Below, piece by piece: positions 1 through 64,000 of a DNA stretch of 64,000 bases. Origin of the DNA: an uncultured Flavobacteriales bacterium (GTDB taxonomy: Bacteria > Bacteroidota > Bacteroidia > Flavobacteriales > Schleiferiaceae); NCBI GenBank assembly GCA_913055685.1, contig CAJXKC010000002.1, positions 620,001-684,000 of the forward strand, written 5' to 3'. The notes beneath the pieces were generated by a model that made no database searches, was not told where the DNA came from, and saw only the letters and a program-made list of their open reading frames with translations. Position 1 is the first letter of the stretch. Every line of letters starts with the position of its first letter. Made by a program: the position numbers and the translations under genes.

Positions 1-3000
1 TCAATAAGTTCAAAAAGGCGGTATCACTCTCGCCACAGGCATTTTGCACCACTAAATAAATAGAATAGCTCCCTTTGGCGGGGAAAGTAATACTTGGGTT
101 GGCAGTGGTATCGGTACCTAAGGTGCCAAAATCCCAATAATAGCTCCCTGCCCCGCTGGAACTCGATCCATTGAATTGCACATTAAGTCCGTTCCTAGAA
201 TACTGTATCTGGGCTTGAGCAATTTCACAGATCTGTATGCTTTTTATGAGCGTATCGGATGTCATACAGGTATCGGTAACAATAAGTTCTACGCTGTAAG
301 TTCCAGCGCTGGCATAGCTGTGGTTAGTCTGCAAGCCACTTCCCGTATTACCATCACCATAATCCCACTGGTACTGCAATGCATTGCCTTGAGAGGTACT
401 AGCATCAAAACTTAATTGGAGTCCGTTTGCCTGTTCCATGAAACCTGCTTGCGGAACGCTACAAGAGGTTCTAAAGGCATACGGTCCGACCCAGACACTA
501 TTAGCAGACCGGCAAGTATCCTGAACGTAAAATTCATAATCGGTAAAAGCCTGCAGACCATTCAGGCTGTAGCCTGATAAGACATTAGTAACAATGGTAC
601 CCGAGCCTAGGCTAAAACCGGCTAATCCGTATTGCAATTTGGTAGCGCTTCCAGCACTGGTCCAGTTTAACTGCGCAGAGTTAAAGGTAATGGCGCTAGC
701 ACTTAAATTACTGGGGCCACTGCATAATCGATCAATGATTTCAACATCGTCGATTGCGATATGTCCTTTACCAATACCATTACCGTATTGCCCTACAAAG
801 ACAATCTTAACCGTATCACCTTTAAAAGCCGATAAGGAAACACTCTCTTGTAACCAAGCAGCGCTGCCGCTGCTTTGCTGCTGACCAATAAGGGTATCGA
901 CCAAAAAGCGTCGCTCATCTAACTTTTCTACATAAACCCACAGTTTTTGAATTTGCGAACCATAAAGGTGATACCAAAAATTAAGCTCCGGATCTTGAAG
1001 TCCATCAAGGATTAGTACAGGACTGCGTAGTTCAGAGCGATTAGGCTTTCCTGCTGGAGGGGCCGCAAACGTTTCGGTTAGCATATAATTCCCTGTCCCA
1101 GTGCGGGAAGCAGATGGACCACTAAGAGGATTCCCAGTACCGCCACTAAATGGCAGCCAAGCCTTATAAATTGTATCGGATCGGCGCCAGCAAGGATCAA
1201 TTGCGCCCGCTGTTGATACAGCGCGAGGCGGACTCCACAAGGCGGCGTCAAAACTTTCGTAATAAGGCACTGTGCTGGGCAGGCAATCCGTCGTAAAATA
1301 CAAGGGGCCCAGCCAATCACTCACATCCCCTTGTGCACAGCTATCGCGTACCCATACCTCATAGGTCGTTCCTGGTCGTAAGCCTTGAATAGCGAAGGAG
1401 TCATTTACGCTGGTAGCGACAAAACCAAAAGGACTACCCAGCATTTTATACTTAAAGAGCCAATTAGAAGCCCCACCGGTTGTCCACTTAAATGAAGCTT
1501 CGGTAAAGCCTACCGCTAGACTTTCTAAATCTTTAGGGGGCTCGCAATTTAAATTATCGAAAATGGAAATATCATCTATCCCTCCTGCGCTGCCCGCATA
1601 GAGGTTATTACCCTGTGAGGTAAAGCGCAAGCGTATGGTATCATGCCGAAAAGCAAAAAGGTCGAGGGTATCGCTTAGCCAAGCATCGGAGGTATTAAAC
1701 TGCTGTGGACCATTAATAGTAGTGAGATTCTGCCAACCCGAACCATTGTTTACCGCCACATGCAACTGATTGGTCGAAAAACTCCATCCGCCTAAGAAAT
1801 ACCAGAATGCCAGTTTTGGTCGCGTTAAATTGCTTAAATCAATATGGGGTGAAGTAAAGGAAGTCGGTTCATTTGTGCCATTCCCCAAAAACAAAGTTCC
1901 CCCAATGTATTTGCCACTTCCCGTAGTATGATCGGCCGTTGGCAGTAAGTTATTAGGTAATATAGTCGCCGGTGATGGTTGCCAAAGGGGGCCCAATTCG
2001 TGACTACGCTCCCAACAAGGGTCTAAGGTGCCGGTGCTAAACCAAGAGCTTTGCACCACAAAGGTGCTGCCCTCAAAATCCTCAAAATAAGGAGTAGTAT
2101 CCGGTAAGCAGTAGGTCTTAAAATCGAGCGGAGTACTCCAATCACTTACCAAACCTGGTCCGCAACTGTCTTTTACCCAAATTCGATATTCGGTTCCCGC
2201 TTGTAAAGAACCAAGATAATAGGGATTAGCACTATTGGGACTAATAGTGCTTATAAGGCCATTGGTCTCCAACTTCACCAACCAATTATTAGCACCACCA
2301 CTCTGCCAACTTAGGGTAGCAGCGTCAAATCCTACATAGTCTAAGCTTAAATTAGTAGGCTTACGACAAGGCACTGCCGCTCCTACAGAAAAGTCATCTA
2401 CCGCTATTCGCGATAAGGAAGACCAATTTCTAGCTGCAATCCCAGTGAATTTCACCTTTATGCGTTTACCCGCATAGGCGCTAATATCAATAATTTGTTC
2501 GCTCCAAGCTGCAGACTTCGATAACTGCTCCGGTCCCAAAAACCGGCGCAATAAATGGTAGCCATCGCCACTGTCTATTTCAACATCAAAAGCGGTAATC
2601 TGCAGTCCGAAACGGTGGGTCCAAAAGATTAGTTCCGGATTGCTAATGGTGTCTAGATCGATAAGCGGACTTGTAATACTACTGCGGGCATTACCCTTAG
2701 CATTAGGTCGATCTGCTACAATAAACTTCGATCCCCCAGGCGTATGATTATTGGCCCCTGGTCCACTTTGAGCGTAGTTTAAATCCGGTGGACCTACATT
2801 CCATTTAAAGTCGAGGCCTGTAAAACGGTCCCAGCAAGAGTTAAGTCCGCCATTAGGCCAAGTAGAACCCTCAAAGTCAGTAAAATAAGGTGCCGTTACC
2901 GGAGCGCAATCGGTTTTAATTCGCAGTGGACGGGTCCAGTTACTAGATACCGCACCACAATTATCCCGTAGGTAAACATCATAGGCACTATTCGCTGTTA

Positions 3001-4054
3001 GGCCATTAAGGCGATACGGTGCCGAATTGGTTGTAATTACCGTTCCATTACCAGGACTAAATCCGGGTGGGCCATACTCTAAGCTAAAGCTGATGCCGGT
3101 TTCCGCGTCCCAGTCAAGTAAGGCGGAAGTATCATTTTTAGATACCATATGGAAATTACTGGACCGGCGACAATCGGTCGAATCATAAATGGAAAGGTCA
3201 TCGATCGCCATCTGCACTTCCGTGCCTTTAGCATAGCCCACGAACTGCAATTGAATAATACTATCCTTATAGGCCATTAAGGAAAAACTATGCGCAAGCC
3301 AGGCTTCCTCCTGACTCAATTGCTGTTCACCGTAAAAAGTATGTAAGGTATCCCATGCCCCCACCGAGGCGAGTTTAGCCATTACTTCCAGGGAATCGAT
3401 ACCCGATCCGAAGAGATGATACCAAAACTTAGCCCGGGGATTCGCCAGACCATTTAAATCTATCGAAGGACTGCGCAGTTGGGAAATTGAATCTTGAGAT
3501 ATTCCTTGACCATTGAGGTGCAAGAAATTACCGAATCCAGAAGTGTGGTCACCAAGCGGACCGGTATTTAACCTAGTTTCATGCGGCGGACCAACTGCCC
3601 AATAGCTATTGGTTCCTTGCGGACTCACCAACCAACAAGGACCTAGACTACCGATGCCAACCGAACTGGTTGGGCTCTGCCAAGCTGGACTTTCAAAGTC
3701 GAATCGCAACGGAGCGGCAATAATAGTCGCACAATTAGTGCTTAAACTAAAGCTATTCCAAGCACTATTCTGAGCACCACAAATACGTCGTACATAAATA
3801 CGGTAGGTGGTCGCCGGTGTTAAATTAGTAATGGTAGTATCCGATTGATAGCAAACCAAACGAGTACCCGAGCCTAGCATTGCTCCCGCCACTAAATATT
3901 CTATTTCAAAGGGCCCCGTTCCGCTATTGCTTAAATCAATAGTCGCGCTAGTACTGCCAATGCTTTGCGCGGAAAAGCCTAAGGGTGCTACACACTGCCC
4001 CCACAAGCCAAAGCCATAGGCGATAAACAGTCCTATAAAGAATCCTTTTCTCAT
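1..4054 (-). CDS. Giant secreted fibronectin III / MAM-like / PKD repeat protein (C-terminus outside window)
   Basis: The N-terminal 1351 residues of a very large extracellular protein are visible; the reading frame is still open at base 1. The ATG at 4054 gives a signal peptide (MRKGFFIGLFIAYGFGLWG). Five fibronectin III-like domains then alternate with four MAM/concanavalin-like modules of about 170 residues. Each module opens with a P-[LY]-[RFY]-x-[DS]-F-[ED] pattern and closes with an acidic D-[DV]-x-[SIE] strand (for example AIDDLSIYD). Two PKD domains follow (YQWDYGDG around 350-375, YYWDFG around 130-147). Such proteins in Bacteroidota are usually exported by T9SS and act in adhesion or glycan binding. 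That assignment is inference, because the sorting domain would lie off the edge. No neighbour is obviously co-transcribed. Confidence 0.85.
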   Translation of the reverse strand, partial: MRKGFFIGLFIAYGFGLWGQCVAPLGFSAQSIGSTSATIDLSNSGTGPFEIEYLVAGAMLGSGTRLVCYQSDTTITNLTPATTYRIYVRRICGAQNSAWNSFSLSTNCATIIAAPLRFDFESPAWQSPTSSVGIGSLGPCWLVSPQGTNSYWAVGPPHETRLNTGPLGDHTSGFGNFLHLNGQGISQDSISQLRSPSIDLNGLANPRAKFWYHLFGSGIDSLEVMAKLASVGAWDTLHTFYGEQQLSQEEAWLAHSFSLMAYKDSIIQLQFVGYAKGTEVQMAIDDLSIYDSTDCRRSSNFHMVSKNDTSALLDWDAETGISFSLEYGPPGFSPGNGTVITTNSAPYRLNGLTANSAYDVYLRDNCGAVSSNWTRPLRIKTDCAPVTAPYFTDFEGSTWPNGGLNSCWDRFTGLDFKWNVGPPDLNYAQSGPGANNHTPGGSKFIVADRPNAKGNARSSITSPLIDLDTISNPELIFWTHRFGLQITAFDVEIDSGDGYHLLRRFLGPEQLSKSAAWSEQIIDISAYAGKRIKVKFTGIAARNWSSLSRIAVDDFSVGAAVPCRKPTNLSLDYVGFDAATLSWQSGGANNWLVKLETNGLISTISPNSANPYYLGSLQAGTEYRIWVKDSCGPGLVSDWSTPLDFKTYCLPDTTPYFEDFEGSTFVVQSSWFSTGTLDPCWERSHELGPLWQPSPATILPNNLLPTADHTTGSGKYIGGTLFLGNGTNEPTSFTSPHIDLSNLTRPKLAFWYFLGGWSFSTNQLHVAVNNGSGWQNLTTINGPQQFNTSDAWLSDTLDLFAFRHDTIRLRFTSQGNNLYAGSAGGIDDISIFDNLNCEPPKDLESLAVGFTEASFKWTTGGASNWLFKYKMLGSPFGFVATSVNDSFAIQGLRPGTTYEVWVRDSCAQGDVSDWLGPLYFTTDCLPSTVPYYESFDAALWSPPRAVSTAGAIDPCWRRSDTIYKAWLPFSGGTGNPLSGPSASRTGTGNYMLTETFAAPPAGKPNRSELRSPVLILDGLQDPELNFWYHLYGSQIQKLWVYVEKLDERRFLVDTLIGQQQSSGSAAWLQESVSLSAFKGDTVKIVFVGQYGNGIGKGHIAIDDVEIIDRLCSGPSNLSASAITFNSAQLNWTSAGSATKLQYGLAGFSLGSGTIVTNVLSGYSLNGLQAFTDYEFYVQDTCRSANSVWVGPYAFRTSCSVPQAGFMEQANGLQLSFDASTSQGNALQYQWDYGDGNTGSGLQTNHSYASAGTYSVELIVTDTCMTSDTLIKSIQICEIAQAQIQYSRNGLNVQFNGSSSSGAGSYYWDFGTLGTDTTANPSITFPAKGSYSIYLVVQNACGESDTAFLNLL
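463..3733 (-). repeat. Four tandem MAM+fibronectin III modules of about 0.8 kb inside the giant protein gene
   Basis: The cysteine that ends each fibronectin III-like domain and begins the next module falls at 3733, 2908, 2110, 1285 and 463. The module lengths are therefore 825, 798, 825 and 822 bases. Each unit codes for one MAM-like jelly roll followed by one fibronectin III-like domain. The modules have diverged in sequence but keep conserved landmarks: a P-Y-[FY] opening, an FWYH/FWTH strand, and a V-x-[DL]-x-C before W-x-x-P-L near the domain end. This looks like old intragenic duplication. Confidence 0.7.
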
Positions 4055-4190
4055 TGCTATGCCCTAAAATTAGGGAAACTGAAGCTTTATTTAAAGCTCA
4101 ATTAGTTTACGGCGCAATGCGTAAAGACTTAATGGATCAAGGGACTAATAAGTGATAAGCACTTATAGGTAAATGACTTAAGACAATTCC

Positions 4191-4589
4191 TTAGAGTTCT
4201 TCGATATCTACGTGATCGCATTCCATTAGATCCTCCAGAATCCACTCCAAGGCTTCATCCCAATCATCGGTTTTGCCTAAGGTCTTAAGCCCGATGCCTA
4301 ATCCAAAATTAAAGGCATTGCTGCATTTGGAAACTCGTTCCGATTCATCGTGCCAGATATAATAGCCTACGATATCATATTCTTCATAGTAGACCTTAAT
4401 AGCCTCACTGTTTTCTCGGCTATCTACGGTAATGTAAAAGGTGTCGTCATCGTCGTCGCTACCCTTGTACTTCTCATCCGCCGAGCCAGGAGCTACCTCC
4501 CAAATTTCAACGATGCATTCGTCAACTGCCTGAGCACTAAGGGCAGTTGACACTAAGAGTGCTGCCACCGAAAAAATAACCTTAATCAT
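4191..4589 (-). CDS. Small acidic secreted protein of unknown function
   Basis: This 132-residue product begins with a clear signal peptide (MIKVIFSVAALLVSTALSAQA). The mature chain is strongly acidic, with a run of five aspartates near residue 46 and an acidic C-terminus. It has three cysteines, one early (DECIVE), one central (SKCSNAF) and one near the end (MECDHV). I recognise no domain; the acidic, Cys-poor make-up fits a periplasmic or secreted protein, possibly a divalent-cation binder, but that is a guess. It is transcribed divergently from the methyltransferase, with 60 bases between the two starts, and a short hairpin (4148-4166) lies beyond its stop. Confidence 0.65.
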   Translation of the reverse strand: MIKVIFSVAALLVSTALSAQAVDECIVEIWEVAPGSADEKYKGSDDDDDTFYITVDSRENSEAIKVYYEEYDIVGYYIWHDESERVSKCSNAFNFGLGIGLKTLGKTDDWDEALEWILEDLMECDHVDIEEL

Positions 4590-4649
4590 ATTTGTCTAAG
4601 CTTGGTTCTTAAACTAAATTTAGAAATTATTTCTGTCAAAATTACCTCG

Positions 4650-5405
4650 ATGGATTCGCTGCTCGCATTAATTATAGATCTTCACCTATCCAACGCCCGG
4701 CAAGGGCCCGGGAGAGATGACTTTAGTCAACAGGCCCTGGACTTCACCCAATTAGACCAGGAAAAAGAACTGCAAATTGCTGACATAGGATGTGGCAGCG
4801 GTTCACAGAGCATCTTTCTCGCTAAACAATTGCAGGGTACGGTATATGCGGTTGATTTATATCCGCCTTTTCTACAAGAGTTGGAAAGAAGGTCGGCGGG
4901 CTTAGAACTAAAGGCCACTATAGAAACCTTAGAAGGCGATATGGCCAATCTTCCCTTTTCAAAAAACTCCCTCGACCTAATTTGGGCCGAGAGTTCCATT
5001 TACAATATTGGTTTTAAAACGGGGCTTAGTCACTGGAAGAACTTCTTAAAGCCAGGAGGATACATGGTCGTTAGTGAATTAAGCTGGCTAAGAGATCGTC
5101 GTCCTAAGCCCATCGCTGAATATTGGAAGTTAGGTTATCCTGGTATACAAAATATCGCGGGTAATATCCAAACCATCTGTGACTTAAACCTTATAAGCAT
5201 TGCCCATTTTGGAATTGATGAGGCCGCCTGGCTTGATGATTTTTATCAGCCGCTAGCTGCCAATTTTGATGCTTTTCTCAAACGCCATCCTGATAGTCCG
5301 GATGCAGAAAGCATTGTCGATCAAGAGATAAATGAAATGGAGCTTTATCGGAAGTATAAAGACTATTACAACTATGTCTTTTACATTATTCAGAAGCCTT
5401 ATTAA
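4650..5405 (+). CDS. Class I SAM-dependent methyltransferase
   Basis: A 251-residue cytosolic methyltransferase of the Rossmann class I (UbiE/Cfa-like) type. Motif I is IADIGCGSGSQSIFLA, with the acidic end of strand 2 at AVDLYPPF, motif II near EGDMANLPF, and the motif following LKPGGYMVVSE. The acceptor cannot be told from sequence. The frame stays open upstream to a TTG at 4602, but I chose the ATG at 4650 (MDSLLALI) because it directly precedes the fold and is the first ATG. It converges on the gene ending at 5502 and stands alone on its strand. Confidence 0.8.
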   Translation: MDSLLALIIDLHLSNARQGPGRDDFSQQALDFTQLDQEKELQIADIGCGSGSQSIFLAKQLQGTVYAVDLYPPFLQELERRSAGLELKATIETLEGDMANLPFSKNSLDLIWAESSIYNIGFKTGLSHWKNFLKPGGYMVVSELSWLRDRRPKPIAEYWKLGYPGIQNIAGNIQTICDLNLISIAHFGIDEAAWLDDFYQPLAANFDAFLKRHPDSPDAESIVDQEINEMELYRKYKDYYNYVFYIIQKPY

Positions 5406-5501
5406 ATTCTGAATAAACACGCTAGCTAAGCGGCTCTGCCGCAAAAGGCATAGGACTTCAGGTTAAGTCGAGTTCTTTTAGTCTTAAAGCTTGTATAAGC
5501 C

Positions 5502-6752
5502 CTACTCTTTCACTTGCATCACCAAGACATACTCCATGCCAACTGGTTTACCATGGATTTCGGCCGGCTGCAATTGAGGAAAGTTTTCAAAGGTCTTGGT
5601 GGCTGCAAAATCTACTTCCGGATCAATACCACGCACTACCGTCTTTTTAATAAGACGACCGCTGCCATCGAAAATTAGCTTAAGGTAAATCCGACCAATG
5701 ATGCCCGATCCCTTTAATTTGACGGGATAAACAAAATTTGATTCCGCGTAGCGGTTTAAGGCTCTTTCGAAACAGTACTTATTTTCATCATCACTCGGTG
5801 CCGACTCACAACCATCCATCACCGGAGCGCGGTCTACTAATGGAAATTCATAGACTTCATTGCTGGTTGAGCTAGGATAATTGGCCTCCGGACTAGGGCT
5901 TCTGGGATTAGAAGCTTCCGGACTCGCTAAAGATGTGTCCTGGGCTTTTTCGCCATTACTAAAAATAATATCCTTCAACTTTTCAGCGGCCTTTTCCAAG
6001 TCCCCAACCTCGCCTAAATCGGGTAATCCAGGAAATGTGCCTCCTCCCGATTCCGGTTTACTTTCTGCTTCCGGAACCTCGATCTCAATTTCTTCTTCCT
6101 CCTCTCCTACTGGGATCTCAATATCCTTAGGCGGCGCAGGCGGTGCTGGTGCTGCACCCCCCATTTGCGGTAATTCTGGTATTAAAATGAGCTTGGAATT
6201 AAAGAGCTGGTACATTACACTAGCACCCAATGCTGGTACATGAGCATAATCTACTTTAAAGGCTTTAAACGCTACCAAATCACGGTAGCTCTGAAGAGCT
6301 AGAGCCATTTCACGAATCGGCTCCAGCGAAGCCATTAAGGCATTAGGATCGTAATTCACAATCGCCATTCCCTCGCTTATATATAGTTGCCCGGTTAAAG
6401 GAGTGGAAGAATCTACCGAATCGGATAACATGATATCCCCTTCCGGATTCTTTAAGAAATAGAGGAAATCCTTTTGCAACATCGAAACCGGCATAGGTTC
6501 CATCCGCGCTAGGCATTGGCCATTCGGCATCAATACTAAAGAATATAGGTTTCGACGGGCTATTTTATCGATGCTAAAGCTCCCCTGCTGTTGGGCTTGT
6601 AGCTTACTGGCTTCCATAACCCATTGGGCAAGTTCGGGCGAATTTGGATTATCAATAATCTTCTTCACCGGGCTTTCCCCAAAGGATTGCGCGCTTAACT
6701 GAGTAAAACCCACCAATAGCAATGCGCTGTAAATCGCCAGTAATCGTTTCAT
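5502..6752 (-). CDS. Secreted protein with C-terminal TonB-C domain
   Basis: A 416-residue protein with an N-terminal signal peptide (MKRLLAIYSALLLVGFTQLSA), a mixed domain to about residue 190, a proline- and glutamate-rich linker (about 195-265, PAPPAPPKD then EEEEEIEIEVPE), and a C-terminal domain resembling the TonB C-terminal fold (about 325-416, IGRIYLKLIFDGSGRLIKK, GKPVGMEYVLVMQ). Real TonB proteins keep an N-terminal anchor for ExbBD; here a cleavable signal is predicted, so the domain probably binds peptidoglycan or another envelope partner instead of moving energy. It is the last gene of the eleven-gene run: its ATG directly abuts the stop codon of the LEA lipoprotein gene. Confidence 0.75.
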   Translation of the reverse strand: MKRLLAIYSALLLVGFTQLSAQSFGESPVKKIIDNPNSPELAQWVMEASKLQAQQQGSFSIDKIARRNLYSLVLMPNGQCLARMEPMPVSMLQKDFLYFLKNPEGDIMLSDSVDSSTPLTGQLYISEGMAIVNYDPNALMASLEPIREMALALQSYRDLVAFKAFKVDYAHVPALGASVMYQLFNSKLILIPELPQMGGAAPAPPAPPKDIEIPVGEEEEEIEIEVPEAESKPESGGGTFPGLPDLGEVGDLEKAAEKLKDIIFSNGEKAQDTSLASPEASNPRSPSPEANYPSSTSNEVYEFPLVDRAPVMDGCESAPSDDENKYCFERALNRYAESNFVYPVKLKGSGIIGRIYLKLIFDGSGRLIKKTVVRGIDPEVDFAATKTFENFPQLQPAEIHGKPVGMEYVLVMQVKE

Positions 6753-7661
6753 TTAGAGTAAGTCTTTAAGGCTTAGCTTCACTTGCTTGCGGAAAGCTAG
6801 CGGAATGTCGAAGGTGTGACCATTAATTTCTAAGGTCATTTTACCCTTGATAAAAACCTCTTGATCCAATTGCTTTGAGGCAAGGATATCCGCATTACCC
6901 ATTAAGCTAAAGGTATTCACGTCAATATCAATCGGCACCATTAAGGTGTCATAAGGTTCGAATTTAAGGGTGTCACTTAATACCCATTCGGCTACGGTCG
7001 ACTTCTTTTCGGATAACTTTAAGCCCAACTCCATATTGTGAATAGCAAAACTCACTCCATTATCATTAACCAATTTCGCATCGGTATGAATAATTAGGTT
7101 GGAGAAACTCGATCCATCGCCCAAGCTGAAGTTGGTAAAGGTTTCCCCTTGTGACTCTTGGGAGAACTTATCTTCCAAGAAGTTCTGCATTTGATCGTAG
7201 TAGTTAAACTCCACTTCTTGATCTAAAGAGGAGGTCATAGGAATACCATAAACCTTGTAATAGGCTCGTCCGTCTACTTCCCAAATGAGGGTGTCGGATA
7301 CCATTATATTTCCCTGCTCTTCTTCTAAAAAGTTAAGGTCGATATCGGCTTCAACCGGAATCTCCACCTGATTACGCGGAGAGATCTCAAACTTTTTCTC
7401 CATCGCAAAGGAAGCCAGTTTTTTGTCTTCGTAATTAATGTCGAATTCCGATTCGCCCAGATGAATCTTTAATATCGAGGGATTGTTAATGTGGAATAAC
7501 ATCGACAAACGCAATTTGTCGTCCTGTATCCCCACAATCTTTAAATCTGAGACATCCTCCAGCTCTGGCTTTTGGGTACAACCCGAAATTCCAAATAAAG
7601 CGATGATTAGCGCTACCGTACCTAGGGTACTATACGCTATCTTTTTTCTTGAGAAAGACAT
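6753..7661 (-). CDS. LEA14-type (LEA type 2) lipoprotein
   Basis: A 302-residue lipoprotein. After a basic N-terminus and a hydrophobic stretch comes a lipobox (FGISGC, Cys28). The rest looks like two tandem LEA type 2 beta-sandwiches. The first has the family's N-N-P-S pattern (LFHINNPSILKIHLGES) and the second repeats the theme (VSFAIHNMELGLKLSEK). These domains are known in envelope lipoproteins and in stress proteins, and their ligand is unknown. The start codon lies inside the FHA-ABC gene, with a 32-base overlap, so the two are probably translationally coupled. That supports a role next to the transporter in the envelope. Confidence 0.75.
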   Translation of the reverse strand: MSFSRKKIAYSTLGTVALIIALFGISGCTQKPELEDVSDLKIVGIQDDKLRLSMLFHINNPSILKIHLGESEFDINYEDKKLASFAMEKKFEISPRNQVEIPVEADIDLNFLEEEQGNIMVSDTLIWEVDGRAYYKVYGIPMTSSLDQEVEFNYYDQMQNFLEDKFSQESQGETFTNFSLGDGSSFSNLIIHTDAKLVNDNGVSFAIHNMELGLKLSEKKSTVAEWVLSDTLKFEPYDTLMVPIDIDVNTFSLMGNADILASKQLDQEVFIKGKMTLEINGHTFDIPLAFRKQVKLSLKDLL

Positions 7662-10122
7662 AAATAAGTAAATAAAAGATTACGTTTAAAAACATCATGG
7701 CCCCAATATTGGCCTGGAGGGAATTCATAAAATCACCAATGAGTTCGCCTTTGTCGACTAATTCCTCATTGTAAAAATCGAGTAAAGATAATGCGCTGCG
7801 TGTGGCTACTTCCGTTTCATTAGGATCCATCATGGTCGTAATCATGGTAGTTCCATTTTCCATAGTATTGGTATCCGTAACCATGGTGGGAATATAGGCG
7901 ATCACACTTTCTAAATCCTGCGGGACTTCGCTTAAATCGCCATCGTAGACCGATCCATCTTGCACACGGGCAAGACCTTCAGTACCCCAGCGACCAAAGG
8001 TTAACCAAGACAAAACTTCCATACCAGCATTGTCTATCTTAGTAATTACCCCGGCCAACATAATTTGTGGCATAAGAGCAATGGGAACTACGGTCATTAC
8101 CTTTTCCGTATTATCGAAAATGGCAGATAGCATTAATCCCAATAAGGTAGAGGAAATCGCTAGGAAGGTCATAAAGCCAAAGGCCCCAATAAAGTTCTGC
8201 TGGAAGACCTCTTCAAATCCATCCACCGGAAATAAGCTAAAGCGGAAGTAAATAATCGCTTCGAATACTAGCAGCTGAATCATCGATATCAGCGATAAGA
8301 CTAAAATCTTACTGAGTACATATGCATTAATCCAGAGATTAAACATTCGCTCCCGCTTGTAAATTGATTGCTCACTTACAATTTCCTTGGCTGCATTACT
8401 CACCCCAAACCAGATGGAGGCAATGGCCATCAAGAACATGGCCCCTAATTGGAACTCCTTGAAGATTACGGAGATCAATGTCCCGATAATCACCGGCTGG
8501 GCCAATAGCAAGAGTAAATTACCCTTATCGTTGAACTTTATCTGGAAATAGCGTCGGCTAAGCCATGACAGTTGATGAAAGAAGGGCTCTTTTTTAGCCT
8601 TCGTAAACTGATTCTGCCCTTGCTTAAAATTATCATCGCCTCCCACATTACTGTAGCGCTTGGCGTAGAAATCGTTAGCTACCTGCTTATTACTAAGCAA
8701 ACCATACACTTCAACAATACTTTCCTTGTTGAAGTGACTCATAATCTCATCACTCTTACCGTAGAAAACGTGTACCCCACCCGATCCTAAGAAGACCACA
8801 TCGTCTACATAGTTTAAGTCCTCTGGTTTGTGGGTTACCATAATTATGGTTGTTCCCCGCGCTTTTAGGTTGTTGAGCTTCGTTAGGAATTCATGAATCG
8901 ACTCTGGGTCAAGTGGAGAAGTAGGCTCATCTAAGAATAAAATGGTCGGATCTGTAAGTAATTCAACCGCAATACTCAAGCGCTTACGTTCTCCTCCCGA
9001 TAAGGAAGAAACCGTTTTATAATAGATAGCTTTGGTTTTATCCTCGTCGAAGAGACTTAGCAATACCTGCATGATTTTCTCCTGCAGCATTTGCTTCGGT
9101 GTTTCCTTAGGCATCCGCAGCTTAGCACAGAAGAACATAGTTTGCTCTACTGTAAGCTCACGGTGAATAATATCATCTTGGGGGACGTATCCAATCTTTT
9201 TCTTCAGTAAAGGGAAATGCTTTACTAAGTCTAGACCATGAATCTTAACCGATCCACTGGTAGCAGGGTTATCGGCATTAAGAACCTTTAATAGCGTCGA
9301 TTTACCACAACCTGAAGGTCCCATCACGGCAACGAACTTCCCGTATGGTATATTTAAGCTTAAGCGCTTTAAACCCACGTAGCCATTAGGATATTTCTTT
9401 TCTATACCATCGGCTTTAATCGCTACTTCTTGGCGTAAATCGGAATAACCCTGACTCAGGGAAAAGGCATGTAAACAGATAAATATTTGGTCGTTTGGGC
9501 CAATTGGCGTTTTTCCAAAAACCCTTTTACTATTTACAAATACGCCATTGCGACTATTGAGGTCAACTACGTACCACTGACCATTCTCTAAAACAAACTG
9601 GGCGTGATTCCGACTTACAGTAAGGTCACTCGGGTCGATTTGAAAATCATTACCAGCACCACGACCCACTCGTATAGGTCGGCCTTGAGAAACCATAGAA
9701 AGGAACAATCCTGTTTGGGCACTATGCTCAAATTCGATCGAGCTGTTTCCAGCCCCTTGAGGAACCGGATTAGACCCGGTAACTGGAGCTGCAGCAGGCT
9801 GTGCCACTGGCTCTAGCATAAAGCTCACTTCAAAATCAACCGATCCCGCACTAAGGCTGTCTCCTGCTTTCATTTGATAGGCCTCAGCTGCATTTAGTCG
9901 AGCGCCATTTATGAAAACTCCATTGGTACTATTGGTATCTATTACCTGTAAATTAGGACCATCGAGTAGCATTTGCATATGCGAACGCGACATCGATCCG
10001 GTGGGGTCTTGAACTTCGAAACTAGCTCCTCCTCCACTGCGGCCCACTGAAATTTGCTGGCCCTCGGCAAAGCTGAATTCTTGTCCGGTTGCCCTTACCC
10101 TAAGTTGAATACGATTTGCCAA
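7630..10122 (-). CDS. FHA-FHA-ABC ATPase-ABC2 permease fusion (Rv1747-like half transporter)
   Basis: An 830-residue ABCG-like half transporter controlled by phosphopeptide-binding domains. FHA domain 1 (about 20-95) has the GR pair at 27-28 and SRSH at 45-48; FHA domain 2 (about 145-215) has GR at 153-154 and SRNH at 170-173, both followed by NSTNG or NSRNG, so both look able to bind phosphothreonine. The nucleotide-binding domain has Walker A GPSGCGKST (268-276), the Q-loop YVPQDD, the signature LSGGERKR, Walker B ILFLDEPTSPLD and an H-loop VTHK. An ABC2-type membrane domain with about six segments follows (about 530-830). The same domain order is known in mycobacterial Rv1747, which is regulated by the kinase PknF. 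Here a kinase and phosphatase lie in the divergent operon. The substrate is unknown. Five bases separate it from the M48 gene upstream. Confidence 0.88.
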   Translation of the reverse strand: MANRIQLRVRATGQEFSFAEGQQISVGRSGGGASFEVQDPTGSMSRSHMQMLLDGPNLQVIDTNSTNGVFINGARLNAAEAYQMKAGDSLSAGSVDFEVSFMLEPVAQPAAAPVTGSNPVPQGAGNSSIEFEHSAQTGLFLSMVSQGRPIRVGRGAGNDFQIDPSDLTVSRNHAQFVLENGQWYVVDLNSRNGVFVNSKRVFGKTPIGPNDQIFICLHAFSLSQGYSDLRQEVAIKADGIEKKYPNGYVGLKRLSLNIPYGKFVAVMGPSGCGKSTLLKVLNADNPATSGSVKIHGLDLVKHFPLLKKKIGYVPQDDIIHRELTVEQTMFFCAKLRMPKETPKQMLQEKIMQVLLSLFDEDKTKAIYYKTVSSLSGGERKRLSIAVELLTDPTILFLDEPTSPLDPESIHEFLTKLNNLKARGTTIIMVTHKPEDLNYVDDVVFLGSGGVHVFYGKSDEIMSHFNKESIVEVYGLLSNKQVANDFYAKRYSNVGGDDNFKQGQNQFTKAKKEPFFHQLSWLSRRYFQIKFNDKGNLLLLLAQPVIIGTLISVIFKEFQLGAMFLMAIASIWFGVSNAAKEIVSEQSIYKRERMFNLWINAYVLSKILVLSLISMIQLLVFEAIIYFRFSLFPVDGFEEVFQQNFIGAFGFMTFLAISSTLLGLMLSAIFDNTEKVMTVVPIALMPQIMLAGVITKIDNAGMEVLSWLTFGRWGTEGLARVQDGSVYDGDLSEVPQDLESVIAYIPTMVTDTNTMENGTTMITTMMDPNETEVATRSALSLLDFYNEELVDKGELIGDFMNSLQANIGAMMFLNVIFYLLIYVFLKKKDSV

Positions 10123-10127
10123 GCTGT

Positions 10128-10967
10128 TTAGGGATTTTGGATGTAATAGTTAATGCAGCTTACACGGTCTTTATGGTAAGGATGCGAGCGAGAGAATTTT
10201 TCCCATTCATCAGGATTCGCTTGCTCATATTGCATCATGCGCTTGAAGAAGTCTGCAAACTTCAAAGGATTAAAACCAGCTGCTTTGGCCATGTAAAAGG
10301 CATTGCGATCGGCTTCGTATTCATCAACCTGACCAAAGGGTAAATAGGCCTTATTGGTCATTTTGATAAGCTCATTCTCATAATCCTTCATGTTATAACT
10401 GGTACTTAGCTCCTTCATCACTAATACACGCTTAACCTTACGGGATACGTGCTCCATGTCGATATGGGTAATTTCATGCGCAATAATAAAGGCTAACTCG
10501 TCTACCGACTTAATGAATTTTAACAGTCCGGTAGTGAGGTAAATAAAACCACCATTGGTCGCAAAAGCGTTAGGTACATTGTCTTCTACAATGGTTAAGC
10601 TGTAGCGCACACCTTTGCGCTTCACGTAAGGAGCGATAATAGTGTCCACTAGCATCACACTAAGCTGGTTTTCCAACAGTGGGTTAGCAATAAATTTCAT
10701 TTCTGAACGCAGGTGTTCGCGTGCTGCTTTACCTATTTCGTACTCTTGCTCGATGGTTAAACTAACCGCAGCGTCTAAAATGGCATTCTCACCCTTGCGA
10801 ACTGCCGCTGCAAAACCGTCTAAGCCGCTACCACAATTATCAAAGATTTCGTAATCCTTCATGGCATCTTCATAGGTCTTCTGAATATCCTCAAAAGGAT
10901 TGTCTACTTGGGCACTAAGGCCAAGGCTTAATACCAAGCCTGCAAAGGTGTAAGCTAGTTTCTTCAT
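10128..10967 (-). CDS. Secreted M48-family zinc metalloprotease
   Basis: A 279-residue periplasmic or secreted peptidase of family M48 (the Oma1/HtpX/BepA group, without membrane helices). The signal peptide is MKKLAYTFAGLVLSLGLSAQ. The zinc site is HEITH at 164-168, and the third ligand lies in the downstream DEYEADRNAF helix. All catalytic residues are present. An ATG at 10994 would add nine residues and overlap the permease stop, but the start at 10967 places the signal peptide properly. Family members in the Gram-negative periplasm act in outer-membrane protein quality control. Its place between two ABC transporters suggests it processes or clears an envelope component of this system (inference). 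Confidence 0.82.
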   Translation of the reverse strand: MKKLAYTFAGLVLSLGLSAQVDNPFEDIQKTYEDAMKDYEIFDNCGSGLDGFAAAVRKGENAILDAAVSLTIEQEYEIGKAAREHLRSEMKFIANPLLENQLSVMLVDTIIAPYVKRKGVRYSLTIVEDNVPNAFATNGGFIYLTTGLLKFIKSVDELAFIIAHEITHIDMEHVSRKVKRVLVMKELSTSYNMKDYENELIKMTNKAYLPFGQVDEYEADRNAFYMAKAAGFNPLKFADFFKRMMQYEQANPDEWEKFSRSHPYHKDRVSCINYYIQNP

Positions 10968-10983
10968 TGTCTTGTTTGATTGA

Positions 10984-12516
10984 TTAACGTCCATAAATTA
11001 AATCACCTGGGGTGGTTCCTTTCAATTTCCTGTAAACCAATACCCAGATGATGAGTACCGGTAAAATCATGAAACTAAAAATATACAAAAACTCAAGTTT
11101 AAGGGAGAATAAAGTTTCATTAGGGTCTCCTAAGTTTAAACCTGGGGTAATAAGAAGATTGTTTATAGTATCACCGAGGAAAAAGGCTAAAAGGAAGCCC
11201 GTAAAGAATACCCCGGTAACAATTATTATGGCCACTCCAGAATATACGAGAGTGATGGTGTAATTGGATAAACCAAATGCCTTCAAAGTCCCTAAACTAG
11301 CCTTATTTCGATCAATATGTTCTACAATGGTTTTTGAAATTATGTAGATGATAATGGTAATCGTAAAGAGGGTAAGAATTATCGCGAGGAAATCTGATAT
11401 TTTCTTGAAAACGCTAAAGTTCTTGGCCGATTCCACATCGTTCAGGTTCACCGTAAGGTCATACTTAACTTGCAAGTAGTTAGCCATACGTGGAACGGAG
11501 TCTAATTCATTAAACTCCAGCACGAAATAATCGCTAGTATTAATGCGCAACTCTCCCCGGTTTACCCGGTCGTATGCCAGATAGGGAAAGAAATCGGCTC
11601 CTTCTGCCTCTTTTAAACACTGATCTAATTTGGCTAATACCGGTCCTTTAGCCGAGGCATTAAAAAAGTCTATTTCTAATTTATAGCCTTTGGTGTATAC
11701 TCCTTTGTCGTCCTCTAATTCAAACTCTTGGTCGCCCAGGCAGTTTTCGAGGGTAGAGCGTAATTCCGATTCCGATTTTGCGCTACGAATAAAAGCGGTA
11801 ATGTTCTTTTCATAGGCGCTAATCTTTGGGTCGAAAGGTGAAAACTCGTAACGGTTGGTTATCGAGTAGAAAGCCTTTTCGGTAAAGAATGCCCCCATCT
11901 TATCGGGTAACTTATCTGCTATGCCGGCAATTAGTACCGGTACCACTACCGGTTCTTCATTACGGTAATAAGGCACATGGTTGAGATATAGCGGAGGATT
12001 TTCTAAATCGTAACCAAGCTTCACCAAGAGGTCTTTACTCACAACTGCCGACCACTCAGCTTCCTCCATGCGAATTAACTTTTCATTGGTAAGTAATAAT
12101 TCGGCACTCTTTTCTCTAAATAGGAAGCGGTACAAATGTGTTTCGGGGTCGATAGGGCGAATGCGAGTACGAATTACCTTTCCATCATAAGACTGGAAAT
12201 TAATGCGTCCGGTAGGTACAAAGTGGGTTTCCTTTATACCAAAATCGGTCAATGTACTCTCCTTGGTAAACTCGTCTCGCAGCTTAGCCTGATAATTAGG
12301 TTTGCCTTCGATAGAACCTGGTAAGTTAACTGAGAGGAACTTTATGAAAGGACTATCCATCCGGTCCTTCAGGAATAATGCGGTTCCCTCACTAAAGCCA
12401 ATCGACCATAAAGACAAGAACATAATGCCGATTACCCCTATTATCATACCTACTTTGGCCAAGAAAGACCTAAGCTCAGGCACGAAAAACTGCTGGAAAA
12501 ATGACTTAAAATGCAT
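10984..12516 (-). CDS. FtsX/LolE-type ABC transporter permease
   Basis: A 510-residue inner-membrane protein with one N-terminal helix (about 20-40, MIIGVIGIMFLSLWSIGF), a large periplasmic domain (about 50-370) and three C-terminal helices (about 375-500). This is the type VII ABC (MacB/LolCE/FtsX) topology. The cytosolic loop after the second helix (RNKASLGTLKAFGLSNYTI) matches the family's usual K-A-x-G element. Two bases separate it from the ATPase gene upstream, with which it forms a pair. Such pairs do mechanical work across the periplasm rather than true transport: lipoprotein release, or signalling as in TagST of the T6SS threonine phosphorylation pathway. No MacA-like adaptor is nearby. 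Confidence 0.8.
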   Translation of the reverse strand: MHFKSFFQQFFVPELRSFLAKVGMIIGVIGIMFLSLWSIGFSEGTALFLKDRMDSPFIKFLSVNLPGSIEGKPNYQAKLRDEFTKESTLTDFGIKETHFVPTGRINFQSYDGKVIRTRIRPIDPETHLYRFLFREKSAELLLTNEKLIRMEEAEWSAVVSKDLLVKLGYDLENPPLYLNHVPYYRNEEPVVVPVLIAGIADKLPDKMGAFFTEKAFYSITNRYEFSPFDPKISAYEKNITAFIRSAKSESELRSTLENCLGDQEFELEDDKGVYTKGYKLEIDFFNASAKGPVLAKLDQCLKEAEGADFFPYLAYDRVNRGELRINTSDYFVLEFNELDSVPRMANYLQVKYDLTVNLNDVESAKNFSVFKKISDFLAIILTLFTITIIIYIISKTIVEHIDRNKASLGTLKAFGLSNYTITLVYSGVAIIIVTGVFFTGFLLAFFLGDTINNLLITPGLNLGDPNETLFSLKLEFLYIFSFMILPVLIIWVLVYRKLKGTTPGDLIYGR

Positions 12517-12518
12517 GT

Positions 12519-13400
12519 TTAATTCGGACTGTCTTTAATAGCGTTCTTCAATAATGCGATGATCTCTTCATCGCTATATTCAGTTCCATTCCCTTTGTTA
12601 CGCCAATGGCCAGGCTGGCTTTTTTCATAAACCGACTCTTCGGTTACCAAGCCATATTTAAAATTACCTTCTTCATCATTTATCTCCTGCTTGGCAATGA
12701 GTACTACCGAATCGCCATAGGTGACCGATAATTCGATATCGTGACTCACAATTACCGAGGTACGGTTTTCTTTTTGTACGATATCAGTAAGGATCTTCAT
12801 CAGCTTATGCGCATTATGATGATCGAGGTTACCAGTAGGTTCATCAGCCAATAATACATCGTAATCCGATCCTAAGGCGCGGGCAAAAGCCAAACGCTGT
12901 CTTTGTCCGCCCGACATTTCGGCCACCTTCTTACCTTTTATGATTTCCATCACGAATTCCTTTGGATAGAGTTTAGCCAAAAGCTGGCGCGCTCTAAGCT
13001 TCGCATCATCACTCTTCTCCCCTTTTAAAATGGGAGTAATACTGGCATTCTGATAAGCGGTAAGATTACCAAACAAATTGGTACTTTGAAATATGAAGCT
13101 AAGGTGTTCTTTGCGGAATTTAGCTAGCACCGACTCCTTTTGTTTCCAGAGTTTATCGAGCTCAACTTCAGTATTAGTATCGTGGTCGTGGTATTTTATA
13201 AATCCATTGGCTCGAACCTTAATGGTATTATTCATTACCCCTAAGGTTTCCAGGATAGTTGACTTACCTACTCCCGACGAACCCACGATAAAATAAGTCT
13301 TCCCTCTTTCGATATCCAATGTATCGAGTTGCAGCACCGGCCTTAAATTGCTCTTGTACTGACAAGCGATATTCTTTATCGAAAATAAGTTATTAGCCAT
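12519..13400 (-). CDS. LolD/MacB-type ABC transporter ATPase
   Basis: A 293-residue cytosolic ABC ATPase, the partner of the FtsX-type permease encoded just downstream. Walker A is GSSGVGKST, the Q-loop region is FIFQSTNLFGNLT, the signature is MSGGQRQR, Walker B is DVLLADEPTGNLD and the switch histidine is in VSHD. It carries about 60 extra residues at the C-terminus compared with LolD (after residue 230, ending in an acidic EEIIALLKN helix). The start overlaps the VWA gene end by eight bases. A second, ordinary LolD is encoded at 61430, so this copy is probably dedicated to the local system. Confidence 0.85.
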   Translation of the reverse strand: MANNLFSIKNIACQYKSNLRPVLQLDTLDIERGKTYFIVGSSGVGKSTILETLGVMNNTIKVRANGFIKYHDHDTNTEVELDKLWKQKESVLAKFRKEHLSFIFQSTNLFGNLTAYQNASITPILKGEKSDDAKLRARQLLAKLYPKEFVMEIIKGKKVAEMSGGQRQRLAFARALGSDYDVLLADEPTGNLDHHNAHKLMKILTDIVQKENRTSVIVSHDIELSVTYGDSVVLIAKQEINDEEGNFKYGLVTEESVYEKSQPGHWRNKGNGTEYSDEEIIALLKNAIKDSPN

Positions 13401-15840
13401 TACCAGGGATTTTTTCGAGTGGAATCCAGTAGTAGAACTGGCTATTTAAACGGAAGCGATCTTGTTCCAAGTTCTTCTTATTAAAGCGACGCACAGACTC
13501 TTGGAACTGAAGAATAAACTTCGGTAAGGCTGGGTGATTCGAGTTAGGAATTTCGCCAATAGGAACATCACGTAGGGTTCCATACTCCCCTTTCTCATCA
13601 AAAGGCACCGCTAATAAAATACCCCAGATTTCAGCCATACTTTTTTGGCGTACGCGTTCATCAGAGGTCTCACCTAAGGCCGCCTTAGTTTGGGCTATTA
13701 AGGCATCCGATACTTGTGCTTTCGAATCGGTTAAGTTGGCATCTGGATCTACGCGCTCAAACACGGAAATCATATTATCCACTTCTTCATCCGAAAGGAA
13801 AACTACCGGCGCAAAACAGCTTAAAGGCTTATTGTAGAAACGTGTGCTGGTAAATCCAGACATGGAGAATTCTGCAAAACTCTGTAAGGCCGTTTCAATC
13901 TCATCCTCACTAAAACCTTGATTACGAAGGTGTTCCTTTAAGTTGTCTTCATTGGCTTGGTCAAACTCATCGCGCTTTTTAGTATTGGCATCGCCGCTTC
14001 GCAACTGATCACTGTAAAAACGAATTTGCTTATCCAGCTCATTCAAGTAATCTCCCATGGCCGAAGTAAGGTTTTCCTGCAAAACACTAATCGGCATATC
14101 CTGATTATCATTAGCGTAGATGAAGCGTCCAAAACCGGCCTCAACGAAATAATCGATATTGCCAGTCTCGGTATCCTTAAACTTCAACTCAAAAGTGTTC
14201 AGCTTATCGGGCACCAAGGCCATATTCGGACGTAGACTTTGCTTGCGCTCGGTTTTGTTACCTAATTCATAGAATAATTCCTGAGCATCATCATTAAAAG
14301 CTTGGTAAGCAGGCTGAATGCCATAATGTACCTGGAAGGTTACCAAACTAGCATGATATTGCACCAAGAGATCAGAAACCATGCTGCGTTTTAAACCGCG
14401 GGCATCATTAAGCACATTACCGGCATCTCCGATTAATACTACCACATTACTCTGGTCGGGATCCATGCGGCTACGCTTCATCCCTTCAATCATACCATTG
14501 AATACCGCTTCTTCACGCGCTTTACCTACCGAACCTATGCGCACTCTAGCCAAGAAGTTGTAAATCTGCTGGATGTCATCGGTAAGGGGTATGTTTTCAA
14601 AGGCTTTCTCTCCGTCGGCATAATCGCGGTAAACCGCAATAGAGAAACGCATTTCCTTTTTGTAACGCTCCTGGTTAAGGGCGATAATCCGCTCTATACC
14701 TCGCTTCACGGCAGGGAAGAAATCATCCATGGAACTAGTGGCGTCTACCACAAACACAATATTGAGGTTGTTGCGCTTAGTTCTAAGGTCTTCGATAGCC
14801 TCTTTGGCACGGGCCTTAATCTCATTACGCTCATCACCCGATTTTCCGCTTACCGAACCAAGAGTAGCCACCTTTTTCATATCGGTGCCCTCGTAGTTTT
14901 CCAAAATGGGCATACGCATCATGATGGTAGGTTTACGGGTATTCTTAATCTGGTGGGTGTAAATCTGCTCTACCGGCTTCTGAATGTTATTGTCTACAAA
15001 AGAGGTAAGCTGACTCTTTTCAATAAATACCGGAATATCCTTATCCGTATACACTTCTGCATATTCCTCGCCATAAGTAGTCTCCAAACATACACGAGTA
15101 TCCCAGTCGGTAATGTTTACATTCTTCATCCAACCGTTTACATTGTATTTACGGTCCGATTCGGAGATATTATCAATACGGTCGTTTTTAGATAAAAGCT
15201 TTACCCCAGGTAACTCCTTTAATACGTAACGAATCTCTAATTCGGTTTCATTACCCTTCTTCTGTGTAGTTTGTGGATCATAAAAGAAATTGTATTTCTT
15301 AAGCTCCTGCCCTTGCTCTGCCGCTTTCACGATTTTACGGAAAGAAGCCACGTCATCTAGGTTTACCAAAACCAAGCCCTTTTTGGTTATGGACTTTTCA
15401 TTAGAGATGGCATAAGAATTTAAGAGCAAATTAGAGGCGGGTAACCATCCTTTCTCTACATAAGCTAAATCACCATTAAGGTCTTCAAAGACACTCACTT
15501 TTAGCCAGTTACCTTGACGGCCGGTAATGTATACCTGCTGCATAAAGTCTAGTGACTTACGGTTCTTACGCCCATTGGGCATCATGTATAATTCGTTATT
15601 ACCGCGATCACTATAGGCACGCCAATAATTGATAGCCTCATCCGAGTTACGATACTCATAGGTAAGTTTATCAAACTCTGACCCCGTTTTATCGAGATAG
15701 AGTTTCTCCATCTTGCTGGCTTTGGTATATCCCTTTAGTTCGAGCGGGATAGCAAGACAATCTTCGCATTCTTGAGCTACCAGACCAAAATTGCATAGGG
15801 CCGCTAGTAGGAATAATAAATTAAGCTTGCGCGTGATCAT
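13393..15840 (-). CDS. Secreted SH3-like / von Willebrand A domain protein
   Basis: An 815-residue secreted protein. A signal peptide (MITRKLNLLFLLAALCNFGLVAQ) is followed by a bacterial SH3-like segment (about 125-160, GNWLKVSVFEDLNGDLAYVE), a mixed region, and a VWA domain (about 355-545). The metal-ion-dependent adhesion site is FVVDATSSMDDF (D-x-T-x-S), with a second acidic site at VVLIGDAGN. A long helical C-terminal region follows. VWA domains with an intact metal site bind protein ligands; SH3-like domains often bind cell wall. It sits between the ABC pair and a small secreted protein with one-base and eight-base overlaps, which argues for a shared envelope complex. The partner is unknown. 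Confidence 0.78.
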   Translation of the reverse strand: MITRKLNLLFLLAALCNFGLVAQECEDCLAIPLELKGYTKASKMEKLYLDKTGSEFDKLTYEYRNSDEAINYWRAYSDRGNNELYMMPNGRKNRKSLDFMQQVYITGRQGNWLKVSVFEDLNGDLAYVEKGWLPASNLLLNSYAISNEKSITKKGLVLVNLDDVASFRKIVKAAEQGQELKKYNFFYDPQTTQKKGNETELEIRYVLKELPGVKLLSKNDRIDNISESDRKYNVNGWMKNVNITDWDTRVCLETTYGEEYAEVYTDKDIPVFIEKSQLTSFVDNNIQKPVEQIYTHQIKNTRKPTIMMRMPILENYEGTDMKKVATLGSVSGKSGDERNEIKARAKEAIEDLRTKRNNLNIVFVVDATSSMDDFFPAVKRGIERIIALNQERYKKEMRFSIAVYRDYADGEKAFENIPLTDDIQQIYNFLARVRIGSVGKAREEAVFNGMIEGMKRSRMDPDQSNVVVLIGDAGNVLNDARGLKRSMVSDLLVQYHASLVTFQVHYGIQPAYQAFNDDAQELFYELGNKTERKQSLRPNMALVPDKLNTFELKFKDTETGNIDYFVEAGFGRFIYANDNQDMPISVLQENLTSAMGDYLNELDKQIRFYSDQLRSGDANTKKRDEFDQANEDNLKEHLRNQGFSEDEIETALQSFAEFSMSGFTSTRFYNKPLSCFAPVVFLSDEEVDNMISVFERVDPDANLTDSKAQVSDALIAQTKAALGETSDERVRQKSMAEIWGILLAVPFDEKGEYGTLRDVPIGEIPNSNHPALPKFILQFQESVRRFNKKNLEQDRFRLNSQFYYWIPLEKIPGNG

Positions 15841-16409
15841 TAGTATACTTTTAATTGATAGACGGTAGAATATTTATCGAGGAAGTCCGAGACCTTTTCG
15901 GCCGAAGGCTTATCGCCATCGGTATTAATAAAGGCCACCGCATGCTTTTTATGCGCACCGGGTTTTTCGGCCAGACCCAGACTTAGCAGGTATTTTTCAG
16001 CGATATTATTAAGGTGCTTTTCCCCTTTAACCGCCTGTTGATAGGAGATAAAGAAATACACCTTCAAATCTTTGCTAAAGCCATCGTAGGCATAGCTCAG
16101 TTTTATTAAAGAATCTAAATCGAAATAAGGATTCGGTAAACTTGGGTCTAGGGTAGACATATTCGAGGTTTCCTTTCGGCCTAAATCACTATCCTGGAAA
16201 ACCAAAGGGGTAGCGGCATTGCTAATGTAAAGTAGCTCTTCGCCTTTAACCCCGGCTAATACACTATCTACTTTAGCCATTAATTGGCTGCGATTCGACT
16301 GATCGCTTAAGTCAACGTAGACCACCGCATTTATTTGAGCTTGAGCAACCATGGAAACAAGGCAGCTCAAAACCAAGGTCAGCAGGCTATTTCGATTTAG
16401 TCTTTTCAT
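15840..16409 (-). CDS. Secreted protein of unknown function (possible degenerate VWA-like fold)
   Basis: A 189-residue product with a signal peptide (MKRLNRNSLLTLVLSCLVSMVAQAQ). The first mature strand, INAVVYVDLSDQSNRSQL, looks like the first strand and D-x-S-x-x-S loop of a Rossmann or VWA-like fold. The pattern of alternating strands and helices continues (KVYFFISYQQAV, HAVAFINTDGD), but I cannot assign a family. The start overlaps the zinc-ribbon gene by four bases and the stop overlaps the VWA gene start by one. It is probably a small companion of the VWA protein. Confidence 0.65.
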   Translation of the reverse strand: MKRLNRNSLLTLVLSCLVSMVAQAQINAVVYVDLSDQSNRSQLMAKVDSVLAGVKGEELLYISNAATPLVFQDSDLGRKETSNMSTLDPSLPNPYFDLDSLIKLSYAYDGFSKDLKVYFFISYQQAVKGEKHLNNIAEKYLLSLGLAEKPGAHKKHAVAFINTDGDKPSAEKVSDFLDKYSTVYQLKVY

Positions 16410-17887
16410 TTCGAGCGGTAAGATATTTTAAAGTACTTGTTGTCAACGATCTGTGGTACTCCATCTAAAATAAAGGTCGTGCCATCGTTACGGAAATCGG
16501 TTTTCATGCGGTTAGTACCAGCTGAGAATCCACTAATCGTCTGACCATCAATAACAAATCGCGGTTGACTACTAAGGCTCATACTAAGCTCCTGAAGTTT
16601 AGAAGCAGAAGCCCTATCTCTGGGGTTAAGACCAAACTTAGTGGCCGCCTCAGTAATGTCGCGAATAATTTGCTCTAGGTTCACCGTAGGTTTAGATCCA
16701 CCTCCACCGTCGGGAGTCGGATTAGCTTGGATACAGAGAGGCACGGTTAAAGTACCGTTCTGCTCGTAAGCAATCGGTGCTAAGTCGTCTTGCTTAACCC
16801 AAACATCAACCGTCTTTTGCGACTGTGCGCTTACATCCCACTTAAACTTAGGCTTAAAGGGACCGTCTTTACCAGTAATTGAAACAGTTAGTGACTTGAA
16901 GGGATATTTATCATTGATCTTTACCTCCATCATACACTTATCCAAAAATGCCACTTCAATTTTATCGTCTTGCAGGCGGTAAACGCAATTAGCTGCTTCA
17001 GGAGCCGGTTTACCAAAAAGGCTAAGCTCGACCATATCGCTGCTTACTTCGTCTACCTTTTTATCGGCTAGCTCTGCATTAAAGACAGTAGCACCTTCCA
17101 TGTCTTCACAGAAGTAAATCTGACCAGTTTCCTCATCAAATTTGAAGTCCTGGTCGTCCGAAACGCGATATAGTCGTGTGATGTCTCCTAAGGCTAAGGT
17201 CGACTCTTGATTTCCCTCAATCACCGAACCAGACAAAAAGAAAGCATCATCGCGTTTTTCCACCTTAAGCTTCAATTCAACCTTAGTAGTAGCTACTTCT
17301 TCTTTCTTATCGTCTTTATTAGCTCCCTCTTCACCGCTTAAGAAGAAATAAGCGCCTCCGGCAGCAAGGGCTAGAATAACCACAATAATAATCCACATAT
17401 TACTGCCGCTCTTCTTTTCGCTTCCACCACCTGTGGTATTGTTTCCTCCACCGCCGCTTGGAGGCTTAGACGCATCAGCTTTGGGAGTAGCCGCTGCCGG
17501 TGCTGCTTTTTTCGCCACTGGCTCTGGCTTGGGCTCAGGAGCTGGCTTGGGCGCCGGTTTAGGTGCGGGAGCTGGCTTTGGCTCCGGCGCAGGCGCCGCT
17601 TTTGGCTTTTCCTCTTTAGGTGGCTCTGGCTGTTTTGGCTGCTCTGGCTCGCTAGGAGCTTTGGGTATAACGATGGTACCGCTATCATCGGATACTGGCG
17701 GCGTTTGCGGCTTTTCTTCGGATGAAACGGTTTTATCGTCCTTTAAATCTTCTGGTTTGATACGCTGGGTTAAATCCTTTGCGATCTCAATATCCGATGA
17801 AGAACAGTTTTCACAATCAAGGGTGAACTCGTCACCTTCCCACATATGACCGCAGCTATTGCAGCGGTAATTTAAAGAGTCACTCAT
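16406..17887 (-). CDS. Zinc-ribbon / proline-rich / single-pass membrane protein
   Basis: A 493-residue protein with no signal peptide. Residues 7-30 form a zinc ribbon (Cys9, Cys12, Cys25, Cys28; YRCNSCGHMWEG and DCENC). A proline/alanine/lysine/glutamate-rich linker covers about 60-140, a glycine/serine stretch 144-163, and one transmembrane helix about 164-184 (MWIIIVVILALAAGGAYFF). The C-terminal 300 residues are therefore probably periplasmic. Thr71 in GTIVIP has a hydrophobic residue at +3 and lies in the cytosolic linker, which makes it a candidate kinase target and FHA ligand. The architecture suits a signal link between cytosolic kinase/FHA proteins and the periplasmic proteins of the same operon (inference). 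Confidence 0.75.
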   Translation of the reverse strand: MSDSLNYRCNSCGHMWEGDEFTLDCENCSSSDIEIAKDLTQRIKPEDLKDDKTVSSEEKPQTPPVSDDSGTIVIPKAPSEPEQPKQPEPPKEEKPKAAPAPEPKPAPAPKPAPKPAPEPKPEPVAKKAAPAAATPKADASKPPSGGGGNNTTGGGSEKKSGSNMWIIIVVILALAAGGAYFFLSGEEGANKDDKKEEVATTKVELKLKVEKRDDAFFLSGSVIEGNQESTLALGDITRLYRVSDDQDFKFDEETGQIYFCEDMEGATVFNAELADKKVDEVSSDMVELSLFGKPAPEAANCVYRLQDDKIEVAFLDKCMMEVKINDKYPFKSLTVSITGKDGPFKPKFKWDVSAQSQKTVDVWVKQDDLAPIAYEQNGTLTVPLCIQANPTPDGGGGSKPTVNLEQIIRDITEAATKFGLNPRDRASASKLQELSMSLSSQPRFVIDGQTISGFSAGTNRMKTDFRNDGTTFILDGVPQIVDNKYFKISYRSK

Positions 17888-19569
17888 TAGAGGTAATATT
17901 TAATTCCAATTTGATATCCTAGTGTACTTAATGGGCTTAGAGTACCCGTTAAATGTTTTAAGCTTTGATTTGCCCCTTGGTCGTTGCTATTGTAGGAACG
18001 ACTCAAAATAATTTCATCTGCTTCGGTAAATGACCAATTGTGAATTCCATAATTCACGCCAATCTCGGCCCAAAGCTGTTTGCTAATGCGGAAGGCGAAA
18101 TTACTGTATAAAGCTATATTGTTGTAGGAATCTACATTAAGGTCGCCACTACCCGCAGTTTGCTCATCTACATAAGTACCGTATTCTGGATTGTCACCGT
18201 AGATGCGCACATCGGCCTGATTCCAGATAAAATAATAATCGGCTTTACCAGTGCTATTATAGCTACCGCTCATGCTTAAGCCCATATTGTAAGCACCGCC
18301 TACTTCGAGGTGTGCTAAGTGATGTAGTTTAAAACGTAGGTTTAGTCCTAATCCGGCACTTAATACGTTAATGTCTCCACCTTCTTCAATGTAGGAGGCG
18401 CGGGTGTAACGCTCTACCGAACCAAATTGGGGATCGGTGTCGGCATAAGAAGATAACATGTAATCGCTGCGACTAGCGACAATCATACTGCGCTGCTGCG
18501 CACCCAATTCTAAGCTTAGGAAAAACTTGTCCTTTACATTCATAAGGCGATAACCTAGACCTAAACCTATTGAAGAACCGCGCATCTTATGCTGTATTAC
18601 CGCTGCTTCATCAGTCCCGGCCATATTAATAGTATGATCTACTACTCCCCCATTGTCTATTTGATAATTGAGGTCGAGGTAAAAACGCTTGGGGCGGAAT
18701 TTCAATTTCACGAAGTCCCCGTCATAGCGGGCATCTCCTTGAAAAGATTCCTTTTTTAAAGTCTGACTAAAACCGCCTAGAAGTTCATCACTCATCGGAC
18801 TTATGGTAAGCTTCTCACCATCTTTGAGGTCGCTAAGCATAATACCTTTATCCAGATTCCGCTTTACCTCTTCCCCATTCACTAATACGCCTAGTTCACT
18901 GTTGCTTAATAGACTTTCAGGGAAATCGAAGCGCATGAAATAGCCTTTCTCTTCGTTAAGTTTAACTGATCGGATTAAAACTTTAGCGGTCTCGCGATTG
19001 TAAACCAAAACGTAGCGCAAATCGAACTGATCGCGGAAGAAAATGCTTTCAAAATTGAGCATTCCAACTTCCTTCTTAGCATCAATCTGGAAAACAAACT
19101 CATTGGGATTAGCCGAAATCAATTTAAGCGCATAGGGCTCGAATTGATAAGTATTCATAGTTCCTCCTTGCTCAAAATTGGTAAGCGCATCCAAGTATCC
19201 ATTCAAATCAACCGGATCGTTGATCGCATTGGAGGGTAAAATTTCATTTACAATTTGCACCTCGGAGTTCTCATAGAGTTTCTTCCAACGAAACTCCTCT
19301 ATTTCATTCTTAATCCGAGCATTTTTCAATAACTCATCCAAATGACGGTAACAGGCAATAGTAGCTAAGCTCTTTTCCAAATCGAAACCAGTGTCACTCT
19401 TCATCGCTTTTTTCGCGGCGGGCTTTTCCAGCTCGCTTGGACTAGCGGTTTTTAAACTATCAGTTGCGACTCTAGCGGTACTATCTGCTTGGGCATATAA
19501 AGTAGGGCTGCTTAAGAAAGCGCCTACCATCAATGCTAAACCGGCAATTTGCGTCTTTCTTAAAATCAT
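17887..19569 (-). CDS. Probable outer-membrane beta-barrel protein
   Basis: A 560-residue protein with a signal peptide (MILRKTQIAGLALMVGAFLSSPTLYAQA), a helical stretch (about 50-115), a beta-rich domain, and a C-terminal half (about 285-560) of alternating amphipathic strands ending in GYQIGIKYYL, typical of an outer-membrane barrel. Examples are RFYLDLNYQI, IGLGLGYRLM and LWAEIGVNYGI. No named family is recognised. The start overlaps the giant T9SS gene end by four bases, and its last base is shared with the zinc-ribbon gene start. It may be the outer-membrane anchor or receptor of the system, possibly for the giant protein encoded just upstream. Confidence 0.7.
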   Translation of the reverse strand: MILRKTQIAGLALMVGAFLSSPTLYAQADSTARVATDSLKTASPSELEKPAAKKAMKSDTGFDLEKSLATIACYRHLDELLKNARIKNEIEEFRWKKLYENSEVQIVNEILPSNAINDPVDLNGYLDALTNFEQGGTMNTYQFEPYALKLISANPNEFVFQIDAKKEVGMLNFESIFFRDQFDLRYVLVYNRETAKVLIRSVKLNEEKGYFMRFDFPESLLSNSELGVLVNGEEVKRNLDKGIMLSDLKDGEKLTISPMSDELLGGFSQTLKKESFQGDARYDGDFVKLKFRPKRFYLDLNYQIDNGGVVDHTINMAGTDEAAVIQHKMRGSSIGLGLGYRLMNVKDKFFLSLELGAQQRSMIVASRSDYMLSSYADTDPQFGSVERYTRASYIEEGGDINVLSAGLGLNLRFKLHHLAHLEVGGAYNMGLSMSGSYNSTGKADYYFIWNQADVRIYGDNPEYGTYVDEQTAGSGDLNVDSYNNIALYSNFAFRISKQLWAEIGVNYGIHNWSFTEADEIILSRSYNSNDQGANQSLKHLTGTLSPLSTLGYQIGIKYYL

Positions 19570-22500
19570 TGTACTAAAATTTTAAAGGTGGCTACTTGAT
19601 GCTGGGTCTGCACCTTTAGGATCACGTATCCGGGCACATGCTGCCTTAAACTGACCTGCTTTTGGTCGGGGTCCCAATGCAGCGGTATGACCTTACCCAT
19701 TAAGTCAAAGGCCTCGATGCGTTCCACTTCTTCACGCTCATCCATCGCTAGCTTAAAGCGACCGGAGTTCGGATTAGGATAAATGGCAATGGTTTCAAAA
19801 GCTAGCTCCTCTTGCTGACCAATAGTATTGGACTTGCTTGGATTAAGCCAGAAGTTAGCCGGGTAGTAACTGTAAGAACGGCACTTAGAGCCTCTCTCAT
19901 CGGCCGCAGCCATAACATAAACATATTGGGTGGTGTCGATACTACCATAATCGAAGAAGCGAGCAGTGTCCCAAGTACTTACATATTCCCAAGCCAAACT
20001 ATTTTTATTAATGCGTCCCCAACGGAAATAGGTAGCGGTGACGTCTGGGTCGGAGTCTACAATTATAGTGTTCACGGCCGCTAATTGATCATCATCTGGA
20101 CTAGTCCCCGCCGCAATAGCATTAGGGTCAACAAACAATTCACGATCGCAATTTTTACCGTTGCTGCTGTAATCTATCGCTAAACCGAGAGGATTGGCAG
20201 AGTTTACATTCCAGGAAACAATTGTGCGTGCGCCTAATACACTGTTTAAGGCAGAACCCGAAGAGAATTGATAATTGTAATTGGTGTATTCTTCTTGGTT
20301 TAGTTTTAAGAGTACATTCTTCTGGCCTTCACATAAAAGTAGCGCACCGGTTGAATCATCCAAATCGGGATCTAAAGGTTGGAAGCTTAAATCAACGTAG
20401 TCGTCTATAAACCTTCCCCAATAAGGAGGTTCATTTACAAATATGGTAATAGCTTCGGTGTATACCGGATTACAATTAGCCTCAATTCGCTGTCGAACAT
20501 TGTAAATTCCTGGACTTAATAATACCTCACTACTATCTAGGGTATAGCTATTGGCCTCGGCAGCACTGAGTGGGAAATCTTGATAAGCACTATTGGCTTC
20601 ATGATCTAATTTATACTCTAGGAAATAACTGTAGGTACCAGGATCAGCCCCAGACGCTCCCGTGGTGCGGATAATATTGATGGGATCACCAAAACAAACC
20701 CGCATGCTATCATTCTGACTACCATTATAGCTATTGGTTAAATCTCCTGGCAAGAACTCAGGGTATACTAAAACATCAAAGCTATTGGAGATGGAGGAGT
20801 CGCCACAATCATCATATACCGTGCAACGGAAATAAGCACTACTCTGCAGGGTGTCGATGTCTGTACTGCTTAAAGTAGGACTTGTACTGATTGGGAAAGT
20901 CTGTACAATAGTATTAAAGTTGGCATCCGATGCCCGTTCCCATTTAAAGCTATTGCTACCGGTGAGGTCTCCGCCACTAAAATCTACTTCCAAATCATCG
21001 GCCAAAGCCTGACCAAAACATAAATCGGTGTTCGTTGCTGTGCCATTGGCAAAGCGACTATCCGCAGCAATTAGTTCATCCCAAACATTAACAATAAAGG
21101 TCTGGGAAGTCGCATTGTCGCCGCAATTATCACTCACTACGCAACGGATATAGGTGGTGTCGGTAAATACTCCAATATCGGTGGCACTTAGAATGGTAGT
21201 ATTGGAACGAACTAAATTAGAATCTATGCTTGCAAAGTTTGGGGTACTGGAAAACTCCCAAGTGAAAGTATAACTATCATTGGTATCTCCTCCGCTGTAA
21301 GCTAATTCTAAATCGAAGGCCAAGGGATCTAAGTGACATACCGTGGCATTAGTGCTAGATCCACCTACATTGGTAATTGCTGTTGCACTTAATTGATCCC
21401 AAGTAATAATGTGGTAAACAGAGGCGGTAGTTTGCACATCCGAACAAAATACATCGGTAACCTCCCCTTGAATGTAGATATCTGCACCGCCCGTTAAATT
21501 ACCGAGTGTACTTAAATTAATGCTAGCATTAGTTTCCCCGCTTATAGCCGTAGCACCAGTCATGGACGGATTATTGGCTTGCAACCAGCGGTAGCTATAA
21601 TTACTAGGTTGACGACCTGCCGATGGCGTCATACTAAGACTGCCAGCAGCCAAATCGTTATAACATACTTCTTCACTACCCGTTCCAAAACTTGCACTTA
21701 CCTGAAGATTCTCATGGGTAACTAGGTGATACACTTCACTGCTAAGTGCCGTTTGACTACAAGTATTATCGGTCACTTCGGCCTGTAAGTAAATATCGGC
21801 TCCTCCATTTTGCAGCCCCAAGGAGTTTAAATTTAAGCTTGTGCTTGACTGACCCGTAATGACAGTTTTACCGGTCATGGCACTGTTATTGGCTTGGTAC
21901 CAAACATAGGTATGGTTTGCCGGTAAATCACCACCACTCACCGAAGCGCTTACAGTTCCACTGGGAGTGGTTCCAAAACATACGTCAACCGTTTGGGTTG
22001 GGATGCTAATTTGTAATTGATCGCGGGTAATTACATGATAGGTGGCCGAAGAAACTGCAGTTTGTGCGCAACTGTTATCAAAAACGCGAGCTTGCACATA
22101 GACATCGGCCCCACCCAACTGCTGACCCAAGGCGTTTAAGCTTAAGGTACTGGTATTCTGACCCGAAATCACCGTAGCGCCCGTCATCGCAGGGTTATCA
22201 GCTTCCAGCCAGCTGTATACATAATTGCCCGCACTAGAACCACCCCCACCAGTTGAACTGATAGTTCCTGTTGGGGTGCCTAAATAACAAACATCTTGGC
22301 TCTGGCCTGACGGGATGCTTACGGTAAGCTGATCGAAGGTTACCAAATGATACAGATTAGCAGTCGACTTAATGGTTCCACAATTTACATCGGTAACTCT
22401 GCCTTGAATATACACATCATTACCACCCAGTAAATTTCCTAAGCTACTCAGGTCGAAGGTAGCAAGGTTTGCTCCGCTAATCTGGGTTGCGTTGGTCATA

Positions 22501-24548
22501 CTAGCATTACTAGCTTGCCACCAGCTGTAACTGTAATTGGCTGGCAATTGCCCCCCTCCTGGAGTCATGGTGATAGTGCCACTAGCGCTGGTATTATAGC
22601 ATACATCTTGTGTTCCTGCCGGCATACTTACCGTAAGGTCTTCATGGGTGATAAGCTGATAGGTTTCACTCGAACTCACCGATTCTCCACAAACCGATTC
22701 GTTTACGGTTACCTGAATAAAAATATCATTACCCCCGTTCTGCTGACCAAGGGCACTAAGGTTTAAGCTCGAACCATTTTGACCGGCTATAGCGGTCTTA
22801 CCGGTCATGGCACTATTATTAGCCTGAAACCAAGTATAGGTAAAGGACGGGCTAACGGCTCCACCTTGTATTGATGCGTTAACGGTACCGCTCGGTGTTG
22901 AACCAAAACACACGTCAATAGTATTGTTTGGTATACTAACCTGCAGCTGCTCATTAACAATAATGTGATACACATTTGAGGAAACTGCCGTTTGACTGCA
23001 GCTATTGTCGAATACCCTCGCTTGCACATAAATATCAGGACCACCCTGCTGAACTCCTAAATTGGATAAATCAAATGAACTGCTAGTTTGTCCCGAAATA
23101 GCGGTAGCATTTGTCATTGAGGGATTATCGGCCTCTAACCAACTGTAAACATAGTTTGCAGCGCTAGATCCACCACCTGCACTAAGAATAATAATCCCGG
23201 TTGGCGTGCCATTATAACAAACTTCCTGAGAAGGTGCGCTCGGAAGGCTTACCGTTAACTGATCGCGTGTGATTAGCTGGTAAAGGTTGGTGGTTGTTTT
23301 TACAGTACCGCAGCTTAAATCAGTAACCTGACCTTGAATATACACATCATTACCTCCTAATTGAGGACCTAAGGTGCTTAAATTTAGGCTAGCTGAATTT
23401 GCCCCAGAAATCACTGTAGCGCCAGTCATAGAGGCATTATTGGCGCTTAGCCAAGTGTAGCTGTAATTGGCCGGCTGCTGTCCGCCACCGGCGGTCATTG
23501 TAATATTGCCGGTTGCGCTTTCATTGTAACATACTTGCTGACTGCCAGCAGGCATACTCACCGTCAAGTCTTCGTGGGTGATTAATTGGTAGGTCTGACT
23601 AGATAAGGCTGTCTCGGTACAGTTACTTTCTGAAACCTCTACCTGTAAATAGATATCCGAACCACCGTTCAACTGACCTAAAGCCGTTAAATCAAGGTTT
23701 GCCGTAGTCTGGCCGGCGATGGCCGTTTTACCTGTCATCGCACTATTACTAGCCTGATACCAAGTATAAGTGTAATTCGGGCTATTGGAAGAACCCCCAC
23801 TTATGCTTGCACTAACCGTACCGGTAGGTGTAGAGCCGAAACAAACATTTAAGGTTGCAGTAGGAATGCTCACCTGCAATTGATCGTCGGTAATAATCTG
23901 ATATGTATTGGTAGAAACCACCACATTTCCACAATCAACATCGGTTAATTCTGCTTGAACGAAAACATCTGCCCCACCTTGTAAAACCCCTATTGAATTT
24001 AGACTTAAAGTAGAGATATTCTGCCCGGCTATTACCGAGGCTCCGGTCATTGAGGCATTAGTCGCCTGTAACCAACGATAAGTGAAGTTCCCCGATCCAT
24101 TACTAGGTGTAGCTGTGAGAGTACCAGTAGGCGTTCCATTATAACAAACCGTTTGGCTCTGCCCCGCCGGAATACTAACGCTGGCATTGCTGTATGCGCT
24201 TAAAGTAAAGGCCAATGAGTCTTTGACGTTCCCCGAAGCGATTTCATAGAAAGCAATGCTGTATTGCTGACTTGATCCTGGGCTGGAAGGAACCAATAAG
24301 TTAAATGAAGTATTGGGACTTTTTATTGTAGTAAGTAAGCTACTACCCTGATAGATCCGCAATGAATCAGATTTATTCGCACCATTGGCGGTAAAGCCAA
24401 CGGTAAATGTGAGATTCGTTGAAGCACATCTATTAAGAGTATTCCCATCACTAACCGCATTACCTCCCTGAGAAACAGTATTTGCCTGAAGATTAATACC
24501 CAAAAAGAAAATGGCGACAAAGCCGAGGAGCCTGAAGGAGTAGCGCAT
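19566..24548 (-). CDS. Giant T9SS-secreted repeat protein with nine near-identical Ig-like repeats
   Basis: A 1660-residue secreted protein. I chose the ATG at 24548 (MRYSFRLLGFVAIFFLGINL, a signal peptide); an upstream TTG-type extension to 24650 would put 34 odd residues before it. After an introductory domain come nine repeats of about 103 residues and two or more divergent copies, each with a Cys near the start (V-C-[YF]-N/G) and one near the end (D-x-x-C). A C-terminal T9SS type A sorting domain follows, with YPNPNSGRFKLAM and the final strand TFKILVQ. The repeats resemble Ig/SprB-like extracellular folds. It is the first gene of the minus-strand run and probably its main exported surface product, with the downstream genes serving its control or display. 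Confidence 0.85.
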   Translation of the reverse strand: MRYSFRLLGFVAIFFLGINLQANTVSQGGNAVSDGNTLNRCASTNLTFTVGFTANGANKSDSLRIYQGSSLLTTIKSPNTSFNLLVPSSPGSSQQYSIAFYEIASGNVKDSLAFTLSAYSNASVSIPAGQSQTVCYNGTPTGTLTATPSNGSGNFTYRWLQATNASMTGASVIAGQNISTLSLNSIGVLQGGADVFVQAELTDVDCGNVVVSTNTYQIITDDQLQVSIPTATLNVCFGSTPTGTVSASISGGSSNSPNYTYTWYQASNSAMTGKTAIAGQTTANLDLTALGQLNGGSDIYLQVEVSESNCTETALSSQTYQLITHEDLTVSMPAGSQQVCYNESATGNITMTAGGGQQPANYSYTWLSANNASMTGATVISGANSASLNLSTLGPQLGGNDVYIQGQVTDLSCGTVKTTTNLYQLITRDQLTVSLPSAPSQEVCYNGTPTGIIILSAGGGSSAANYVYSWLEADNPSMTNATAISGQTSSSFDLSNLGVQQGGPDIYVQARVFDNSCSQTAVSSNVYHIIVNEQLQVSIPNNTIDVCFGSTPSGTVNASIQGGAVSPSFTYTWFQANNSAMTGKTAIAGQNGSSLNLSALGQQNGGNDIFIQVTVNESVCGESVSSSETYQLITHEDLTVSMPAGTQDVCYNTSASGTITMTPGGGQLPANYSYSWWQASNASMTNATQISGANLATFDLSSLGNLLGGNDVYIQGRVTDVNCGTIKSTANLYHLVTFDQLTVSIPSGQSQDVCYLGTPTGTISSTGGGGSSAGNYVYSWLEADNPAMTGATVISGQNTSTLSLNALGQQLGGADVYVQARVFDNSCAQTAVSSATYHVITRDQLQISIPTQTVDVCFGTTPSGTVSASVSGGDLPANHTYVWYQANNSAMTGKTVITGQSSTSLNLNSLGLQNGGADIYLQAEVTDNTCSQTALSSEVYHLVTHENLQVSASFGTGSEEVCYNDLAAGSLSMTPSAGRQPSNYSYRWLQANNPSMTGATAISGETNASINLSTLGNLTGGADIYIQGEVTDVFCSDVQTTASVYHIITWDQLSATAITNVGGSSTNATVCHLDPLAFDLELAYSGGDTNDSYTFTWEFSSTPNFASIDSNLVRSNTTILSATDIGVFTDTTYIRCVVSDNCGDNATSQTFIVNVWDELIAADSRFANGTATNTDLCFGQALADDLEVDFSGGDLTGSNSFKWERASDANFNTIVQTFPISTSPTLSSTDIDTLQSSAYFRCTVYDDCGDSSISNSFDVLVYPEFLPGDLTNSYNGSQNDSMRVCFGDPINIIRTTGASGADPGTYSYFLEYKLDHEANSAYQDFPLSAAEANSYTLDSSEVLLSPGIYNVRQRIEANCNPVYTEAITIFVNEPPYWGRFIDDYVDLSFQPLDPDLDDSTGALLLCEGQKNVLLKLNQEEYTNYNYQFSSGSALNSVLGARTIVSWNVNSANPLGLAIDYSSNGKNCDRELFVDPNAIAAGTSPDDDQLAAVNTIIVDSDPDVTATYFRWGRINKNSLAWEYVSTWDTARFFDYGSIDTTQYVYVMAAADERGSKCRSYSYYPANFWLNPSKSNTIGQQEELAFETIAIYPNPNSGRFKLAMDEREEVERIEAFDLMGKVIPLHWDPDQKQVSLRQHVPGYVILKVQTQHQVATFKILVQ
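21393..24185 (-). repeat. Nine-unit coding repeat with a three-unit higher-order period of 930 bases
   Basis: Repeat units begin (minus strand) at 24185, 23879, 23567, 23258, 22946, 22637, 22328, 22016 and 21707, each 306-315 bases. Units 2, 5 and 8 share the VCFG start and MTGKT; units 3, 6 and 9 share a VCYN start and an ANYSY/SNYSY strand; units 1, 4 and 7 share a [ST]VCYNGTPTG-like start, with a WLEADNP strand in 4 and 7. The distance between matching units is 927-933 bases, most often exactly 930, so the array was built by duplicating a three-unit block. Two more divergent copies follow at 21392 and 21074. Confidence 0.85.
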
Positions 24549-24707
24549 GAATGATTGGTTTTTTTGGTCATAACAATAATAAGAACTATTGCTAAAAAAT
24601 GGGGGCAATTGCCGTGAAAATGTCATAACTAACCGCTTATTCAGCACCAACTACCAGGCAAATCCTGAAATTTTAACGTATGTTCGCTAAGGAAAAATTG
24701 CTATTTA
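24549..24707. promoter_or_regulatory. Divergent promoter region between the giant repeat protein operon and the FHA-phosphatase-kinase operon
   Basis: This 159-base gap separates the two divergent units of the putative phospho-signalling system. It holds a perfect 10-base palindrome, GGCAATTGCC, at 24604-24613, and a TATGTTCG element at 24679-24686 that resembles the Bacteroidota TAnnTTTG box and lies 21 bases before the plus-strand ATG. I see no convincing -33 element, so the promoter call itself is weak. The shared region makes co-regulation of both operons plausible. Confidence 0.4.
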
Positions 24708-25709
24708 ATGGACCGACCAATCATTGCCTTAATCGCCGCATTGATGCTAAGTATTTCCGCCTTAGCTAAAAATGAATCCGTTAAGGAAGTCAAGGCGAAA
24801 AAATCCGAATACCTTAATACCGAGTTTAGTTTAAAGGGTATTATTCACGAACCAGATTCCAGCCTTAGTGAAGACAGTTACATTTTAGTGGATCGTTCCA
24901 ACGACAGTCTTGAGCTAAGAACAGAGGATGAATTGGAAATTGGGCAGGAATACCGCCTGGAAGGAAAGCTAAAGGAAAAGAACGAGGCTTTATTCTTTCA
25001 AGTTGAGGATCCAGAATGTTTAGATTGCGATGACGACGAGGAAGAGAGTTCCACAATGATTTTCATCCTTACCGCTTTAGTGGTTGTATTAGGGGTAGTA
25101 ATCGTGTTTATCATCAATAAACAGAAAACGAACAACCTCCCTCCTAGTAATCCCTTTCCTCAGAGTCCACCACAGGGTAATTTCAACCCCAATCAAGGAT
25201 TCTCCCAACCGAATATGGGTCAGCAAGTGCCACCTAGCAACCCTAATCCTAATGCCGGTAATGCTGGAACGGATAATTATGCGACCATTGCTTTTAATCC
25301 TAATCAATTACCAAAGCAACCCATTACGGAATCCAAGACGGTGGTAATGAGTCAGCCTAAACCGGAAGAAGACAATAAGATTCCTGGTAAATTCACTTTC
25401 AATATTGGCGGTGAAGCGCAAAGTATTGAGCTAAAGGGCTTCCCAACCGGATTAGGCTATATCGCTACCGTGGGTAGAGAAGCGGCCCAGGCCGGTAAAG
25501 AAGAAAGTCATTTACGCTTGAACGATCAAACCGTATCTAGGAAGCAGGCAGAATTTATATTCGAAAAAGGAGCTTTATATTTACGCAACTTAAGTAGCAC
25601 CAATCCTTCCCAACTAAATGGTAAGGTAATGGGCTCTGGTGGCTTGGATCAAGTTCAACCAGGCTCATCCATGAAATTCGGGGAAGTAATAGTAACCTAT
25701 CAAGTTTAA
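24708..25709 (+). CDS. Membrane protein with periplasmic OB-like domain and cytosolic FHA domain
   Basis: A 333-residue protein: signal peptide 1-20, a periplasmic domain 21-115 that looks like a small OB fold (SYILVDRSND, EYRLEGKLKEKN), an acidic stretch (CDDDEEESS), one transmembrane helix 117-137, a proline/asparagine-rich cytosolic linker (145-220) and a C-terminal FHA domain (about 225-333). FHA residues seen are GR at 256-257, SRK at 277-279 and SSTNP/LNG; the usual His of S-R-x-H is Gln280. The linker carries Thr193 (ATIAF) and Thr211 (KTVVM), candidate phosphosites with hydrophobic +3 residues. It is the first gene of the trio, five bases before the phosphatase, and probably recruits phosphorylated partners to the membrane. 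Confidence 0.8.
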   Translation: MDRPIIALIAALMLSISALAKNESVKEVKAKKSEYLNTEFSLKGIIHEPDSSLSEDSYILVDRSNDSLELRTEDELEIGQEYRLEGKLKEKNEALFFQVEDPECLDCDDDEEESSTMIFILTALVVVLGVVIVFIINKQKTNNLPPSNPFPQSPPQGNFNPNQGFSQPNMGQQVPPSNPNPNAGNAGTDNYATIAFNPNQLPKQPITESKTVVMSQPKPEEDNKIPGKFTFNIGGEAQSIELKGFPTGLGYIATVGREAAQAGKEESHLRLNDQTVSRKQAEFIFEKGALYLRNLSSTNPSQLNGKVMGSGGLDQVQPGSSMKFGEVIVTYQV

Positions 25710-25714
25710 GAAGC

Positions 25715-26581
25715 ATGGCTTGGGACTTAAACTACGCATCAGTTAGTCAAGTGGGACGCCGTCAAAGCAATCAGGATGCTTGCTTTGCAGAGCAACTCAC
25801 CTCAGATATTTATTTATTTGCCGTTGCCGACGGCATGGGTGGCGCCAATGGTGGCGAAACCGCTAGTGCCATGGTCATTGAAACCATGAAGGCGGTGGTA
25901 ATGGAGGAAATTGGGGATCTTTACGAAGACCCAAAGCACCTGCGAAATTGCCTAGAAAAAGTGGTGAGCACTTGCCAAACTAAATTGGCCGAAGCAGGAG
26001 AAGAAAATGAAAACCTCAGAGGCATGGGTACTACCCTAGTAGCTTTGCTTATAGTAGAGGACAATTTTTGCTACTGTAATATCGGCGACAGCCGGATATA
26101 CCAATACGATCAGCGCGGCCTGCGTCAGCTCACCACAGACCACAGCTTGGTTCAAGAAACCTTAAGTAAGGCGGATGGTGTTCCCGTGCCCGAAGATTTT
26201 TTACGTCGACATGATCACATTATTACCCGTGTTTTAAATGGTGGTGATGATTTGGCCGATTTAAGCGATGTAAAAAGTATTAGCGGCGAATTGAAGGAAA
26301 AGACCTCCTTCCTACTCTGTTCGGACGGACTCATTTTAGATAAAATTAACGAGCCTAGCTATATCAGCGATAGCTTAAAAAATGAGCAAGCTAGTCCGGT
26401 CGAAAAATGCAACTACCTCTCTAATTACGCCTATGATAAAGGCTCAAATGACAATATCACCCTGGTTATTGTCGACCTCAAGTCCACGGAAAAAAGTGGT
26501 GAAACCATTGAGATCTCTAGTAAAACTTCGGATGAAGTAACGGAACCTCTCGATAAAACCACGCAAATTAGATTGAATTAG
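25715..26581 (+). CDS. PP2C-family serine/threonine protein phosphatase
   Basis: A 288-residue cytosolic metal-dependent phosphatase (PPM/PP2C, Stp/PrpC/PppA type). All metal-binding motifs are seen: RRQSNQD (Asp21), VADGMGG (Asp39-Gly40), GMGTT, NIGDSRIYQY, TTDHSLV, LLCSDGL and GSNDNIT. The C-terminal tail (about 262-288) is rich in Thr and Ser and ends DKTTQIRLN; Thr282 has Ile at +3 and could be a phosphosite read by an FHA domain. It lies five bases after the FHA gene and four bases before the kinase, so it is the natural counter-enzyme to that kinase. Confidence 0.93.
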   Translation: MAWDLNYASVSQVGRRQSNQDACFAEQLTSDIYLFAVADGMGGANGGETASAMVIETMKAVVMEEIGDLYEDPKHLRNCLEKVVSTCQTKLAEAGEENENLRGMGTTLVALLIVEDNFCYCNIGDSRIYQYDQRGLRQLTTDHSLVQETLSKADGVPVPEDFLRRHDHIITRVLNGGDDLADLSDVKSISGELKEKTSFLLCSDGLILDKINEPSYISDSLKNEQASPVEKCNYLSNYAYDKGSNDNITLVIVDLKSTEKSGETIEISSKTSDEVTEPLDKTTQIRLN

Positions 26582-26585
26582 TACT

Positions 26586-28706
26586 ATGTCATTCACGGGT
26601 TTCGATAATCACATTAAAGAGGTATTAGCCGATCGCTATGAAGTATTAAATCTTCAAGGAAAGGGCGGTATGGCTAATGTATATCGGGCAATCCAAATTG
26701 GCCTCGACCGCGAGGTAGCCATTAAGGTAATTCACCCGAGTTTAGTTAATGATGAGGACACTATAAAGCGCTTTAAGCTGGAAGCGAAAAGTGCCGCAAA
26801 ACTCTCGCATCCCAATATTATAACGGTATACGATGTGGGTGAAGCGGGTGAAATCGTTTACATCTGTTTAGAGTTTTTAGATGGAACCGACCTGGCCCAT
26901 CTCATTCGCGAGCAGGGACGATTGAGAGTAGACCAGCTACTTACCATTATGGTCCCTATTGCCTCGGCTTTAGCAGAAATCCACGACCACTCTTTAATTC
27001 ACCGTGATATAAAGAGCTCCAATATCTTTATTACCAAACGGGGCAAGCCTATTCTTCTAGATTTTGGCATTGCTACCTTTAAGGAAAGTTCATCCGGTAC
27101 CACCTTACCGGGAACGGTTATTGGTACTCCCGAATACATGAGTCCGGAGCAAGCTAATGGCCGTTCAGTTGGACCAGAAAGTGATATCTATTCCTTAGGA
27201 ATTGTAATGTTCCAATGTCTTAGTGGTAATGTGCCTTTCGCGGGTGACTCCCCTATTTCTACATTGGTAAAAATTTCACAGGGGATAATGCCTGAGCTCG
27301 ATCAACAGAGTTTGGAAATCCCGCAATGGCTTTATGACATTGTAATGAAGTGTTTGGCTAAAGATCCGGAGAACCGCTTCCGCTCGGCCAATGATCTTCT
27401 CAATAGCCTAAAAGCCAAGAAAATTGTCGAAACGGCGATAAACCCTAAGGGTAAAACGGCCAATTATGATGCCGAGATATTAGAGTTAAACTCCAAACTC
27501 AATCATTCTATTAGTATCGATGAGCGCATTGAAGTATTGCAAGGCAGCGCCCAAACGATCCGCGAAATTTATCGCTTAGATGAGGAGATTGAATACCTCA
27601 CTAAGATTAAAAAATTTCAGGCCGACCTTAACAAGAAGTACCAAGATGCAAAGCTCACCATTGAAAAAAGCATTGACTTCTTAAAAACCCGCTCCTTTGA
27701 TGAAGTGATCCATCAGAGTCAAAATTTGGGTAATAATTACTCCAACATTGCTTTTTACAATCAATACAGCTCTATTTACAGCCTGGCCAACCGCCTAAAA
27801 GAAATTGAAGAGCTATTACCGAAACTGAAGTCATCCGAGAATTTTCAGAAAAGCTCTGAGAACTTTATCAAAGTACTTTTCCTTATCAGCAGCTCTATTG
27901 AGCAGATAAAGAACTTCGACTTCGTAGGTAAAGAGGATCAACAAGAAATCTTGCAAAATACCCTGCATTACAATGACCTTTTCCATGAGGCCATTATCGA
28001 GCATATCAAAAATGATAAGGTGGAGAACTCCGAGAAAAAACCTATCATTCACCTCTTGCTCGAAACGATAAAGATACAGGGGGAAGATCTCGCCCGTAAT
28101 AAGGAATTGAAGGACTTATTAATCGACTTAAACAATCAATACGTTTATAAGAATAATAAACTCTTCCGAATCGCTAAGCCTAGCGACAAAGAGGAACAAA
28201 TGGACTCCAAAGCTGTTGCAAAAGAGCCACTTAAACCCTTAAACTTCAATCAGGAGTTTAATGACATTATTAATGAGGAGTTCTTGAAACAGACCGCAGT
28301 AAAAGATTTTCTATCTACTCCGAATTCCGAAATTGCGGAACAGACTTTAAATCGTATCATATACCTCTTCTACTCACCTAAAGTGAAGAACAATGGCTAT
28401 CAAATTCTGATGAAATTGGGAAGGGAAATGATCGACCATCACAAGAAGCGTTATGGCAAATTCGAAAAATTCCAATTAGGAGAAGAGGTCTTAGGCTTTG
28501 ACGAAATCAACAAGGAGTTTGACCTCGATACCGCTGGGGCCGTCAAGAAATGGGATACCACCATCAAGGAGTATCTGCAAAAATTAAAGGGTCAGCGTGA
28601 CTTAATTTCCGATGAGCAGTTAAATACGGTTCTTAATCAGACCTCCACTAAATTACTCAATCAGTTCAAGAATTATTTCGCACATACGCTTCTAAAAGAG
28701 GTGTAG
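26586..28706 (+). CDS. Soluble Hanks-type serine/threonine protein kinase with long helical C-terminus
   Basis: A 706-residue kinase with a catalytic domain at about 18-280. Motifs are intact: glycine loop GKGGMANV (25-32), Lys47 in VAIK, catalytic HRDIKSSN (139-146, Asp141), DFG with Asp159, activation segment GTPEYMSPEQ and DIYSLG. No transmembrane helix or PASTA repeat follows, unlike PknB; instead about 420 residues of predicted helix and coiled coil fill the C-terminus. The kinase probably acts in the cytosol on the FHA proteins and the membrane linker protein. Signal input is unknown. It closes the FHA-phosphatase-kinase operon; no terminator with a T-run is seen in the 106 bases that follow. 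Confidence 0.93.
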   Translation: MSFTGFDNHIKEVLADRYEVLNLQGKGGMANVYRAIQIGLDREVAIKVIHPSLVNDEDTIKRFKLEAKSAAKLSHPNIITVYDVGEAGEIVYICLEFLDGTDLAHLIREQGRLRVDQLLTIMVPIASALAEIHDHSLIHRDIKSSNIFITKRGKPILLDFGIATFKESSSGTTLPGTVIGTPEYMSPEQANGRSVGPESDIYSLGIVMFQCLSGNVPFAGDSPISTLVKISQGIMPELDQQSLEIPQWLYDIVMKCLAKDPENRFRSANDLLNSLKAKKIVETAINPKGKTANYDAEILELNSKLNHSISIDERIEVLQGSAQTIREIYRLDEEIEYLTKIKKFQADLNKKYQDAKLTIEKSIDFLKTRSFDEVIHQSQNLGNNYSNIAFYNQYSSIYSLANRLKEIEELLPKLKSSENFQKSSENFIKVLFLISSSIEQIKNFDFVGKEDQQEILQNTLHYNDLFHEAIIEHIKNDKVENSEKKPIIHLLLETIKIQGEDLARNKELKDLLIDLNNQYVYKNNKLFRIAKPSDKEEQMDSKAVAKEPLKPLNFNQEFNDIINEEFLKQTAVKDFLSTPNSEIAEQTLNRIIYLFYSPKVKNNGYQILMKLGREMIDHHKKRYGKFEKFQLGEEVLGFDEINKEFDLDTAGAVKKWDTTIKEYLQKLKGQRDLISDEQLNTVLNQTSTKLLNQFKNYFAHTLLKEV

Positions 28707-28812
28707 TAAGGCTTTTAGCTTGTTGATTTTTCTAGCTGCTCTCAGATTTTAGTCTATGAGAAGCATTTTTTGCATCTAATAATTTACCTTAGACCAGCAA
28801 TAGTCACTTGAG

Positions 28813-30288
28813 GTGAAAGCCATATCAGAACAGGAAATACAGAAGCTTTTTTTAGAAAGTATGGATGTCGCCCTTTGGGAGTGGGACATTATTACCGGCC
28901 TTTCTAAGTGGAGCGACGACTATTTGCATCATTTAGGTTATGAAAGAGGAGAAGTTCCTGAGGAGCATGACTTTTTTATAAATCAGTTGCTTCATCCTAA
29001 TCACCGCGCCTATTACGAGCAAACTATTCAAGAATACTTCCAGAAGAAGAAGCACTTTAGCATTGAAGTTCTCCTGAAGACCAAAGTGCGCTCCTACCGC
29101 TGGTTTAAAATTAATGGCAAGGCTATCTTCGATCAAGGTTCCCCAAAATATATGGTGGGCAGTCTCGAAGACATTAATATTCGAAAAACGGTGGAAATAG
29201 ACCGCCGCATGCAAGAGCTGATCTTAGAGGAAGTTGCAGAAGTTGCAGGCATTGGTGTATGGGAAGCGCAATTAGCTAGTGAAGTAGTTCATTGGTCTAA
29301 AGAGGTTTACCGTATTCACGAACTAAATGAGGAAGAATCACTAACCTTGGATAAGGCCTTTTCGTATTACTTGCCTGAATCGCAAGAACAAATACGTATC
29401 TCCTTTCTAAACACTTTGCGTAATAAGGAATCTTACGACCTTATCGTTCAAATTAAAACACAAAAGGGAAATATTCGCTGGATACGCAGTATTTGCAAGC
29501 CTCTACTCGATGACCGAGGCGAAATCATTAAGCTGCGTGGGATTATCCAGGATATCGACGAAATGATGCGCGAGCAAAAAATGCAAGAGCGCAAAAGCGA
29601 GCTTATTCAAGATCAGAATGACCGCTTAATGAATTTTGCCCACATCGTATCGCATAACCTACGAAGTCATGCCAGTAACTTAAGTGGTCTAACTCATCTT
29701 TTAGCGGATCCGCAATTTCAAGAAAACGACTTTAATGAAATCGTAAACCACCTTGGTAATGTAAGCTTAGACTTAAGCAAAACAATTGACGAGCTTAGCG
29801 AATTGGTGCAGGTACAAACCAAAGTGGTTAGCCAGCGACAGTACCAAGATTTTCAAAAGGTTTTGGACACTGTTAAGATCATTTTGAAGCATGAAATTGA
29901 GATTCATAATGTTTGCTTTAAAACCGATTTTAGAGTAGCTGGGGTAGTCTTTGTCCCCTCCTACCTCAGTAGTATATTCCTCAACTTAATTAGCAATGCG
30001 ATTAAATATCGAAAAGTCGATCAAAAGGAAGTAATTATTGAGTTAAGGTCCTTCGAAGAAGACCAGCACATCGTTTTGGAAGTTGAAGACTTTGGTCGGG
30101 GAATCGATCTAAAGAAATACGGGTCCAAAGTTTTTGGACTTTATGAGACTTTCCATTACCACAGCGATTCACGCGGGGTTGGCTTATATCTAGTAAAAAA
30201 CCAGCTGCGCAGCCAAAAAGCAGAAATTAGTGTAAGTAGTGATGTAGATAAGGGCACTTGTTTCCGGATCGATTTCGCTAAGGAATAA
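28813..30288 (+). CDS. PAS-PAS sensor histidine kinase (soluble)
   Basis: A 491-residue cytosolic histidine kinase. Two PAS domains (about 12-130 and 140-260) are followed by the phosphoacceptor helix with His281 in FAHIVSHNLRSHASN and an ATPase domain (NLISNAIKYRK, FGRGIDL, RGVGLYLVKN). The only usable start before the first domain is GTG at 28813, because TAG at 28801 closes the frame. The family's usual proline after the acceptor motif (HNLRAP or HELRTP) is replaced by Ser-His. There are no transmembrane segments and no adjacent response regulator, so it is an orphan. It resembles the kinase at 40585-42084 in domain order and end region. Confidence 0.85.
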   Translation: MKAISEQEIQKLFLESMDVALWEWDIITGLSKWSDDYLHHLGYERGEVPEEHDFFINQLLHPNHRAYYEQTIQEYFQKKKHFSIEVLLKTKVRSYRWFKINGKAIFDQGSPKYMVGSLEDINIRKTVEIDRRMQELILEEVAEVAGIGVWEAQLASEVVHWSKEVYRIHELNEEESLTLDKAFSYYLPESQEQIRISFLNTLRNKESYDLIVQIKTQKGNIRWIRSICKPLLDDRGEIIKLRGIIQDIDEMMREQKMQERKSELIQDQNDRLMNFAHIVSHNLRSHASNLSGLTHLLADPQFQENDFNEIVNHLGNVSLDLSKTIDELSELVQVQTKVVSQRQYQDFQKVLDTVKIILKHEIEIHNVCFKTDFRVAGVVFVPSYLSSIFLNLISNAIKYRKVDQKEVIIELRSFEEDQHIVLEVEDFGRGIDLKKYGSKVFGLYETFHYHSDSRGVGLYLVKNQLRSQKAEISVSSDVDKGTCFRIDFAKE

Positions 30289-30296
30289 AGCATATG

Positions 30297-30321
30297 TTTC
30301 CCCGATAAAAAAGCGGGGAAA
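30297..30321. other. Perfect hairpin between histidine kinase and AraC-type regulator
   Basis: TTTCCCCG at 30297-30304 pairs perfectly with CGGGGAAA at 30314-30321 around a nine-base A-rich loop. It lies nine bases beyond the kinase stop, so it could end the kinase transcript, but no T-run follows on either strand. It may be an mRNA end-protecting stem rather than a true terminator. Confidence 0.45.
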
Positions 30322-30360
30322 TCCATTAAAAGCCGAGAGAAAATTATTCTAAATTCGCTC

Positions 30361-32157
30361 GTGCCTCAATTTCAAACCTCCATAGCCGTACTACCTTTTC
30401 AGGTTAAAGCCAAATCAGCTAAGGATTTGCTTTACTTAGGAGAAGGCCTAAGCGAGGAAATCATTCAGGCCTTAAGCCGCATTCCACAACTAAAAGTATG
30501 TTCGCGTCGCTCAAGTTTTAATCCGAAACTGGAAGAGCTATCCCTCTCGGAAATTGGAAAAACCTTAGCGGTTAAAAACCTATTAGAAGGCAGTATTGAA
30601 TTACTAGGTGAAGCAATAAAAATCCGTGCTTCTCTAATTAACGTTGAAGATGATCATACTTTTTGGTCGCATTCATGGCAGCGCGCGGTGGAGCAACTTT
30701 TTGAACTTGAAGACGAAATTAGCCTGGAGATTGCAGACCAATTACGAGAGCAATTTGGCCACCTCGATATTGAAGAACACCTGGTGCAGGCACAAACAGA
30801 AAATACTGAAGCCTTTCAATACTACCTAAAAGCTAAATACCATTTTAACCGCTGGAACCCCAAGGATGTCCATCTTTCTATCAACTATTTTCAAAAGGCA
30901 ATTGAAATAGACAAAGAATATACTGATGCGCATACTGGCATGGCTGATGCCTATGGATTCTTAGCCACCGCTGGTTTCGCAGACCCCATTGAATCTTGGG
31001 CAAAGGCTAAGGATGCTATGGACTTTGTACATGTTCGGAAAGCCAATGATCCGAGTTTAAATTATCAATTGGCCAATTACTACTTTTTTGTGGAGGCCTC
31101 TTATTCCTTAGCCTATAAGTATGGGAAGCGCGCTATTGCTGAACAGCTCAATTACCCAGAAGGCCAGCAGTTTATGGCTTTTTTAGAACTTTTACGCGGT
31201 CGTCATCAAGAGGCTAAAACCTATTTGCACTATGCATTGGCAATTGACCCCATTAATCCTGAAAGTCGCTTTTACGCTGCTTATTTCGAATATCGCAGCA
31301 GTAATTTTTCTCAAGCCATAAAGATATGTGAGGAGCTTTTGTCCGAAAACCCTCAAAACCTGCCGGCCCTTATTGTGCGTTATTATGCCCTCATTGCCTC
31401 CGGACAACAAGAACAGGCTAAAAAGGAGCTAAGTGAACTCCCCGAAGCTTGGATTATGCCCGATGAACGCATGGGACTTAGCATTTTATGCGATGTTCAT
31501 GGCAAACAGCAAGATGAATACGAAGGCTTATCAGAGTACATCCAAATGGCTGAGACTAACCAGTCGCCTCAAAGTCATGCATACCTCTACCTCATATACG
31601 CCCGATTAGGGAGAAATGACGAAGCCTTTAGCCTTTTGGAAAAACTATTCGAACATAAGTCCTCCATCCTGCTACTTAATTTCAATGACCCTTTAGCAAA
31701 ACCATTACAGTCTGATCCGCGCTTTCCAGAACTACTCCAAAGAATATATGCACTGAATGAAGATGCATCCATTAAAGCAAAAGCAAAGAAAAGTAGTCGA
31801 TTGGACTTGCAGGAACAGGCCGGCTTAAATACAGAATTGGAAAAACTATTAAAAGCAGAGCAAATCTATTTAGAACCATCGCTTAGCTTAAGGTCATTGG
31901 CGGCTAAGCTGCAAGTTCATCCTAATCAACTTTCCTGGTACTTAAATGAAGGCTTAGGTTCCAATTTCAACGATTATATCAATAAACATCGCTTAGAACA
32001 TTTTAAGGAATTAGCTCTAGATCCCGCGAATAGTCACATCTCCTTATTAGGGCTCGCATACGAAAGTGGCTTTAACTCTAAGTCAGTTTTTAATGCAAGC
32101 TTTAAAAAACATTACGGCTTAACCCCAAGTAAATACCTGGCTCAGCTCAAAAATTAG
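30361..32157 (+). CDS. AraC-family regulator fused to TolB-like and TPR regions
   Basis: A 598-residue soluble regulator that starts with GTG. The N-terminus (about 5-140) matches the TolB/FlgO-like segment that precedes TPRs in adenylate-cyclase-like proteins (TSIAVLPFQV, GLSEEIIQAL, LLEGSIE). TPR-like helices follow at about 150-450. The last about 100 residues are an AraC DNA-binding domain (SLRSLAAKLQVHPNQLSWYL, then LAYESGFNSKSVFNASFKKH and GLTPSKYL). TPR regions probably act in ligand or self-association. A tandem 13-base repeat lies immediately downstream, before the oxidoreductase operon, and is the likely target. The start sits four bases after a TAAATTCG element, so the mRNA could be nearly leaderless (inference). 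Confidence 0.83.
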   Translation: MPQFQTSIAVLPFQVKAKSAKDLLYLGEGLSEEIIQALSRIPQLKVCSRRSSFNPKLEELSLSEIGKTLAVKNLLEGSIELLGEAIKIRASLINVEDDHTFWSHSWQRAVEQLFELEDEISLEIADQLREQFGHLDIEEHLVQAQTENTEAFQYYLKAKYHFNRWNPKDVHLSINYFQKAIEIDKEYTDAHTGMADAYGFLATAGFADPIESWAKAKDAMDFVHVRKANDPSLNYQLANYYFFVEASYSLAYKYGKRAIAEQLNYPEGQQFMAFLELLRGRHQEAKTYLHYALAIDPINPESRFYAAYFEYRSSNFSQAIKICEELLSENPQNLPALIVRYYALIASGQQEQAKKELSELPEAWIMPDERMGLSILCDVHGKQQDEYEGLSEYIQMAETNQSPQSHAYLYLIYARLGRNDEAFSLLEKLFEHKSSILLLNFNDPLAKPLQSDPRFPELLQRIYALNEDASIKAKAKKSSRLDLQEQAGLNTELEKLLKAEQIYLEPSLSLRSLAAKLQVHPNQLSWYLNEGLGSNFNDYINKHRLEHFKELALDPANSHISLLGLAYESGFNSKSVFNASFKKHYGLTPSKYLAQLKN

Positions 32158-32165
32158 TCGCGGTA

Positions 32166-32199
32166 TGAAATTCCGTACCTAGTACCTGAAATTCCGTAC
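32166..32199. promoter_or_regulatory. Tandem direct repeat, probable AraC-type operator
   Basis: TGAAATTCCGTAC occurs at 32166-32178 and again at 32187-32199. The period is 21 bases, two turns of the helix, so both copies face the same side of DNA. It begins nine bases after the stop of the AraC-type regulator and ends 48 bases before the ATG of the oxidoreductase, the position expected for an activator site. Spaced direct repeats are the usual operator form of AraC proteins. Confidence 0.65.
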
Positions 32200-32247
32200 T
32201 CCATCGTAATCAAAGTCTCGTCTATTTGCAATGTAATATTCAAGACT

Positions 32248-33240
32248 ATGAAAACTAAAACAATGAAAGCCGCTTGTGTAGAAGCGTATGGTGGTCCCGA
32301 ACAAATTCAAATTAAAAATATAGCGATACCCAAAGCCCATCGAGGAGAAGTTTTGGTTAAAGTACATGCTTCTTCTGCTACCACGGCCGATAGTATGATT
32401 CGTACTGGTAAACCTTATTTTGGCCGTCTTATCCTGGGTTTATTAAAGCCGAAATACCCGGTATCAGGAACAGGCTTTTCAGGCGAAGTAATTGCACTAG
32501 GTGAATCGGTACATAATTTTAAGCTGGGAGATCAGGTTTTTGGGGAAACTACTTTAAACTTTGGTACCAATGCCGAATACTTAAGTATTAAGGAAGCAGG
32601 CGTAATTCTTCCCAAACCAGAAAGCCTTAGTCACGAGGAGGCAGCAGTATTCTGCGATGGCCCCCTCACCTCTTATAATTTCCTAGTTTCATTAGCCCGA
32701 ATAAAGGCCGGACAAAAAGTGCTTATTAATGGTGCCGCAGGTTCCTTGGGTTCTGCAGCCGTGCAAATTGCCAACTATTATGGAGCAGAAGTCACTGCCC
32801 TGGCCAGTACCGAGAACTTCTCAAAGCTTAAGGAGCTGGGCGCGCATCACTGTGTAGATTACAAAACAACTGCCATCGAAAATCTTTCCGAACGCTTCGA
32901 TATCTTTTACGACACGGTAGGAAAAAGCTCGTTTAAGCAGGCCAAGAAAGTATTAAGCAAGGAAGGGCAGTATTACAGTCCGGTTCTAAACTTAAGTACA
33001 TTGGTGGACATGATCTGTACTAAGCTTTTTAAAGCCAAACAAAGAGCACACTTTGCTGCTACGGGTATGCTAAAGGACCCCGAATTAAAAGTAATGCTGG
33101 AAAAAGTACTTCAAATTCAAATTGCCGCTAAACTGAAAGTCCCAATTTTTCGCCAGTACCCACTTGAGAAGGTAGCTGAGGCGCACCGTTTACTTGCCTC
33201 TGGTACTAAAAAATTCAATCTAGTAATTAGAAATTTATAA
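32248..33240 (+). CDS. Zinc-independent MDR-family NAD(P)-dependent oxidoreductase
   Basis: A 330-residue cytosolic member of the medium-chain dehydrogenase/reductase superfamily, quinone-oxidoreductase-like. The GroES-like part covers about 1-130 (SGTGFSGEVIALG, FKLGDQVFGE); the Rossmann domain has the nucleotide loop INGAAGSLGSAAVQIA and continues to the C-terminus (KKFNLVIRNL). No zinc-binding cysteine cluster is present. ATG codons at 32248 and 32263 are both possible; the second sits right at the first strand. It is the first gene of a three-gene unit (two bases before the DUF4386 gene), probably controlled by the AraC-type protein upstream. The substrate is unknown, perhaps an enone or quinone. 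Confidence 0.88.
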   Translation: MKTKTMKAACVEAYGGPEQIQIKNIAIPKAHRGEVLVKVHASSATTADSMIRTGKPYFGRLILGLLKPKYPVSGTGFSGEVIALGESVHNFKLGDQVFGETTLNFGTNAEYLSIKEAGVILPKPESLSHEEAAVFCDGPLTSYNFLVSLARIKAGQKVLINGAAGSLGSAAVQIANYYGAEVTALASTENFSKLKELGAHHCVDYKTTAIENLSERFDIFYDTVGKSSFKQAKKVLSKEGQYYSPVLNLSTLVDMICTKLFKAKQRAHFAATGMLKDPELKVMLEKVLQIQIAAKLKVPIFRQYPLEKVAEAHRLLASGTKKFNLVIRNL

Positions 33241-33242
33241 GC

Positions 33243-33896
33243 ATGGAGAATCTAAATCAAAAGCTCGCAAAAGGCTCTGGCCTTTCCTTACTCCTAATGG
33301 CCCTTTTAGCCGGTCTTGCTTATGGCTATATACTCATGCAGTTTGGAACAGTTGAGACGGCCCTAAGTTGGCCCGATCAACAAGCTGCTTCTAGCCTTTT
33401 CGCACTGGGAATAATCAGTTGGTTTACAATTTTAGCTTTGGATCTATTTTTAAGCTATGCCTTTTACCGCTTGTACCCAAGTAAATTAGGACGTCTTAGC
33501 GCTTTAATGCGATTAATCTATTCCTTAGTACTGGGCTGGGCTTTGATTTCCTTAGTGAAAGCTTTTTACAGTTTAGGCGATCATACGGGACTTAGCGCAG
33601 TGTCGGCACATATTGAAACCTTCAATAATATCTGGTCTCAAGGTCTAATTATCTTTGGCGTCCATCTATTTTTACTAGCCGCTTTAGTGCCCCTCAAATG
33701 GCTAAAAGTCTTATTAGGCTTGGCGGGGATAAGTTACACTATTGTTCATGCCGGTCTCAATTATTGGCCCGAAGCCAATACTATTTTCCAAAGCTTGGAA
33801 ACGGCACTAGCCCTCCCCATGGCACTTGGAGAACTGAGCTTTGCCCTGGTTTTGCTCTTTAAACCAGTTTTACTTTTTCCTAAATTGAGCCGATGA
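33243..33896 (+). CDS. DUF4386-like integral membrane protein
   Basis: A 217-residue protein with about six transmembrane helices (for example LSLLLMALLAGLAYGYILM, FALGIISWFTILALDLFLS and LALPMALGELSFALVLLF). The pattern, including a conserved loop AFYRLYPSKLGRLSALM, matches the DUF4386 family, which has no known function. Its gene starts two bases after the oxidoreductase stop and overlaps the amidohydrolase start by four bases, so it belongs to their operon. Confidence 0.8.
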   Translation: MENLNQKLAKGSGLSLLLMALLAGLAYGYILMQFGTVETALSWPDQQAASSLFALGIISWFTILALDLFLSYAFYRLYPSKLGRLSALMRLIYSLVLGWALISLVKAFYSLGDHTGLSAVSAHIETFNNIWSQGLIIFGVHLFLLAALVPLKWLKVLLGLAGISYTIVHAGLNYWPEANTIFQSLETALALPMALGELSFALVLLFKPVLLFPKLSR

Positions 33897-35317
33897 AATT
33901 CCTGAAATACCTGTTGCTTACCCTATTAGGTGTGGTGCTACTGGCAGTAATAAGCGGGTTTATTCTAGCCGAATTAGAGCGACGTGACTTAGCCCATATG
34001 AGTCCTAGTAAGCAGCAGGAAAACTACCTTATTAAAGGAGCTCATATTATCCCGATGGACCAAGATACCCTGCTGGCCGATCATGATCTCCGTATTAAGA
34101 GCGGGCGTATCGTCGAAATTGGCATCGACTTGGACCCCAAAGGAGACTCCGTAATAAATGCAAAGGGAAAATACCTTTTGCCTGGTTTAATGGACCTTCA
34201 CGTCCATCTTTGGGATGCTTATGAACTAGGACTTTATTTGAGTCAGGGTGTTACTACCATTCGTAATCTATGGGGACAACCCATGCACCTACGCATCAAG
34301 GAAGAGCTTAATGAAGGAGCCCTGATTGGTCCAAATTTCTTCACCTCAAGTCCAAAATTAAGCGGCCCTGCTTATAGCACTACCGATAATAAACCAGTGC
34401 ATAATGGTAAGGAAGCAGAGCGCTTACTAAAGTATTACAAGGAAGCTGGCTACGATTTTGTGAAAACCTATTATGGTATAAGTGATTCGGTTTTTAAAGC
34501 AGTACTGAAGGAGGCTATCAAGCTAAACTTGGATGTAGTTTGTCATCCTAGTGCCGAATTCAACTATTTCGAACAATTTCAGCGCCCTGTGCGCAGTATT
34601 GAGCATGCCGAGGATATCGTGCAAGTTGCCCTAAACTATCAGCTCGATACCCTTCAGCTTAAAGCTTTAGCGAGAAAATTTGGTAAACATCCTCATATTG
34701 CCCTCTGCCCAACCCAAACGGTATATCACAATATCTACCGACTAATTGAGGAGATGGATGCAGCCGAGCTAGAGCAATTAAGAGCGATGAACCCGATGAT
34801 TCGAAAGCTGGACAGTAAGGCACAATTTGAAAGGTGGCAGGATGCTAAGACTAGGGACCCAGAGATTGGGGCGCAAATTGAAAAGCAACATCAATTTCAG
34901 CTTAATGCGATAAAGCTTATTCACGAGGCGGGTGGCAATATCGTCTGTGGCACCGATGCAGGCATCGGTATCACGCAGCCTGCTTATAGCATCCACAAAG
35001 AGCTCGCTTTCTACCAAGAAGCGGGCTTAAGCAATTTTGAAGTTTTAGAGACTGCCACTTTAAATGCGAGTAAAAGTCATGATTTCCTCAAGGATTTAGG
35101 TAGTATAAGTCTCGGGAAGCAAGCCGATGTTCTAATTTTAGATCAAAACCCCTTAGAAGATCTCCATCATTTAAAGGAAATAAGTGGACTAGTAGTTAAG
35201 GGCAGGTTTATTGCTAAAAAGCAATTAGGGTATATGGAGCAAAAGGCCCTCGAACGAGAAAACTTCTTAATCTCGCTCTTGCGTTATGCAGAGAATTTAA
35301 TTGTTGAACGCTATTGA
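33893..35317 (+). CDS. Membrane-anchored or exported amidohydrolase
   Basis: A 474-residue metal-dependent hydrolase of the amidohydrolase superfamily, imidazolonepropionase/prolidase-like. An N-terminal hydrophobic segment (FLKYLLLTLLGVVLLAVISG) suggests export or anchoring in the membrane. Metal-site motifs are HVH in LMDLHVHLWD, later histidines in VVCHPSAEF and SIEHAEDI, and the aspartate in VCGTDAGIG. The C-terminal beta part (SISLGKQADVLILDQNPL) is typical. The substrate cannot be read from sequence, though related proteins cleave dipeptides or cyclic amides. It is the last gene of the operon and ends seven bases from the convergent regulator gene. Confidence 0.85.
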   Translation: MKFLKYLLLTLLGVVLLAVISGFILAELERRDLAHMSPSKQQENYLIKGAHIIPMDQDTLLADHDLRIKSGRIVEIGIDLDPKGDSVINAKGKYLLPGLMDLHVHLWDAYELGLYLSQGVTTIRNLWGQPMHLRIKEELNEGALIGPNFFTSSPKLSGPAYSTTDNKPVHNGKEAERLLKYYKEAGYDFVKTYYGISDSVFKAVLKEAIKLNLDVVCHPSAEFNYFEQFQRPVRSIEHAEDIVQVALNYQLDTLQLKALARKFGKHPHIALCPTQTVYHNIYRLIEEMDAAELEQLRAMNPMIRKLDSKAQFERWQDAKTRDPEIGAQIEKQHQFQLNAIKLIHEAGGNIVCGTDAGIGITQPAYSIHKELAFYQEAGLSNFEVLETATLNASKSHDFLKDLGSISLGKQADVLILDQNPLEDLHHLKEISGLVVKGRFIAKKQLGYMEQKALERENFLISLLRYAENLIVERY

Positions 35318-35324
35318 GGAAGCT

Positions 35325-35513
35325 TTACAGTTCAAAGAGGTCCTCTACCTTACAATTAAAAAGCTGAGTCATCTGCAGGGCTAATTCTAAGGAAGGCGAG
35401 TACTTACCGTTTTCAATAGCATTAATGGTCTGGCGGCTTACCTTTAATTTTTGGGCTAAGTCCGATTGCGACATACTTTGAATACTGCGATATACCTTAA
35501 TCTTATTCCTCAT
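35325..35513 (-). CDS. Small XRE-family helix-turn-helix regulator
   Basis: A 62-residue DNA-binding protein that is almost wholly one Cro/C1-type HTH (MSQSDLAQKLKVSRQTINAI, followed by ENGKYSPSLELALQ and CKVEDLFEL). The ATG at 35513 is preferred over a TTG at 35519. It overlaps the end of the membrane-protein gene by eleven bases in the same direction, so it is translated from the same message. Proteins of this YozG-like type are usually paired with a membrane protein and repress their own operon. Two 18-base palindromes on the promoter (36008-36046) are the likely operators. Confidence 0.85.
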   Translation of the reverse strand: MRNKIKVYRSIQSMSQSDLAQKLKVSRQTINAIENGKYSPSLELALQMTQLFNCKVEDLFEL

Positions 35514-35988
35514 TTGCAACCGATTTATAGTGCAGATAAAGCTTGATGTCGAATAGAAGGTTAAAAAGGAGGATAATTAAAAACAGTTGAGCAAACATAA
35601 AGCTCAGGTAAATAATCCCATATACCCCCAAAAGAGTAAGTAGCAAAATCCCGTAATTGATAAAAAGACTCCAGCGTAAACTATCGTTCCGCATTTTATC
35701 TATGTATTCATCCTCGTACCTCTCTTTAGAAAAACCGCTCATTAAGCCGAATACAATTAACAATACGCTTAAAGCCTCATCGAAAAACATTGCTTCTACC
35801 CATTGTAAGCCAATAACTAGGTCTCCAAATATTTCAGAGTTTATCAATGCCGGTACCTTAAAAGTAAACAGGCTCTCGAAAGCCTGATTATCTTGAAGGA
35901 AAATAAGGTAGACCAGACCAAATAATACCAAGCTGTAAAAGGCTATGCGGCTAAACCACTTATATCGATAAGAAAGTAATAAAGTCAT
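35503..35988 (-). CDS. Integral membrane partner of XRE regulator
   Basis: A 161-residue protein with about four transmembrane segments (FYSLVLFGLVYLIFL, ALSVLLIVFGLMSGF, YGILLLTLLGVYGIIYL and LFLIILLFNLLF). The chosen ATG at 35988 gives MTLLLSYRYK; an upstream frame extension to 36084 would run through the operator and promoter, so it is not used. Small membrane proteins of this sort are commonly co-encoded with YozG-type XRE regulators. The function is unknown; a role in sensing or keeping the regulator at the membrane is a guess. Confidence 0.75.
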   Translation of the reverse strand: MTLLLSYRYKWFSRIAFYSLVLFGLVYLIFLQDNQAFESLFTFKVPALINSEIFGDLVIGLQWVEAMFFDEALSVLLIVFGLMSGFSKERYEDEYIDKMRNDSLRWSLFINYGILLLTLLGVYGIIYLSFMFAQLFLIILLFNLLFDIKLYLHYKSVANEE

Positions 35989-36003
35989 CTGCTTAATTTT
36001 CCT

Positions 36004-36046
36004 CAAATGTAAAGAATATTTTACACTATGTAAAGATATCTTTACA
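36004..36046 (-). promoter_or_regulatory. Promoter with two 18-base palindromic operators for the XRE/membrane-protein operon
   Basis: On the minus strand, TACATTTG (bases 36011 to 36004) is a perfect TAnnTTTG -7 box about 16 bases upstream of the ATG at 35988. TGTAAAGATATCTTTACA at 36029-36046 is a perfect 18-base palindrome; TGTAAAGAATATTTTACA at 36008-36025 is a near-palindrome with the same ends. Their period is 21 bases. One overlaps the -7 box and the other covers the -33 area, so occupancy would block RNA polymerase. Autoregulation by the XRE protein is the natural reading. Confidence 0.8.
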
Positions 36047-36099
36047 GTCTTATTTGATGTAATGGCCCTTGCTATTAGATCCATTTTAATAATGCATAA

Positions 36100-36936
36100 T
36101 TATTGGCCCGCTAATATTGCCTCTAATTCGGCCTTTGCATTAGACCAATAGGCAGAATCGGCTCCTAGTGCGAGGAGTGAATTGACCTCATCTAAGGCCT
36201 CCTGATAAGATGATTTTGCCTTGAGGGCATTTACCTTGAAATAAACTAAGTACTCCTTGTCTTCCAATTTTTGAGCACTTTGCTGCAAATAGTTAGCCCA
36301 TTGAAAACTAAGCTCAAACATGCTATCCTTCTGCATTTCCCCTAAAAGGGGCATTAAATCTTCAATCTCTTTATGGTAGTTTTTTCCAAGCTCAGTATTT
36401 CTGATTTCTTCGTAGAACTCCATGGCCGTTTGCAAATCTTGGCTACTCAAAGCTTTTAAGGTGTCGGTAAGCATCTGTTTTGGCTCCGATACCGAGCGCA
36501 CCACATAGGGCTTATAAATCAAAGTAGCCCCCGGAGGAACATCACCACGGCCACTTTTACCGTAGGCGAGAGAATCGGGCAAAATCGCAATCACCTCATC
36601 TCCTTCTACTAAATAAGAGTTGAGCTCAGAGAAGCCTTGGATTAAGGAAGTCTTACCATGAATAAATACAAAACTAGAATCTTCGGCTTCAGCGGTAGTC
36701 CAGAATATAGAATCCGAATCATTAATATAGAGATTGGTAAAGGCTTTAACCTTAGAACCAGTGTCTATCGGAACACCCTGCCCTTCTTTCAAAAAAATGT
36801 ACTTAAGGCCACTGGGGGTGCTTATGGTATCATTTAAGACGATACTGCGACCAGACTTTTCTGTGCTCGGATTGGAATTGTTATTACAGGCTGCAAGAAG
36901 CAGAAGACTGGCAAAGGCGGATAAATATCTTTTCAT
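36100..36936 (-). CDS. FKBP-type peptidyl-prolyl isomerase lipoprotein
   Basis: A 278-residue lipoprotein. The ATG at 36936 (MKRYLSAFASLLLLAACNN) gives a clear lipobox LLAAC; a frame extension to 36975 is not needed. The FKBP domain (about 40-150) has SGLKYIFLKEGQG, IQGFSELNSYLVEGDEVIAI and the end PPGATLIYKPYVV, with the usual AYG (SLAYGKSGRG). The last about 110 residues are helical, TPR-like. Such proteins assist folding of secreted proteins, many of which occur nearby. The gene stands alone on its strand; its start faces the small membrane protein gene at 37020 across 83 bases. Confidence 0.85.
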   Translation of the reverse strand: MKRYLSAFASLLLLAACNNNSNPSTEKSGRSIVLNDTISTPSGLKYIFLKEGQGVPIDTGSKVKAFTNLYINDSDSIFWTTAEAEDSSFVFIHGKTSLIQGFSELNSYLVEGDEVIAILPDSLAYGKSGRGDVPPGATLIYKPYVVRSVSEPKQMLTDTLKALSSQDLQTAMEFYEEIRNTELGKNYHKEIEDLMPLLGEMQKDSMFELSFQWANYLQQSAQKLEDKEYLVYFKVNALKAKSSYQEALDEVNSLLALGADSAYWSNAKAELEAILAGQ

Positions 36937-37019
36937 TAGCCTAAGATAAGCTATCCCTAGAAATCTATACCACACTCTTCAATTCTAAAGGGTCTTGAAC
37001 TAATTGCCTAAATTAGAGC

Positions 37020-37289
37020 ATGAATCTCCGCTTTCTTAGTATCATCAACTATTGCATTGTTGGCTGGATTATCTTTCTCCATCTGCGTACTCACTTCCAT
37101 TGGGACCTGTCCGCCTATGGTGTAATCCATGAAATTATCGCGGTTCCTATATTATTATCCATGCCTGTTTTTGTTATCCTCGGGCTAATTGCGCATTGGC
37201 GTCATCAAAACCCACCGCTTTTCTTTACCATTAGTTTAGCTGCCTTATGCCTAGCACTTTTATACACCCTGCATAGTTTTTATGGCTAA
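37020..37289 (+). CDS. Small three-helix membrane protein of unknown function
   Basis: An 89-residue protein that is nearly all membrane: three hydrophobic segments (IINYCIVGWIIFLHL, IIAVPILLSMPVFVILGLI and FFTISLAALCLALLYTL). No family is recognised. It lies divergently from the FKBP lipoprotein gene and 38 bases before the SIMPL-domain gene on the same strand, so it may share its transcript. Codon use looks like that of its neighbours, and the frame has a clean ATG. Confidence 0.6.
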   Translation: MNLRFLSIINYCIVGWIIFLHLRTHFHWDLSAYGVIHEIIAVPILLSMPVFVILGLIAHWRHQNPPLFFTISLAALCLALLYTLHSFYG

Positions 37290-37327
37290 AAAAACGCATC
37301 TTTAATTCTCAATAATCCTAAACCTAC

Positions 37328-38059
37328 ATGAAATCAAATTTCTCCTCCCTCATCTTTGCTTTGGCTATCATTATCGCCTCAATTTTTCTAGGTAAAGCCT
37401 ATGTCGATCGTGCCAAATCGGAAGGAAATATTAGTGTAACTGGTTTAGGTAAAGCCAATTTCAGCTCAGACCTGGTAGTCTGGGATGGTCGCTTCAGCGC
37501 CGAAAGTACCAATCTTAAGGAGGCTTATGCCGAATTAGAAAAATCGAAAGGAATAATAAACGACTACTTATTAGAGCAAGGATTAAAAGCCGAAAACTTA
37601 GTCTTTAGCGCCCTTTCCGTACGGGAAAAAAACAAGGCACTCTACTCTAGTGATGGCGACTATATGGGTGAAAGGTTTGAGAAATATATCCTTACGCAAT
37701 CGGTTAGCGTGGAGAGCAAGGATGTAGATCGGGTTGAACGTATATCGCGAGAAATTACCGAACTACTCAATAAGGGAATCAACTTTTATTCGAGTGCCCC
37801 CCGCTATTACTTTACGGGTTTAGCTAATCTAAAGATTGAAATGATTTCCAAGGCTACCGAAGATGCCCGTATTAGAGCAGAAACCATCGCCTCCAACTCT
37901 GGGGCAAAACTAGGAAAGCTGGTATCGGCACGAATGGGGGTCTTCCAGATCACTGGTCAGCATAGCACCGAAGAATACTCATGGGGCGGCACCTTTAATA
38001 CTAGTGACCGGGAAAAGACCGCTTCCATTACCATGAAATTGGTTTACGAGGTTAACTAA
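37328..38059 (+). CDS. SIMPL-domain (DUF541) exported protein
   Basis: A 243-residue protein with an N-terminal signal or anchor segment (FSSLIFALAIIIASIFLG) and a SIMPL domain through the remainder. The recognised marks are the start ISVTGLGKANFSSDLVVW, the helix STNLKEAYAELEKSKGIIND, the middle TQSVSVESKDVDRVERI and the end KTASITMKLVYEV. Bacterial SIMPL proteins are periplasmic beta/alpha proteins linked with oxidative stress or envelope organisation; the precise activity is unknown. It converges with the WG-repeat gene, four bases apart. Confidence 0.88.
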   Translation: MKSNFSSLIFALAIIIASIFLGKAYVDRAKSEGNISVTGLGKANFSSDLVVWDGRFSAESTNLKEAYAELEKSKGIINDYLLEQGLKAENLVFSALSVREKNKALYSSDGDYMGERFEKYILTQSVSVESKDVDRVERISREITELLNKGINFYSSAPRYYFTGLANLKIEMISKATEDARIRAETIASNSGAKLGKLVSARMGVFQITGQHSTEEYSWGGTFNTSDREKTASITMKLVYEVN

Positions 38060-38063
38060 GAAA

Positions 38064-40196
38064 TCAATTATCGCGGCGGCGCAGAAGCTCTTCTTCATAC
38101 CAGGCCTGAATCTTAGGCTGAATATCATCACGAATGTGTGTGAGTTGCCCAGCCGTATGCGTAAAGCCATGCCAACGATCTTCTCCCTTAAAATATATCC
38201 AGGGATAAGATCGATTAATTCCGTAAATAAAGAAATCCTCAAACTGGGTATCGATAATGAGATTGTCTCTGCGGAAATCATAGATGCCCCATAATCCATC
38301 CTGCTCAACCACAAAGAAGTTGTATTGATCATGCTCGGCTAAAACTATACTATCCCACTGAGCTTCTTTACGGAAAAAGGTCGCCAATCTATTTTTAGGA
38401 TAAGCCAATAAAACCCCAAACTTTCCGTCTTGCTCATAGGCAAAGAGATAAGAGCCTAAAAAATAAAGGGACTCAATATCGGCCGAGTCAATCTGTAAGT
38501 CACCATAAAGGGATTGGACAATCCAGGCGCTTTGCTCATTTTTTAGGAATTTGTGAGCCTGACTCAAAAACTGCTGCTCATCATAATCTGGAATTCCAAA
38601 AATCTCTCTTCCATCTTGATGATAGTAACGCCGCTCCCCTCCTTTTTGCACAAACATAATTTGCTTACGTGGATCACCCGCATCCTTCAACCAAAGTCCT
38701 GCCGTATCATTTAGGCAAGGAATAAGCGTCTTACCTTGACTATCAAAGACACCCATGCCCTCTTGATCCTTAACTAGAAATAGTTCTCCTTCGGGATAGA
38801 TGGCTTGATATTTACAAGGTATCAGCTCCGTACCGCCATAATCAATTAGCCCCCAGGCTGAATCGCGCTTTACCTTTAGTTTGAAATTGCTAACCGAGTG
38901 CATTTCTTGATAGGGATACTGCGAATAACAAATGCCGTTATAGCCATTAATCAAGGCATAGCCTCCCTCCTGTTTAAGCTTGGTTAACCAATGTCCAGAA
39001 ACTGCTTCTAGCTCGCTCACCTCATTCGCCAGGGTGTCTCCAGCTGAAGAAAGCAGATAGTCCTGCCCCTCTTTAGACCGCCCCTTAATCATGCCTCGGT
39101 AAACACTTAAATCTTGCCAAGGGCCAGAGATATATTCCCCTTTAGTACCGTAAAAAGTCCAATTACCGTGAATTTGAGCCTTAAAACCAAGGAAACGTCC
39201 ATCGATAGCCAGCAGCGCCTCTATATGCTGCTTTTCTTCCTTAAAGAGCGCTTGCCACTGATAATTATAGGCCTGCCACATACCATTCACTTTAACTAGA
39301 ATATGATCCGGGACAAGCTTTATAGCTTGAAAATCGATTTTTAGGGGGCCTTGTACTGATCCGTCAGCAAGAATTAGAATTATTTCTTTTTTACGAAAGC
39401 ATAACATGGCCTGATCTTGTCCAGCAATAAAGCGCAAAGAATCATAGGTATCTTGAAAGAGGCCGTAGTCGCGTGGTAAAGGTTTTAGAACGGAGTCAAA
39501 CAGGTACCAATCTTGCCCTTTCTTAGCCCAAATAAAAACTGCGCTTGGGTCATAGCGTAAAACCGAATAGCGTGCTCGTAATGCAACCTTATGCGTTTCC
39601 GTTTCCTTTAATCCATATTTATGGGTGCTAGGCGATTGATACAGGTAATATCTTGAAGCAATGGGAATGGGCGTTCGATAGCTAGGCTGGATCATGGCTA
39701 ATTCGCGCATACTAAAGCCACTCTGCTCTTGCCAGCGCTTCAAGGCGGGGTCTTTAATATCCAATAAATAATGGAAACGATAAGCTTTATTAATCGCCAA
39801 TGCCAGCTCTTTCCCTGCACTTTGCGCTACTAAATAGCCGACCGCACAATAACGACCCTCATCATCAATAAAACAAGGTCGGCGCTGGCTGGGAAAATAA
39901 AAATTGCGCGGAAACTTGCCTTTATCGATGTAATCTTTTAAAAATCTGAGTAAAACTTTGCGCTTCGCTTGCAGCGGTTCGTCAACCTCTGTCTGGCTTA
40001 GTAGATCCAAAACATATTCTAGATGATTGCGAACCCGTAATTGATCGGCAATATCTGAATGGGGATAATAACCATGTGTGGCATACCAAGCTTGATCACC
40101 AATAATGGCATTAACACCTTCACTCTGTGCAGACAATGCACTAAAGCATAAAACTATAAAGAGTTTAAGGCCTATTTTGTAGGAAGAAATACCCAC
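38064..40196 (-). CDS. Secreted WG-repeat protein
   Basis: A 710-residue exported protein with a signal peptide (LKLFIVLCFSALSAQS). The first 170 residues form a separate helical domain (VNAIIGDQAWYATHGYYPHS, RPCFIDDEGRYCAVGYL, AINKAYRFHYLL). The rest contains WG-type repeats, clear examples being SAWGLIDYGGTELIPCKYQA, GMGVFDSQGKTLIP and GLWGIYDFRRDNLI. WG repeats form beta-propeller-like structures found in many Bacteroidota surface proteins, with no settled function. It is encoded 12 bases upstream of neither a transporter nor an enzyme but just after the response regulator gene on the same strand, so it could be co-transcribed with the two-component pair. Confidence 0.8.
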   Translation of the reverse strand: MGISSYKIGLKLFIVLCFSALSAQSEGVNAIIGDQAWYATHGYYPHSDIADQLRVRNHLEYVLDLLSQTEVDEPLQAKRKVLLRFLKDYIDKGKFPRNFYFPSQRRPCFIDDEGRYCAVGYLVAQSAGKELALAINKAYRFHYLLDIKDPALKRWQEQSGFSMRELAMIQPSYRTPIPIASRYYLYQSPSTHKYGLKETETHKVALRARYSVLRYDPSAVFIWAKKGQDWYLFDSVLKPLPRDYGLFQDTYDSLRFIAGQDQAMLCFRKKEIILILADGSVQGPLKIDFQAIKLVPDHILVKVNGMWQAYNYQWQALFKEEKQHIEALLAIDGRFLGFKAQIHGNWTFYGTKGEYISGPWQDLSVYRGMIKGRSKEGQDYLLSSAGDTLANEVSELEAVSGHWLTKLKQEGGYALINGYNGICYSQYPYQEMHSVSNFKLKVKRDSAWGLIDYGGTELIPCKYQAIYPEGELFLVKDQEGMGVFDSQGKTLIPCLNDTAGLWLKDAGDPRKQIMFVQKGGERRYYHQDGREIFGIPDYDEQQFLSQAHKFLKNEQSAWIVQSLYGDLQIDSADIESLYFLGSYLFAYEQDGKFGVLLAYPKNRLATFFRKEAQWDSIVLAEHDQYNFFVVEQDGLWGIYDFRRDNLIIDTQFEDFFIYGINRSYPWIYFKGEDRWHGFTHTAGQLTHIRDDIQPKIQAWYEEELLRRRDN

Positions 40197-40207
40197 CAGT
40201 ACTTTAT

Positions 40208-40588
40208 TTAAAGCTTTTCCAATAATTCCAATAAAGCTTCCCGCTTGATAGGTTTCACTAAATAGCCGCTTACCTCTGGATATTCTTCGGAACGATCTAA
40301 ATCACTGGGATTACTAGAGCTACTAACGATATAAACAGATATATGCTCCTTTCCAAAGGGCATTAAGCGATAGGCATCAAGAAAGCCCCAGCCATCCATA
40401 ACGGGCATATTTAAATCCACCAAAATGAGTTTCACCTTTTTATGTCGGCCTTCCGCCGGATTAAAATACCGAATGGCTTCCTGCCCATCGTTTACCGTAT
40501 CTAATTCAATATCAGGGCGAATGCTGGCCACTATTTTCTTGAATGAAAATCGATAAATGGGATCATCGTCAATTATTAGTAAACTCAT
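40208..40588 (-). CDS. Single-domain response regulator (CheY-like)
   Basis: A 126-residue receiver domain with no output domain. Motifs are the acidic pair IIDDDPIYRF, the phosphoacceptor in LILVDLNMPVMDGW, the switch Ser/Thr in VYIVSSSSNPSD and the lysine in YLVKPIKREAL. Its start overlaps the histidine kinase stop by four bases, so the two form a pair. Such single-domain regulators are common in Bacteroidota next to PAS kinases. The output partner is not evident from this locus. Confidence 0.92.
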   Translation of the reverse strand: MSLLIIDDDPIYRFSFKKIVASIRPDIELDTVNDGQEAIRYFNPAEGRHKKVKLILVDLNMPVMDGWGFLDAYRLMPFGKEHISVYIVSSSSNPSDLDRSEEYPEVSGYLVKPIKREALLELLEKL

Positions 40589-42084
40589 TCCGAAATAAAA
40601 CTTGAGGGTGAAAATTGCAGAATAAAGGTGGTCCCTACGTTAACCTCGCTCTCCACACGAATAGTGCCCCCCATAGCCTCCATATGGTTTTTGCACATGA
40701 AAAGGCCAACACCTTTGGCGGAACCATGATGATGAAAAGTATTGCTGAGTCCAAAAATGCGGTCGCGATGCTGCTCTAAATCTATTCCAATTCCATTATC
40801 GGTAATTTCCATCACCGGATACTCTCCATCTAAATAGCTCTTTATCACTAAAGTAGACTCCACCTCATTGCGTCTAAATTTAAGTGCATTACTTACCAGG
40901 TTTAATAAAATGCTTTCTAAATAAAGGGGGTTAAAATATAAATGCCTGAGCTTAAGGTCTGTTTCTATCTTAACCCCTGCTTCCTTTATAACATAGTTAA
41001 GGCGACTTTTCAAGTCCTCTACTTGATTTTCGAGGTTTATTTTTTGGCGTTCCACGCTCACCTCCGATTGCACCACCAATGCATCTAATAAATGGTCGAG
41101 GGTTTCATTTAATCGCTCCGTCGTTTCGCCGATTAAACTATGCAATTGCGCCAATTCGGACGGATCCTTCTCAATTAAAAGAAGCTCTTTTAACATCATT
41201 AAATTCGCCACCGGTGCTCTTAAATTATGAGAGGTAATATGGGCGAAATCATGAAGTTTTCGATTTTGTTCACTCAGGCGCTCACCCAGTTTCTTCAAGT
41301 GCTCATTACTTTCGATAAGCCTTTGCTCTTTCTCCTTTTGGGCTGTAATATCCTGAAACACCCCGGTAACCTTAACTATCTCTTTTTTAGAATTATAAAC
41401 TGGCTTACCTATGGCCCGAACCCATATCTCCTTACCTTGTTTGGTAATCATAGGTAGCTCTAGGTCATAAGGCTTTCCGGTTTCTATTAATTCTCCAAAC
41501 CTTGCCGTAATAGTGTCGCGCGACCAGCCTTCTTTATAAAAAGAAATTCCTTCTGAGGCCTGCAGATCGTAATCGGGCTCCAAGCCACAGATTCGCTTGG
41601 TAATTACATCATTATAGGTTTGCCCCGTTTTCACATTGTGCTGCCAACTGCCGATAATAGCGGTTTCTTGAGAATCCCTCAGTATTTGACTCAGTTCTTC
41701 CTTCTCCTCTCGCTCCTTTATTATTTCTGTGATATCCTGATTGGCTCCAGTGAATAGGCGATCTCCGGTTTTCGAACTTCTAACTAATACTCCATTAGCC
41801 TTAATGTACTTCAAGTTCCCTTTGAAGCTATGAATTCGAAAAACCACATTGTATTCGCCTTTTTCTTCTACTGCTTGGCGATAGGACTCCTTAACCATAT
41901 CAAGGTCCTCTTCATGAACCAGGCTTTCTAAACTAGAAAAATCACCAGAAAAATCCTTGGGATCGATCTCATAGATTTCAAACATCTGTTCATCCCAATT
42001 AAGAGTATCCTGGTCTAAATTATAGAACCATACCCCCGTTTTTGTCAGCCTGTTAACAAGCTGATTGATTTTGTTTTGTTCCAT
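40585..42084 (-). CDS. PAS-PAS sensor histidine kinase paired with response regulator
   Basis: A 499-residue cytosolic histidine kinase: two PAS domains (about 12-130 and 145-255), each with the family's W-x-x-N/D or G-x-W start (GVWFYNLDQDTLNWDEQMF, IIGSWQHNVKTG), then a coiled coil, a phosphoacceptor helix with FAHITSHNLRAPVANL and an ATPase domain (NLVSNALKFRRNE, DNGIGIDL, KGVGLFMCKN). No transmembrane segment is found. It overlaps its response regulator by four bases. Its C-terminal half resembles the orphan kinase at 28813, for example FGLSNTFHHHG against FGLYETFHYHS, which suggests a paralogous pair. Confidence 0.92.
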   Translation of the reverse strand: MEQNKINQLVNRLTKTGVWFYNLDQDTLNWDEQMFEIYEIDPKDFSGDFSSLESLVHEEDLDMVKESYRQAVEEKGEYNVVFRIHSFKGNLKYIKANGVLVRSSKTGDRLFTGANQDITEIIKEREEKEELSQILRDSQETAIIGSWQHNVKTGQTYNDVITKRICGLEPDYDLQASEGISFYKEGWSRDTITARFGELIETGKPYDLELPMITKQGKEIWVRAIGKPVYNSKKEIVKVTGVFQDITAQKEKEQRLIESNEHLKKLGERLSEQNRKLHDFAHITSHNLRAPVANLMMLKELLLIEKDPSELAQLHSLIGETTERLNETLDHLLDALVVQSEVSVERQKINLENQVEDLKSRLNYVIKEAGVKIETDLKLRHLYFNPLYLESILLNLVSNALKFRRNEVESTLVIKSYLDGEYPVMEITDNGIGIDLEQHRDRIFGLSNTFHHHGSAKGVGLFMCKNHMEAMGGTIRVESEVNVGTTFILQFSPSSFISE

Positions 42085-42341
42085 TGAGTGGTGTTCCAGG
42101 AATGTTTCCCCTATGCCCCAAGATAAGAAAAATACAGCTGCCTAGAGAAAACCAATTCGACCTAAATCACAACAGACCAGGCATGACAAGACCAGGCGAA
42201 TAAAGGAAATGAAAACCGAAAAACCCAATCCTTTAAAAATGAAAGAATTAACAGGCCTAGTTCATAAACTATCTTGAAGGGGCTACGAAGGCATTTATCT
42301 AAAAACGACCTTAGTTCTTCTTAATTTTAAAAACAGCCACA
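42085..42341. other. Intergenic region upstream of nrdJ with an 8-base direct repeat
   Basis: This 257-base gap between divergent genes is the longest in the window. GACCAGGC occurs at 42175-42182 and again at 42190-42197, a 15-base period. I looked for a cobalamin riboswitch (B12 box) and for NrdR-type boxes because the next gene is a B12-dependent reductase, and found neither. No small gene or RNA is evident. Confidence 0.35.
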
Positions 42342-44900
42342 ATGCCAGAAATAGCCGTTTCATCCCCCAACCTAGAAAAAGATCTGTACCGCCGAGAAGA
42401 AGTGTTAAAAGCGGCCCTAGAGTATTTTAAGGGCGATGAATTGGCGGCAACTACCTGGATGAATAAATATGCGGTTCAGGACGCACAGGGTAATTTTTTG
42501 GAGCGTAGTCCGCAGGATATGCACCGCAGAATGGCTAAAGAATTTGGTCGTGTTGAAGCGCGCTACCGGGCTGAAGGCGGTGAGCTTTTCGCAGATGCCA
42601 TATCAGATTATGGTCGGTATAGAGAAGCCTTGAGCGAAGACAAGATTTTTCGCCTCTTCGATAATTTTAAATATGTAATTCCACAAGGTTCGGTAATGGC
42701 TGCCTTAGGGCATCCCTTTATGATTGCTTCCCTGTCGAATTGCGTGGTTATGCCTTCCCCATTCGACTCTTATGGTGGAATTATGCACACTGACCAGCAG
42801 CTTACTCAGTTATTTAAAAGACGTTGTGGGGTGGGTATCGACTTATCGACTCTTAGACCCTCAGGTCAGGAGGTCAACAATGCCGCCGGTACTACCAGTG
42901 GAGCAGTGTCCTTTATGGAGCGCTTTAGCAACACCACTCGCGAGGTAGCGCAAAATGGTCGCAGGGGAGCATTAATGCTTACCATGGACATTGCGCACCC
43001 CGATGTAGCCAATTTTATTACTATAAAACAGGATTTAAACAAAGTAACCGGGGCCAATATCTCGGTTCGGTTGAGTGATGAGTTTATGCAAGCGGTTGCC
43101 GATGACGAAGAGTATACGCACCGCTGGCCAATCGACGCTAAAGAACCTGAAATCACGAAAACTATTAAAGCACGTGAGCTTTGGGATACGATTATTTCTT
43201 GTGCCCATAATACTGCGGAACCCGGACTCATTTTCTGGGATCGTCAACATTATTACTCCACTTCAAGTGTATACCCTGGCTTCGAGAATCTAAGTACCAA
43301 CCCTTGCTCAGAAATTGCCATGCAAGGCGGAGATAGCTGCCGACTTATTGCTTTAAATCTTTACTCCTTTGTAAAGAATCCTTTTAGTGCTGATGCAGAA
43401 TTTGATTTTGATCTGTTCTACGAAACCAGCTACGAGGCCCAGCGACTAATGGACGACTTGGTGGATTTAGAACTGGAACATATCGAGCGTATCCTCGATA
43501 AGGTTAAAAACGACCCTGAGCCTGATTACATAAAAGAAACTGAATTGCGACTATGGCAATTGCTTTACGATACCGGTAAAAAAGGCCGAAGAACAGGCTT
43601 AGGCTTTACGGCCTTAGGGGATGCCATTGCAGCCTTAGGCTTAAAAATGGATAATGAGGAAGGTTTGGAAATGGTCGATCAAATTATGCGCACCAAATTG
43701 CGAGGTGAATTCGATTCGTCCATTGACATGAGCATTGAAAGGGGTTCTTTCCATGGCTTTAATCCTGAAATCGAGGCCAAATCTGAATTCGTGCAAATGC
43801 TCGAAAAGGAGTTTCCAGATCTTTACAAAAGAATGATGGAAAACGGCCGACGCAATATTTCCATCAGTACCGTTGCGCCTACCGGAACTCTCAGTATGTT
43901 AGCACAAACCACTTCCGGTATTGAGCCTCCCTTTATGCTATCTTACAAAAGACGCCGTAAGCTAAGTAGCAAAGCCGACGAATCTAAAGTGAGCTTTGTG
44001 GATGAATTAGGGGATGCTTGGGAAGAGTTTGATGTATACCATCCTAAATTAAAAACCTGGATGGAGGTAAGTGGTAAGTCCGATATTGCTGAAAGTCCCT
44101 ACCAGGGTATGACTGCTAATGAAATAGACTGGATTCAAAGAGTTCAGCTGCAGGCCGTTGTTCAAAAATATACTACCCACAGCATTAGCTCTACTATTAA
44201 CTTGCCCAATGATGTGGAGATAGCTAAAGTTGGGGAAATATATTTGGAGTCATGGCAACGTGGCCTCAAGGGAATCACTGTTTACCGTGATGGTTCTCGC
44301 AGCGGAGTTCTCGTTTCTTCCGAAACTAAGGAGGATAAAACCGCTGCCAATGCTCCTTTCGAGGCGCGTCCCGACACCTTAGACGCCCGGGTGATTCGTT
44401 TTAAAAATGAAAGCGGTGAAGATTGGTTAGCAGTGGTTGGAATTCTAAATGACCATCCTTATGAAATTTTCACGGGTCTAGCTGAAGATGCCTTCAACCT
44501 CCCTGCTTATGTGAGTCGTGGTTGGATCATCCGTCATAAGGATGAGGATGGCACCCGCTACGACTTCCGCTATACCGATGCCCAAGGCTTTAGAGTAACT
44601 ATTGAAGGATTGTCACGCTCCTTCAATAAAGAGTATTGGAACTATGCTAAATTAATCTCCGGAGTATTACGCCATAAGATGCCGCTTCCTTATGTGGTGG
44701 ACCTAGTCTCGAATCTAAACTTAGATACCGACTTCATTAATACCTGGACCAATGGCGTTGCCCGAGCTTTAAAAACCTTTATCCCCGATGGCACCGAAGC
44801 AGTGGATAAAAAATGTCCAGATTGCGGAGATCCTGAAGGCTTAATTTATGAAGAAGGCTGCTTGAAATGCACCAGTTGTGGGCATTCGAAATGCGGATAA
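42342..44900 (+). CDS. nrdJ: Adenosylcobalamin-dependent (class II) ribonucleotide reductase
   Basis: An 852-residue enzyme that reduces ribonucleotides to deoxyribonucleotides with adenosylcobalamin as radical source. The active-site set is visible: redox Cys134 (LSNCVVMPSP), Asn320-Cys322-Glu324 in NPCSEI, and second redox Cys333 in GDSCRL. Other family marks are RRCGVGIDLSTLRP and GNGRR-type loop NGRRGALML, and RRNISISTVAPTGTLS. The C-terminus carries a four-cysteine zinc-finger-like module (KKCPDCG, CLKCTSCGHSKCG) thought to re-reduce the active site. It stands alone, ending at a strong terminator. Class II enzymes work with or without oxygen, but need B12. Confidence 0.93.
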   Translation: MPEIAVSSPNLEKDLYRREEVLKAALEYFKGDELAATTWMNKYAVQDAQGNFLERSPQDMHRRMAKEFGRVEARYRAEGGELFADAISDYGRYREALSEDKIFRLFDNFKYVIPQGSVMAALGHPFMIASLSNCVVMPSPFDSYGGIMHTDQQLTQLFKRRCGVGIDLSTLRPSGQEVNNAAGTTSGAVSFMERFSNTTREVAQNGRRGALMLTMDIAHPDVANFITIKQDLNKVTGANISVRLSDEFMQAVADDEEYTHRWPIDAKEPEITKTIKARELWDTIISCAHNTAEPGLIFWDRQHYYSTSSVYPGFENLSTNPCSEIAMQGGDSCRLIALNLYSFVKNPFSADAEFDFDLFYETSYEAQRLMDDLVDLELEHIERILDKVKNDPEPDYIKETELRLWQLLYDTGKKGRRTGLGFTALGDAIAALGLKMDNEEGLEMVDQIMRTKLRGEFDSSIDMSIERGSFHGFNPEIEAKSEFVQMLEKEFPDLYKRMMENGRRNISISTVAPTGTLSMLAQTTSGIEPPFMLSYKRRRKLSSKADESKVSFVDELGDAWEEFDVYHPKLKTWMEVSGKSDIAESPYQGMTANEIDWIQRVQLQAVVQKYTTHSISSTINLPNDVEIAKVGEIYLESWQRGLKGITVYRDGSRSGVLVSSETKEDKTAANAPFEARPDTLDARVIRFKNESGEDWLAVVGILNDHPYEIFTGLAEDAFNLPAYVSRGWIIRHKDEDGTRYDFRYTDAQGFRVTIEGLSRSFNKEYWNYAKLISGVLRHKMPLPYVVDLVSNLNLDTDFINTWTNGVARALKTFIPDGTEAVDKKCPDCGDPEGLIYEEGCLKCTSCGHSKCG

Positions 44901-44916
44901 TAAGTCAAACGAAATA

Positions 44917-44954
44917 AAAAAGCCCGACAGCATCTAGCAGTCGGGCTTTTTTTT
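44917..44954. terminator. Bidirectional intrinsic terminator between nrdJ and the lipoprotein gene
   Basis: An eight-base stem, AGCCCGAC (44921-44928) with GTCGGGCT (44940-44947), is extended by a run of A before and T after, so both strands give a stem followed by U. It lies between nrdJ (+) and the convergent lipoprotein gene (-, ending at 44959) and can serve both. Confidence 0.92.
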
Positions 44955-44958
44955 AGGT

Positions 44959-45300
44959 CTATTTGGGCATAAATCGTATTTCAGATTTACTGTCCTTTTC
45001 GGAATCGAGGTATAGTCTAAAACCCGGTTGCAGTTCAAACTCCTTGGTTTCTCCAGGCATAATTGGGGTTTGGGATAAGAACCGATCTCCATTTTGGATT
45101 CTCACATAAAAAAACGCATTGCCCTTATTTCTCACCTCAGCGATACTCACCTGATTGGCATAAGGGTTAATCGCAGCATCCTGACCAGTTCCTTTGCCGA
45201 TAATTAACATACTTTGATTAGCACTAAGCTCAAACTGATTCTTTGAACTAGAGCAAGATGCGACTAATAAAAGGAGAGGAAAAAGCCAGATGCTTTTCAT
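44959..45300 (-). CDS. Small lipoprotein of unknown function
   Basis: A 113-residue lipoprotein with a signal and lipobox (MKSIWLFPLLLLVASCSSS). The mature part is a predicted beta domain with no family I know (ANQVSIAEVRNKGNAFFYVR, ETKEFELQPGFRLYL); the PGE-x-x-x-F-E-L-x-P-G-F-R-L-Y pattern looks like an Ig-like sandwich. It starts three bases after the end of the giant Asp-box protein gene and so is probably co-transcribed with it. It may help display or retain that protein at the surface (a guess). Confidence 0.7.
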   Translation of the reverse strand: MKSIWLFPLLLLVASCSSSKNQFELSANQSMLIIGKGTGQDAAINPYANQVSIAEVRNKGNAFFYVRIQNGDRFLSQTPIMPGETKEFELQPGFRLYLDSEKDSKSEIRFMPK

Positions 45301-45303
45301 TGC

Positions 45304-48300
45304 TTAATCTTTTAGAATTATAAATCCATCCTCAAAACTTAAATCACCTAAGCGAGCTTGAATTTGATAGGCTCCTGCTGCCAAGTCACTTACATTTAAA
45401 TTAGCGCGATGCTTTTTAGCATTCATAGACTCTTCATGCCTTAATACCATTCTTCCGCTCTGATCAAATACCTGAATTTTAATAGTGGCCACTCCCGGAT
45501 TATCTAACTCCACTGTAATTTGATCATGCGCCGGATTAGGATACAAACTCCAATTCCAAGCCGCCTTTAGCTCCTCAATACTCACATCAGCTACCACCAA
45601 ACTATCGGAGAATAAAAAACAACTTACTGTCCCCAATTGCACTTGATATTGCCCATTGCTTTGCACATTATAGGTCTGCTGATTATTCACTCCCGGTGCT
45701 GGGGAACCATTGAGAAACCACAAATAATTAAACCCTGCCTGATTACAAGTCAATACCAGGTTACTATAACTAATAGTAGGCTGCGGGATGGCATCAACAT
45801 TAACAGTAATAAGCTCACTTACAGAGCAATTAGGGCTATTTGTGTAAGCATAACTCACACTTAAATTATGACTTCCAGCTCCAGCTAAGGAGGCATAAAA
45901 GACATTGTTCTGAACGCCATTACCACTCCAATTAGATAAGGATCCTGAAATCCCATGGTTATTGACATTCGCACTTAGAATTAGGCTGTCACCCGGACAA
46001 AGATTAGCGACTGGAATGCTGGTGGTATTAGTAATAATGGGCAAGGGCCTTACATTCATGCTAATGGTATTGGAACTTACCGCATTGGCACTGGCACAGG
46101 TCGCATTGGACAATACTTCAAGCCAAACCTGATCATTAGTGGCTAAATTAGAGTTCACATAAACTGCGGAATTACTGCCTACATTGGCGCCATTTAACTT
46201 CCATTGATAGCTTGGGTTAGTGCCGCCATTGGTAACAGAAGCGGTAAACGTAACTTGATCGCCTGCACAAATACTACTGGCATTGGCACTAATACTCACG
46301 CTGGGTACAACTGTAGGATTAATTATCACCGTAATACTATTGGAAGTAGCCGTAGAACTGCTCAGGCAGTTTTCATTACTGGTCATTTCTACAGTCACTA
46401 AGTCACCATTCGCTAAACTGCTGCTCGAATAGCTGGGACTATTGGTTCCAACATTAATTCCGTTCACCTTCCATTGATAAATTGGAGCGGTCCCACCATT
46501 GCTTGGTGTGACGGTAAAAATGGCATTACTTCCTGCACACCAAGAACTAGCGTTTCCACTTATAGTGACCGAAGGACTCAAATTAGCCGCAACTTGAATA
46601 AAGCCAGTTTTGGTTTCCGTATCACTGCCAAAAGCATTGCTGGCACTTAAACTAATCGTGTAATTTCCTGGCGCGCTAAATTGGATTTGTGGGTTCTGAC
46701 TACTTGCGCTGGTGCCGCCTACAAAGGAATGAGTAGCCGGACTCACGGTCCAAGCCCAACTGCTTGGACTATTAGTACTGAGGTCGGTAAAGCTTACAGA
46801 AGCATTGGTACAAACAGTAGAATCATTAGCGGAAAAATCGGCACTAGGAATAGGACCTGCGCTTGTACCACTCACATTAATATTATCAATGTAAAGATTG
46901 TTTCCATAACCATTAATCCCTTCAAACTTTATCAGAACCTCACTATTACCTGCATAGGCACTGAGGTCGATATTAGGGCAATTAGTAATTAGGGTATTCC
47001 CACACCAATCATTACTAGTACTCGGACTAAAACTCGAGCTTTGATCGGCTACCGTAGCAAAATTGACCCCTGGGTCGGAACTAAATGAGGCAACCCGGTT
47101 AAAAGTAGCTCCACAATCTGTACTCACATAAACGGCCATTGAATCGCGGAAAGAAGCACTGTAACGGGCATATGCATAATCAAAGTCGAGGTCGACACTG
47201 CTATAGCCGCTAAAATCTAATGGCGGACTAATAAGCCCGTCGCGATTACCGGTAGCGCTATAATTGAAGAAGTTTATACCCATGGCCTGGTTACCCGGAC
47301 TACTACCCCCTACCGTATATAAACCCCAAGTAATACCATTATCGGGGTTATCAATGCTAAAGTCATGGCTACTCTCAAAATCCTGGGTATAAGGAAGACT
47401 TAATCCGCCCGCACTAATGAAATTAGCCCGACTAAGCGTATCACTTCCATTCACATTAGCCGCAATAAGGGTAACGGAATACTGACCATTGGCATTAAGA
47501 ACGATTTGCGGATTCTGACTATTGGCATTAGTCCCATTGACAAATTGAAAAGTAGTGGGACTAATCGTCCAGCTCCAACTATTCGGGAAATTAAGGGTAG
47601 AATCCACTAAGCTTAGGGTATCCCCTAAACAAGCATTCGCTGGATCTAAGCCAAAGTTAGCCACTGGTAAAGGGCTCACAGTACTAAAGCTGCTGCTGAA
47701 TAAACCCCTACCATGCGTGGCGGCAATGACCACATCATCACTGCTTCGGTATTGGAGCATATCTACTCGCACCTTGGCCAAGCCACTATTGCTAGGCCCC
47801 CAAGTGGGACTCGTATTGTTAAAATTGGTACTAGACCAAATTCCAGCTTCAGTGGCAAGAATTACTTCATTGTAATCATTGGGATTGAAAAGAGCCCAGC
47901 GTACTGGCATATCCGGTAAATTACCTTCCTTAGATTGCCAAGTTGTGCCCCCATTGCTGGTATACCATACCGAGTTAACCCCATAATTGGAAAAAGTTAC
48001 CAGAATTTCATTTTCATTGGCTCCTAATTCTACACAAGAAACATTACCAGCGGGAAAACTTGCAGAACCTATATTGGTAGTACTCGGACTCCCATTGGCA
48101 TTGGTGACCTTATAAAGGTCGCCTCCTTCTGTTCCAATAAATAAAGTAGTACTACTGGTGGTATAAGGACTAACCCTTAAATGGGAAGCCATAGAACTCA
48201 TCCCACTAATACTAATACTGCCAATGCTGGGCGTACTGCTTATACCACTTACCCGGTTTACCGTGCTACTGGTGCGTGCCGAATACAAGATATCTTGATT

Positions 48301-50076
48301 ATCGTCGTAATCGGCAGGGTTTATAAAGCGCCCTGTATTGTAATCGGTTTGGAAACGCGAGCCCCAAGTTGCCCCTCCATTGGTACTGCGCCAATAGCTA
48401 TTGTAGACATAAGAGGTGATTTGGTAATTGGCATTGGTTTGATCGATAAAGCAATAAGCTCCGTCTCCTCCGGTAGCCTGACTAGTAGAAGCAAAACCAG
48501 CTAAGGAAAACTTCTGGGTGCCATTATCTTGAGCACCTGCCAAGGCATAGTTAGAACCGGCGGTTGGATGTAATGCAGTCGCATAAAACTGCGTAACATT
48601 ATACTCGTGGTTTCTTGCGGCAATCACATTGGCATTGGCTGAAGTGCTAGCTGAAGTGGTGTAAAAAATTCCCCCATCGGTACCAAAAAGAACGGTATCA
48701 GAGCTTCCCGGCTTAAAGATTATGGCATGCTGATCGGCATGCACATAGGAACAAGGCAAGGCCGCTAAATTATTGTTGTTACTCCATTTAGAAATCTGAC
48801 TCCAAGAATTGGCTCCATCCGTAGAGCGGAATAAATCAATCCCACCAGCATAAACGATATCAGCATTATTGGGATCAACCCCCATAATAAGATCATACCA
48901 GGCCTGTCCGCGAGTAAAATCTGAATTTGGGATACCTAAGTCCGCATCGGCGGGTTCATTTCTTACCGTCCAAGTACTGCCCTTATTGGTAGTGCGGGCA
49001 ATTTCACCTGCGGCACTGCCTATTTCTGTGAGGGCATACACATAGTTCGAATTACTTGGTGCACAGGCTATTTCCACCCTTTCACCACTACTAACGGTAT
49101 GCGAAACCGTCCAGCTAGTACCATTATCACTATATAAAACTCGGCCTCCACCACGGTCACTTCCGCCGTAAGGAGATAACTGAGTTCCTACCCAAAGGCG
49201 ATTGTCGGCCGCGATTTCAATGTCTGCTACCGCATATTTAAAGGATTGGCCCGGCACATTGGGCATCACATTGGTCCAACTGCTACCTCCATTAGTACTG
49301 CGTTGTAATCCTGAACTGGCAGATCCATGCCATTGTCCGCGGTAATAATTACCTCTTGTTGCGGCGTAGATAGCGCTTGTACCGCTTTCATTGCGGACCA
49401 CCAAATCATTGATGTAATAAAAACTACTGGTAGAACTTAACTGATTCCAGCTTACTCCACCATCCGTAGACTTCCAGATACCGGCACCCCTTGCCGCGCC
49501 AGCACCCCATCCTTCACCTGTAGCCACATAAAAGGTATTGGTATTATTGGGGTCATAGGCGATAGCCGTAATTGATAAATTATCCCAAGTATTAGCTACC
49601 GACACCCAAGGCGAATTCACATTGCTAATATTGTTATTGTACCACAAACCTCCCGTCACTCCACCGGCCCATACCTTGGTGCCACTGCTCGAATTAGGGT
49701 CCCACATAATCGCTCGGGTTCTACCACCAACATTATCTGGCCCTCTTTCCTGCCAAGGATTACTTGCTGTTCCGGGAACTTGAGGAATGGGATTGGCCAA
49801 AACTTGATCGATATAAGCGTAAACCGCCTGCAAACGCTCGGGGGCAGGCCGGTTTAACTGTGGGTCCATCGTCATCAAATAATTTTGTTGCCAAGCCAAA
49901 TCGGGTCGATCTTGCTTCGGCATCTCCTCTAATTCATCCGGCGAAACATTTTGAGCATAGGGATGATAATCCAGCATCATTTGATATAATTCTCGACTTG
50001 AATAAGCCTGAGGAATGGGATTACTAGCAAATAAGGTAAATAGGACAAGGAAGGTAAGGGAGCCTGACTTAGACAT
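45304..50076 (-). CDS. T9SS-secreted Asp-box/beta-propeller, PKD and MAM-like giant protein
   Basis: A 1590-residue secreted protein. A signal peptide (SLTFLVLFTLFASNPIPQA) is followed by a pro-region to about residue 105 and a large propeller-like region (about 105-775) with at least six Asp-box/BNR motifs, S/T-x-D/N-G/K-G-x-x-W: STDGGVSW, STNGGSSW, TTNKGSTW, STNGGATW and TSNGGTTW among them. A PKD-like domain, a MAM-like jelly roll (YTQDFESS to LYIDNINV), a second PKD and Ig-like repeats follow, then a T9SS type A sorting domain (LYPNPAHDQITVEL, GAYQIQARL). Such propellers in Bacteroidota often bind glycans, but the glycosidase residues of sialidases are not evident. A lipoprotein gene follows by three bases. 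Confidence 0.87.
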   Translation of the reverse strand: MSKSGSLTFLVLFTLFASNPIPQAYSSRELYQMMLDYHPYAQNVSPDELEEMPKQDRPDLAWQQNYLMTMDPQLNRPAPERLQAVYAYIDQVLANPIPQVPGTASNPWQERGPDNVGGRTRAIMWDPNSSSGTKVWAGGVTGGLWYNNNISNVNSPWVSVANTWDNLSITAIAYDPNNTNTFYVATGEGWGAGAARGAGIWKSTDGGVSWNQLSSTSSFYYINDLVVRNESGTSAIYAATRGNYYRGQWHGSASSGLQRSTNGGSSWTNVMPNVPGQSFKYAVADIEIAADNRLWVGTQLSPYGGSDRGGGRVLYSDNGTSWTVSHTVSSGERVEIACAPSNSNYVYALTEIGSAAGEIARTTNKGSTWTVRNEPADADLGIPNSDFTRGQAWYDLIMGVDPNNADIVYAGGIDLFRSTDGANSWSQISKWSNNNNLAALPCSYVHADQHAIIFKPGSSDTVLFGTDGGIFYTTSASTSANANVIAARNHEYNVTQFYATALHPTAGSNYALAGAQDNGTQKFSLAGFASTSQATGGDGAYCFIDQTNANYQITSYVYNSYWRSTNGGATWGSRFQTDYNTGRFINPADYDDNQDILYSARTSSTVNRVSGISSTPSIGSISISGMSSMASHLRVSPYTTSSTTLFIGTEGGDLYKVTNANGSPSTTNIGSASFPAGNVSCVELGANENEILVTFSNYGVNSVWYTSNGGTTWQSKEGNLPDMPVRWALFNPNDYNEVILATEAGIWSSTNFNNTSPTWGPSNSGLAKVRVDMLQYRSSDDVVIAATHGRGLFSSSFSTVSPLPVANFGLDPANACLGDTLSLVDSTLNFPNSWSWTISPTTFQFVNGTNANSQNPQIVLNANGQYSVTLIAANVNGSDTLSRANFISAGGLSLPYTQDFESSHDFSIDNPDNGITWGLYTVGGSSPGNQAMGINFFNYSATGNRDGLISPPLDFSGYSSVDLDFDYAYARYSASFRDSMAVYVSTDCGATFNRVASFSSDPGVNFATVADQSSSFSPSTSNDWCGNTLITNCPNIDLSAYAGNSEVLIKFEGINGYGNNLYIDNINVSGTSAGPIPSADFSANDSTVCTNASVSFTDLSTNSPSSWAWTVSPATHSFVGGTSASSQNPQIQFSAPGNYTISLSASNAFGSDTETKTGFIQVAANLSPSVTISGNASSWCAGSNAIFTVTPSNGGTAPIYQWKVNGINVGTNSPSYSSSSLANGDLVTVEMTSNENCLSSSTATSNSITVIINPTVVPSVSISANASSICAGDQVTFTASVTNGGTNPSYQWKLNGANVGSNSAVYVNSNLATNDQVWLEVLSNATCASANAVSSNTISMNVRPLPIITNTTSIPVANLCPGDSLILSANVNNHGISGSLSNWSGNGVQNNVFYASLAGAGSHNLSVSYAYTNSPNCSVSELITVNVDAIPQPTISYSNLVLTCNQAGFNYLWFLNGSPAPGVNNQQTYNVQSNGQYQVQLGTVSCFLFSDSLVVADVSIEELKAAWNWSLYPNPAHDQITVELDNPGVATIKIQVFDQSGRMVLRHEESMNAKKHRANLNVSDLAAGAYQIQARLGDLSFEDGFIILKD

Positions 50077-50180
50077 AATTTTTGAAAATCGGTTGCGAGT
50101 ACAAGATACAGAAATAGCCAGCTTTTAATGGCATAGAAACCTAAAGCATTTAGTATTTTCACCCTCTAAACCAAACAGGA

Positions 50181-50879
50181 ATGCGGTACTTAAGCCTCTT
50201 AGCTATTTTCCTTTTTAGCGTCGCTTGTAATTTAAATAGCTCAGATACTTATTATAAGGATAGTACAAATTGGCCCGGCTTTTACCAAGGTTTGCAGAAG
50301 ACCGATCGGGGCACCATTTTGTATGAAATTACCCTAAACAGTAGCGGGGAAATCATTTTTGGAAGTTTTGCTAGCCCCGGCTACGATAACAAATCTTATC
50401 AAAGTGATAGTATCGCCTGGAATGAAAGTGAAAGCGGCTTTAGCTTTAAAGAGGAAACTTATCAGGTGCAATTAGCCCAGAATGCGCTAAAACTTAGCTG
50501 GGAAGAATCTGTATTAGAATTGCAGAAAGTAGAGGAATTACCTCCGCTAGAGAATATCAACTGGACTCTCATAGAAATTGGTGGGAAGAAACTGAAAAAG
50601 CAGGGGAAAATGCCAAGGATATTGCTGAATCCCAGCATCAATAAATTAAGCGGTTACGATGCTTGTAATTATCTAAACGCCGCCTACAAGGTTTACTATC
50701 CCAAGCAGGAAATTTACTTTAGTCCGGTTGCAGCCACCCGACGAGCATGCATGGATACCGATTCATTGGCCAGAGCCTTCAAGGGAGTACTAGCTAGCTT
50801 TACTAAGTATGAGCTTAATGACAGTCTGCTTAGCTTAAAAGCAGAAGAGCAAGTATTAGCCCGTTTTAAAGCTGATTAA
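50181..50879 (+). CDS. META-domain (HslJ-like) lipoprotein
   Basis: A 232-residue lipoprotein with a lipobox FLFSVAC. A first domain (about 25-120) is beta-rich and unknown. The C-terminal META/HslJ domain (about 125-230) begins NWTLIEIGGKKL and shows LSGYDACNYLNAAY, FSPVAATRRACMD and the closing L-x-F-T-x-Y-x-L-N-D. The META domain occurs in heat-shock and envelope-stress proteins whose function is not settled. It precedes the serine-hydrolase-fold gene by one base in the same direction, so the two form an operon. Confidence 0.82.
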   Translation: MRYLSLLAIFLFSVACNLNSSDTYYKDSTNWPGFYQGLQKTDRGTILYEITLNSSGEIIFGSFASPGYDNKSYQSDSIAWNESESGFSFKEETYQVQLAQNALKLSWEESVLELQKVEELPPLENINWTLIEIGGKKLKKQGKMPRILLNPSINKLSGYDACNYLNAAYKVYYPKQEIYFSPVAATRRACMDTDSLARAFKGVLASFTKYELNDSLLSLKAEEQVLARFKAD

Positions 50880-50880
50880 A

Positions 50881-51972
50881 ATGCGTTCCCTACTCATCCT
50901 CTCCTTTACGACCTTACTATTACTTAGTGCTTGTAAGCAGGAAGAATCCTTTCCATTGGCCCAGACCAATGATTGGAAACAAATCATTGATACGGCTGTA
51001 GCAATGCATGAGCCCGGTATGATACTCTATTTGCGTAAGGGAAATCAAAAGTGGGAATACCTGAGAGGCATGGCTATTTATGAAAAGGCCGAAGCACATA
51101 CCAGAAAAAATCCTATTCAATTAGGTCGTCTTAGCGAACAGTTTACTGCCATGGCTCTCCTAAAACTAGTTGAAGAAGGGAAAGTTGATTTAAACCAAAA
51201 GCTAGCCCCTTACTTCCCTCACTGGCCACTGGCCAAAGAAATAAGTTTCGCCGATCTTGCTTTTCATAAGTCTAGATTAAAAGAGTATACCGAATTCGAG
51301 CGCGCAAGTGGCGAACCTTGGTTCGACCTTTACGCTTATACCCAGCTTGAAGTAATTCGGTACCTGCTGCAGTCTCAGCAAAGCACAGAAGAAAAGTATG
51401 CGGCTTCCAATTACATTCTTTTGCAAGAGTTAATAGAGCGCTTATCGGGTCAAAAGTTTCACCGCTATTTAGAACAATCTATTTATCAAGAACTAATGCT
51501 GCAGTCTTGTTTTAATCAGCATTATTTGGGACAAGCCTTGCCCAAACACGCCTTGGGCTACGCTCCCAATTCCCAAGCTTTAAGGGCTCATTATTTCCGC
51601 AATGGCTTTCAGATCGACAGCACCTTGAAATGGATTCAGCACCCCGATGAAGTGGTTTTATTAGGCAGCAGTGATGTTTATTGCTCCTTTAAGGATTTTG
51701 TCAAATTTGAGGAGCAGCTCTTTAAAAACCTAAGAGATCCAAATTCCCAATACCAAGCCTGGTTTAACCAGAACAAGCAGCCCATGTGCTTTAGCGAAAG
51801 TGAATTCAAGGGTCAAACTCTATGGGATATGAAATCGATGGGGAGCAATCATAGTCATTATGTTGCCTTATTGCCCGAAGCGGATCTAGTCTTGGTAATT
51901 TTAAGTAATCGAAGCGATGAAGCAATTGCTAAAATTGGATCCACAATAATGGAAACGGCTTTAAAATATTAA
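50881..51972 (+). CDS. Beta-lactamase-fold lipoprotein that has lost its catalytic residues
   Basis: A 363-residue lipoprotein (lipobox LLLSAC) with the class C beta-lactamase/serine hydrolase fold, shown by QFTAMALLKLVEEGKVDL, the YILLQELIERLSG stretch and the end YVALLPEADLVLVILSN. The catalytic elements are absent: where the family has S-x-x-K (Ser and Lys four residues apart before QFTA), this protein has Arg83 and Glu86 (LGRLSEQFTA); the usual Y-x-N (YSNTNY) is YAASNY; and the H-x-G/K-T-G region reads GSNHSH. So it is probably inactive and may bind peptidoglycan or another protein. Its gene overlaps the convergent membrane-protein gene by four bases. Confidence 0.83.
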   Translation: MRSLLILSFTTLLLLSACKQEESFPLAQTNDWKQIIDTAVAMHEPGMILYLRKGNQKWEYLRGMAIYEKAEAHTRKNPIQLGRLSEQFTAMALLKLVEEGKVDLNQKLAPYFPHWPLAKEISFADLAFHKSRLKEYTEFERASGEPWFDLYAYTQLEVIRYLLQSQQSTEEKYAASNYILLQELIERLSGQKFHRYLEQSIYQELMLQSCFNQHYLGQALPKHALGYAPNSQALRAHYFRNGFQIDSTLKWIQHPDEVVLLGSSDVYCSFKDFVKFEEQLFKNLRDPNSQYQAWFNQNKQPMCFSESEFKGQTLWDMKSMGSNHSHYVALLPEADLVLVILSNRSDEAIAKIGSTIMETALKY

Positions 51973-52421
51973 AGCTCTATATCAAGCTGACGACCTTCTG
52001 CGGCGGCTTTCTTATCCATGCCACCGCCTACCGCTAAACCGATAGCCATCCCTACTCCGATACCGACCCCCATAAAAGCCATATTGCCTAGAGAAGTGCC
52101 ATAAGCCACCCCTATGGGTACGCCAAAAACCGCCATCCCCAATCCCATCCACATATTGCGGTAATAAGACTTAGGAACCACTTTCAGCTTTTTGGCTAAA
52201 TCCTGAATAATGCCATTATAAGTACGCCTTAAGCTACCGTTAAAAGCACGATCATCTGAGGCCAAATCGTTTAGACTTACGATGCGGGCATCAATCGATT
52301 CAATAAGATCCGCTGGTAAATCCTTACGCTCTTCTAAGATCTTTAGCAACTGAGCCAATTTCTGGTAGCGATTTACCTGATGCTTCTTTTCTAGTTCCGA
52401 ACGGTTTATAAGGCTGGTCAT
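51969..52421 (-). CDS. Glycine-rich two-helix membrane protein
   Basis: A 150-residue protein with a cytosolic helical N-terminal half (about 1-85, KKHQVNRYQKLAQLLKILEE) and two glycine-rich transmembrane helices (about 90-135: MGLGMAVFGVPIGVAYG and MGVGIGVGMAIGLAVGGGMD). The GxGxGxG pattern resembles a glycine zipper that packs tight helix pairs. No family is recognised and its role is unknown. It ends against the convergent serine-hydrolase-like gene and starts 85 bases after the stop of the outer-membrane protein gene upstream. Confidence 0.6.
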   Translation of the reverse strand: MTSLINRSELEKKHQVNRYQKLAQLLKILEERKDLPADLIESIDARIVSLNDLASDDRAFNGSLRRTYNGIIQDLAKKLKVVPKSYYRNMWMGLGMAVFGVPIGVAYGTSLGNMAFMGVGIGVGMAIGLAVGGGMDKKAAAEGRQLDIEL

Positions 52422-52506
52422 GATAATCTTTTACGGATCCGGGATAAATCAAGCTCTAATTTAATCAGTTTTTAAAACTAAGTCCATACCCCAGCAAGTC
52501 CTAAAC

Positions 52507-53682
52507 TTAGTATTGGAGTCGAATTCCAAAATGCACCTGGTAAATCTTAAAAGTATAGTCCTCAGGAAAAGGATCCATATCCGTGGGCTGCATAAGATTA
52601 GTAAAGCTTAGGTGAGGTCGTAAATAAACCTGAACGCCTAAATATTCATCAGCCACAGCTAGGTCGTAAATATCATAAGATACTTCGGCAAAAAGGGAGG
52701 TCTGAGATGAAGCGAAAAAATCTGTGTCTCCAAGGTCTATTTCGCCTTCCACAGAATCAAAATCATCGCTTATACTGTATTCTTGAGTGGCACTCATAAT
52801 GGCCAAATACTGCAGGCCCAGTTTAAAATCGAAGTCTTGATAAAAGTAGTTTAGCCCTAAATTAATACCCACATTACTTAAGCGATAACTATTCTCCTCA
52901 TTGTAATTAAATTGTAAGGAAGTATCATTAACTGAGAAATCGTAGGCTACACTTTGACTAATAAAACTAGATTCCAAAAAAAACGAGAGTGGTCCACTTA
53001 AACGATAGGAAAAGCCCAGATTTACCGCGAGACCCAAGCCTCCGGAAGCATCTTCCATAAGATTCTCGGAAACGCCAAAAATGGGGCCGTAAACATTGTC
53101 TAAAAAATATTGACCATAACCACTATTTACATGATAATTATAAACTGGGGCCAAACCAAGCCATACATTGTATAAATCCGCTTCGCTGCTGTATTCGGGA
53201 TAACCGGCAGTCTCTTCCGCATAAACCGTGCTATTAGCAAGCTGATCCTCGTTTTGCTCTGCGCCTTCCAATTCGGCATACATATTCTCGAAATAGTCCC
53301 GCAGACCTAATACTTCAAGGGCCTGTTTGTACATCACCAGACTCACCGCTGCTTCGCCTAATTCATTCTTATCATGATGCTTGCGGTAATCAGCCGCGCT
53401 AATCTTTAAAGTCGCCAAAGCTTCCAAGCGTTCTTGAACCCTACGTTTTAAGTTTTCATCGCTACTCGGGTCATCGTATAATTCGTAGAAGCTTTCGCGT
53501 AATTCATCCAACCGATCCAAGTAAATTAGAAAGCGGTCAATCTTTACTTTTTCTAAATCATCCCCTTCCTTAGCCATAGCCTCTAGTACAGCCGGGCTAT
53601 AACCCAGGTACTCTTCTTGGGCTTGCGCCTGATGGGAAATCAATAAAAATGCGCCAAACAAAAGGGAAATAAACAGTCTCAT
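52507..53682 (-). CDS. Outer-membrane barrel protein with helical N-domain (paralogue B)
   Basis: A 391-residue exported protein with a signal peptide (LFISLLFGAFLLISHQAQAQ). Residues about 22-160 form a charged helical domain opening with EEYLGYSPAVLEAMAKEGDD. The rest alternates short strands (LGLAVNLGFSYRL, LSFFLESSFI, IYDLAVADEYLGV) and ends in KIYQVHFGIRLQY, as in outer-membrane barrels. It is a paralogue of the 402-residue protein at 55501, whose N-terminus runs EQFLGIPYEKLQAALATETG and which also ends in FQY. Two bases separate it from the coiled-coil protein gene, so they are in one transcript. Confidence 0.75.
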   Translation of the reverse strand: MRLFISLLFGAFLLISHQAQAQEEYLGYSPAVLEAMAKEGDDLEKVKIDRFLIYLDRLDELRESFYELYDDPSSDENLKRRVQERLEALATLKISAADYRKHHDKNELGEAAVSLVMYKQALEVLGLRDYFENMYAELEGAEQNEDQLANSTVYAEETAGYPEYSSEADLYNVWLGLAPVYNYHVNSGYGQYFLDNVYGPIFGVSENLMEDASGGLGLAVNLGFSYRLSGPLSFFLESSFISQSVAYDFSVNDTSLQFNYNEENSYRLSNVGINLGLNYFYQDFDFKLGLQYLAIMSATQEYSISDDFDSVEGEIDLGDTDFFASSQTSLFAEVSYDIYDLAVADEYLGVQVYLRPHLSFTNLMQPTDMDPFPEDYTFKIYQVHFGIRLQY

Positions 53683-53684
53683 TC

Positions 53685-55379
53685 TTAGAAGAAGATATCA
53701 AGTGAACGGTGGAAACCTACCGTAAAATAAATACTGCCATCGCTGTAATCTTCATCACTACGAATATTGTATTCTGCAACGCCTGTGAAAGGATAGTTAG
53801 GATATACATTCAGGAAGAAGTTATAGCTGTGGTCCTTTTTAAGCTCTAAGAAATAGCCCTGGATGAAACGACCATCATCTCTTTGCGGTGCATTTTCAAT
53901 AAAAATGCGCTGTACCCTAGAATCGCCACTGGCACCTACCCTTTCGTAAATCACCCCGGCACTAAGATGGGTGCGCACAAAATCGCCCCAGCTAAAGCGG
54001 GCGCCGTATTTTAAATTGGACCAATTCATGTCCACCAGTCCTTCACCCGATTCTTCAACGAACATCCAATAGTAGGTGCTCATGCTGCGCTCCCCGGCTT
54101 CATAAGAGAAAAGAAACTTGGCATTGGGTAAACCGGCGTGCACCTGACCGCCGTAAAGCACAGTGGGGAAATTGAAGGAGTGCAGAAAGATACTGGTACC
54201 GACGCCCATTCCGCCGAAGGCAAATCCTCCTAAATAGTCACTCTCGAAGCCAAGCTTGGCCTTCATATCTAGGTTAATGGGCCAGTTAAAGTCGTAATTC
54301 GTATTATTCTTATAATCCACCCCATCGTATTCGCTACTATTAAAATAGACCGGCTGCAATAGGAAGGAATATCCAAATTCAGCCCCTAAATAGCCGTGAA
54401 ACTTTTTGTGGTAAACCTGATCGGGGTTTATAGTACCCATACCTGAATAAATCATATCCCCAAATACAGCCAATAGACCAATAGTCCCCACCGCAGTAGC
54501 CGCCGCTACTTGGGCATTCTTCTGGTTTTGCTGATCCCGCCACTGCGCGTATTCTTGGCGCTTGCGGTTATCTTCTTCCATCTTGCGACGCTGGCGCTCC
54601 CATTCCTGTGCTTTGCGCCTGCGCTCAAGCTCTTCCTGGGAAGGACCCGATGATTGACGTTTACCGCTAGTTTGGTTTTGATTGCTGGTACTGGTTTTTC
54701 GGGTAGACTCAACATGCTTTTCATGCTGCTCACGAATCTTACGTTCTCTTTCTAATCGTGGATTAGAAGGAAAAGTGTTAGGACGCATTACATCTCTAGT
54801 AATTTGATCCAAAGGATCATTAGATGCTACGGCATTGTCATTGTCGTTACTGTTCCCATCCTCTGGGTCATCGGAAGATTTGCCCATTTTATCGAGAATA
54901 GCTCGAAACTTGGATCCAGAAATGGAGGAGATTTGAATATTTCGAACCAGCCCTCTTTCTTCCCAAACTCCAACTCCTGTTTCCTTGCGCACGCGGTTAT
55001 GTCGATCCTTAATTGATTGAGGCCAATCGATAATAACATAGTCGCTTACCTTCCCCATGTTTTTAAAGGAGAAAGAGGTGCAATCGTAAGGGGGACCAGT
55101 GAAATCCATACAAGCCTCGGCCGTACCATAAATACGGCAATCGCCACATTCCAAGGGAAAAGACTGACCATTTATTCCAGATAGCCCGGTGGCCTTATTA
55201 ATGGTTATGGACTGAACATCAATTGTAACCGCACCAAAATTAAATGTATTAGGACGGGTGCTCACCACCGCCACACCACTAATACCATCGATATTAAAGG
55301 GAATGGAATGGGTTTGAACTTGTGCGAAAGAATTAGAAAGAGCGAAGGCAAAGATTACAAGCAGTAAGAATCTTTTCAT
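53685..55379 (-). CDS. Exported coiled-coil / beta-barrel protein of unknown family
   Basis: A 564-residue protein with a signal peptide (RFLLLVIFAFALSNSFAQ). A beta-rich N-domain with four cysteines (LECGDCRIYGTAEACMD, DCTSF; about 65-105) is followed by a low-complexity acidic Ser/Asn stretch (about 165-190), a highly charged Arg/Glu/Gln coiled coil (about 205-290), a hydrophobic segment (AVGTIGLLAVFGDMIYSG, about 297-314) and a C-terminal barrel-like half (FHGYLGAEFGYSF ... SIYFTVGFHRSLDIFF). I know no family of this order. It is encoded between the two paralogous barrel proteins, two bases before one, and may act with them. Confidence 0.65.
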   Translation of the reverse strand: MKRFLLLVIFAFALSNSFAQVQTHSIPFNIDGISGVAVVSTRPNTFNFGAVTIDVQSITINKATGLSGINGQSFPLECGDCRIYGTAEACMDFTGPPYDCTSFSFKNMGKVSDYVIIDWPQSIKDRHNRVRKETGVGVWEERGLVRNIQISSISGSKFRAILDKMGKSSDDPEDGNSNDNDNAVASNDPLDQITRDVMRPNTFPSNPRLERERKIREQHEKHVESTRKTSTSNQNQTSGKRQSSGPSQEELERRRKAQEWERQRRKMEEDNRKRQEYAQWRDQQNQKNAQVAAATAVGTIGLLAVFGDMIYSGMGTINPDQVYHKKFHGYLGAEFGYSFLLQPVYFNSSEYDGVDYKNNTNYDFNWPINLDMKAKLGFESDYLGGFAFGGMGVGTSIFLHSFNFPTVLYGGQVHAGLPNAKFLFSYEAGERSMSTYYWMFVEESGEGLVDMNWSNLKYGARFSWGDFVRTHLSAGVIYERVGASGDSRVQRIFIENAPQRDDGRFIQGYFLELKKDHSYNFFLNVYPNYPFTGVAEYNIRSDEDYSDGSIYFTVGFHRSLDIFF

Positions 55380-55500
55380 GGAGTTGGATTTAATGCTGAA
55401 GCTGCAATTTATCGAAAGCCCCTAGTACAAAGGTGATAAAAGGCACAAAGAGCAGATTTTTGTACTTAAACAACTCCTTCGATGAAGTCTATTAATCAAT

Positions 55501-56709
55501 TTAGTACTGGAAACGTAGTCCAACCTGGGCTTGCGCAAGGGTGTAATCACTGAAAAAAGACTGACTAATATCCTCGAGGTAATCCAAGTCATAAAGTCCT
55601 CTTACGAATAATTGTAGATCTCCTTGTCGATGCGATACCCCTTTACGAGTTAAAGAAAGAGCCATCTCAAACATTACCGCACCGCGCACCGAAGTAAAGT
55701 TATCTTCATCATCGAGCACTATTTCTTCATAATCCATGGTCCTCACCCCGTTGTTCTGCTCCGTAACATAGAGGTAGGATTCAATTGCTTCTTGATAAAC
55801 ATAGGCCAATTTAAAGTCCACTCTACGCAATCTGATCTTCAAACCGGCAGCCGCCTGCATGCTTAAAAGGTTGTACTCCTGAGTAAGATTGTAGGTATCG
55901 CCTGTGCTAAAGTCCAGGTAATCCAATTGATAGCTAAATTCATTATACGCCACGCCCCCTTCTACAAACAATGAAAAGGCACCCCCGATTTTACGGGCAA
56001 AACCCATCTGGGCCGAATAGCCAATGCTTGGAGTACTGTAAGAGCTAAAATCTGCCGAAGATCCAAAAGTGGAGTTCAATGAGTCGTCAACCATCAGTAA
56101 ACTGTAAGTGGCGGCCGCACCCAACCAAAAGTTCCAGTTATCGGCACCGCCATAAGCAGGCTTGGGCAGGTCTAGTGCAGGCGTTTCAATTGGTTTAGGT
56201 TCTTCTTTAGGAACTTCTACTACTACCGGTTCTTCTACTGCGGGTTCTTCGCTAATCTTTTCTTCAGGAAGTAAATACAAGTCATTTCCCATTGGCGCTA
56301 AACCATCAAAAAGACTGCGGTATTGGTCGCTCATTTTAAGCGTGCGTAGAGCTTTCAAGTATTCGAAATAAATGGAGCTAGCCCCATTGTCGTCCCCCGC
56401 CAAACGCGCGGCGCGATAGTCGGCTCCCAACTGCTCAAGCTGATTTACTGCTTCAATACGTGCATCCATTACCGCCCTAACCGAATCGGAAACACCGGAT
56501 GCCATAAAAGCACGCAAACCGCGCGCCCTTAAACTTTTCAATTCGTCTTCAAAAGCAATGACTCTGCGGATTCGCTCGGCATTGTCACCTGTTTCAGTGG
56601 CCAAAGCGGCCTGTAATTTTTCGTAAGGGATACCTAAAAACTGCTCTTGCGCGCTAAGACTAGCGCTGGCCCCTAAAATGAGAAATAGGCCAAAAAGAAA
56701 ATTTCGCAT
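55501..56709 (-). CDS. Outer-membrane barrel protein with helical N-domain (paralogue A)
   Basis: A 402-residue exported protein: signal peptide (MRNFLFGLFLILGASASLSA), a charged helical domain (about 22-145) opening with EQFLGIPYEKLQ, a glutamate/proline/valine-rich linker (about 155-190, EEPAVEEPVVVEVPKEEPKP) and a barrel-like C-terminal part (WNFWLGAAATYSLLM ... AQAQVGLRFQY). It is a paralogue of the protein at 52507-53682, which has no such linker. It is probably the first gene of this minus-strand group; 121 bases separate it from the next gene. Confidence 0.75.
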   Translation of the reverse strand: MRNFLFGLFLILGASASLSAQEQFLGIPYEKLQAALATETGDNAERIRRVIAFEDELKSLRARGLRAFMASGVSDSVRAVMDARIEAVNQLEQLGADYRAARLAGDDNGASSIYFEYLKALRTLKMSDQYRSLFDGLAPMGNDLYLLPEEKISEEPAVEEPVVVEVPKEEPKPIETPALDLPKPAYGGADNWNFWLGAAATYSLLMVDDSLNSTFGSSADFSSYSTPSIGYSAQMGFARKIGGAFSLFVEGGVAYNEFSYQLDYLDFSTGDTYNLTQEYNLLSMQAAAGLKIRLRRVDFKLAYVYQEAIESYLYVTEQNNGVRTMDYEEIVLDDEDNFTSVRGAVMFEMALSLTRKGVSHRQGDLQLFVRGLYDLDYLEDISQSFFSDYTLAQAQVGLRFQY

Positions 56710-56861
56710 GCTGCTTTGCTTGATGATTGAATCGGCAAAATAGGGATTTTGGTAAATATCCTCGAGTTCTTTCTGCGAGAAGATATTAAAGCTTTATCTA
56801 CAATGAATCCTATAGAGCTTTGGTAATCATCTAAAAAATCAAATGCTCCATGAGGCATTTA

Positions 56862-56869
56862 TATTTTTG
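56862..56869 (+). promoter_or_regulatory. Probable -7 promoter element
   Basis: TATTTTTG matches the Bacteroidota TAnnTTTG box and lies 37 bases before the ATG at 56907. No clear -33 TTG element is found upstream. The rest of the gap (56710-56906) shows nothing else I can name. Confidence 0.4.
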
Positions 56870-56906
56870 GCATGTGAATTGCGTTATTATAAAAAACATC
56901 TAAAAC

Positions 56907-57521
56907 ATGAAAAAAAACATTATCCTTTCTCTCTTTACAATACTTCCCTTTCTGGGGATGGCTCAGTCTGAAACCCTTTTAGGTGGCGAACTTCGCTTTG
57001 GTGGTTTCGGCGGACCTAATGTAGAGCTAGGCTTTATTGATGGCCAGGCTGCATTTTATTCGGGTGGTTCGGGAGCCATGATTGTCAATGGCAAGTTTAT
57101 CGTGGGCGGTTTTGGTCAGGGTTTAATTAGTGAGCATATTATTGATCCCTTTGAAGGAAGCGCCATTCGACCCGCGGTTTTAAGCAATCGGGTGTCCGAG
57201 ATTCAACAAGGTGGCTTTTGGTTGGGCTATATTCATAAACCCACAAAGCTGTGGCATCTCCACGGTGGTTTGCAAATGGGTGGTGGTGAAGTTGATTTCT
57301 ATGACCAGTGGAACGATAGCTACTCCTTCGAAGGGGATGGATTCTTAGCCCTGCGCCCTTATATCGGAGTCGAACTAAACATTGCCAAGTTCATGAAGAT
57401 ATCTGCATCGGGTGGCTACCAATTTGTAACTGGGCTTAATAACTACTACTTAAACAATAGCGACCTATCACAACCATTCGTTAATCTGGGTTTCAAATTC
57501 GGATTCTTTAACGAAGGCTAA
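56907..57521 (+). CDS. Small exported beta-rich protein of unknown function
   Basis: A 204-residue protein with a signal peptide (MKKNIILSLFTILPFLGMAQ). It is rich in glycine and in alternating strands (LGGELRFGGFGG, FIVGGFGQGLI, LWHLHGGLQMGGGEVDF, PFVNLGFKFGFF), the pattern of a small outer-membrane barrel. No family is recognised. It stands alone, with its own TAnnTTTG-type promoter and a strong terminator right after the stop (57542-57584). Confidence 0.7.
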   Translation: MKKNIILSLFTILPFLGMAQSETLLGGELRFGGFGGPNVELGFIDGQAAFYSGGSGAMIVNGKFIVGGFGQGLISEHIIDPFEGSAIRPAVLSNRVSEIQQGGFWLGYIHKPTKLWHLHGGLQMGGGEVDFYDQWNDSYSFEGDGFLALRPYIGVELNIAKFMKISASGGYQFVTGLNNYYLNNSDLSQPFVNLGFKFGFFNEG

Positions 57522-57541
57522 AAAAATATTCCCTTCTCTCT

Positions 57542-57584
57542 AAGCACAGCCTCCCTTATCTTTCCCAAGGCTGTGCTTTTTTAT
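57542..57584 (+). terminator. Intrinsic terminator of the small beta-rich protein gene
   Basis: AAGCACAGCCT (57542-57552) pairs perfectly over eleven bases with AGGCTGTGCTT (57568-57578), followed by a run of T. It starts 21 bases after the gene's stop codon. Confidence 0.93.
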
Positions 57585-57654
57585 TTAGGCTAATAGCTAG
57601 TTCTAAGATGCCGCCATTAGGAAAATGAAAAATGGCTGCTATGGATAGACCTAA

Positions 57655-57690
57655 ACAAAAAACCCCACCAAATGGCGGGGTTTTTAATTT
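57655..57690 (-). terminator. Intrinsic terminator of sucC
   Basis: A GC stem (CCCCACC 57663-57669 with GGCGGGG 57674-57680) has A-runs before and T-runs after. As RNA from the minus strand all seven pairs form, with one G-U pair, whereas plus-strand RNA has an A-C mismatch; so it serves sucC, whose stop is 16 bases away. Confidence 0.85.
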
Positions 57691-57705
57691 TATAGAAGGC
57701 TAATC

Positions 57706-58896
57706 TTAACCTACCAACTCTTGTACTTTAGAAGCAGCTTCGGCTAAAGCAATAGCGGAGTGCACTTCTAAACCTGAGTTATCAATCATTTCTTTCGCCA
57801 ATTCAGCATTGGTTCCTTGTAAACGTACAATAATTGGCACACTGATATTCTCGATGTTTTTGTAAGCATCAATAATACCCTGAGCCACGCGATCGCAACG
57901 CACAATACCACCGAAGATGTTCACTAAAATGGCTTTTACATTGTCGTCCTGCAGAATGATACGGAATGCTTTCTCTACCCGAGCAGCATCAGCAGTACCA
58001 CCAACATCTAGGAAGTTGGCAGGGTTTCCACCAGCCATTTTAATAATATCCATGGTAGCCATTGCTAAGCCGGCTCCATTTACCATACAGCCTACGTTTC
58101 CGTCGAGGTTAACGAAGTTTAAGCCCGCTTCACCGGCTTCCACATCGATAGGATCTTCCTCTCGCTTGTCACGTAATTCAGCGTAGTCTTTATGACGGAA
58201 TAATCCATTATCGTCTAAGGTGACTTTAGCATCAACGGCTAAAATCTTATCGTCCGAAGTTTTAAGTACTGGGTTAATCTCAAATAAGCTGGCGTCGATT
58301 CCGTCGTAAGCTTTGTATAAGCTGCTAACGAACTTCACCATTTCCTTAAAGGCAGTACCGCTTAAACCTAGATTAAAGGCAATTTTACGGGCTTGGAAGC
58401 CTTGTAAACCAACCTTAGGATCAATTTCCTCGGTAAAGATTAATTCTGGAGTTTTATCGGCTACCTCTTCGATATCCATCCCACCTTCGGTAGAATACAT
58501 AATCATATTGCGGCCGGTGTTACGATTCAGAAGAACCGACATATAAATTTCAGAAGTTTCGCTTTCACCTGGATAGTATACATCCTCGGCAATCAAAACT
58601 TGATTTACCAATTTACCTTCCGCAGAAGTTTGAGGGGTTACGAGCATCATTCCTAAAATCTCTTCCGATAAGGAACGTACATCGTCTAAAGACTTGGCTA
58701 ATTTTACACCACCGCCTTTACCACGACCACCAGCATGGATTTGCGCTTTAACCACCCACCAAGAGGTTCCGGTTTCTTCGTTTAATTTTTTGGCGGCTGC
58801 TACGGCTTCATCGGGAGTGCTTGCCACAATGCCACGTTGAACGCGTACGCCGAATGAGGCTAAAATATCTTTTCCTTGATACTCGTGTAAATTCAT
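57706..58896 (-). CDS. sucC: Succinyl-CoA synthetase (ADP-forming) beta subunit
   Basis: A 396-residue subunit of the TCA-cycle enzyme that makes ATP or GTP from succinyl-CoA. The ATG at 58896 ([17 protein letters not shown]) gives the canonical start and usual length; the frame extends to 58932 without a fitting protein. The ATP-grasp domain shows [20 protein letters not shown] and FEINPVL; the C-terminal ligase domain has [20 protein letters not shown] and [10 protein letters not shown]. The alpha subunit (sucD) is not adjacent, as is common in Bacteroidota. A TAnnTTTG promoter lies at 58922-58929 and a terminator follows the stop. Confidence 0.96.
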
Positions 58897-58921
58897 GAAT
58901 TTGCTTTTTTGCTGATGCGCG

Positions 58922-58979
58922 CAAAAATACACCCCAATTTGGAAGCTCGAAAATTTTGCCCCTCTTTTATCTACCTTTG
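58922..58979. promoter_or_regulatory. Divergent TAnnTTTG promoters for sucC and the DUF5916 operon
   Basis: On the minus strand TATTTTTG (58929 to 58922) matches the -7 box 25 bases before the sucC ATG. On the plus strand TACCTTTG (58972-58979) matches it 33 bases before the ATG at 59013. The -33 elements are weak: TTTG at 58955-58958 is too near for the plus promoter. The two boxes are within 50 bases of each other. Confidence 0.6.
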
Positions 58980-59012
58980 CGCGGATTTCTGGAATCTGTA
59001 AACGAAAATTTA

Positions 59013-61427
59013 ATGCAAAGAATAGTCTGGACGACGCTTTTGAGCCTTATCATTATTTCTCTGCAAGGCCAAAAGAAGAGCATGGAACCGCTTAAAGCGG
59101 AAGCAGATGTGGTGGTCGACGGATTTTTAAACGATTCTATCTGGGCCTATGCACCTGAAGGGAAAGACTTTGTAATGCTTTCACCGGGTAATGGTGAAGC
59201 TATACCCAAAGCCTTTGAGACCCGCTTCAAGGTTTTTTACAGTGATGAAGCGATTTATGTTGGGATGAGCATGAAAGATCCGAAACCCGACTCTATCTTA
59301 CGTCAGGTAACGGTGCGTGATGATTACAATCAGAATACGGATTGGGTGGCCATTGCGATAAATCCCTTTAATGACGGGCAAAATGACTTTACCTTTTTCC
59401 TAACTGCCGCTGGCACGCAGGCTGACTCCCGTACCACGAGCACCGGAGAAGACTTCTCTATCAATTCAATTTGGTATTCGGCGGTGCAAATCACCGAAGA
59501 TGGCTGGTCTTGTGAATTAAAAATCCCTTACATCGCCTTGCGTTTTCCCAATCAACTTAGCAAAGACTGGGGTTTTAATATTATTCGCTCTATAAGACGC
59601 TCACGGGAAGAGTATTCTTGGAATTACATCGACCGCGGCTCGGGATATTCTTGGGAGTACCAGACAGGAATCCTTAAGAACATTAAAGAAATAAATCCGC
59701 CAGTACGTTTTTCTCTTATGCCTTATGGCTCTGCTTATGTGGACAATTTTGAAGGCAATACCAGCTACGACTTTAATGCGGGAATGGACCTCAAATACGG
59801 TATCAACGAAAGCTTTACGCTTGATGCGACCTTAATACCAGATTTCGGCCAGGTTCCTTTTGATAATCAATTCCTTAACCTCTCTCCTTTCGAGAATCGC
59901 TTTCAAGAGAATAGGCAGTTCTTTAATGAGGGCACCGACCTATTTAGCCTTAGCGACGATATGTTCTACTCGCGTCGTATTGGCGGAGCACCCAAGAATA
60001 TCACCAATCAAGATTTGGCCGGCAATGATTCTGCCGATGTTACGGTTCGCACCGAGTTTACTCGATTACTTAATGCGACAAAAATATCGGGCCGTACCTC
60101 AGGCAACTTAGGAATCGGCTTTCTTAATGCCATCACCGACAATAACTACACCACCATTGACTCAGCCGGCATAAGTAGGCAAGCCCTTCTAGAACCGCTC
60201 ACCAATTACAATGTGCTGGTATTGGATCAGCGTATAAATAGAGCTTCCAGTATAAGTTTCATGAACACCAATGTGTTGCGCACAGGTGAATATGTAGATG
60301 CCAATGTAGCCGGACTTTTCGCTCGAATCTTCAATAAAAGCGGACAGTATCGCCTCGATTTACAGTTAAAGCGGAGTGACCGTTTCTTCAATAATGACAG
60401 CTCTGTTTCGGGTGAGCATATTTATGTTCGTTTTGGAGATGTGGATGGCAATTGGCGCTGGGGCATTCGTCAGGATATTTACAGCGACGACTACAACCCA
60501 AATGATTTGGGATTTTTACCGCGTAATAACTTAATCCGAAACTACAGCGAGGTCGAATACGCCACCTTTAAACCTTCGGGACCCTTTAATAGGACCTCTT
60601 ATACCCTCTTTTCAGTTTATTCGAATTTATACAGTACTGGTCGCTTCGAGGAGTTTTACTTAGGCTTTAACAGTTTCTTCCTCTTGCGCGATTTTACCGG
60701 TACTGGAGTGCGTTTACGCTTGCGCCCCCAAACGAGTTACGACTACTTTGAACCACGGTTAGCAGGAGCTTATTTCCAAAAGCCGCTCAATTACGCTTTA
60801 ATCTATTTTATCTCGACCGATTACCGTAAGCCATTGGCCTTAGATATCGATTTCAATTACGATCGTACCCCGCAATGGCAAAGGGACCATTATATGTTCA
60901 ATTTCGAGCCTCGGGTGCGCTTGGGTGATCACTTCTTTATTATCCCACAAGCTACTTTCGATTATTATTACCGCGACTACGGCTTCGCGGGCTTTGCGAG
61001 TCAGGGACCGGTATTTGGCCGTCGAAATGTGAAGAACTTAACCCTGCTTATTGATGGACGTTATGCCTTTAACCCCAATAGCTCTTTAAGCTTGCGCTTA
61101 CGTCAATTCTGGTCGCGAGTGGATTTTGACGAATACTTCAATCTCCTTGCCGATGGCTCCTTAAGTGACCCTATTGATCCAGGGAGAAACCTGGATTTAT
61201 ACTTTAATACTCTCAACCTTGATTTACGTTTCTCATGGTGGTTTGCTCCGGCTAGTGAAATGGTACTTCTCTATCGAGTAGCATTGTCCAATGCGGGCGA
61301 TGACATAAATAATGCCTACTTCACTAATTTAGACCAAGCTTTAAGTTCACCCGTACAAAACAACATTTCACTGCGTCTCACTTATTTCTTAGATTACCAT
61401 CAAACTCGCAGTCGACTGAGAAAATAA
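59013..61427 (+). CDS. Exported DUF5916 protein with CBM9-like N-domain
   Basis: An 804-residue secreted or outer-membrane protein. The ATG at 59013 (MQRIVWTTLLSLIIISLQG) gives a signal peptide; a TTG-initiated extension to 58956 is rejected. Residues about 25-210 are a carbohydrate-binding family 9-like domain (VDGFLNDSIWAYA, TRFKVFYSDEAIYVGMSM, ELKIPYIALRFP). The remaining 600 residues match DUF5916 and alternate amphipathic strands to a C-terminal FLDYHQTRSRLRK, suggesting a barrel. It probably binds or takes up a glycan, but no substrate is known. It is followed by lolD after two bases. Confidence 0.85.
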   Translation: MQRIVWTTLLSLIIISLQGQKKSMEPLKAEADVVVDGFLNDSIWAYAPEGKDFVMLSPGNGEAIPKAFETRFKVFYSDEAIYVGMSMKDPKPDSILRQVTVRDDYNQNTDWVAIAINPFNDGQNDFTFFLTAAGTQADSRTTSTGEDFSINSIWYSAVQITEDGWSCELKIPYIALRFPNQLSKDWGFNIIRSIRRSREEYSWNYIDRGSGYSWEYQTGILKNIKEINPPVRFSLMPYGSAYVDNFEGNTSYDFNAGMDLKYGINESFTLDATLIPDFGQVPFDNQFLNLSPFENRFQENRQFFNEGTDLFSLSDDMFYSRRIGGAPKNITNQDLAGNDSADVTVRTEFTRLLNATKISGRTSGNLGIGFLNAITDNNYTTIDSAGISRQALLEPLTNYNVLVLDQRINRASSISFMNTNVLRTGEYVDANVAGLFARIFNKSGQYRLDLQLKRSDRFFNNDSSVSGEHIYVRFGDVDGNWRWGIRQDIYSDDYNPNDLGFLPRNNLIRNYSEVEYATFKPSGPFNRTSYTLFSVYSNLYSTGRFEEFYLGFNSFFLLRDFTGTGVRLRLRPQTSYDYFEPRLAGAYFQKPLNYALIYFISTDYRKPLALDIDFNYDRTPQWQRDHYMFNFEPRVRLGDHFFIIPQATFDYYYRDYGFAGFASQGPVFGRRNVKNLTLLIDGRYAFNPNSSLSLRLRQFWSRVDFDEYFNLLADGSLSDPIDPGRNLDLYFNTLNLDLRFSWWFAPASEMVLLYRVALSNAGDDINNAYFTNLDQALSSPVQNNISLRLTYFLDYHQTRSRLRK

Positions 61428-61429
61428 GC

Positions 61430-62083
61430 ATGATTCGAGCTAAAAACATAAAGAAGTCTTTCGGCAGCCTGGAAGTATTGAAGGGAGTTGACCTCGAGGT
61501 TAAGAAGGCGGAAATCCTTTCTATTATGGGGGCTAGTGGTGCCGGTAAAACTACCTTCTTACAAATCCTTGGCACCCTTGAGAAAGCAGATGCTGGGGAA
61601 TTGTATTTTGAGGACCAAGCGATTCACAAAATGTCTAAAGCCAAGCTTTCGGCTTATCGCAATGAAAAACTGGGCTTTATCTTTCAGTTCCATCATCTAC
61701 TACCGGAATTTACTGCTCAAGAAAACGTAGCTATCCCTGCCTTAATTTCGAAGACCGAGCGCAAGGCCAGTTTAAGCAGAGCGGCAGAACTACTGGACTT
61801 CATGGGCCTCAAAGATCGTCTCGATCATAAACCCTCGGCTCTTTCGGGCGGTGAACAACAAAGGGTAGCGGTAGCGCGGGCCTTAATGAATCGGCCTAGC
61901 TTGGTTTTAGCCGATGAACCAACTGGAAACTTAGATAGCGCCAACGCACAAGAAATACACCGTCTTTTCGGAGAAATTCGAAAAGAATTTGGTTCTAGCT
62001 TTGTTATTATTACCCATAATCGCGCTTTGGCCGAAACGGCGGACCGGTTAATTGAAATGAAAGACGGTAAACTATTAGTATAA
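61430..62083 (+). CDS. lolD: LolD-type lipoprotein-release ABC ATPase
   Basis: A 217-residue ATPase that powers release of outer-membrane lipoproteins from the inner membrane by LolCE. Walker A is GASGAGKTT, the Q-loop is FIFQFHHLLPEFTAQENVAI, the signature is LSGGEQQR, Walker B is LVLADEPTGNLD, and the switch histidine is in ITHN. Length and motifs match LolD. Its permease is not encoded next to it. It lies in an envelope-biogenesis operon two bases after the DUF5916 gene and one base before the SIS-domain gene. Confidence 0.92.
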   Translation: MIRAKNIKKSFGSLEVLKGVDLEVKKAEILSIMGASGAGKTTFLQILGTLEKADAGELYFEDQAIHKMSKAKLSAYRNEKLGFIFQFHHLLPEFTAQENVAIPALISKTERKASLSRAAELLDFMGLKDRLDHKPSALSGGEQQRVAVARALMNRPSLVLADEPTGNLDSANAQEIHRLFGEIRKEFGSSFVIITHNRALAETADRLIEMKDGKLLV

Positions 62084-62084
62084 T

Positions 62085-62687
62085 ATGAGTCTGACCGAAA
62101 AAATAAAACACCTTATTCAAAAGGAAATTGAAGCCATTGAAGGAATACCCGTAGATGGAGTTATTCAAAAGGCAATTGACCTCATTCACGAACAGGTCCA
62201 TCAAAAAGGTGGAAAGGTCGTGGTTAGTGGTATGGGCAAAGCGGGCCAGATTGGGGTAAATATTGCGACCACCTTAAGCTCAACTGGTACTCCAGCCATT
62301 TTCCTACATCCCAGCGAGTCGCAGCACGGCGACCTTGGAATGGTGCAGAAAAATGACGTGATGTTTCTGATTTCGAACTCGGGTAAAACCCGCGAAATCA
62401 TTGAACTGGAGTACTTAGTAAAGAATTTACATCCCGGCATTAAAATCATCGGCTTAACTGGCCACCCCGACGGACCCCTATCCGAATTTGCAGATGTTTT
62501 ACTCTACACCGGGAATCCGACCGAAATTTGTCCGCTCGGGCTAACCCCCACCACCTCTACTACGGTAATGACGGTCGTAGGTGATTTATTGGTTACCTTG
62601 ATGATGGAAAAAATTAACTTCAGTAAAGAAGAATACGCCAAACGCCACCATAGTGGTTACCTTGGTGATAAAGCACGAACTAAATGA
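62085..62687 (+). CDS. kdsD: SIS-domain arabinose-5-phosphate isomerase-like protein (KdsD type, no CBS domains)
   Basis: A 200-residue isomerase of the KdsD/KpsF/GutQ family, which turns ribulose 5-phosphate into arabinose 5-phosphate for Kdo synthesis. Family motifs are VVSGMGKAGQIG, STGTPAIFLHPSESQHGDLG, ISNSGKTREI and NPTEICPLGLTPTTSTTV. Only the SIS part is present; the C-terminal pair of CBS domains of E. coli KdsD (328 residues) is missing, and the end RHHSGYLG replaces the more common HPGG. Its stop overlaps the kdsA start by four bases, which supports a role in Kdo synthesis. Confidence 0.86.
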   Translation: MSLTEKIKHLIQKEIEAIEGIPVDGVIQKAIDLIHEQVHQKGGKVVVSGMGKAGQIGVNIATTLSSTGTPAIFLHPSESQHGDLGMVQKNDVMFLISNSGKTREIIELEYLVKNLHPGIKIIGLTGHPDGPLSEFADVLLYTGNPTEICPLGLTPTTSTTVMTVVGDLLVTLMMEKINFSKEEYAKRHHSGYLGDKARTK

Positions 62688-63457
62688 AATTCACGCTAAT
62701 TGCAGGCCCTTGTGCCATTGAAGATCGTGAGATGGCCCATCATATCGCCAAAGAGGTAAAGGCCATTTGCGATGACTTAGATATTCATTATATCTTTAAA
62801 GGTAGCTACCGCAAAGCAAATCGATCAAGGCTGGATAGCTTTACTGGCATTGGCGATACGGAAGCCTTGGAAATTTTAAAGGAAATAGGTGATACCTATG
62901 GACTAGAAACGATCACAGACATCCATGAGAGTCACGAAGCAGCTTTGGCTGCGCATTATGTAGATCATCTACAAATACCCGCTTTCCTCTGCCGTCAAAC
63001 TGAATTATTAATTGCAGCTGGCAATACCGGCAAAGGAGTTAATATCAAAAAGGGGCAGTTCCTTTCACCAGAAGCGATGAAATTCCCAGTAGAGAAAGTA
63101 CAAAGCACCGGGAATAAACAGGTTTGGGCTTGCGAGCGAGGAGTAAGTTTTGGCTACTCCGATCTTATTGTAGATGCCACTAGTGTTGCCCGAATGAAAG
63201 AATTAGGGGTACCCGTTATCATGGATTGTACCCACTCGGTACAAAAACCCAATCGTACCGAAGGAGTTACTGGCGGCGATCCGCGTCTCATCGAAACCAT
63301 TGCCTTATCGGCTATTGCAACGGGAGCGGATGGTTTCTTTATTGAAACGCATCCAGCACCACATACTGCCGCCTCCGACCCTCACACCATGTTGGAACTG
63401 AGTAAACTTCGCGGTATCCTGGAAAAATGCATGAAGGTCCGTAAAGCCCTCAACTAA
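62684..63457 (+). CDS. kdsA: 3-Deoxy-D-manno-octulosonate 8-phosphate synthase, metal-dependent type
   Basis: A 257-residue enzyme that joins phosphoenolpyruvate and arabinose 5-phosphate to Kdo8P for lipid A core. Marks are IAGPCAIEDREM, FKGSYRKANRSRLDSFTG, LQIPAFLCRQTELL, MDCTHSVQKP and GGDPRLIETIA. The cysteine in AGPCAIE, with the His in DCTHS, the Glu in FIETH and the Asp in AASDPHT, matches the metal-dependent class (Aquifex type), in contrast to the asparagine of E. coli KdsA. It lies between the isomerase and a Kdo8P phosphatase-like gene, which completes the pathway order. Confidence 0.95.
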   Translation: MKFTLIAGPCAIEDREMAHHIAKEVKAICDDLDIHYIFKGSYRKANRSRLDSFTGIGDTEALEILKEIGDTYGLETITDIHESHEAALAAHYVDHLQIPAFLCRQTELLIAAGNTGKGVNIKKGQFLSPEAMKFPVEKVQSTGNKQVWACERGVSFGYSDLIVDATSVARMKELGVPVIMDCTHSVQKPNRTEGVTGGDPRLIETIALSAIATGADGFFIETHPAPHTAASDPHTMLELSKLRGILEKCMKVRKALN

Positions 63458-64000
63458 TGAACATCCTGCTCGAAAATCTCCGTTACCTAAAAGCCAAAGG
63501 TCTCAATAGCAATTTATTAGACCAATTATTAGCCGCCCCCGAAATTAGCGCTACACGATTAATCGCTTTTGCGGAAGAGCAGAATCTTAGTCTAGACCAA
63601 TTAGCCTTTCAATCATTGCAAGGAGAACGTTTTAAGGCTAAAATGCTGGTAATGGACTGCGATGGAGTACTTACCAAAGGGGAAATGATTGTAAGTACTG
63701 ATGGAGAGCACACCAAAATATTCAATGTAAAGGATGGCATGGGAATTAAGAAGGCTCAAGCAGCCGGTTTAATAACCGCAATTTTATCGCATGGTCATTC
63801 TACTGGGGTGGTAGAAGCTAGGGCTCAGCAGCTGGCAATTCCCAAGGTATATGTGGGTAAAGAAGCCAAGCTAGAGGTTCTTCGCCGCTGGGCCGAGGAT
63901 GAGCAAATCGCTCTGAGTGATATTGCCTATATCGGCGACGATATTAATGACCTTCCGGTATTGGAGGCAGTGGGCAAAGGTTTTTGTCCAGCAGACGCTG
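63457..64000 (+). CDS. kdsC: HAD-family KdsC-like phosphatase, N-terminal part
   Basis: At least 181 residues; the 3' end lies beyond the right edge. It starts with ATG at 63457, overlapping the last base of kdsA. A ~60-residue helical N-terminal extension precedes the HAD core: MLVMDCDGVLTKGEM with the nucleophile Asp and the acid Asp two residues later, VKDGMGIKKAQAAGLITAIL, and the late acidic motif IGDDINDLPVLEAVG. Kdo8P phosphatase is the natural role given the operon. The usual S/T-G-R motif after the second strand reads LSHGHS here, so the substrate site may differ. Confidence 0.82.
   Translation, partial: MNILLENLRYLKAKGLNSNLLDQLLAAPEISATRLIAFAEEQNLSLDQLAFQSLQGERFKAKMLVMDCDGVLTKGEMIVSTDGEHTKIFNVKDGMGIKKAQAAGLITAILSHGHSTGVVEARAQQLAIPKVYVGKEAKLEVLRRWAEDEQIALSDIAYIGDDINDLPVLEAVGKGFCPADA

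Follow-up and report, generated by a model that had tools for sequence, protein, structure and literature searches.

What is the function of a closely packed run of envelope genes that stands back to back with genes for a Ser/Thr kinase, a PP2C phosphatase, and an FHA protein? The window, which is the whole 64,000-nucleotide stretch analyzed here, holds 14 intact open reading frames (ORFs) of this kind between positions 5502 and 28706. An earlier note, made from the sequence alone, had described an 11-gene minus-strand run divergent from a plus-strand FHA-PP2C-kinase trio, and our check of the 64 kb found every ORF in its place. Pfam matches bore out the domains named for the FHA-FHA-ABC exporter, the LolD/FtsX pair, and the M48, LEA, FHA, PP2C, and kinase proteins; matches for the TonB-C domain and the T9SS tail were also seen, both of them below cut-off. 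The genes are listed with the seven members of a recurrent core first, followed by four local extras and the control module.

19566-24650, minus strand: core 1, giant secreted protein with SprB/PKD-like repeats and a T9SS sorting tail (Pfam SprB, 8e-15; Por_Secre_tail, 1.2e-5, slightly under cut-off)
17887-19569, minus strand: core 2, outer-membrane barrel-like protein (no Pfam match; HHalign)
16406-17887, minus strand: core 3, protein with a cytosolic zinc ribbon, a Pro-rich linker, one transmembrane (TM) helix, and a periplasmic region
15840-16409, minus strand: core 4, small secreted alpha/beta protein, weakly VWA-like (HHalign, AF2)
13393-15840, minus strand: core 5, TssR-like periplasmic VWA protein with an intact DxTxS metal-site motif (Pfam, motif, tree)
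12519-13400, minus strand: core 6, LolD/MacB-type ABC ATPase (ABC_tran, 9e-24; LolD_lipo_ex, 2e-37, well under cut-off)
10984-12516, minus strand: core 7, FtsX-type permease with a large periplasmic domain (Pfam FtsX, 3.6e-7)
10128-10994, minus strand: local extra, secreted M48 metalloprotease (Peptidase_M48, 2e-23)
7630-10122, minus strand: local extra, FHA-FHA-ABC exporter of Rv1747-like architecture (two FHA, ABC_tran, ABC2_membrane)
6753-7661, minus strand: local extra, LEA_2 lipoprotein-like (LEA_2, 1.9e-11)
5502-6752, minus strand: local extra, TonB-C protein (TonB_C, 1.7e-4, below cut-off; matched otherwise only in G410)
24708-25709, plus strand: control module, signal peptide/TM protein with a cytosolic FHA domain (Pfam FHA, 1.2e-9)
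25715-26581, plus strand: control module, PP2C phosphatase (PP2C_2, 1e-19)
26586-28706, plus strand: control module, Ser/Thr kinase (Pkinase, 1e-51)

Within the minus-strand run, neighboring genes lie a few bases apart or overlap, by at most 32 bases, and the gaps within the plus-strand trio are 4 to 5 bp. The annotated TTG start of the giant gene is probably 34 codons too early, as the predicted signal peptide runs from Met35, at about 24548; a start there would leave about 160 bp between the divergent genes. A scan for Bacteroidota-type promoters gave no match in that region, and no viral relatives were found. The sequence motifs are intact in the kinase (VAIK, HRD, DFG, and APE-like), in PP2C (DGMGG and DN), in both ATPases (Walker A/B and signature), and in both FHA domains of the exporter, which keep GR..SR.H..N; the exception is the FHA domain of 24708-25709, where SRKQ replaces SRxH. 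The genome that contains the window (G000; 2.96 Mb, 99.9% complete) belongs to the same genus as the metagenome-assembled genome (MAG) G410, and the family's other members appear in the records as Cryomorphaceae and Owenweeksia.

The meaning of the locus turns on the protein encoded at 13393-15840. It had been recorded as a secreted VWA protein, which it is, but its family had been missed: it matches Pfam TssR_VWA (9e-15) and the TssR N-terminal barrel (4e-8) above cut-off and TssR_C (5e-5) below its cut-off, and these matches place it in the TssR family. Its identity to six relatives is about 32 to 81%, and neither the TssR profile nor the permease found sequence relatives in the PDB. TssR belongs to the TssNQOPR membrane complex in the Bacteroidota type VI secretion system, T6SS(iii) (PMC10781749). 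Therefore, the locus is connected to the Bacteroidota T6SS and has to be read differently.

Next to this gene, the gene order is conserved. A close TssR-like protein is encoded in 7 of 88 family genomes, the window's own counted. A scan of the phylum yielded 47 loci, some of which are duplicate G-genome records, and ORF clustering split them cleanly into canonical T6SS(iii) loci and loci linked to LolD/FtsX. In the canonical loci, the neighbors of TssR are TssO/P, TssK/G/F, or ClpV, and none of the 28 TssR loci has LolD or FtsX beside it. In contrast, in all 24 distinct loci where the contig continues, TssR is directly followed by genes for LolD and FtsX, with FtsX after LolD or fused to it each time; in L073 alone, a single gene intervenes after TssR. 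The linked loci come from the window's family, Portibacter, other Saprospiraceae, G039, and Bacteroidales-type MAGs (Bacteroidaceae, Alistipes, Rikenellaceae, and Dysgonamonadaceae). Distances among TssR, LolD, and FtsX correlate (r, 0.87 to 0.94), as shared descent can also bring about. The seven-gene core, in the order giant T9SS protein, barrel-like protein, zinc-ribbon single-pass protein, small VWA-like protein, TssR-like, LolD-like, and FtsX-like, was found again in Flavobacteriales; Bacteroidales and Saprospiraceae also have it, with upstream genes that have diverged further. Relatives of the core thus span three orders, and most of the genomes concerned gave no match to a T6SS tail.

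The upstream part of the core was compared by profile. HHalign related the barrel-like protein at 99.5% to Bacteroidales c38, which has the same position, and weakly to c97, a protein that matches OMP_b-brl_2. The zinc ribbon, about the first 33 residues of core 3, scored 92 to 96% against Bacteroidales and is common to proteins at or near the same position in L068, L069, L072, and L082; the small protein scored 92 to 95% against c39 and c63, again at the same position. The upstream genes of Portibacter (c31, c40, and c41) are either different or too divergent for a good match. Most loci with enough flank have a large secreted protein upstream of the core. AF2 predicted an alpha/beta fold for the small protein (pLDDT, 75; pTM, 0.70), with weak VWA matches in a fold search, none at an E value of ≤0.001. 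For the zinc-ribbon protein, the model shows the ribbon, a disordered linker, and the TM helix, followed by a pair of Ig-like domains and one NTF2-like domain; most periplasmic blocks have a pLDDT of 75 to 94, the pTM is 0.33, and fold matches are weak.

Farther downstream, the M48, FHA-FHA-ABC, and LEA genes are common only to the window, G410, and G427. A protease-FHA theme does return elsewhere in other forms, as an FHA-FHA-trypsin protein in L070, a Bacteroidales version of the locus, and as an FHA-M48 fusion in L072.

The control module is concentrated at the locus. The window genome encodes three FHA domains in total, a single PP2C, and a single kinase (E value, ≤1e-20), all of them here. 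FHA, PP2C, and kinase genes lie within 25 kb of TssR in 10 of the 23 core genomes, and these ten have at the locus 26 of their 28 FHA matches, 10 of 11 PP2C matches, and 13 of 15 kinase matches (E value, ≤1e-20) genome-wide. Random placement would give the PP2C clustering with a probability of about 1e-16.6, a figure that ignores shared ancestry. In these ten genomes, nearly all of the genes for Ser/Thr phospho-signaling are thus sited at one envelope locus, which hints at the place where such signaling acts in these Bacteroidota. G410 and G406 have FHA-PP2C-kinase trios on short contigs that end inside the FHA gene, an arrangement consistent with that of the window, though linkage is not proven there.

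The earlier note had named a lack of synteny, or scattered genes, as the outcome that would count against it; instead, the kinase trio and envelope genes recur together. Its single fixed system of 14 genes did not stand, given that the older core has seven genes and that no FHA or PP2C gene lies beside it in 11 of the 23 genomes. Furthermore, G397, G398, and G064 have the core and no FHA, PP2C, or kinase match genome-wide, so the core must be able to work alone. This implies that the core itself constitutes the machine and that the kinase module serves as an optional control rather than as the core's sole output. With about half of the core loci free of a kinase module, phosphorylation has no universal role in the core's work.

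The reading that we prefer, although we consider it evenly balanced between right and wrong, is that the locus encodes a phospho-controlled, ABC-energized trans-envelope complex without a contractile tail that handles a T9SS surface protein. As such, the gene block is a candidate envelope-spanning machine in which a relative of a T6SS part, without the tail, is paired with an ATP-driven ABC pair. We infer co-transcription, complex formation, phosphorylation, and work by the ABC pair on the surface protein. The ABC pair would be an engine for mechanotransmission of the MacB/LolCDE type, and its strokes would be relayed by the zinc-ribbon/TM protein and by the TssR-like VWA protein until they reached the barrel, so that the T9SS-exported surface protein would be moved, anchored, or released. 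From the cytosol, this engine would be toggled by the kinase and PP2C through threonine phosphorylation and dephosphorylation, and FHA proteins would read the phosphorylated threonines. In the window's genus, the same switch may also govern the Rv1747-like exporter.

Each part of this proposal has known counterparts. The ATPase and the FtsX-type permease with its periplasmic domain resemble the LolCDE/MacB/FtsEX families, but they have a constant TssR neighbor and fall far below the NCBIfam equivalog cut-offs; with a LolD score of 129 bits versus a cut-off of 308, a LolCDE lipoprotein exporter was rejected. The pairing of an FHA-FHA-ABC exporter gene with a Ser/Thr kinase gene recalls Rv1747-PknF of Mycobacterium tuberculosis (PMC3908365, PMC5549992), and the window's FHA-FHA-ABC-TM exporter has its kinase gene about 16 kb away at the same locus; however, that system equals just one local extra gene. 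As in the threonine phosphorylation pathway of PpkA/PppA/Fha and TagQRST (PMC6657622, PMC6082577), a kinase, PP2C, FHA, and an ABC transporter are encoded with an envelope machine. Unlike that pathway, the window has no T6SS, its kinase has no periplasmic domain, and equivalents of TagQ and TagR were not identified; TagQRST is described as restricted to Pseudomonas (PMC6082577). The locus resembles such a pathway joined to a membrane complex but is not a T6SS, as three defining features were looked for and gave no match. An anti-phage defense system was also rejected, as matches were limited to generic kinases, ATPases, and phosphatases. The parts are known, then, and we found no description of their combination in the open-licence literature, an incomplete sample.

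The likeness to TagQRST raises an outside-in alternative, in which the core would detect contact or envelope damage, as TagQRST does in P. aeruginosa, with kinase activation as the output and with phosphorylated FHA proteins, such as the FHA-FHA-ABC exporter, taking effect elsewhere. The matching parts (ABC pair, kinase, PP2C, and FHA) argue for it, and a ligand could be bound by a TssR-type VWA domain whose metal-site motif is intact. However, three genomes keep the core and have no FHA, PP2C, or kinase match anywhere, and the window kinase, judged by its sequence, has neither a TM segment nor a periplasmic sensor domain, unlike PpkA. We regard this alternative as unlikely, yet it is the strongest of those considered.

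Slightly more doubtful is an accessory role in T9SS or outer-membrane biogenesis, with the ABC pair extracting or maturing the giant protein or a lipoprotein, the TssR-like and M48 proteins acting in quality control, and kinase control being incidental. That the operon is led by a giant with a T9SS tail and adjoined by LEA lipoprotein and M48 genes is consistent with this role, as are the trypsin and M48 fusions to FHA described above. Those same fusions, together with the genome-wide concentration of phospho-genes, speak against incidental kinase control, and the LolD match is far under the equivalog cut-off.

A third alternative is that the locus is a T6SS remnant or the membrane part of a T6SS or contractile injection system (CIS) whose tail was overlooked. 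Membership in the TssR family points this way, as do two Saprospiraceae genomes, G490 and G491, that carry TssR-LolD-FtsX and T6SS genes on the same contig, and Portibacter genomes, in which an eCIS-like locus lies 49 to 77 kb away. As tail markers, we used PF17541 (TssC), PF17555 (TssN), and PF04717 (VgrG/eCIS spike); the PF05943 (VipB) model is unsuited to Bacteroidota, and its search counts as no evidence. None of the three markers matched in the nearly complete window genome, whereas T6SS-bearing controls were positive. None matched in six family relatives, in G039, or in six more genomes from outside the family (G482, G483, G484, G486, G487, and G489); for G494, the test covered the spike alone, again with no match. 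Moreover, the genes are intact, the TssR-like protein is conserved among relatives, and it keeps a metal-site motif that T6SS TssRs are missing. We consider a remnant or an overlooked tail very improbable. That the kinase trio is merely an unrelated neighbor, as the 11 genomes with no FHA or PP2C at the locus might suggest, is scarcely credible given its linkage in 10 genomes of different taxonomic orders, in different orientations and positions.

The phospho-controlled, tail-free complex that we prefer still has to be placed relative to the T6SS. Like T6SS(iii) TssR (PMC10781749), the window protein has N-barrel, VWA, and C-terminal domains, and upstream of it lies a gene for a protein that spans the membrane once and is predicted to have Ig-like domains in the periplasm; TssP is likewise encoded upstream. 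TssP is described as a TM segment, two PKD domains, and a further domain, so that the modeled zinc-ribbon protein appears similar in plan only, and weakly so; a profile comparison with TssP gave no match. Unlike T6SS(iii), the window locus has no TssN, sheath, or spike matches, TssO, TssP, and TssQ were not found there, it has the ABC pair and an intact metal-site motif, and its TssR-like protein has no lipobox. As far as sequence comparison can detect, TssR is the only part of the T6SS membrane complex that is homologous to the locus.

The metal site largely separates the two kinds of TssR. A strict DxT/SxS at the aligned MIDAS position occurs in 14 of 16 TssRs from genomes tested spike-free versus 0 of 36 from T6SS- or spike-bearing genomes, a grouping set after the residues had been seen and based on motif residues and the TssC, TssN, and spike genome tests. 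In the first grouping, 15 of 22 T6SS-free and 0 of 32 T6SS-linked TssRs had the motif (Fisher P, 2e-8, which overstates the difference because related sequences are not independent). Most T6SS-free TssRs thus appear to keep a metal site that is absent in T6SS TssRs.

Homologs of the membrane complex have been reported absent outside T6SS loci, and the origin of the complex was called hard to identify in that 2024 study because no independent locus encodes the gene set (PMC10781749). For TssR, the sequence matches indicate that the first statement needs revision. TssR occurs both in T6SS-free loci with the ABC pair and in T6SS loci with the same TssR-ABC module, which opens the origin of the membrane complex to testing. 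Four T6SS-bearing relatives have the module, two of them on the T6SS contig and two (L071 and L075) with T6SS genes on a separate contig. The order in G490 is barrel, TssP, small protein, TssR, and a LolD-FtsX fusion, followed by TssN, TssK, and TssC. G491 has a kinase, a weak TssP match, TssR, LolD, FtsX, PP2C, and an FHA protein, with TssK, TssN, TssG, TssF, TssE, VgrG, TssC, and ClpV on the same contig. We tentatively suggest, as a possibility that we would not yet favor, that TssR-LolD-FtsX represents a class of its own among trans-envelope machines, phospho-regulated and older than the Bacteroidota T6SS, that T6SS(iii) TssR derived from it with loss of the ABC pair and of the metal site in the VWA domain, and that the T6SS-bearing L084, L071, L088, and L075 genomes carry intermediates. 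In a tree of 54 TssRs, which is unrooted and gives no direction of change, canonical T6SS(iii) forms one clade (100/100) adjoining L084/L071 (99/95), and L088 and L075 group with Saprospiraceae on the opposite side. A single clade of all T6SS-bearing TssRs was rejected (p-AU, 6e-9), and therefore the tie between the module and the T6SS changed more than once.

Two proteases fused to phospho-readers adjoin the core in the compared loci, one an FHA-FHA-trypsin protein (L070:2670-4151) and the other an FHA-M48 protein (L072:16801-17832). On one Saprospiraceae contig (G491:C8, loci L123-L125), kinase, PP2C and FHA genes belong to the T6SS locus itself, which makes them candidates for a threonine phosphorylation pathway within a T6SS of the Bacteroidota. 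An FHA-PP2C-kinase cluster of Portibacter lacus (L167, G158:C5) is separate from the TssR locus.

Elsewhere in Portibacter genomes (loci L161-L164), an eCIS-like locus lies on the same contig as the TssR-LolD-FtsX locus, at distances of ~49 and 77 kb, with the following content:

eCIS-like locus, contigs G064:C65 and G158:C11: a VgrG-like spike, a gp25-like gene and several genes of ~550 aa

A second TssR-like copy, located 3' of FtsX in L067 (14740-17124), has lost the strict metal-site motif (DxT/SxS). The window also encodes a second T9SS protein of large size, which carries Sortilin-Vps10 and PKD domains (45304-50076), and a pair of similar PAS_3-PAS histidine kinases (28813-30288 and 40585-42084).
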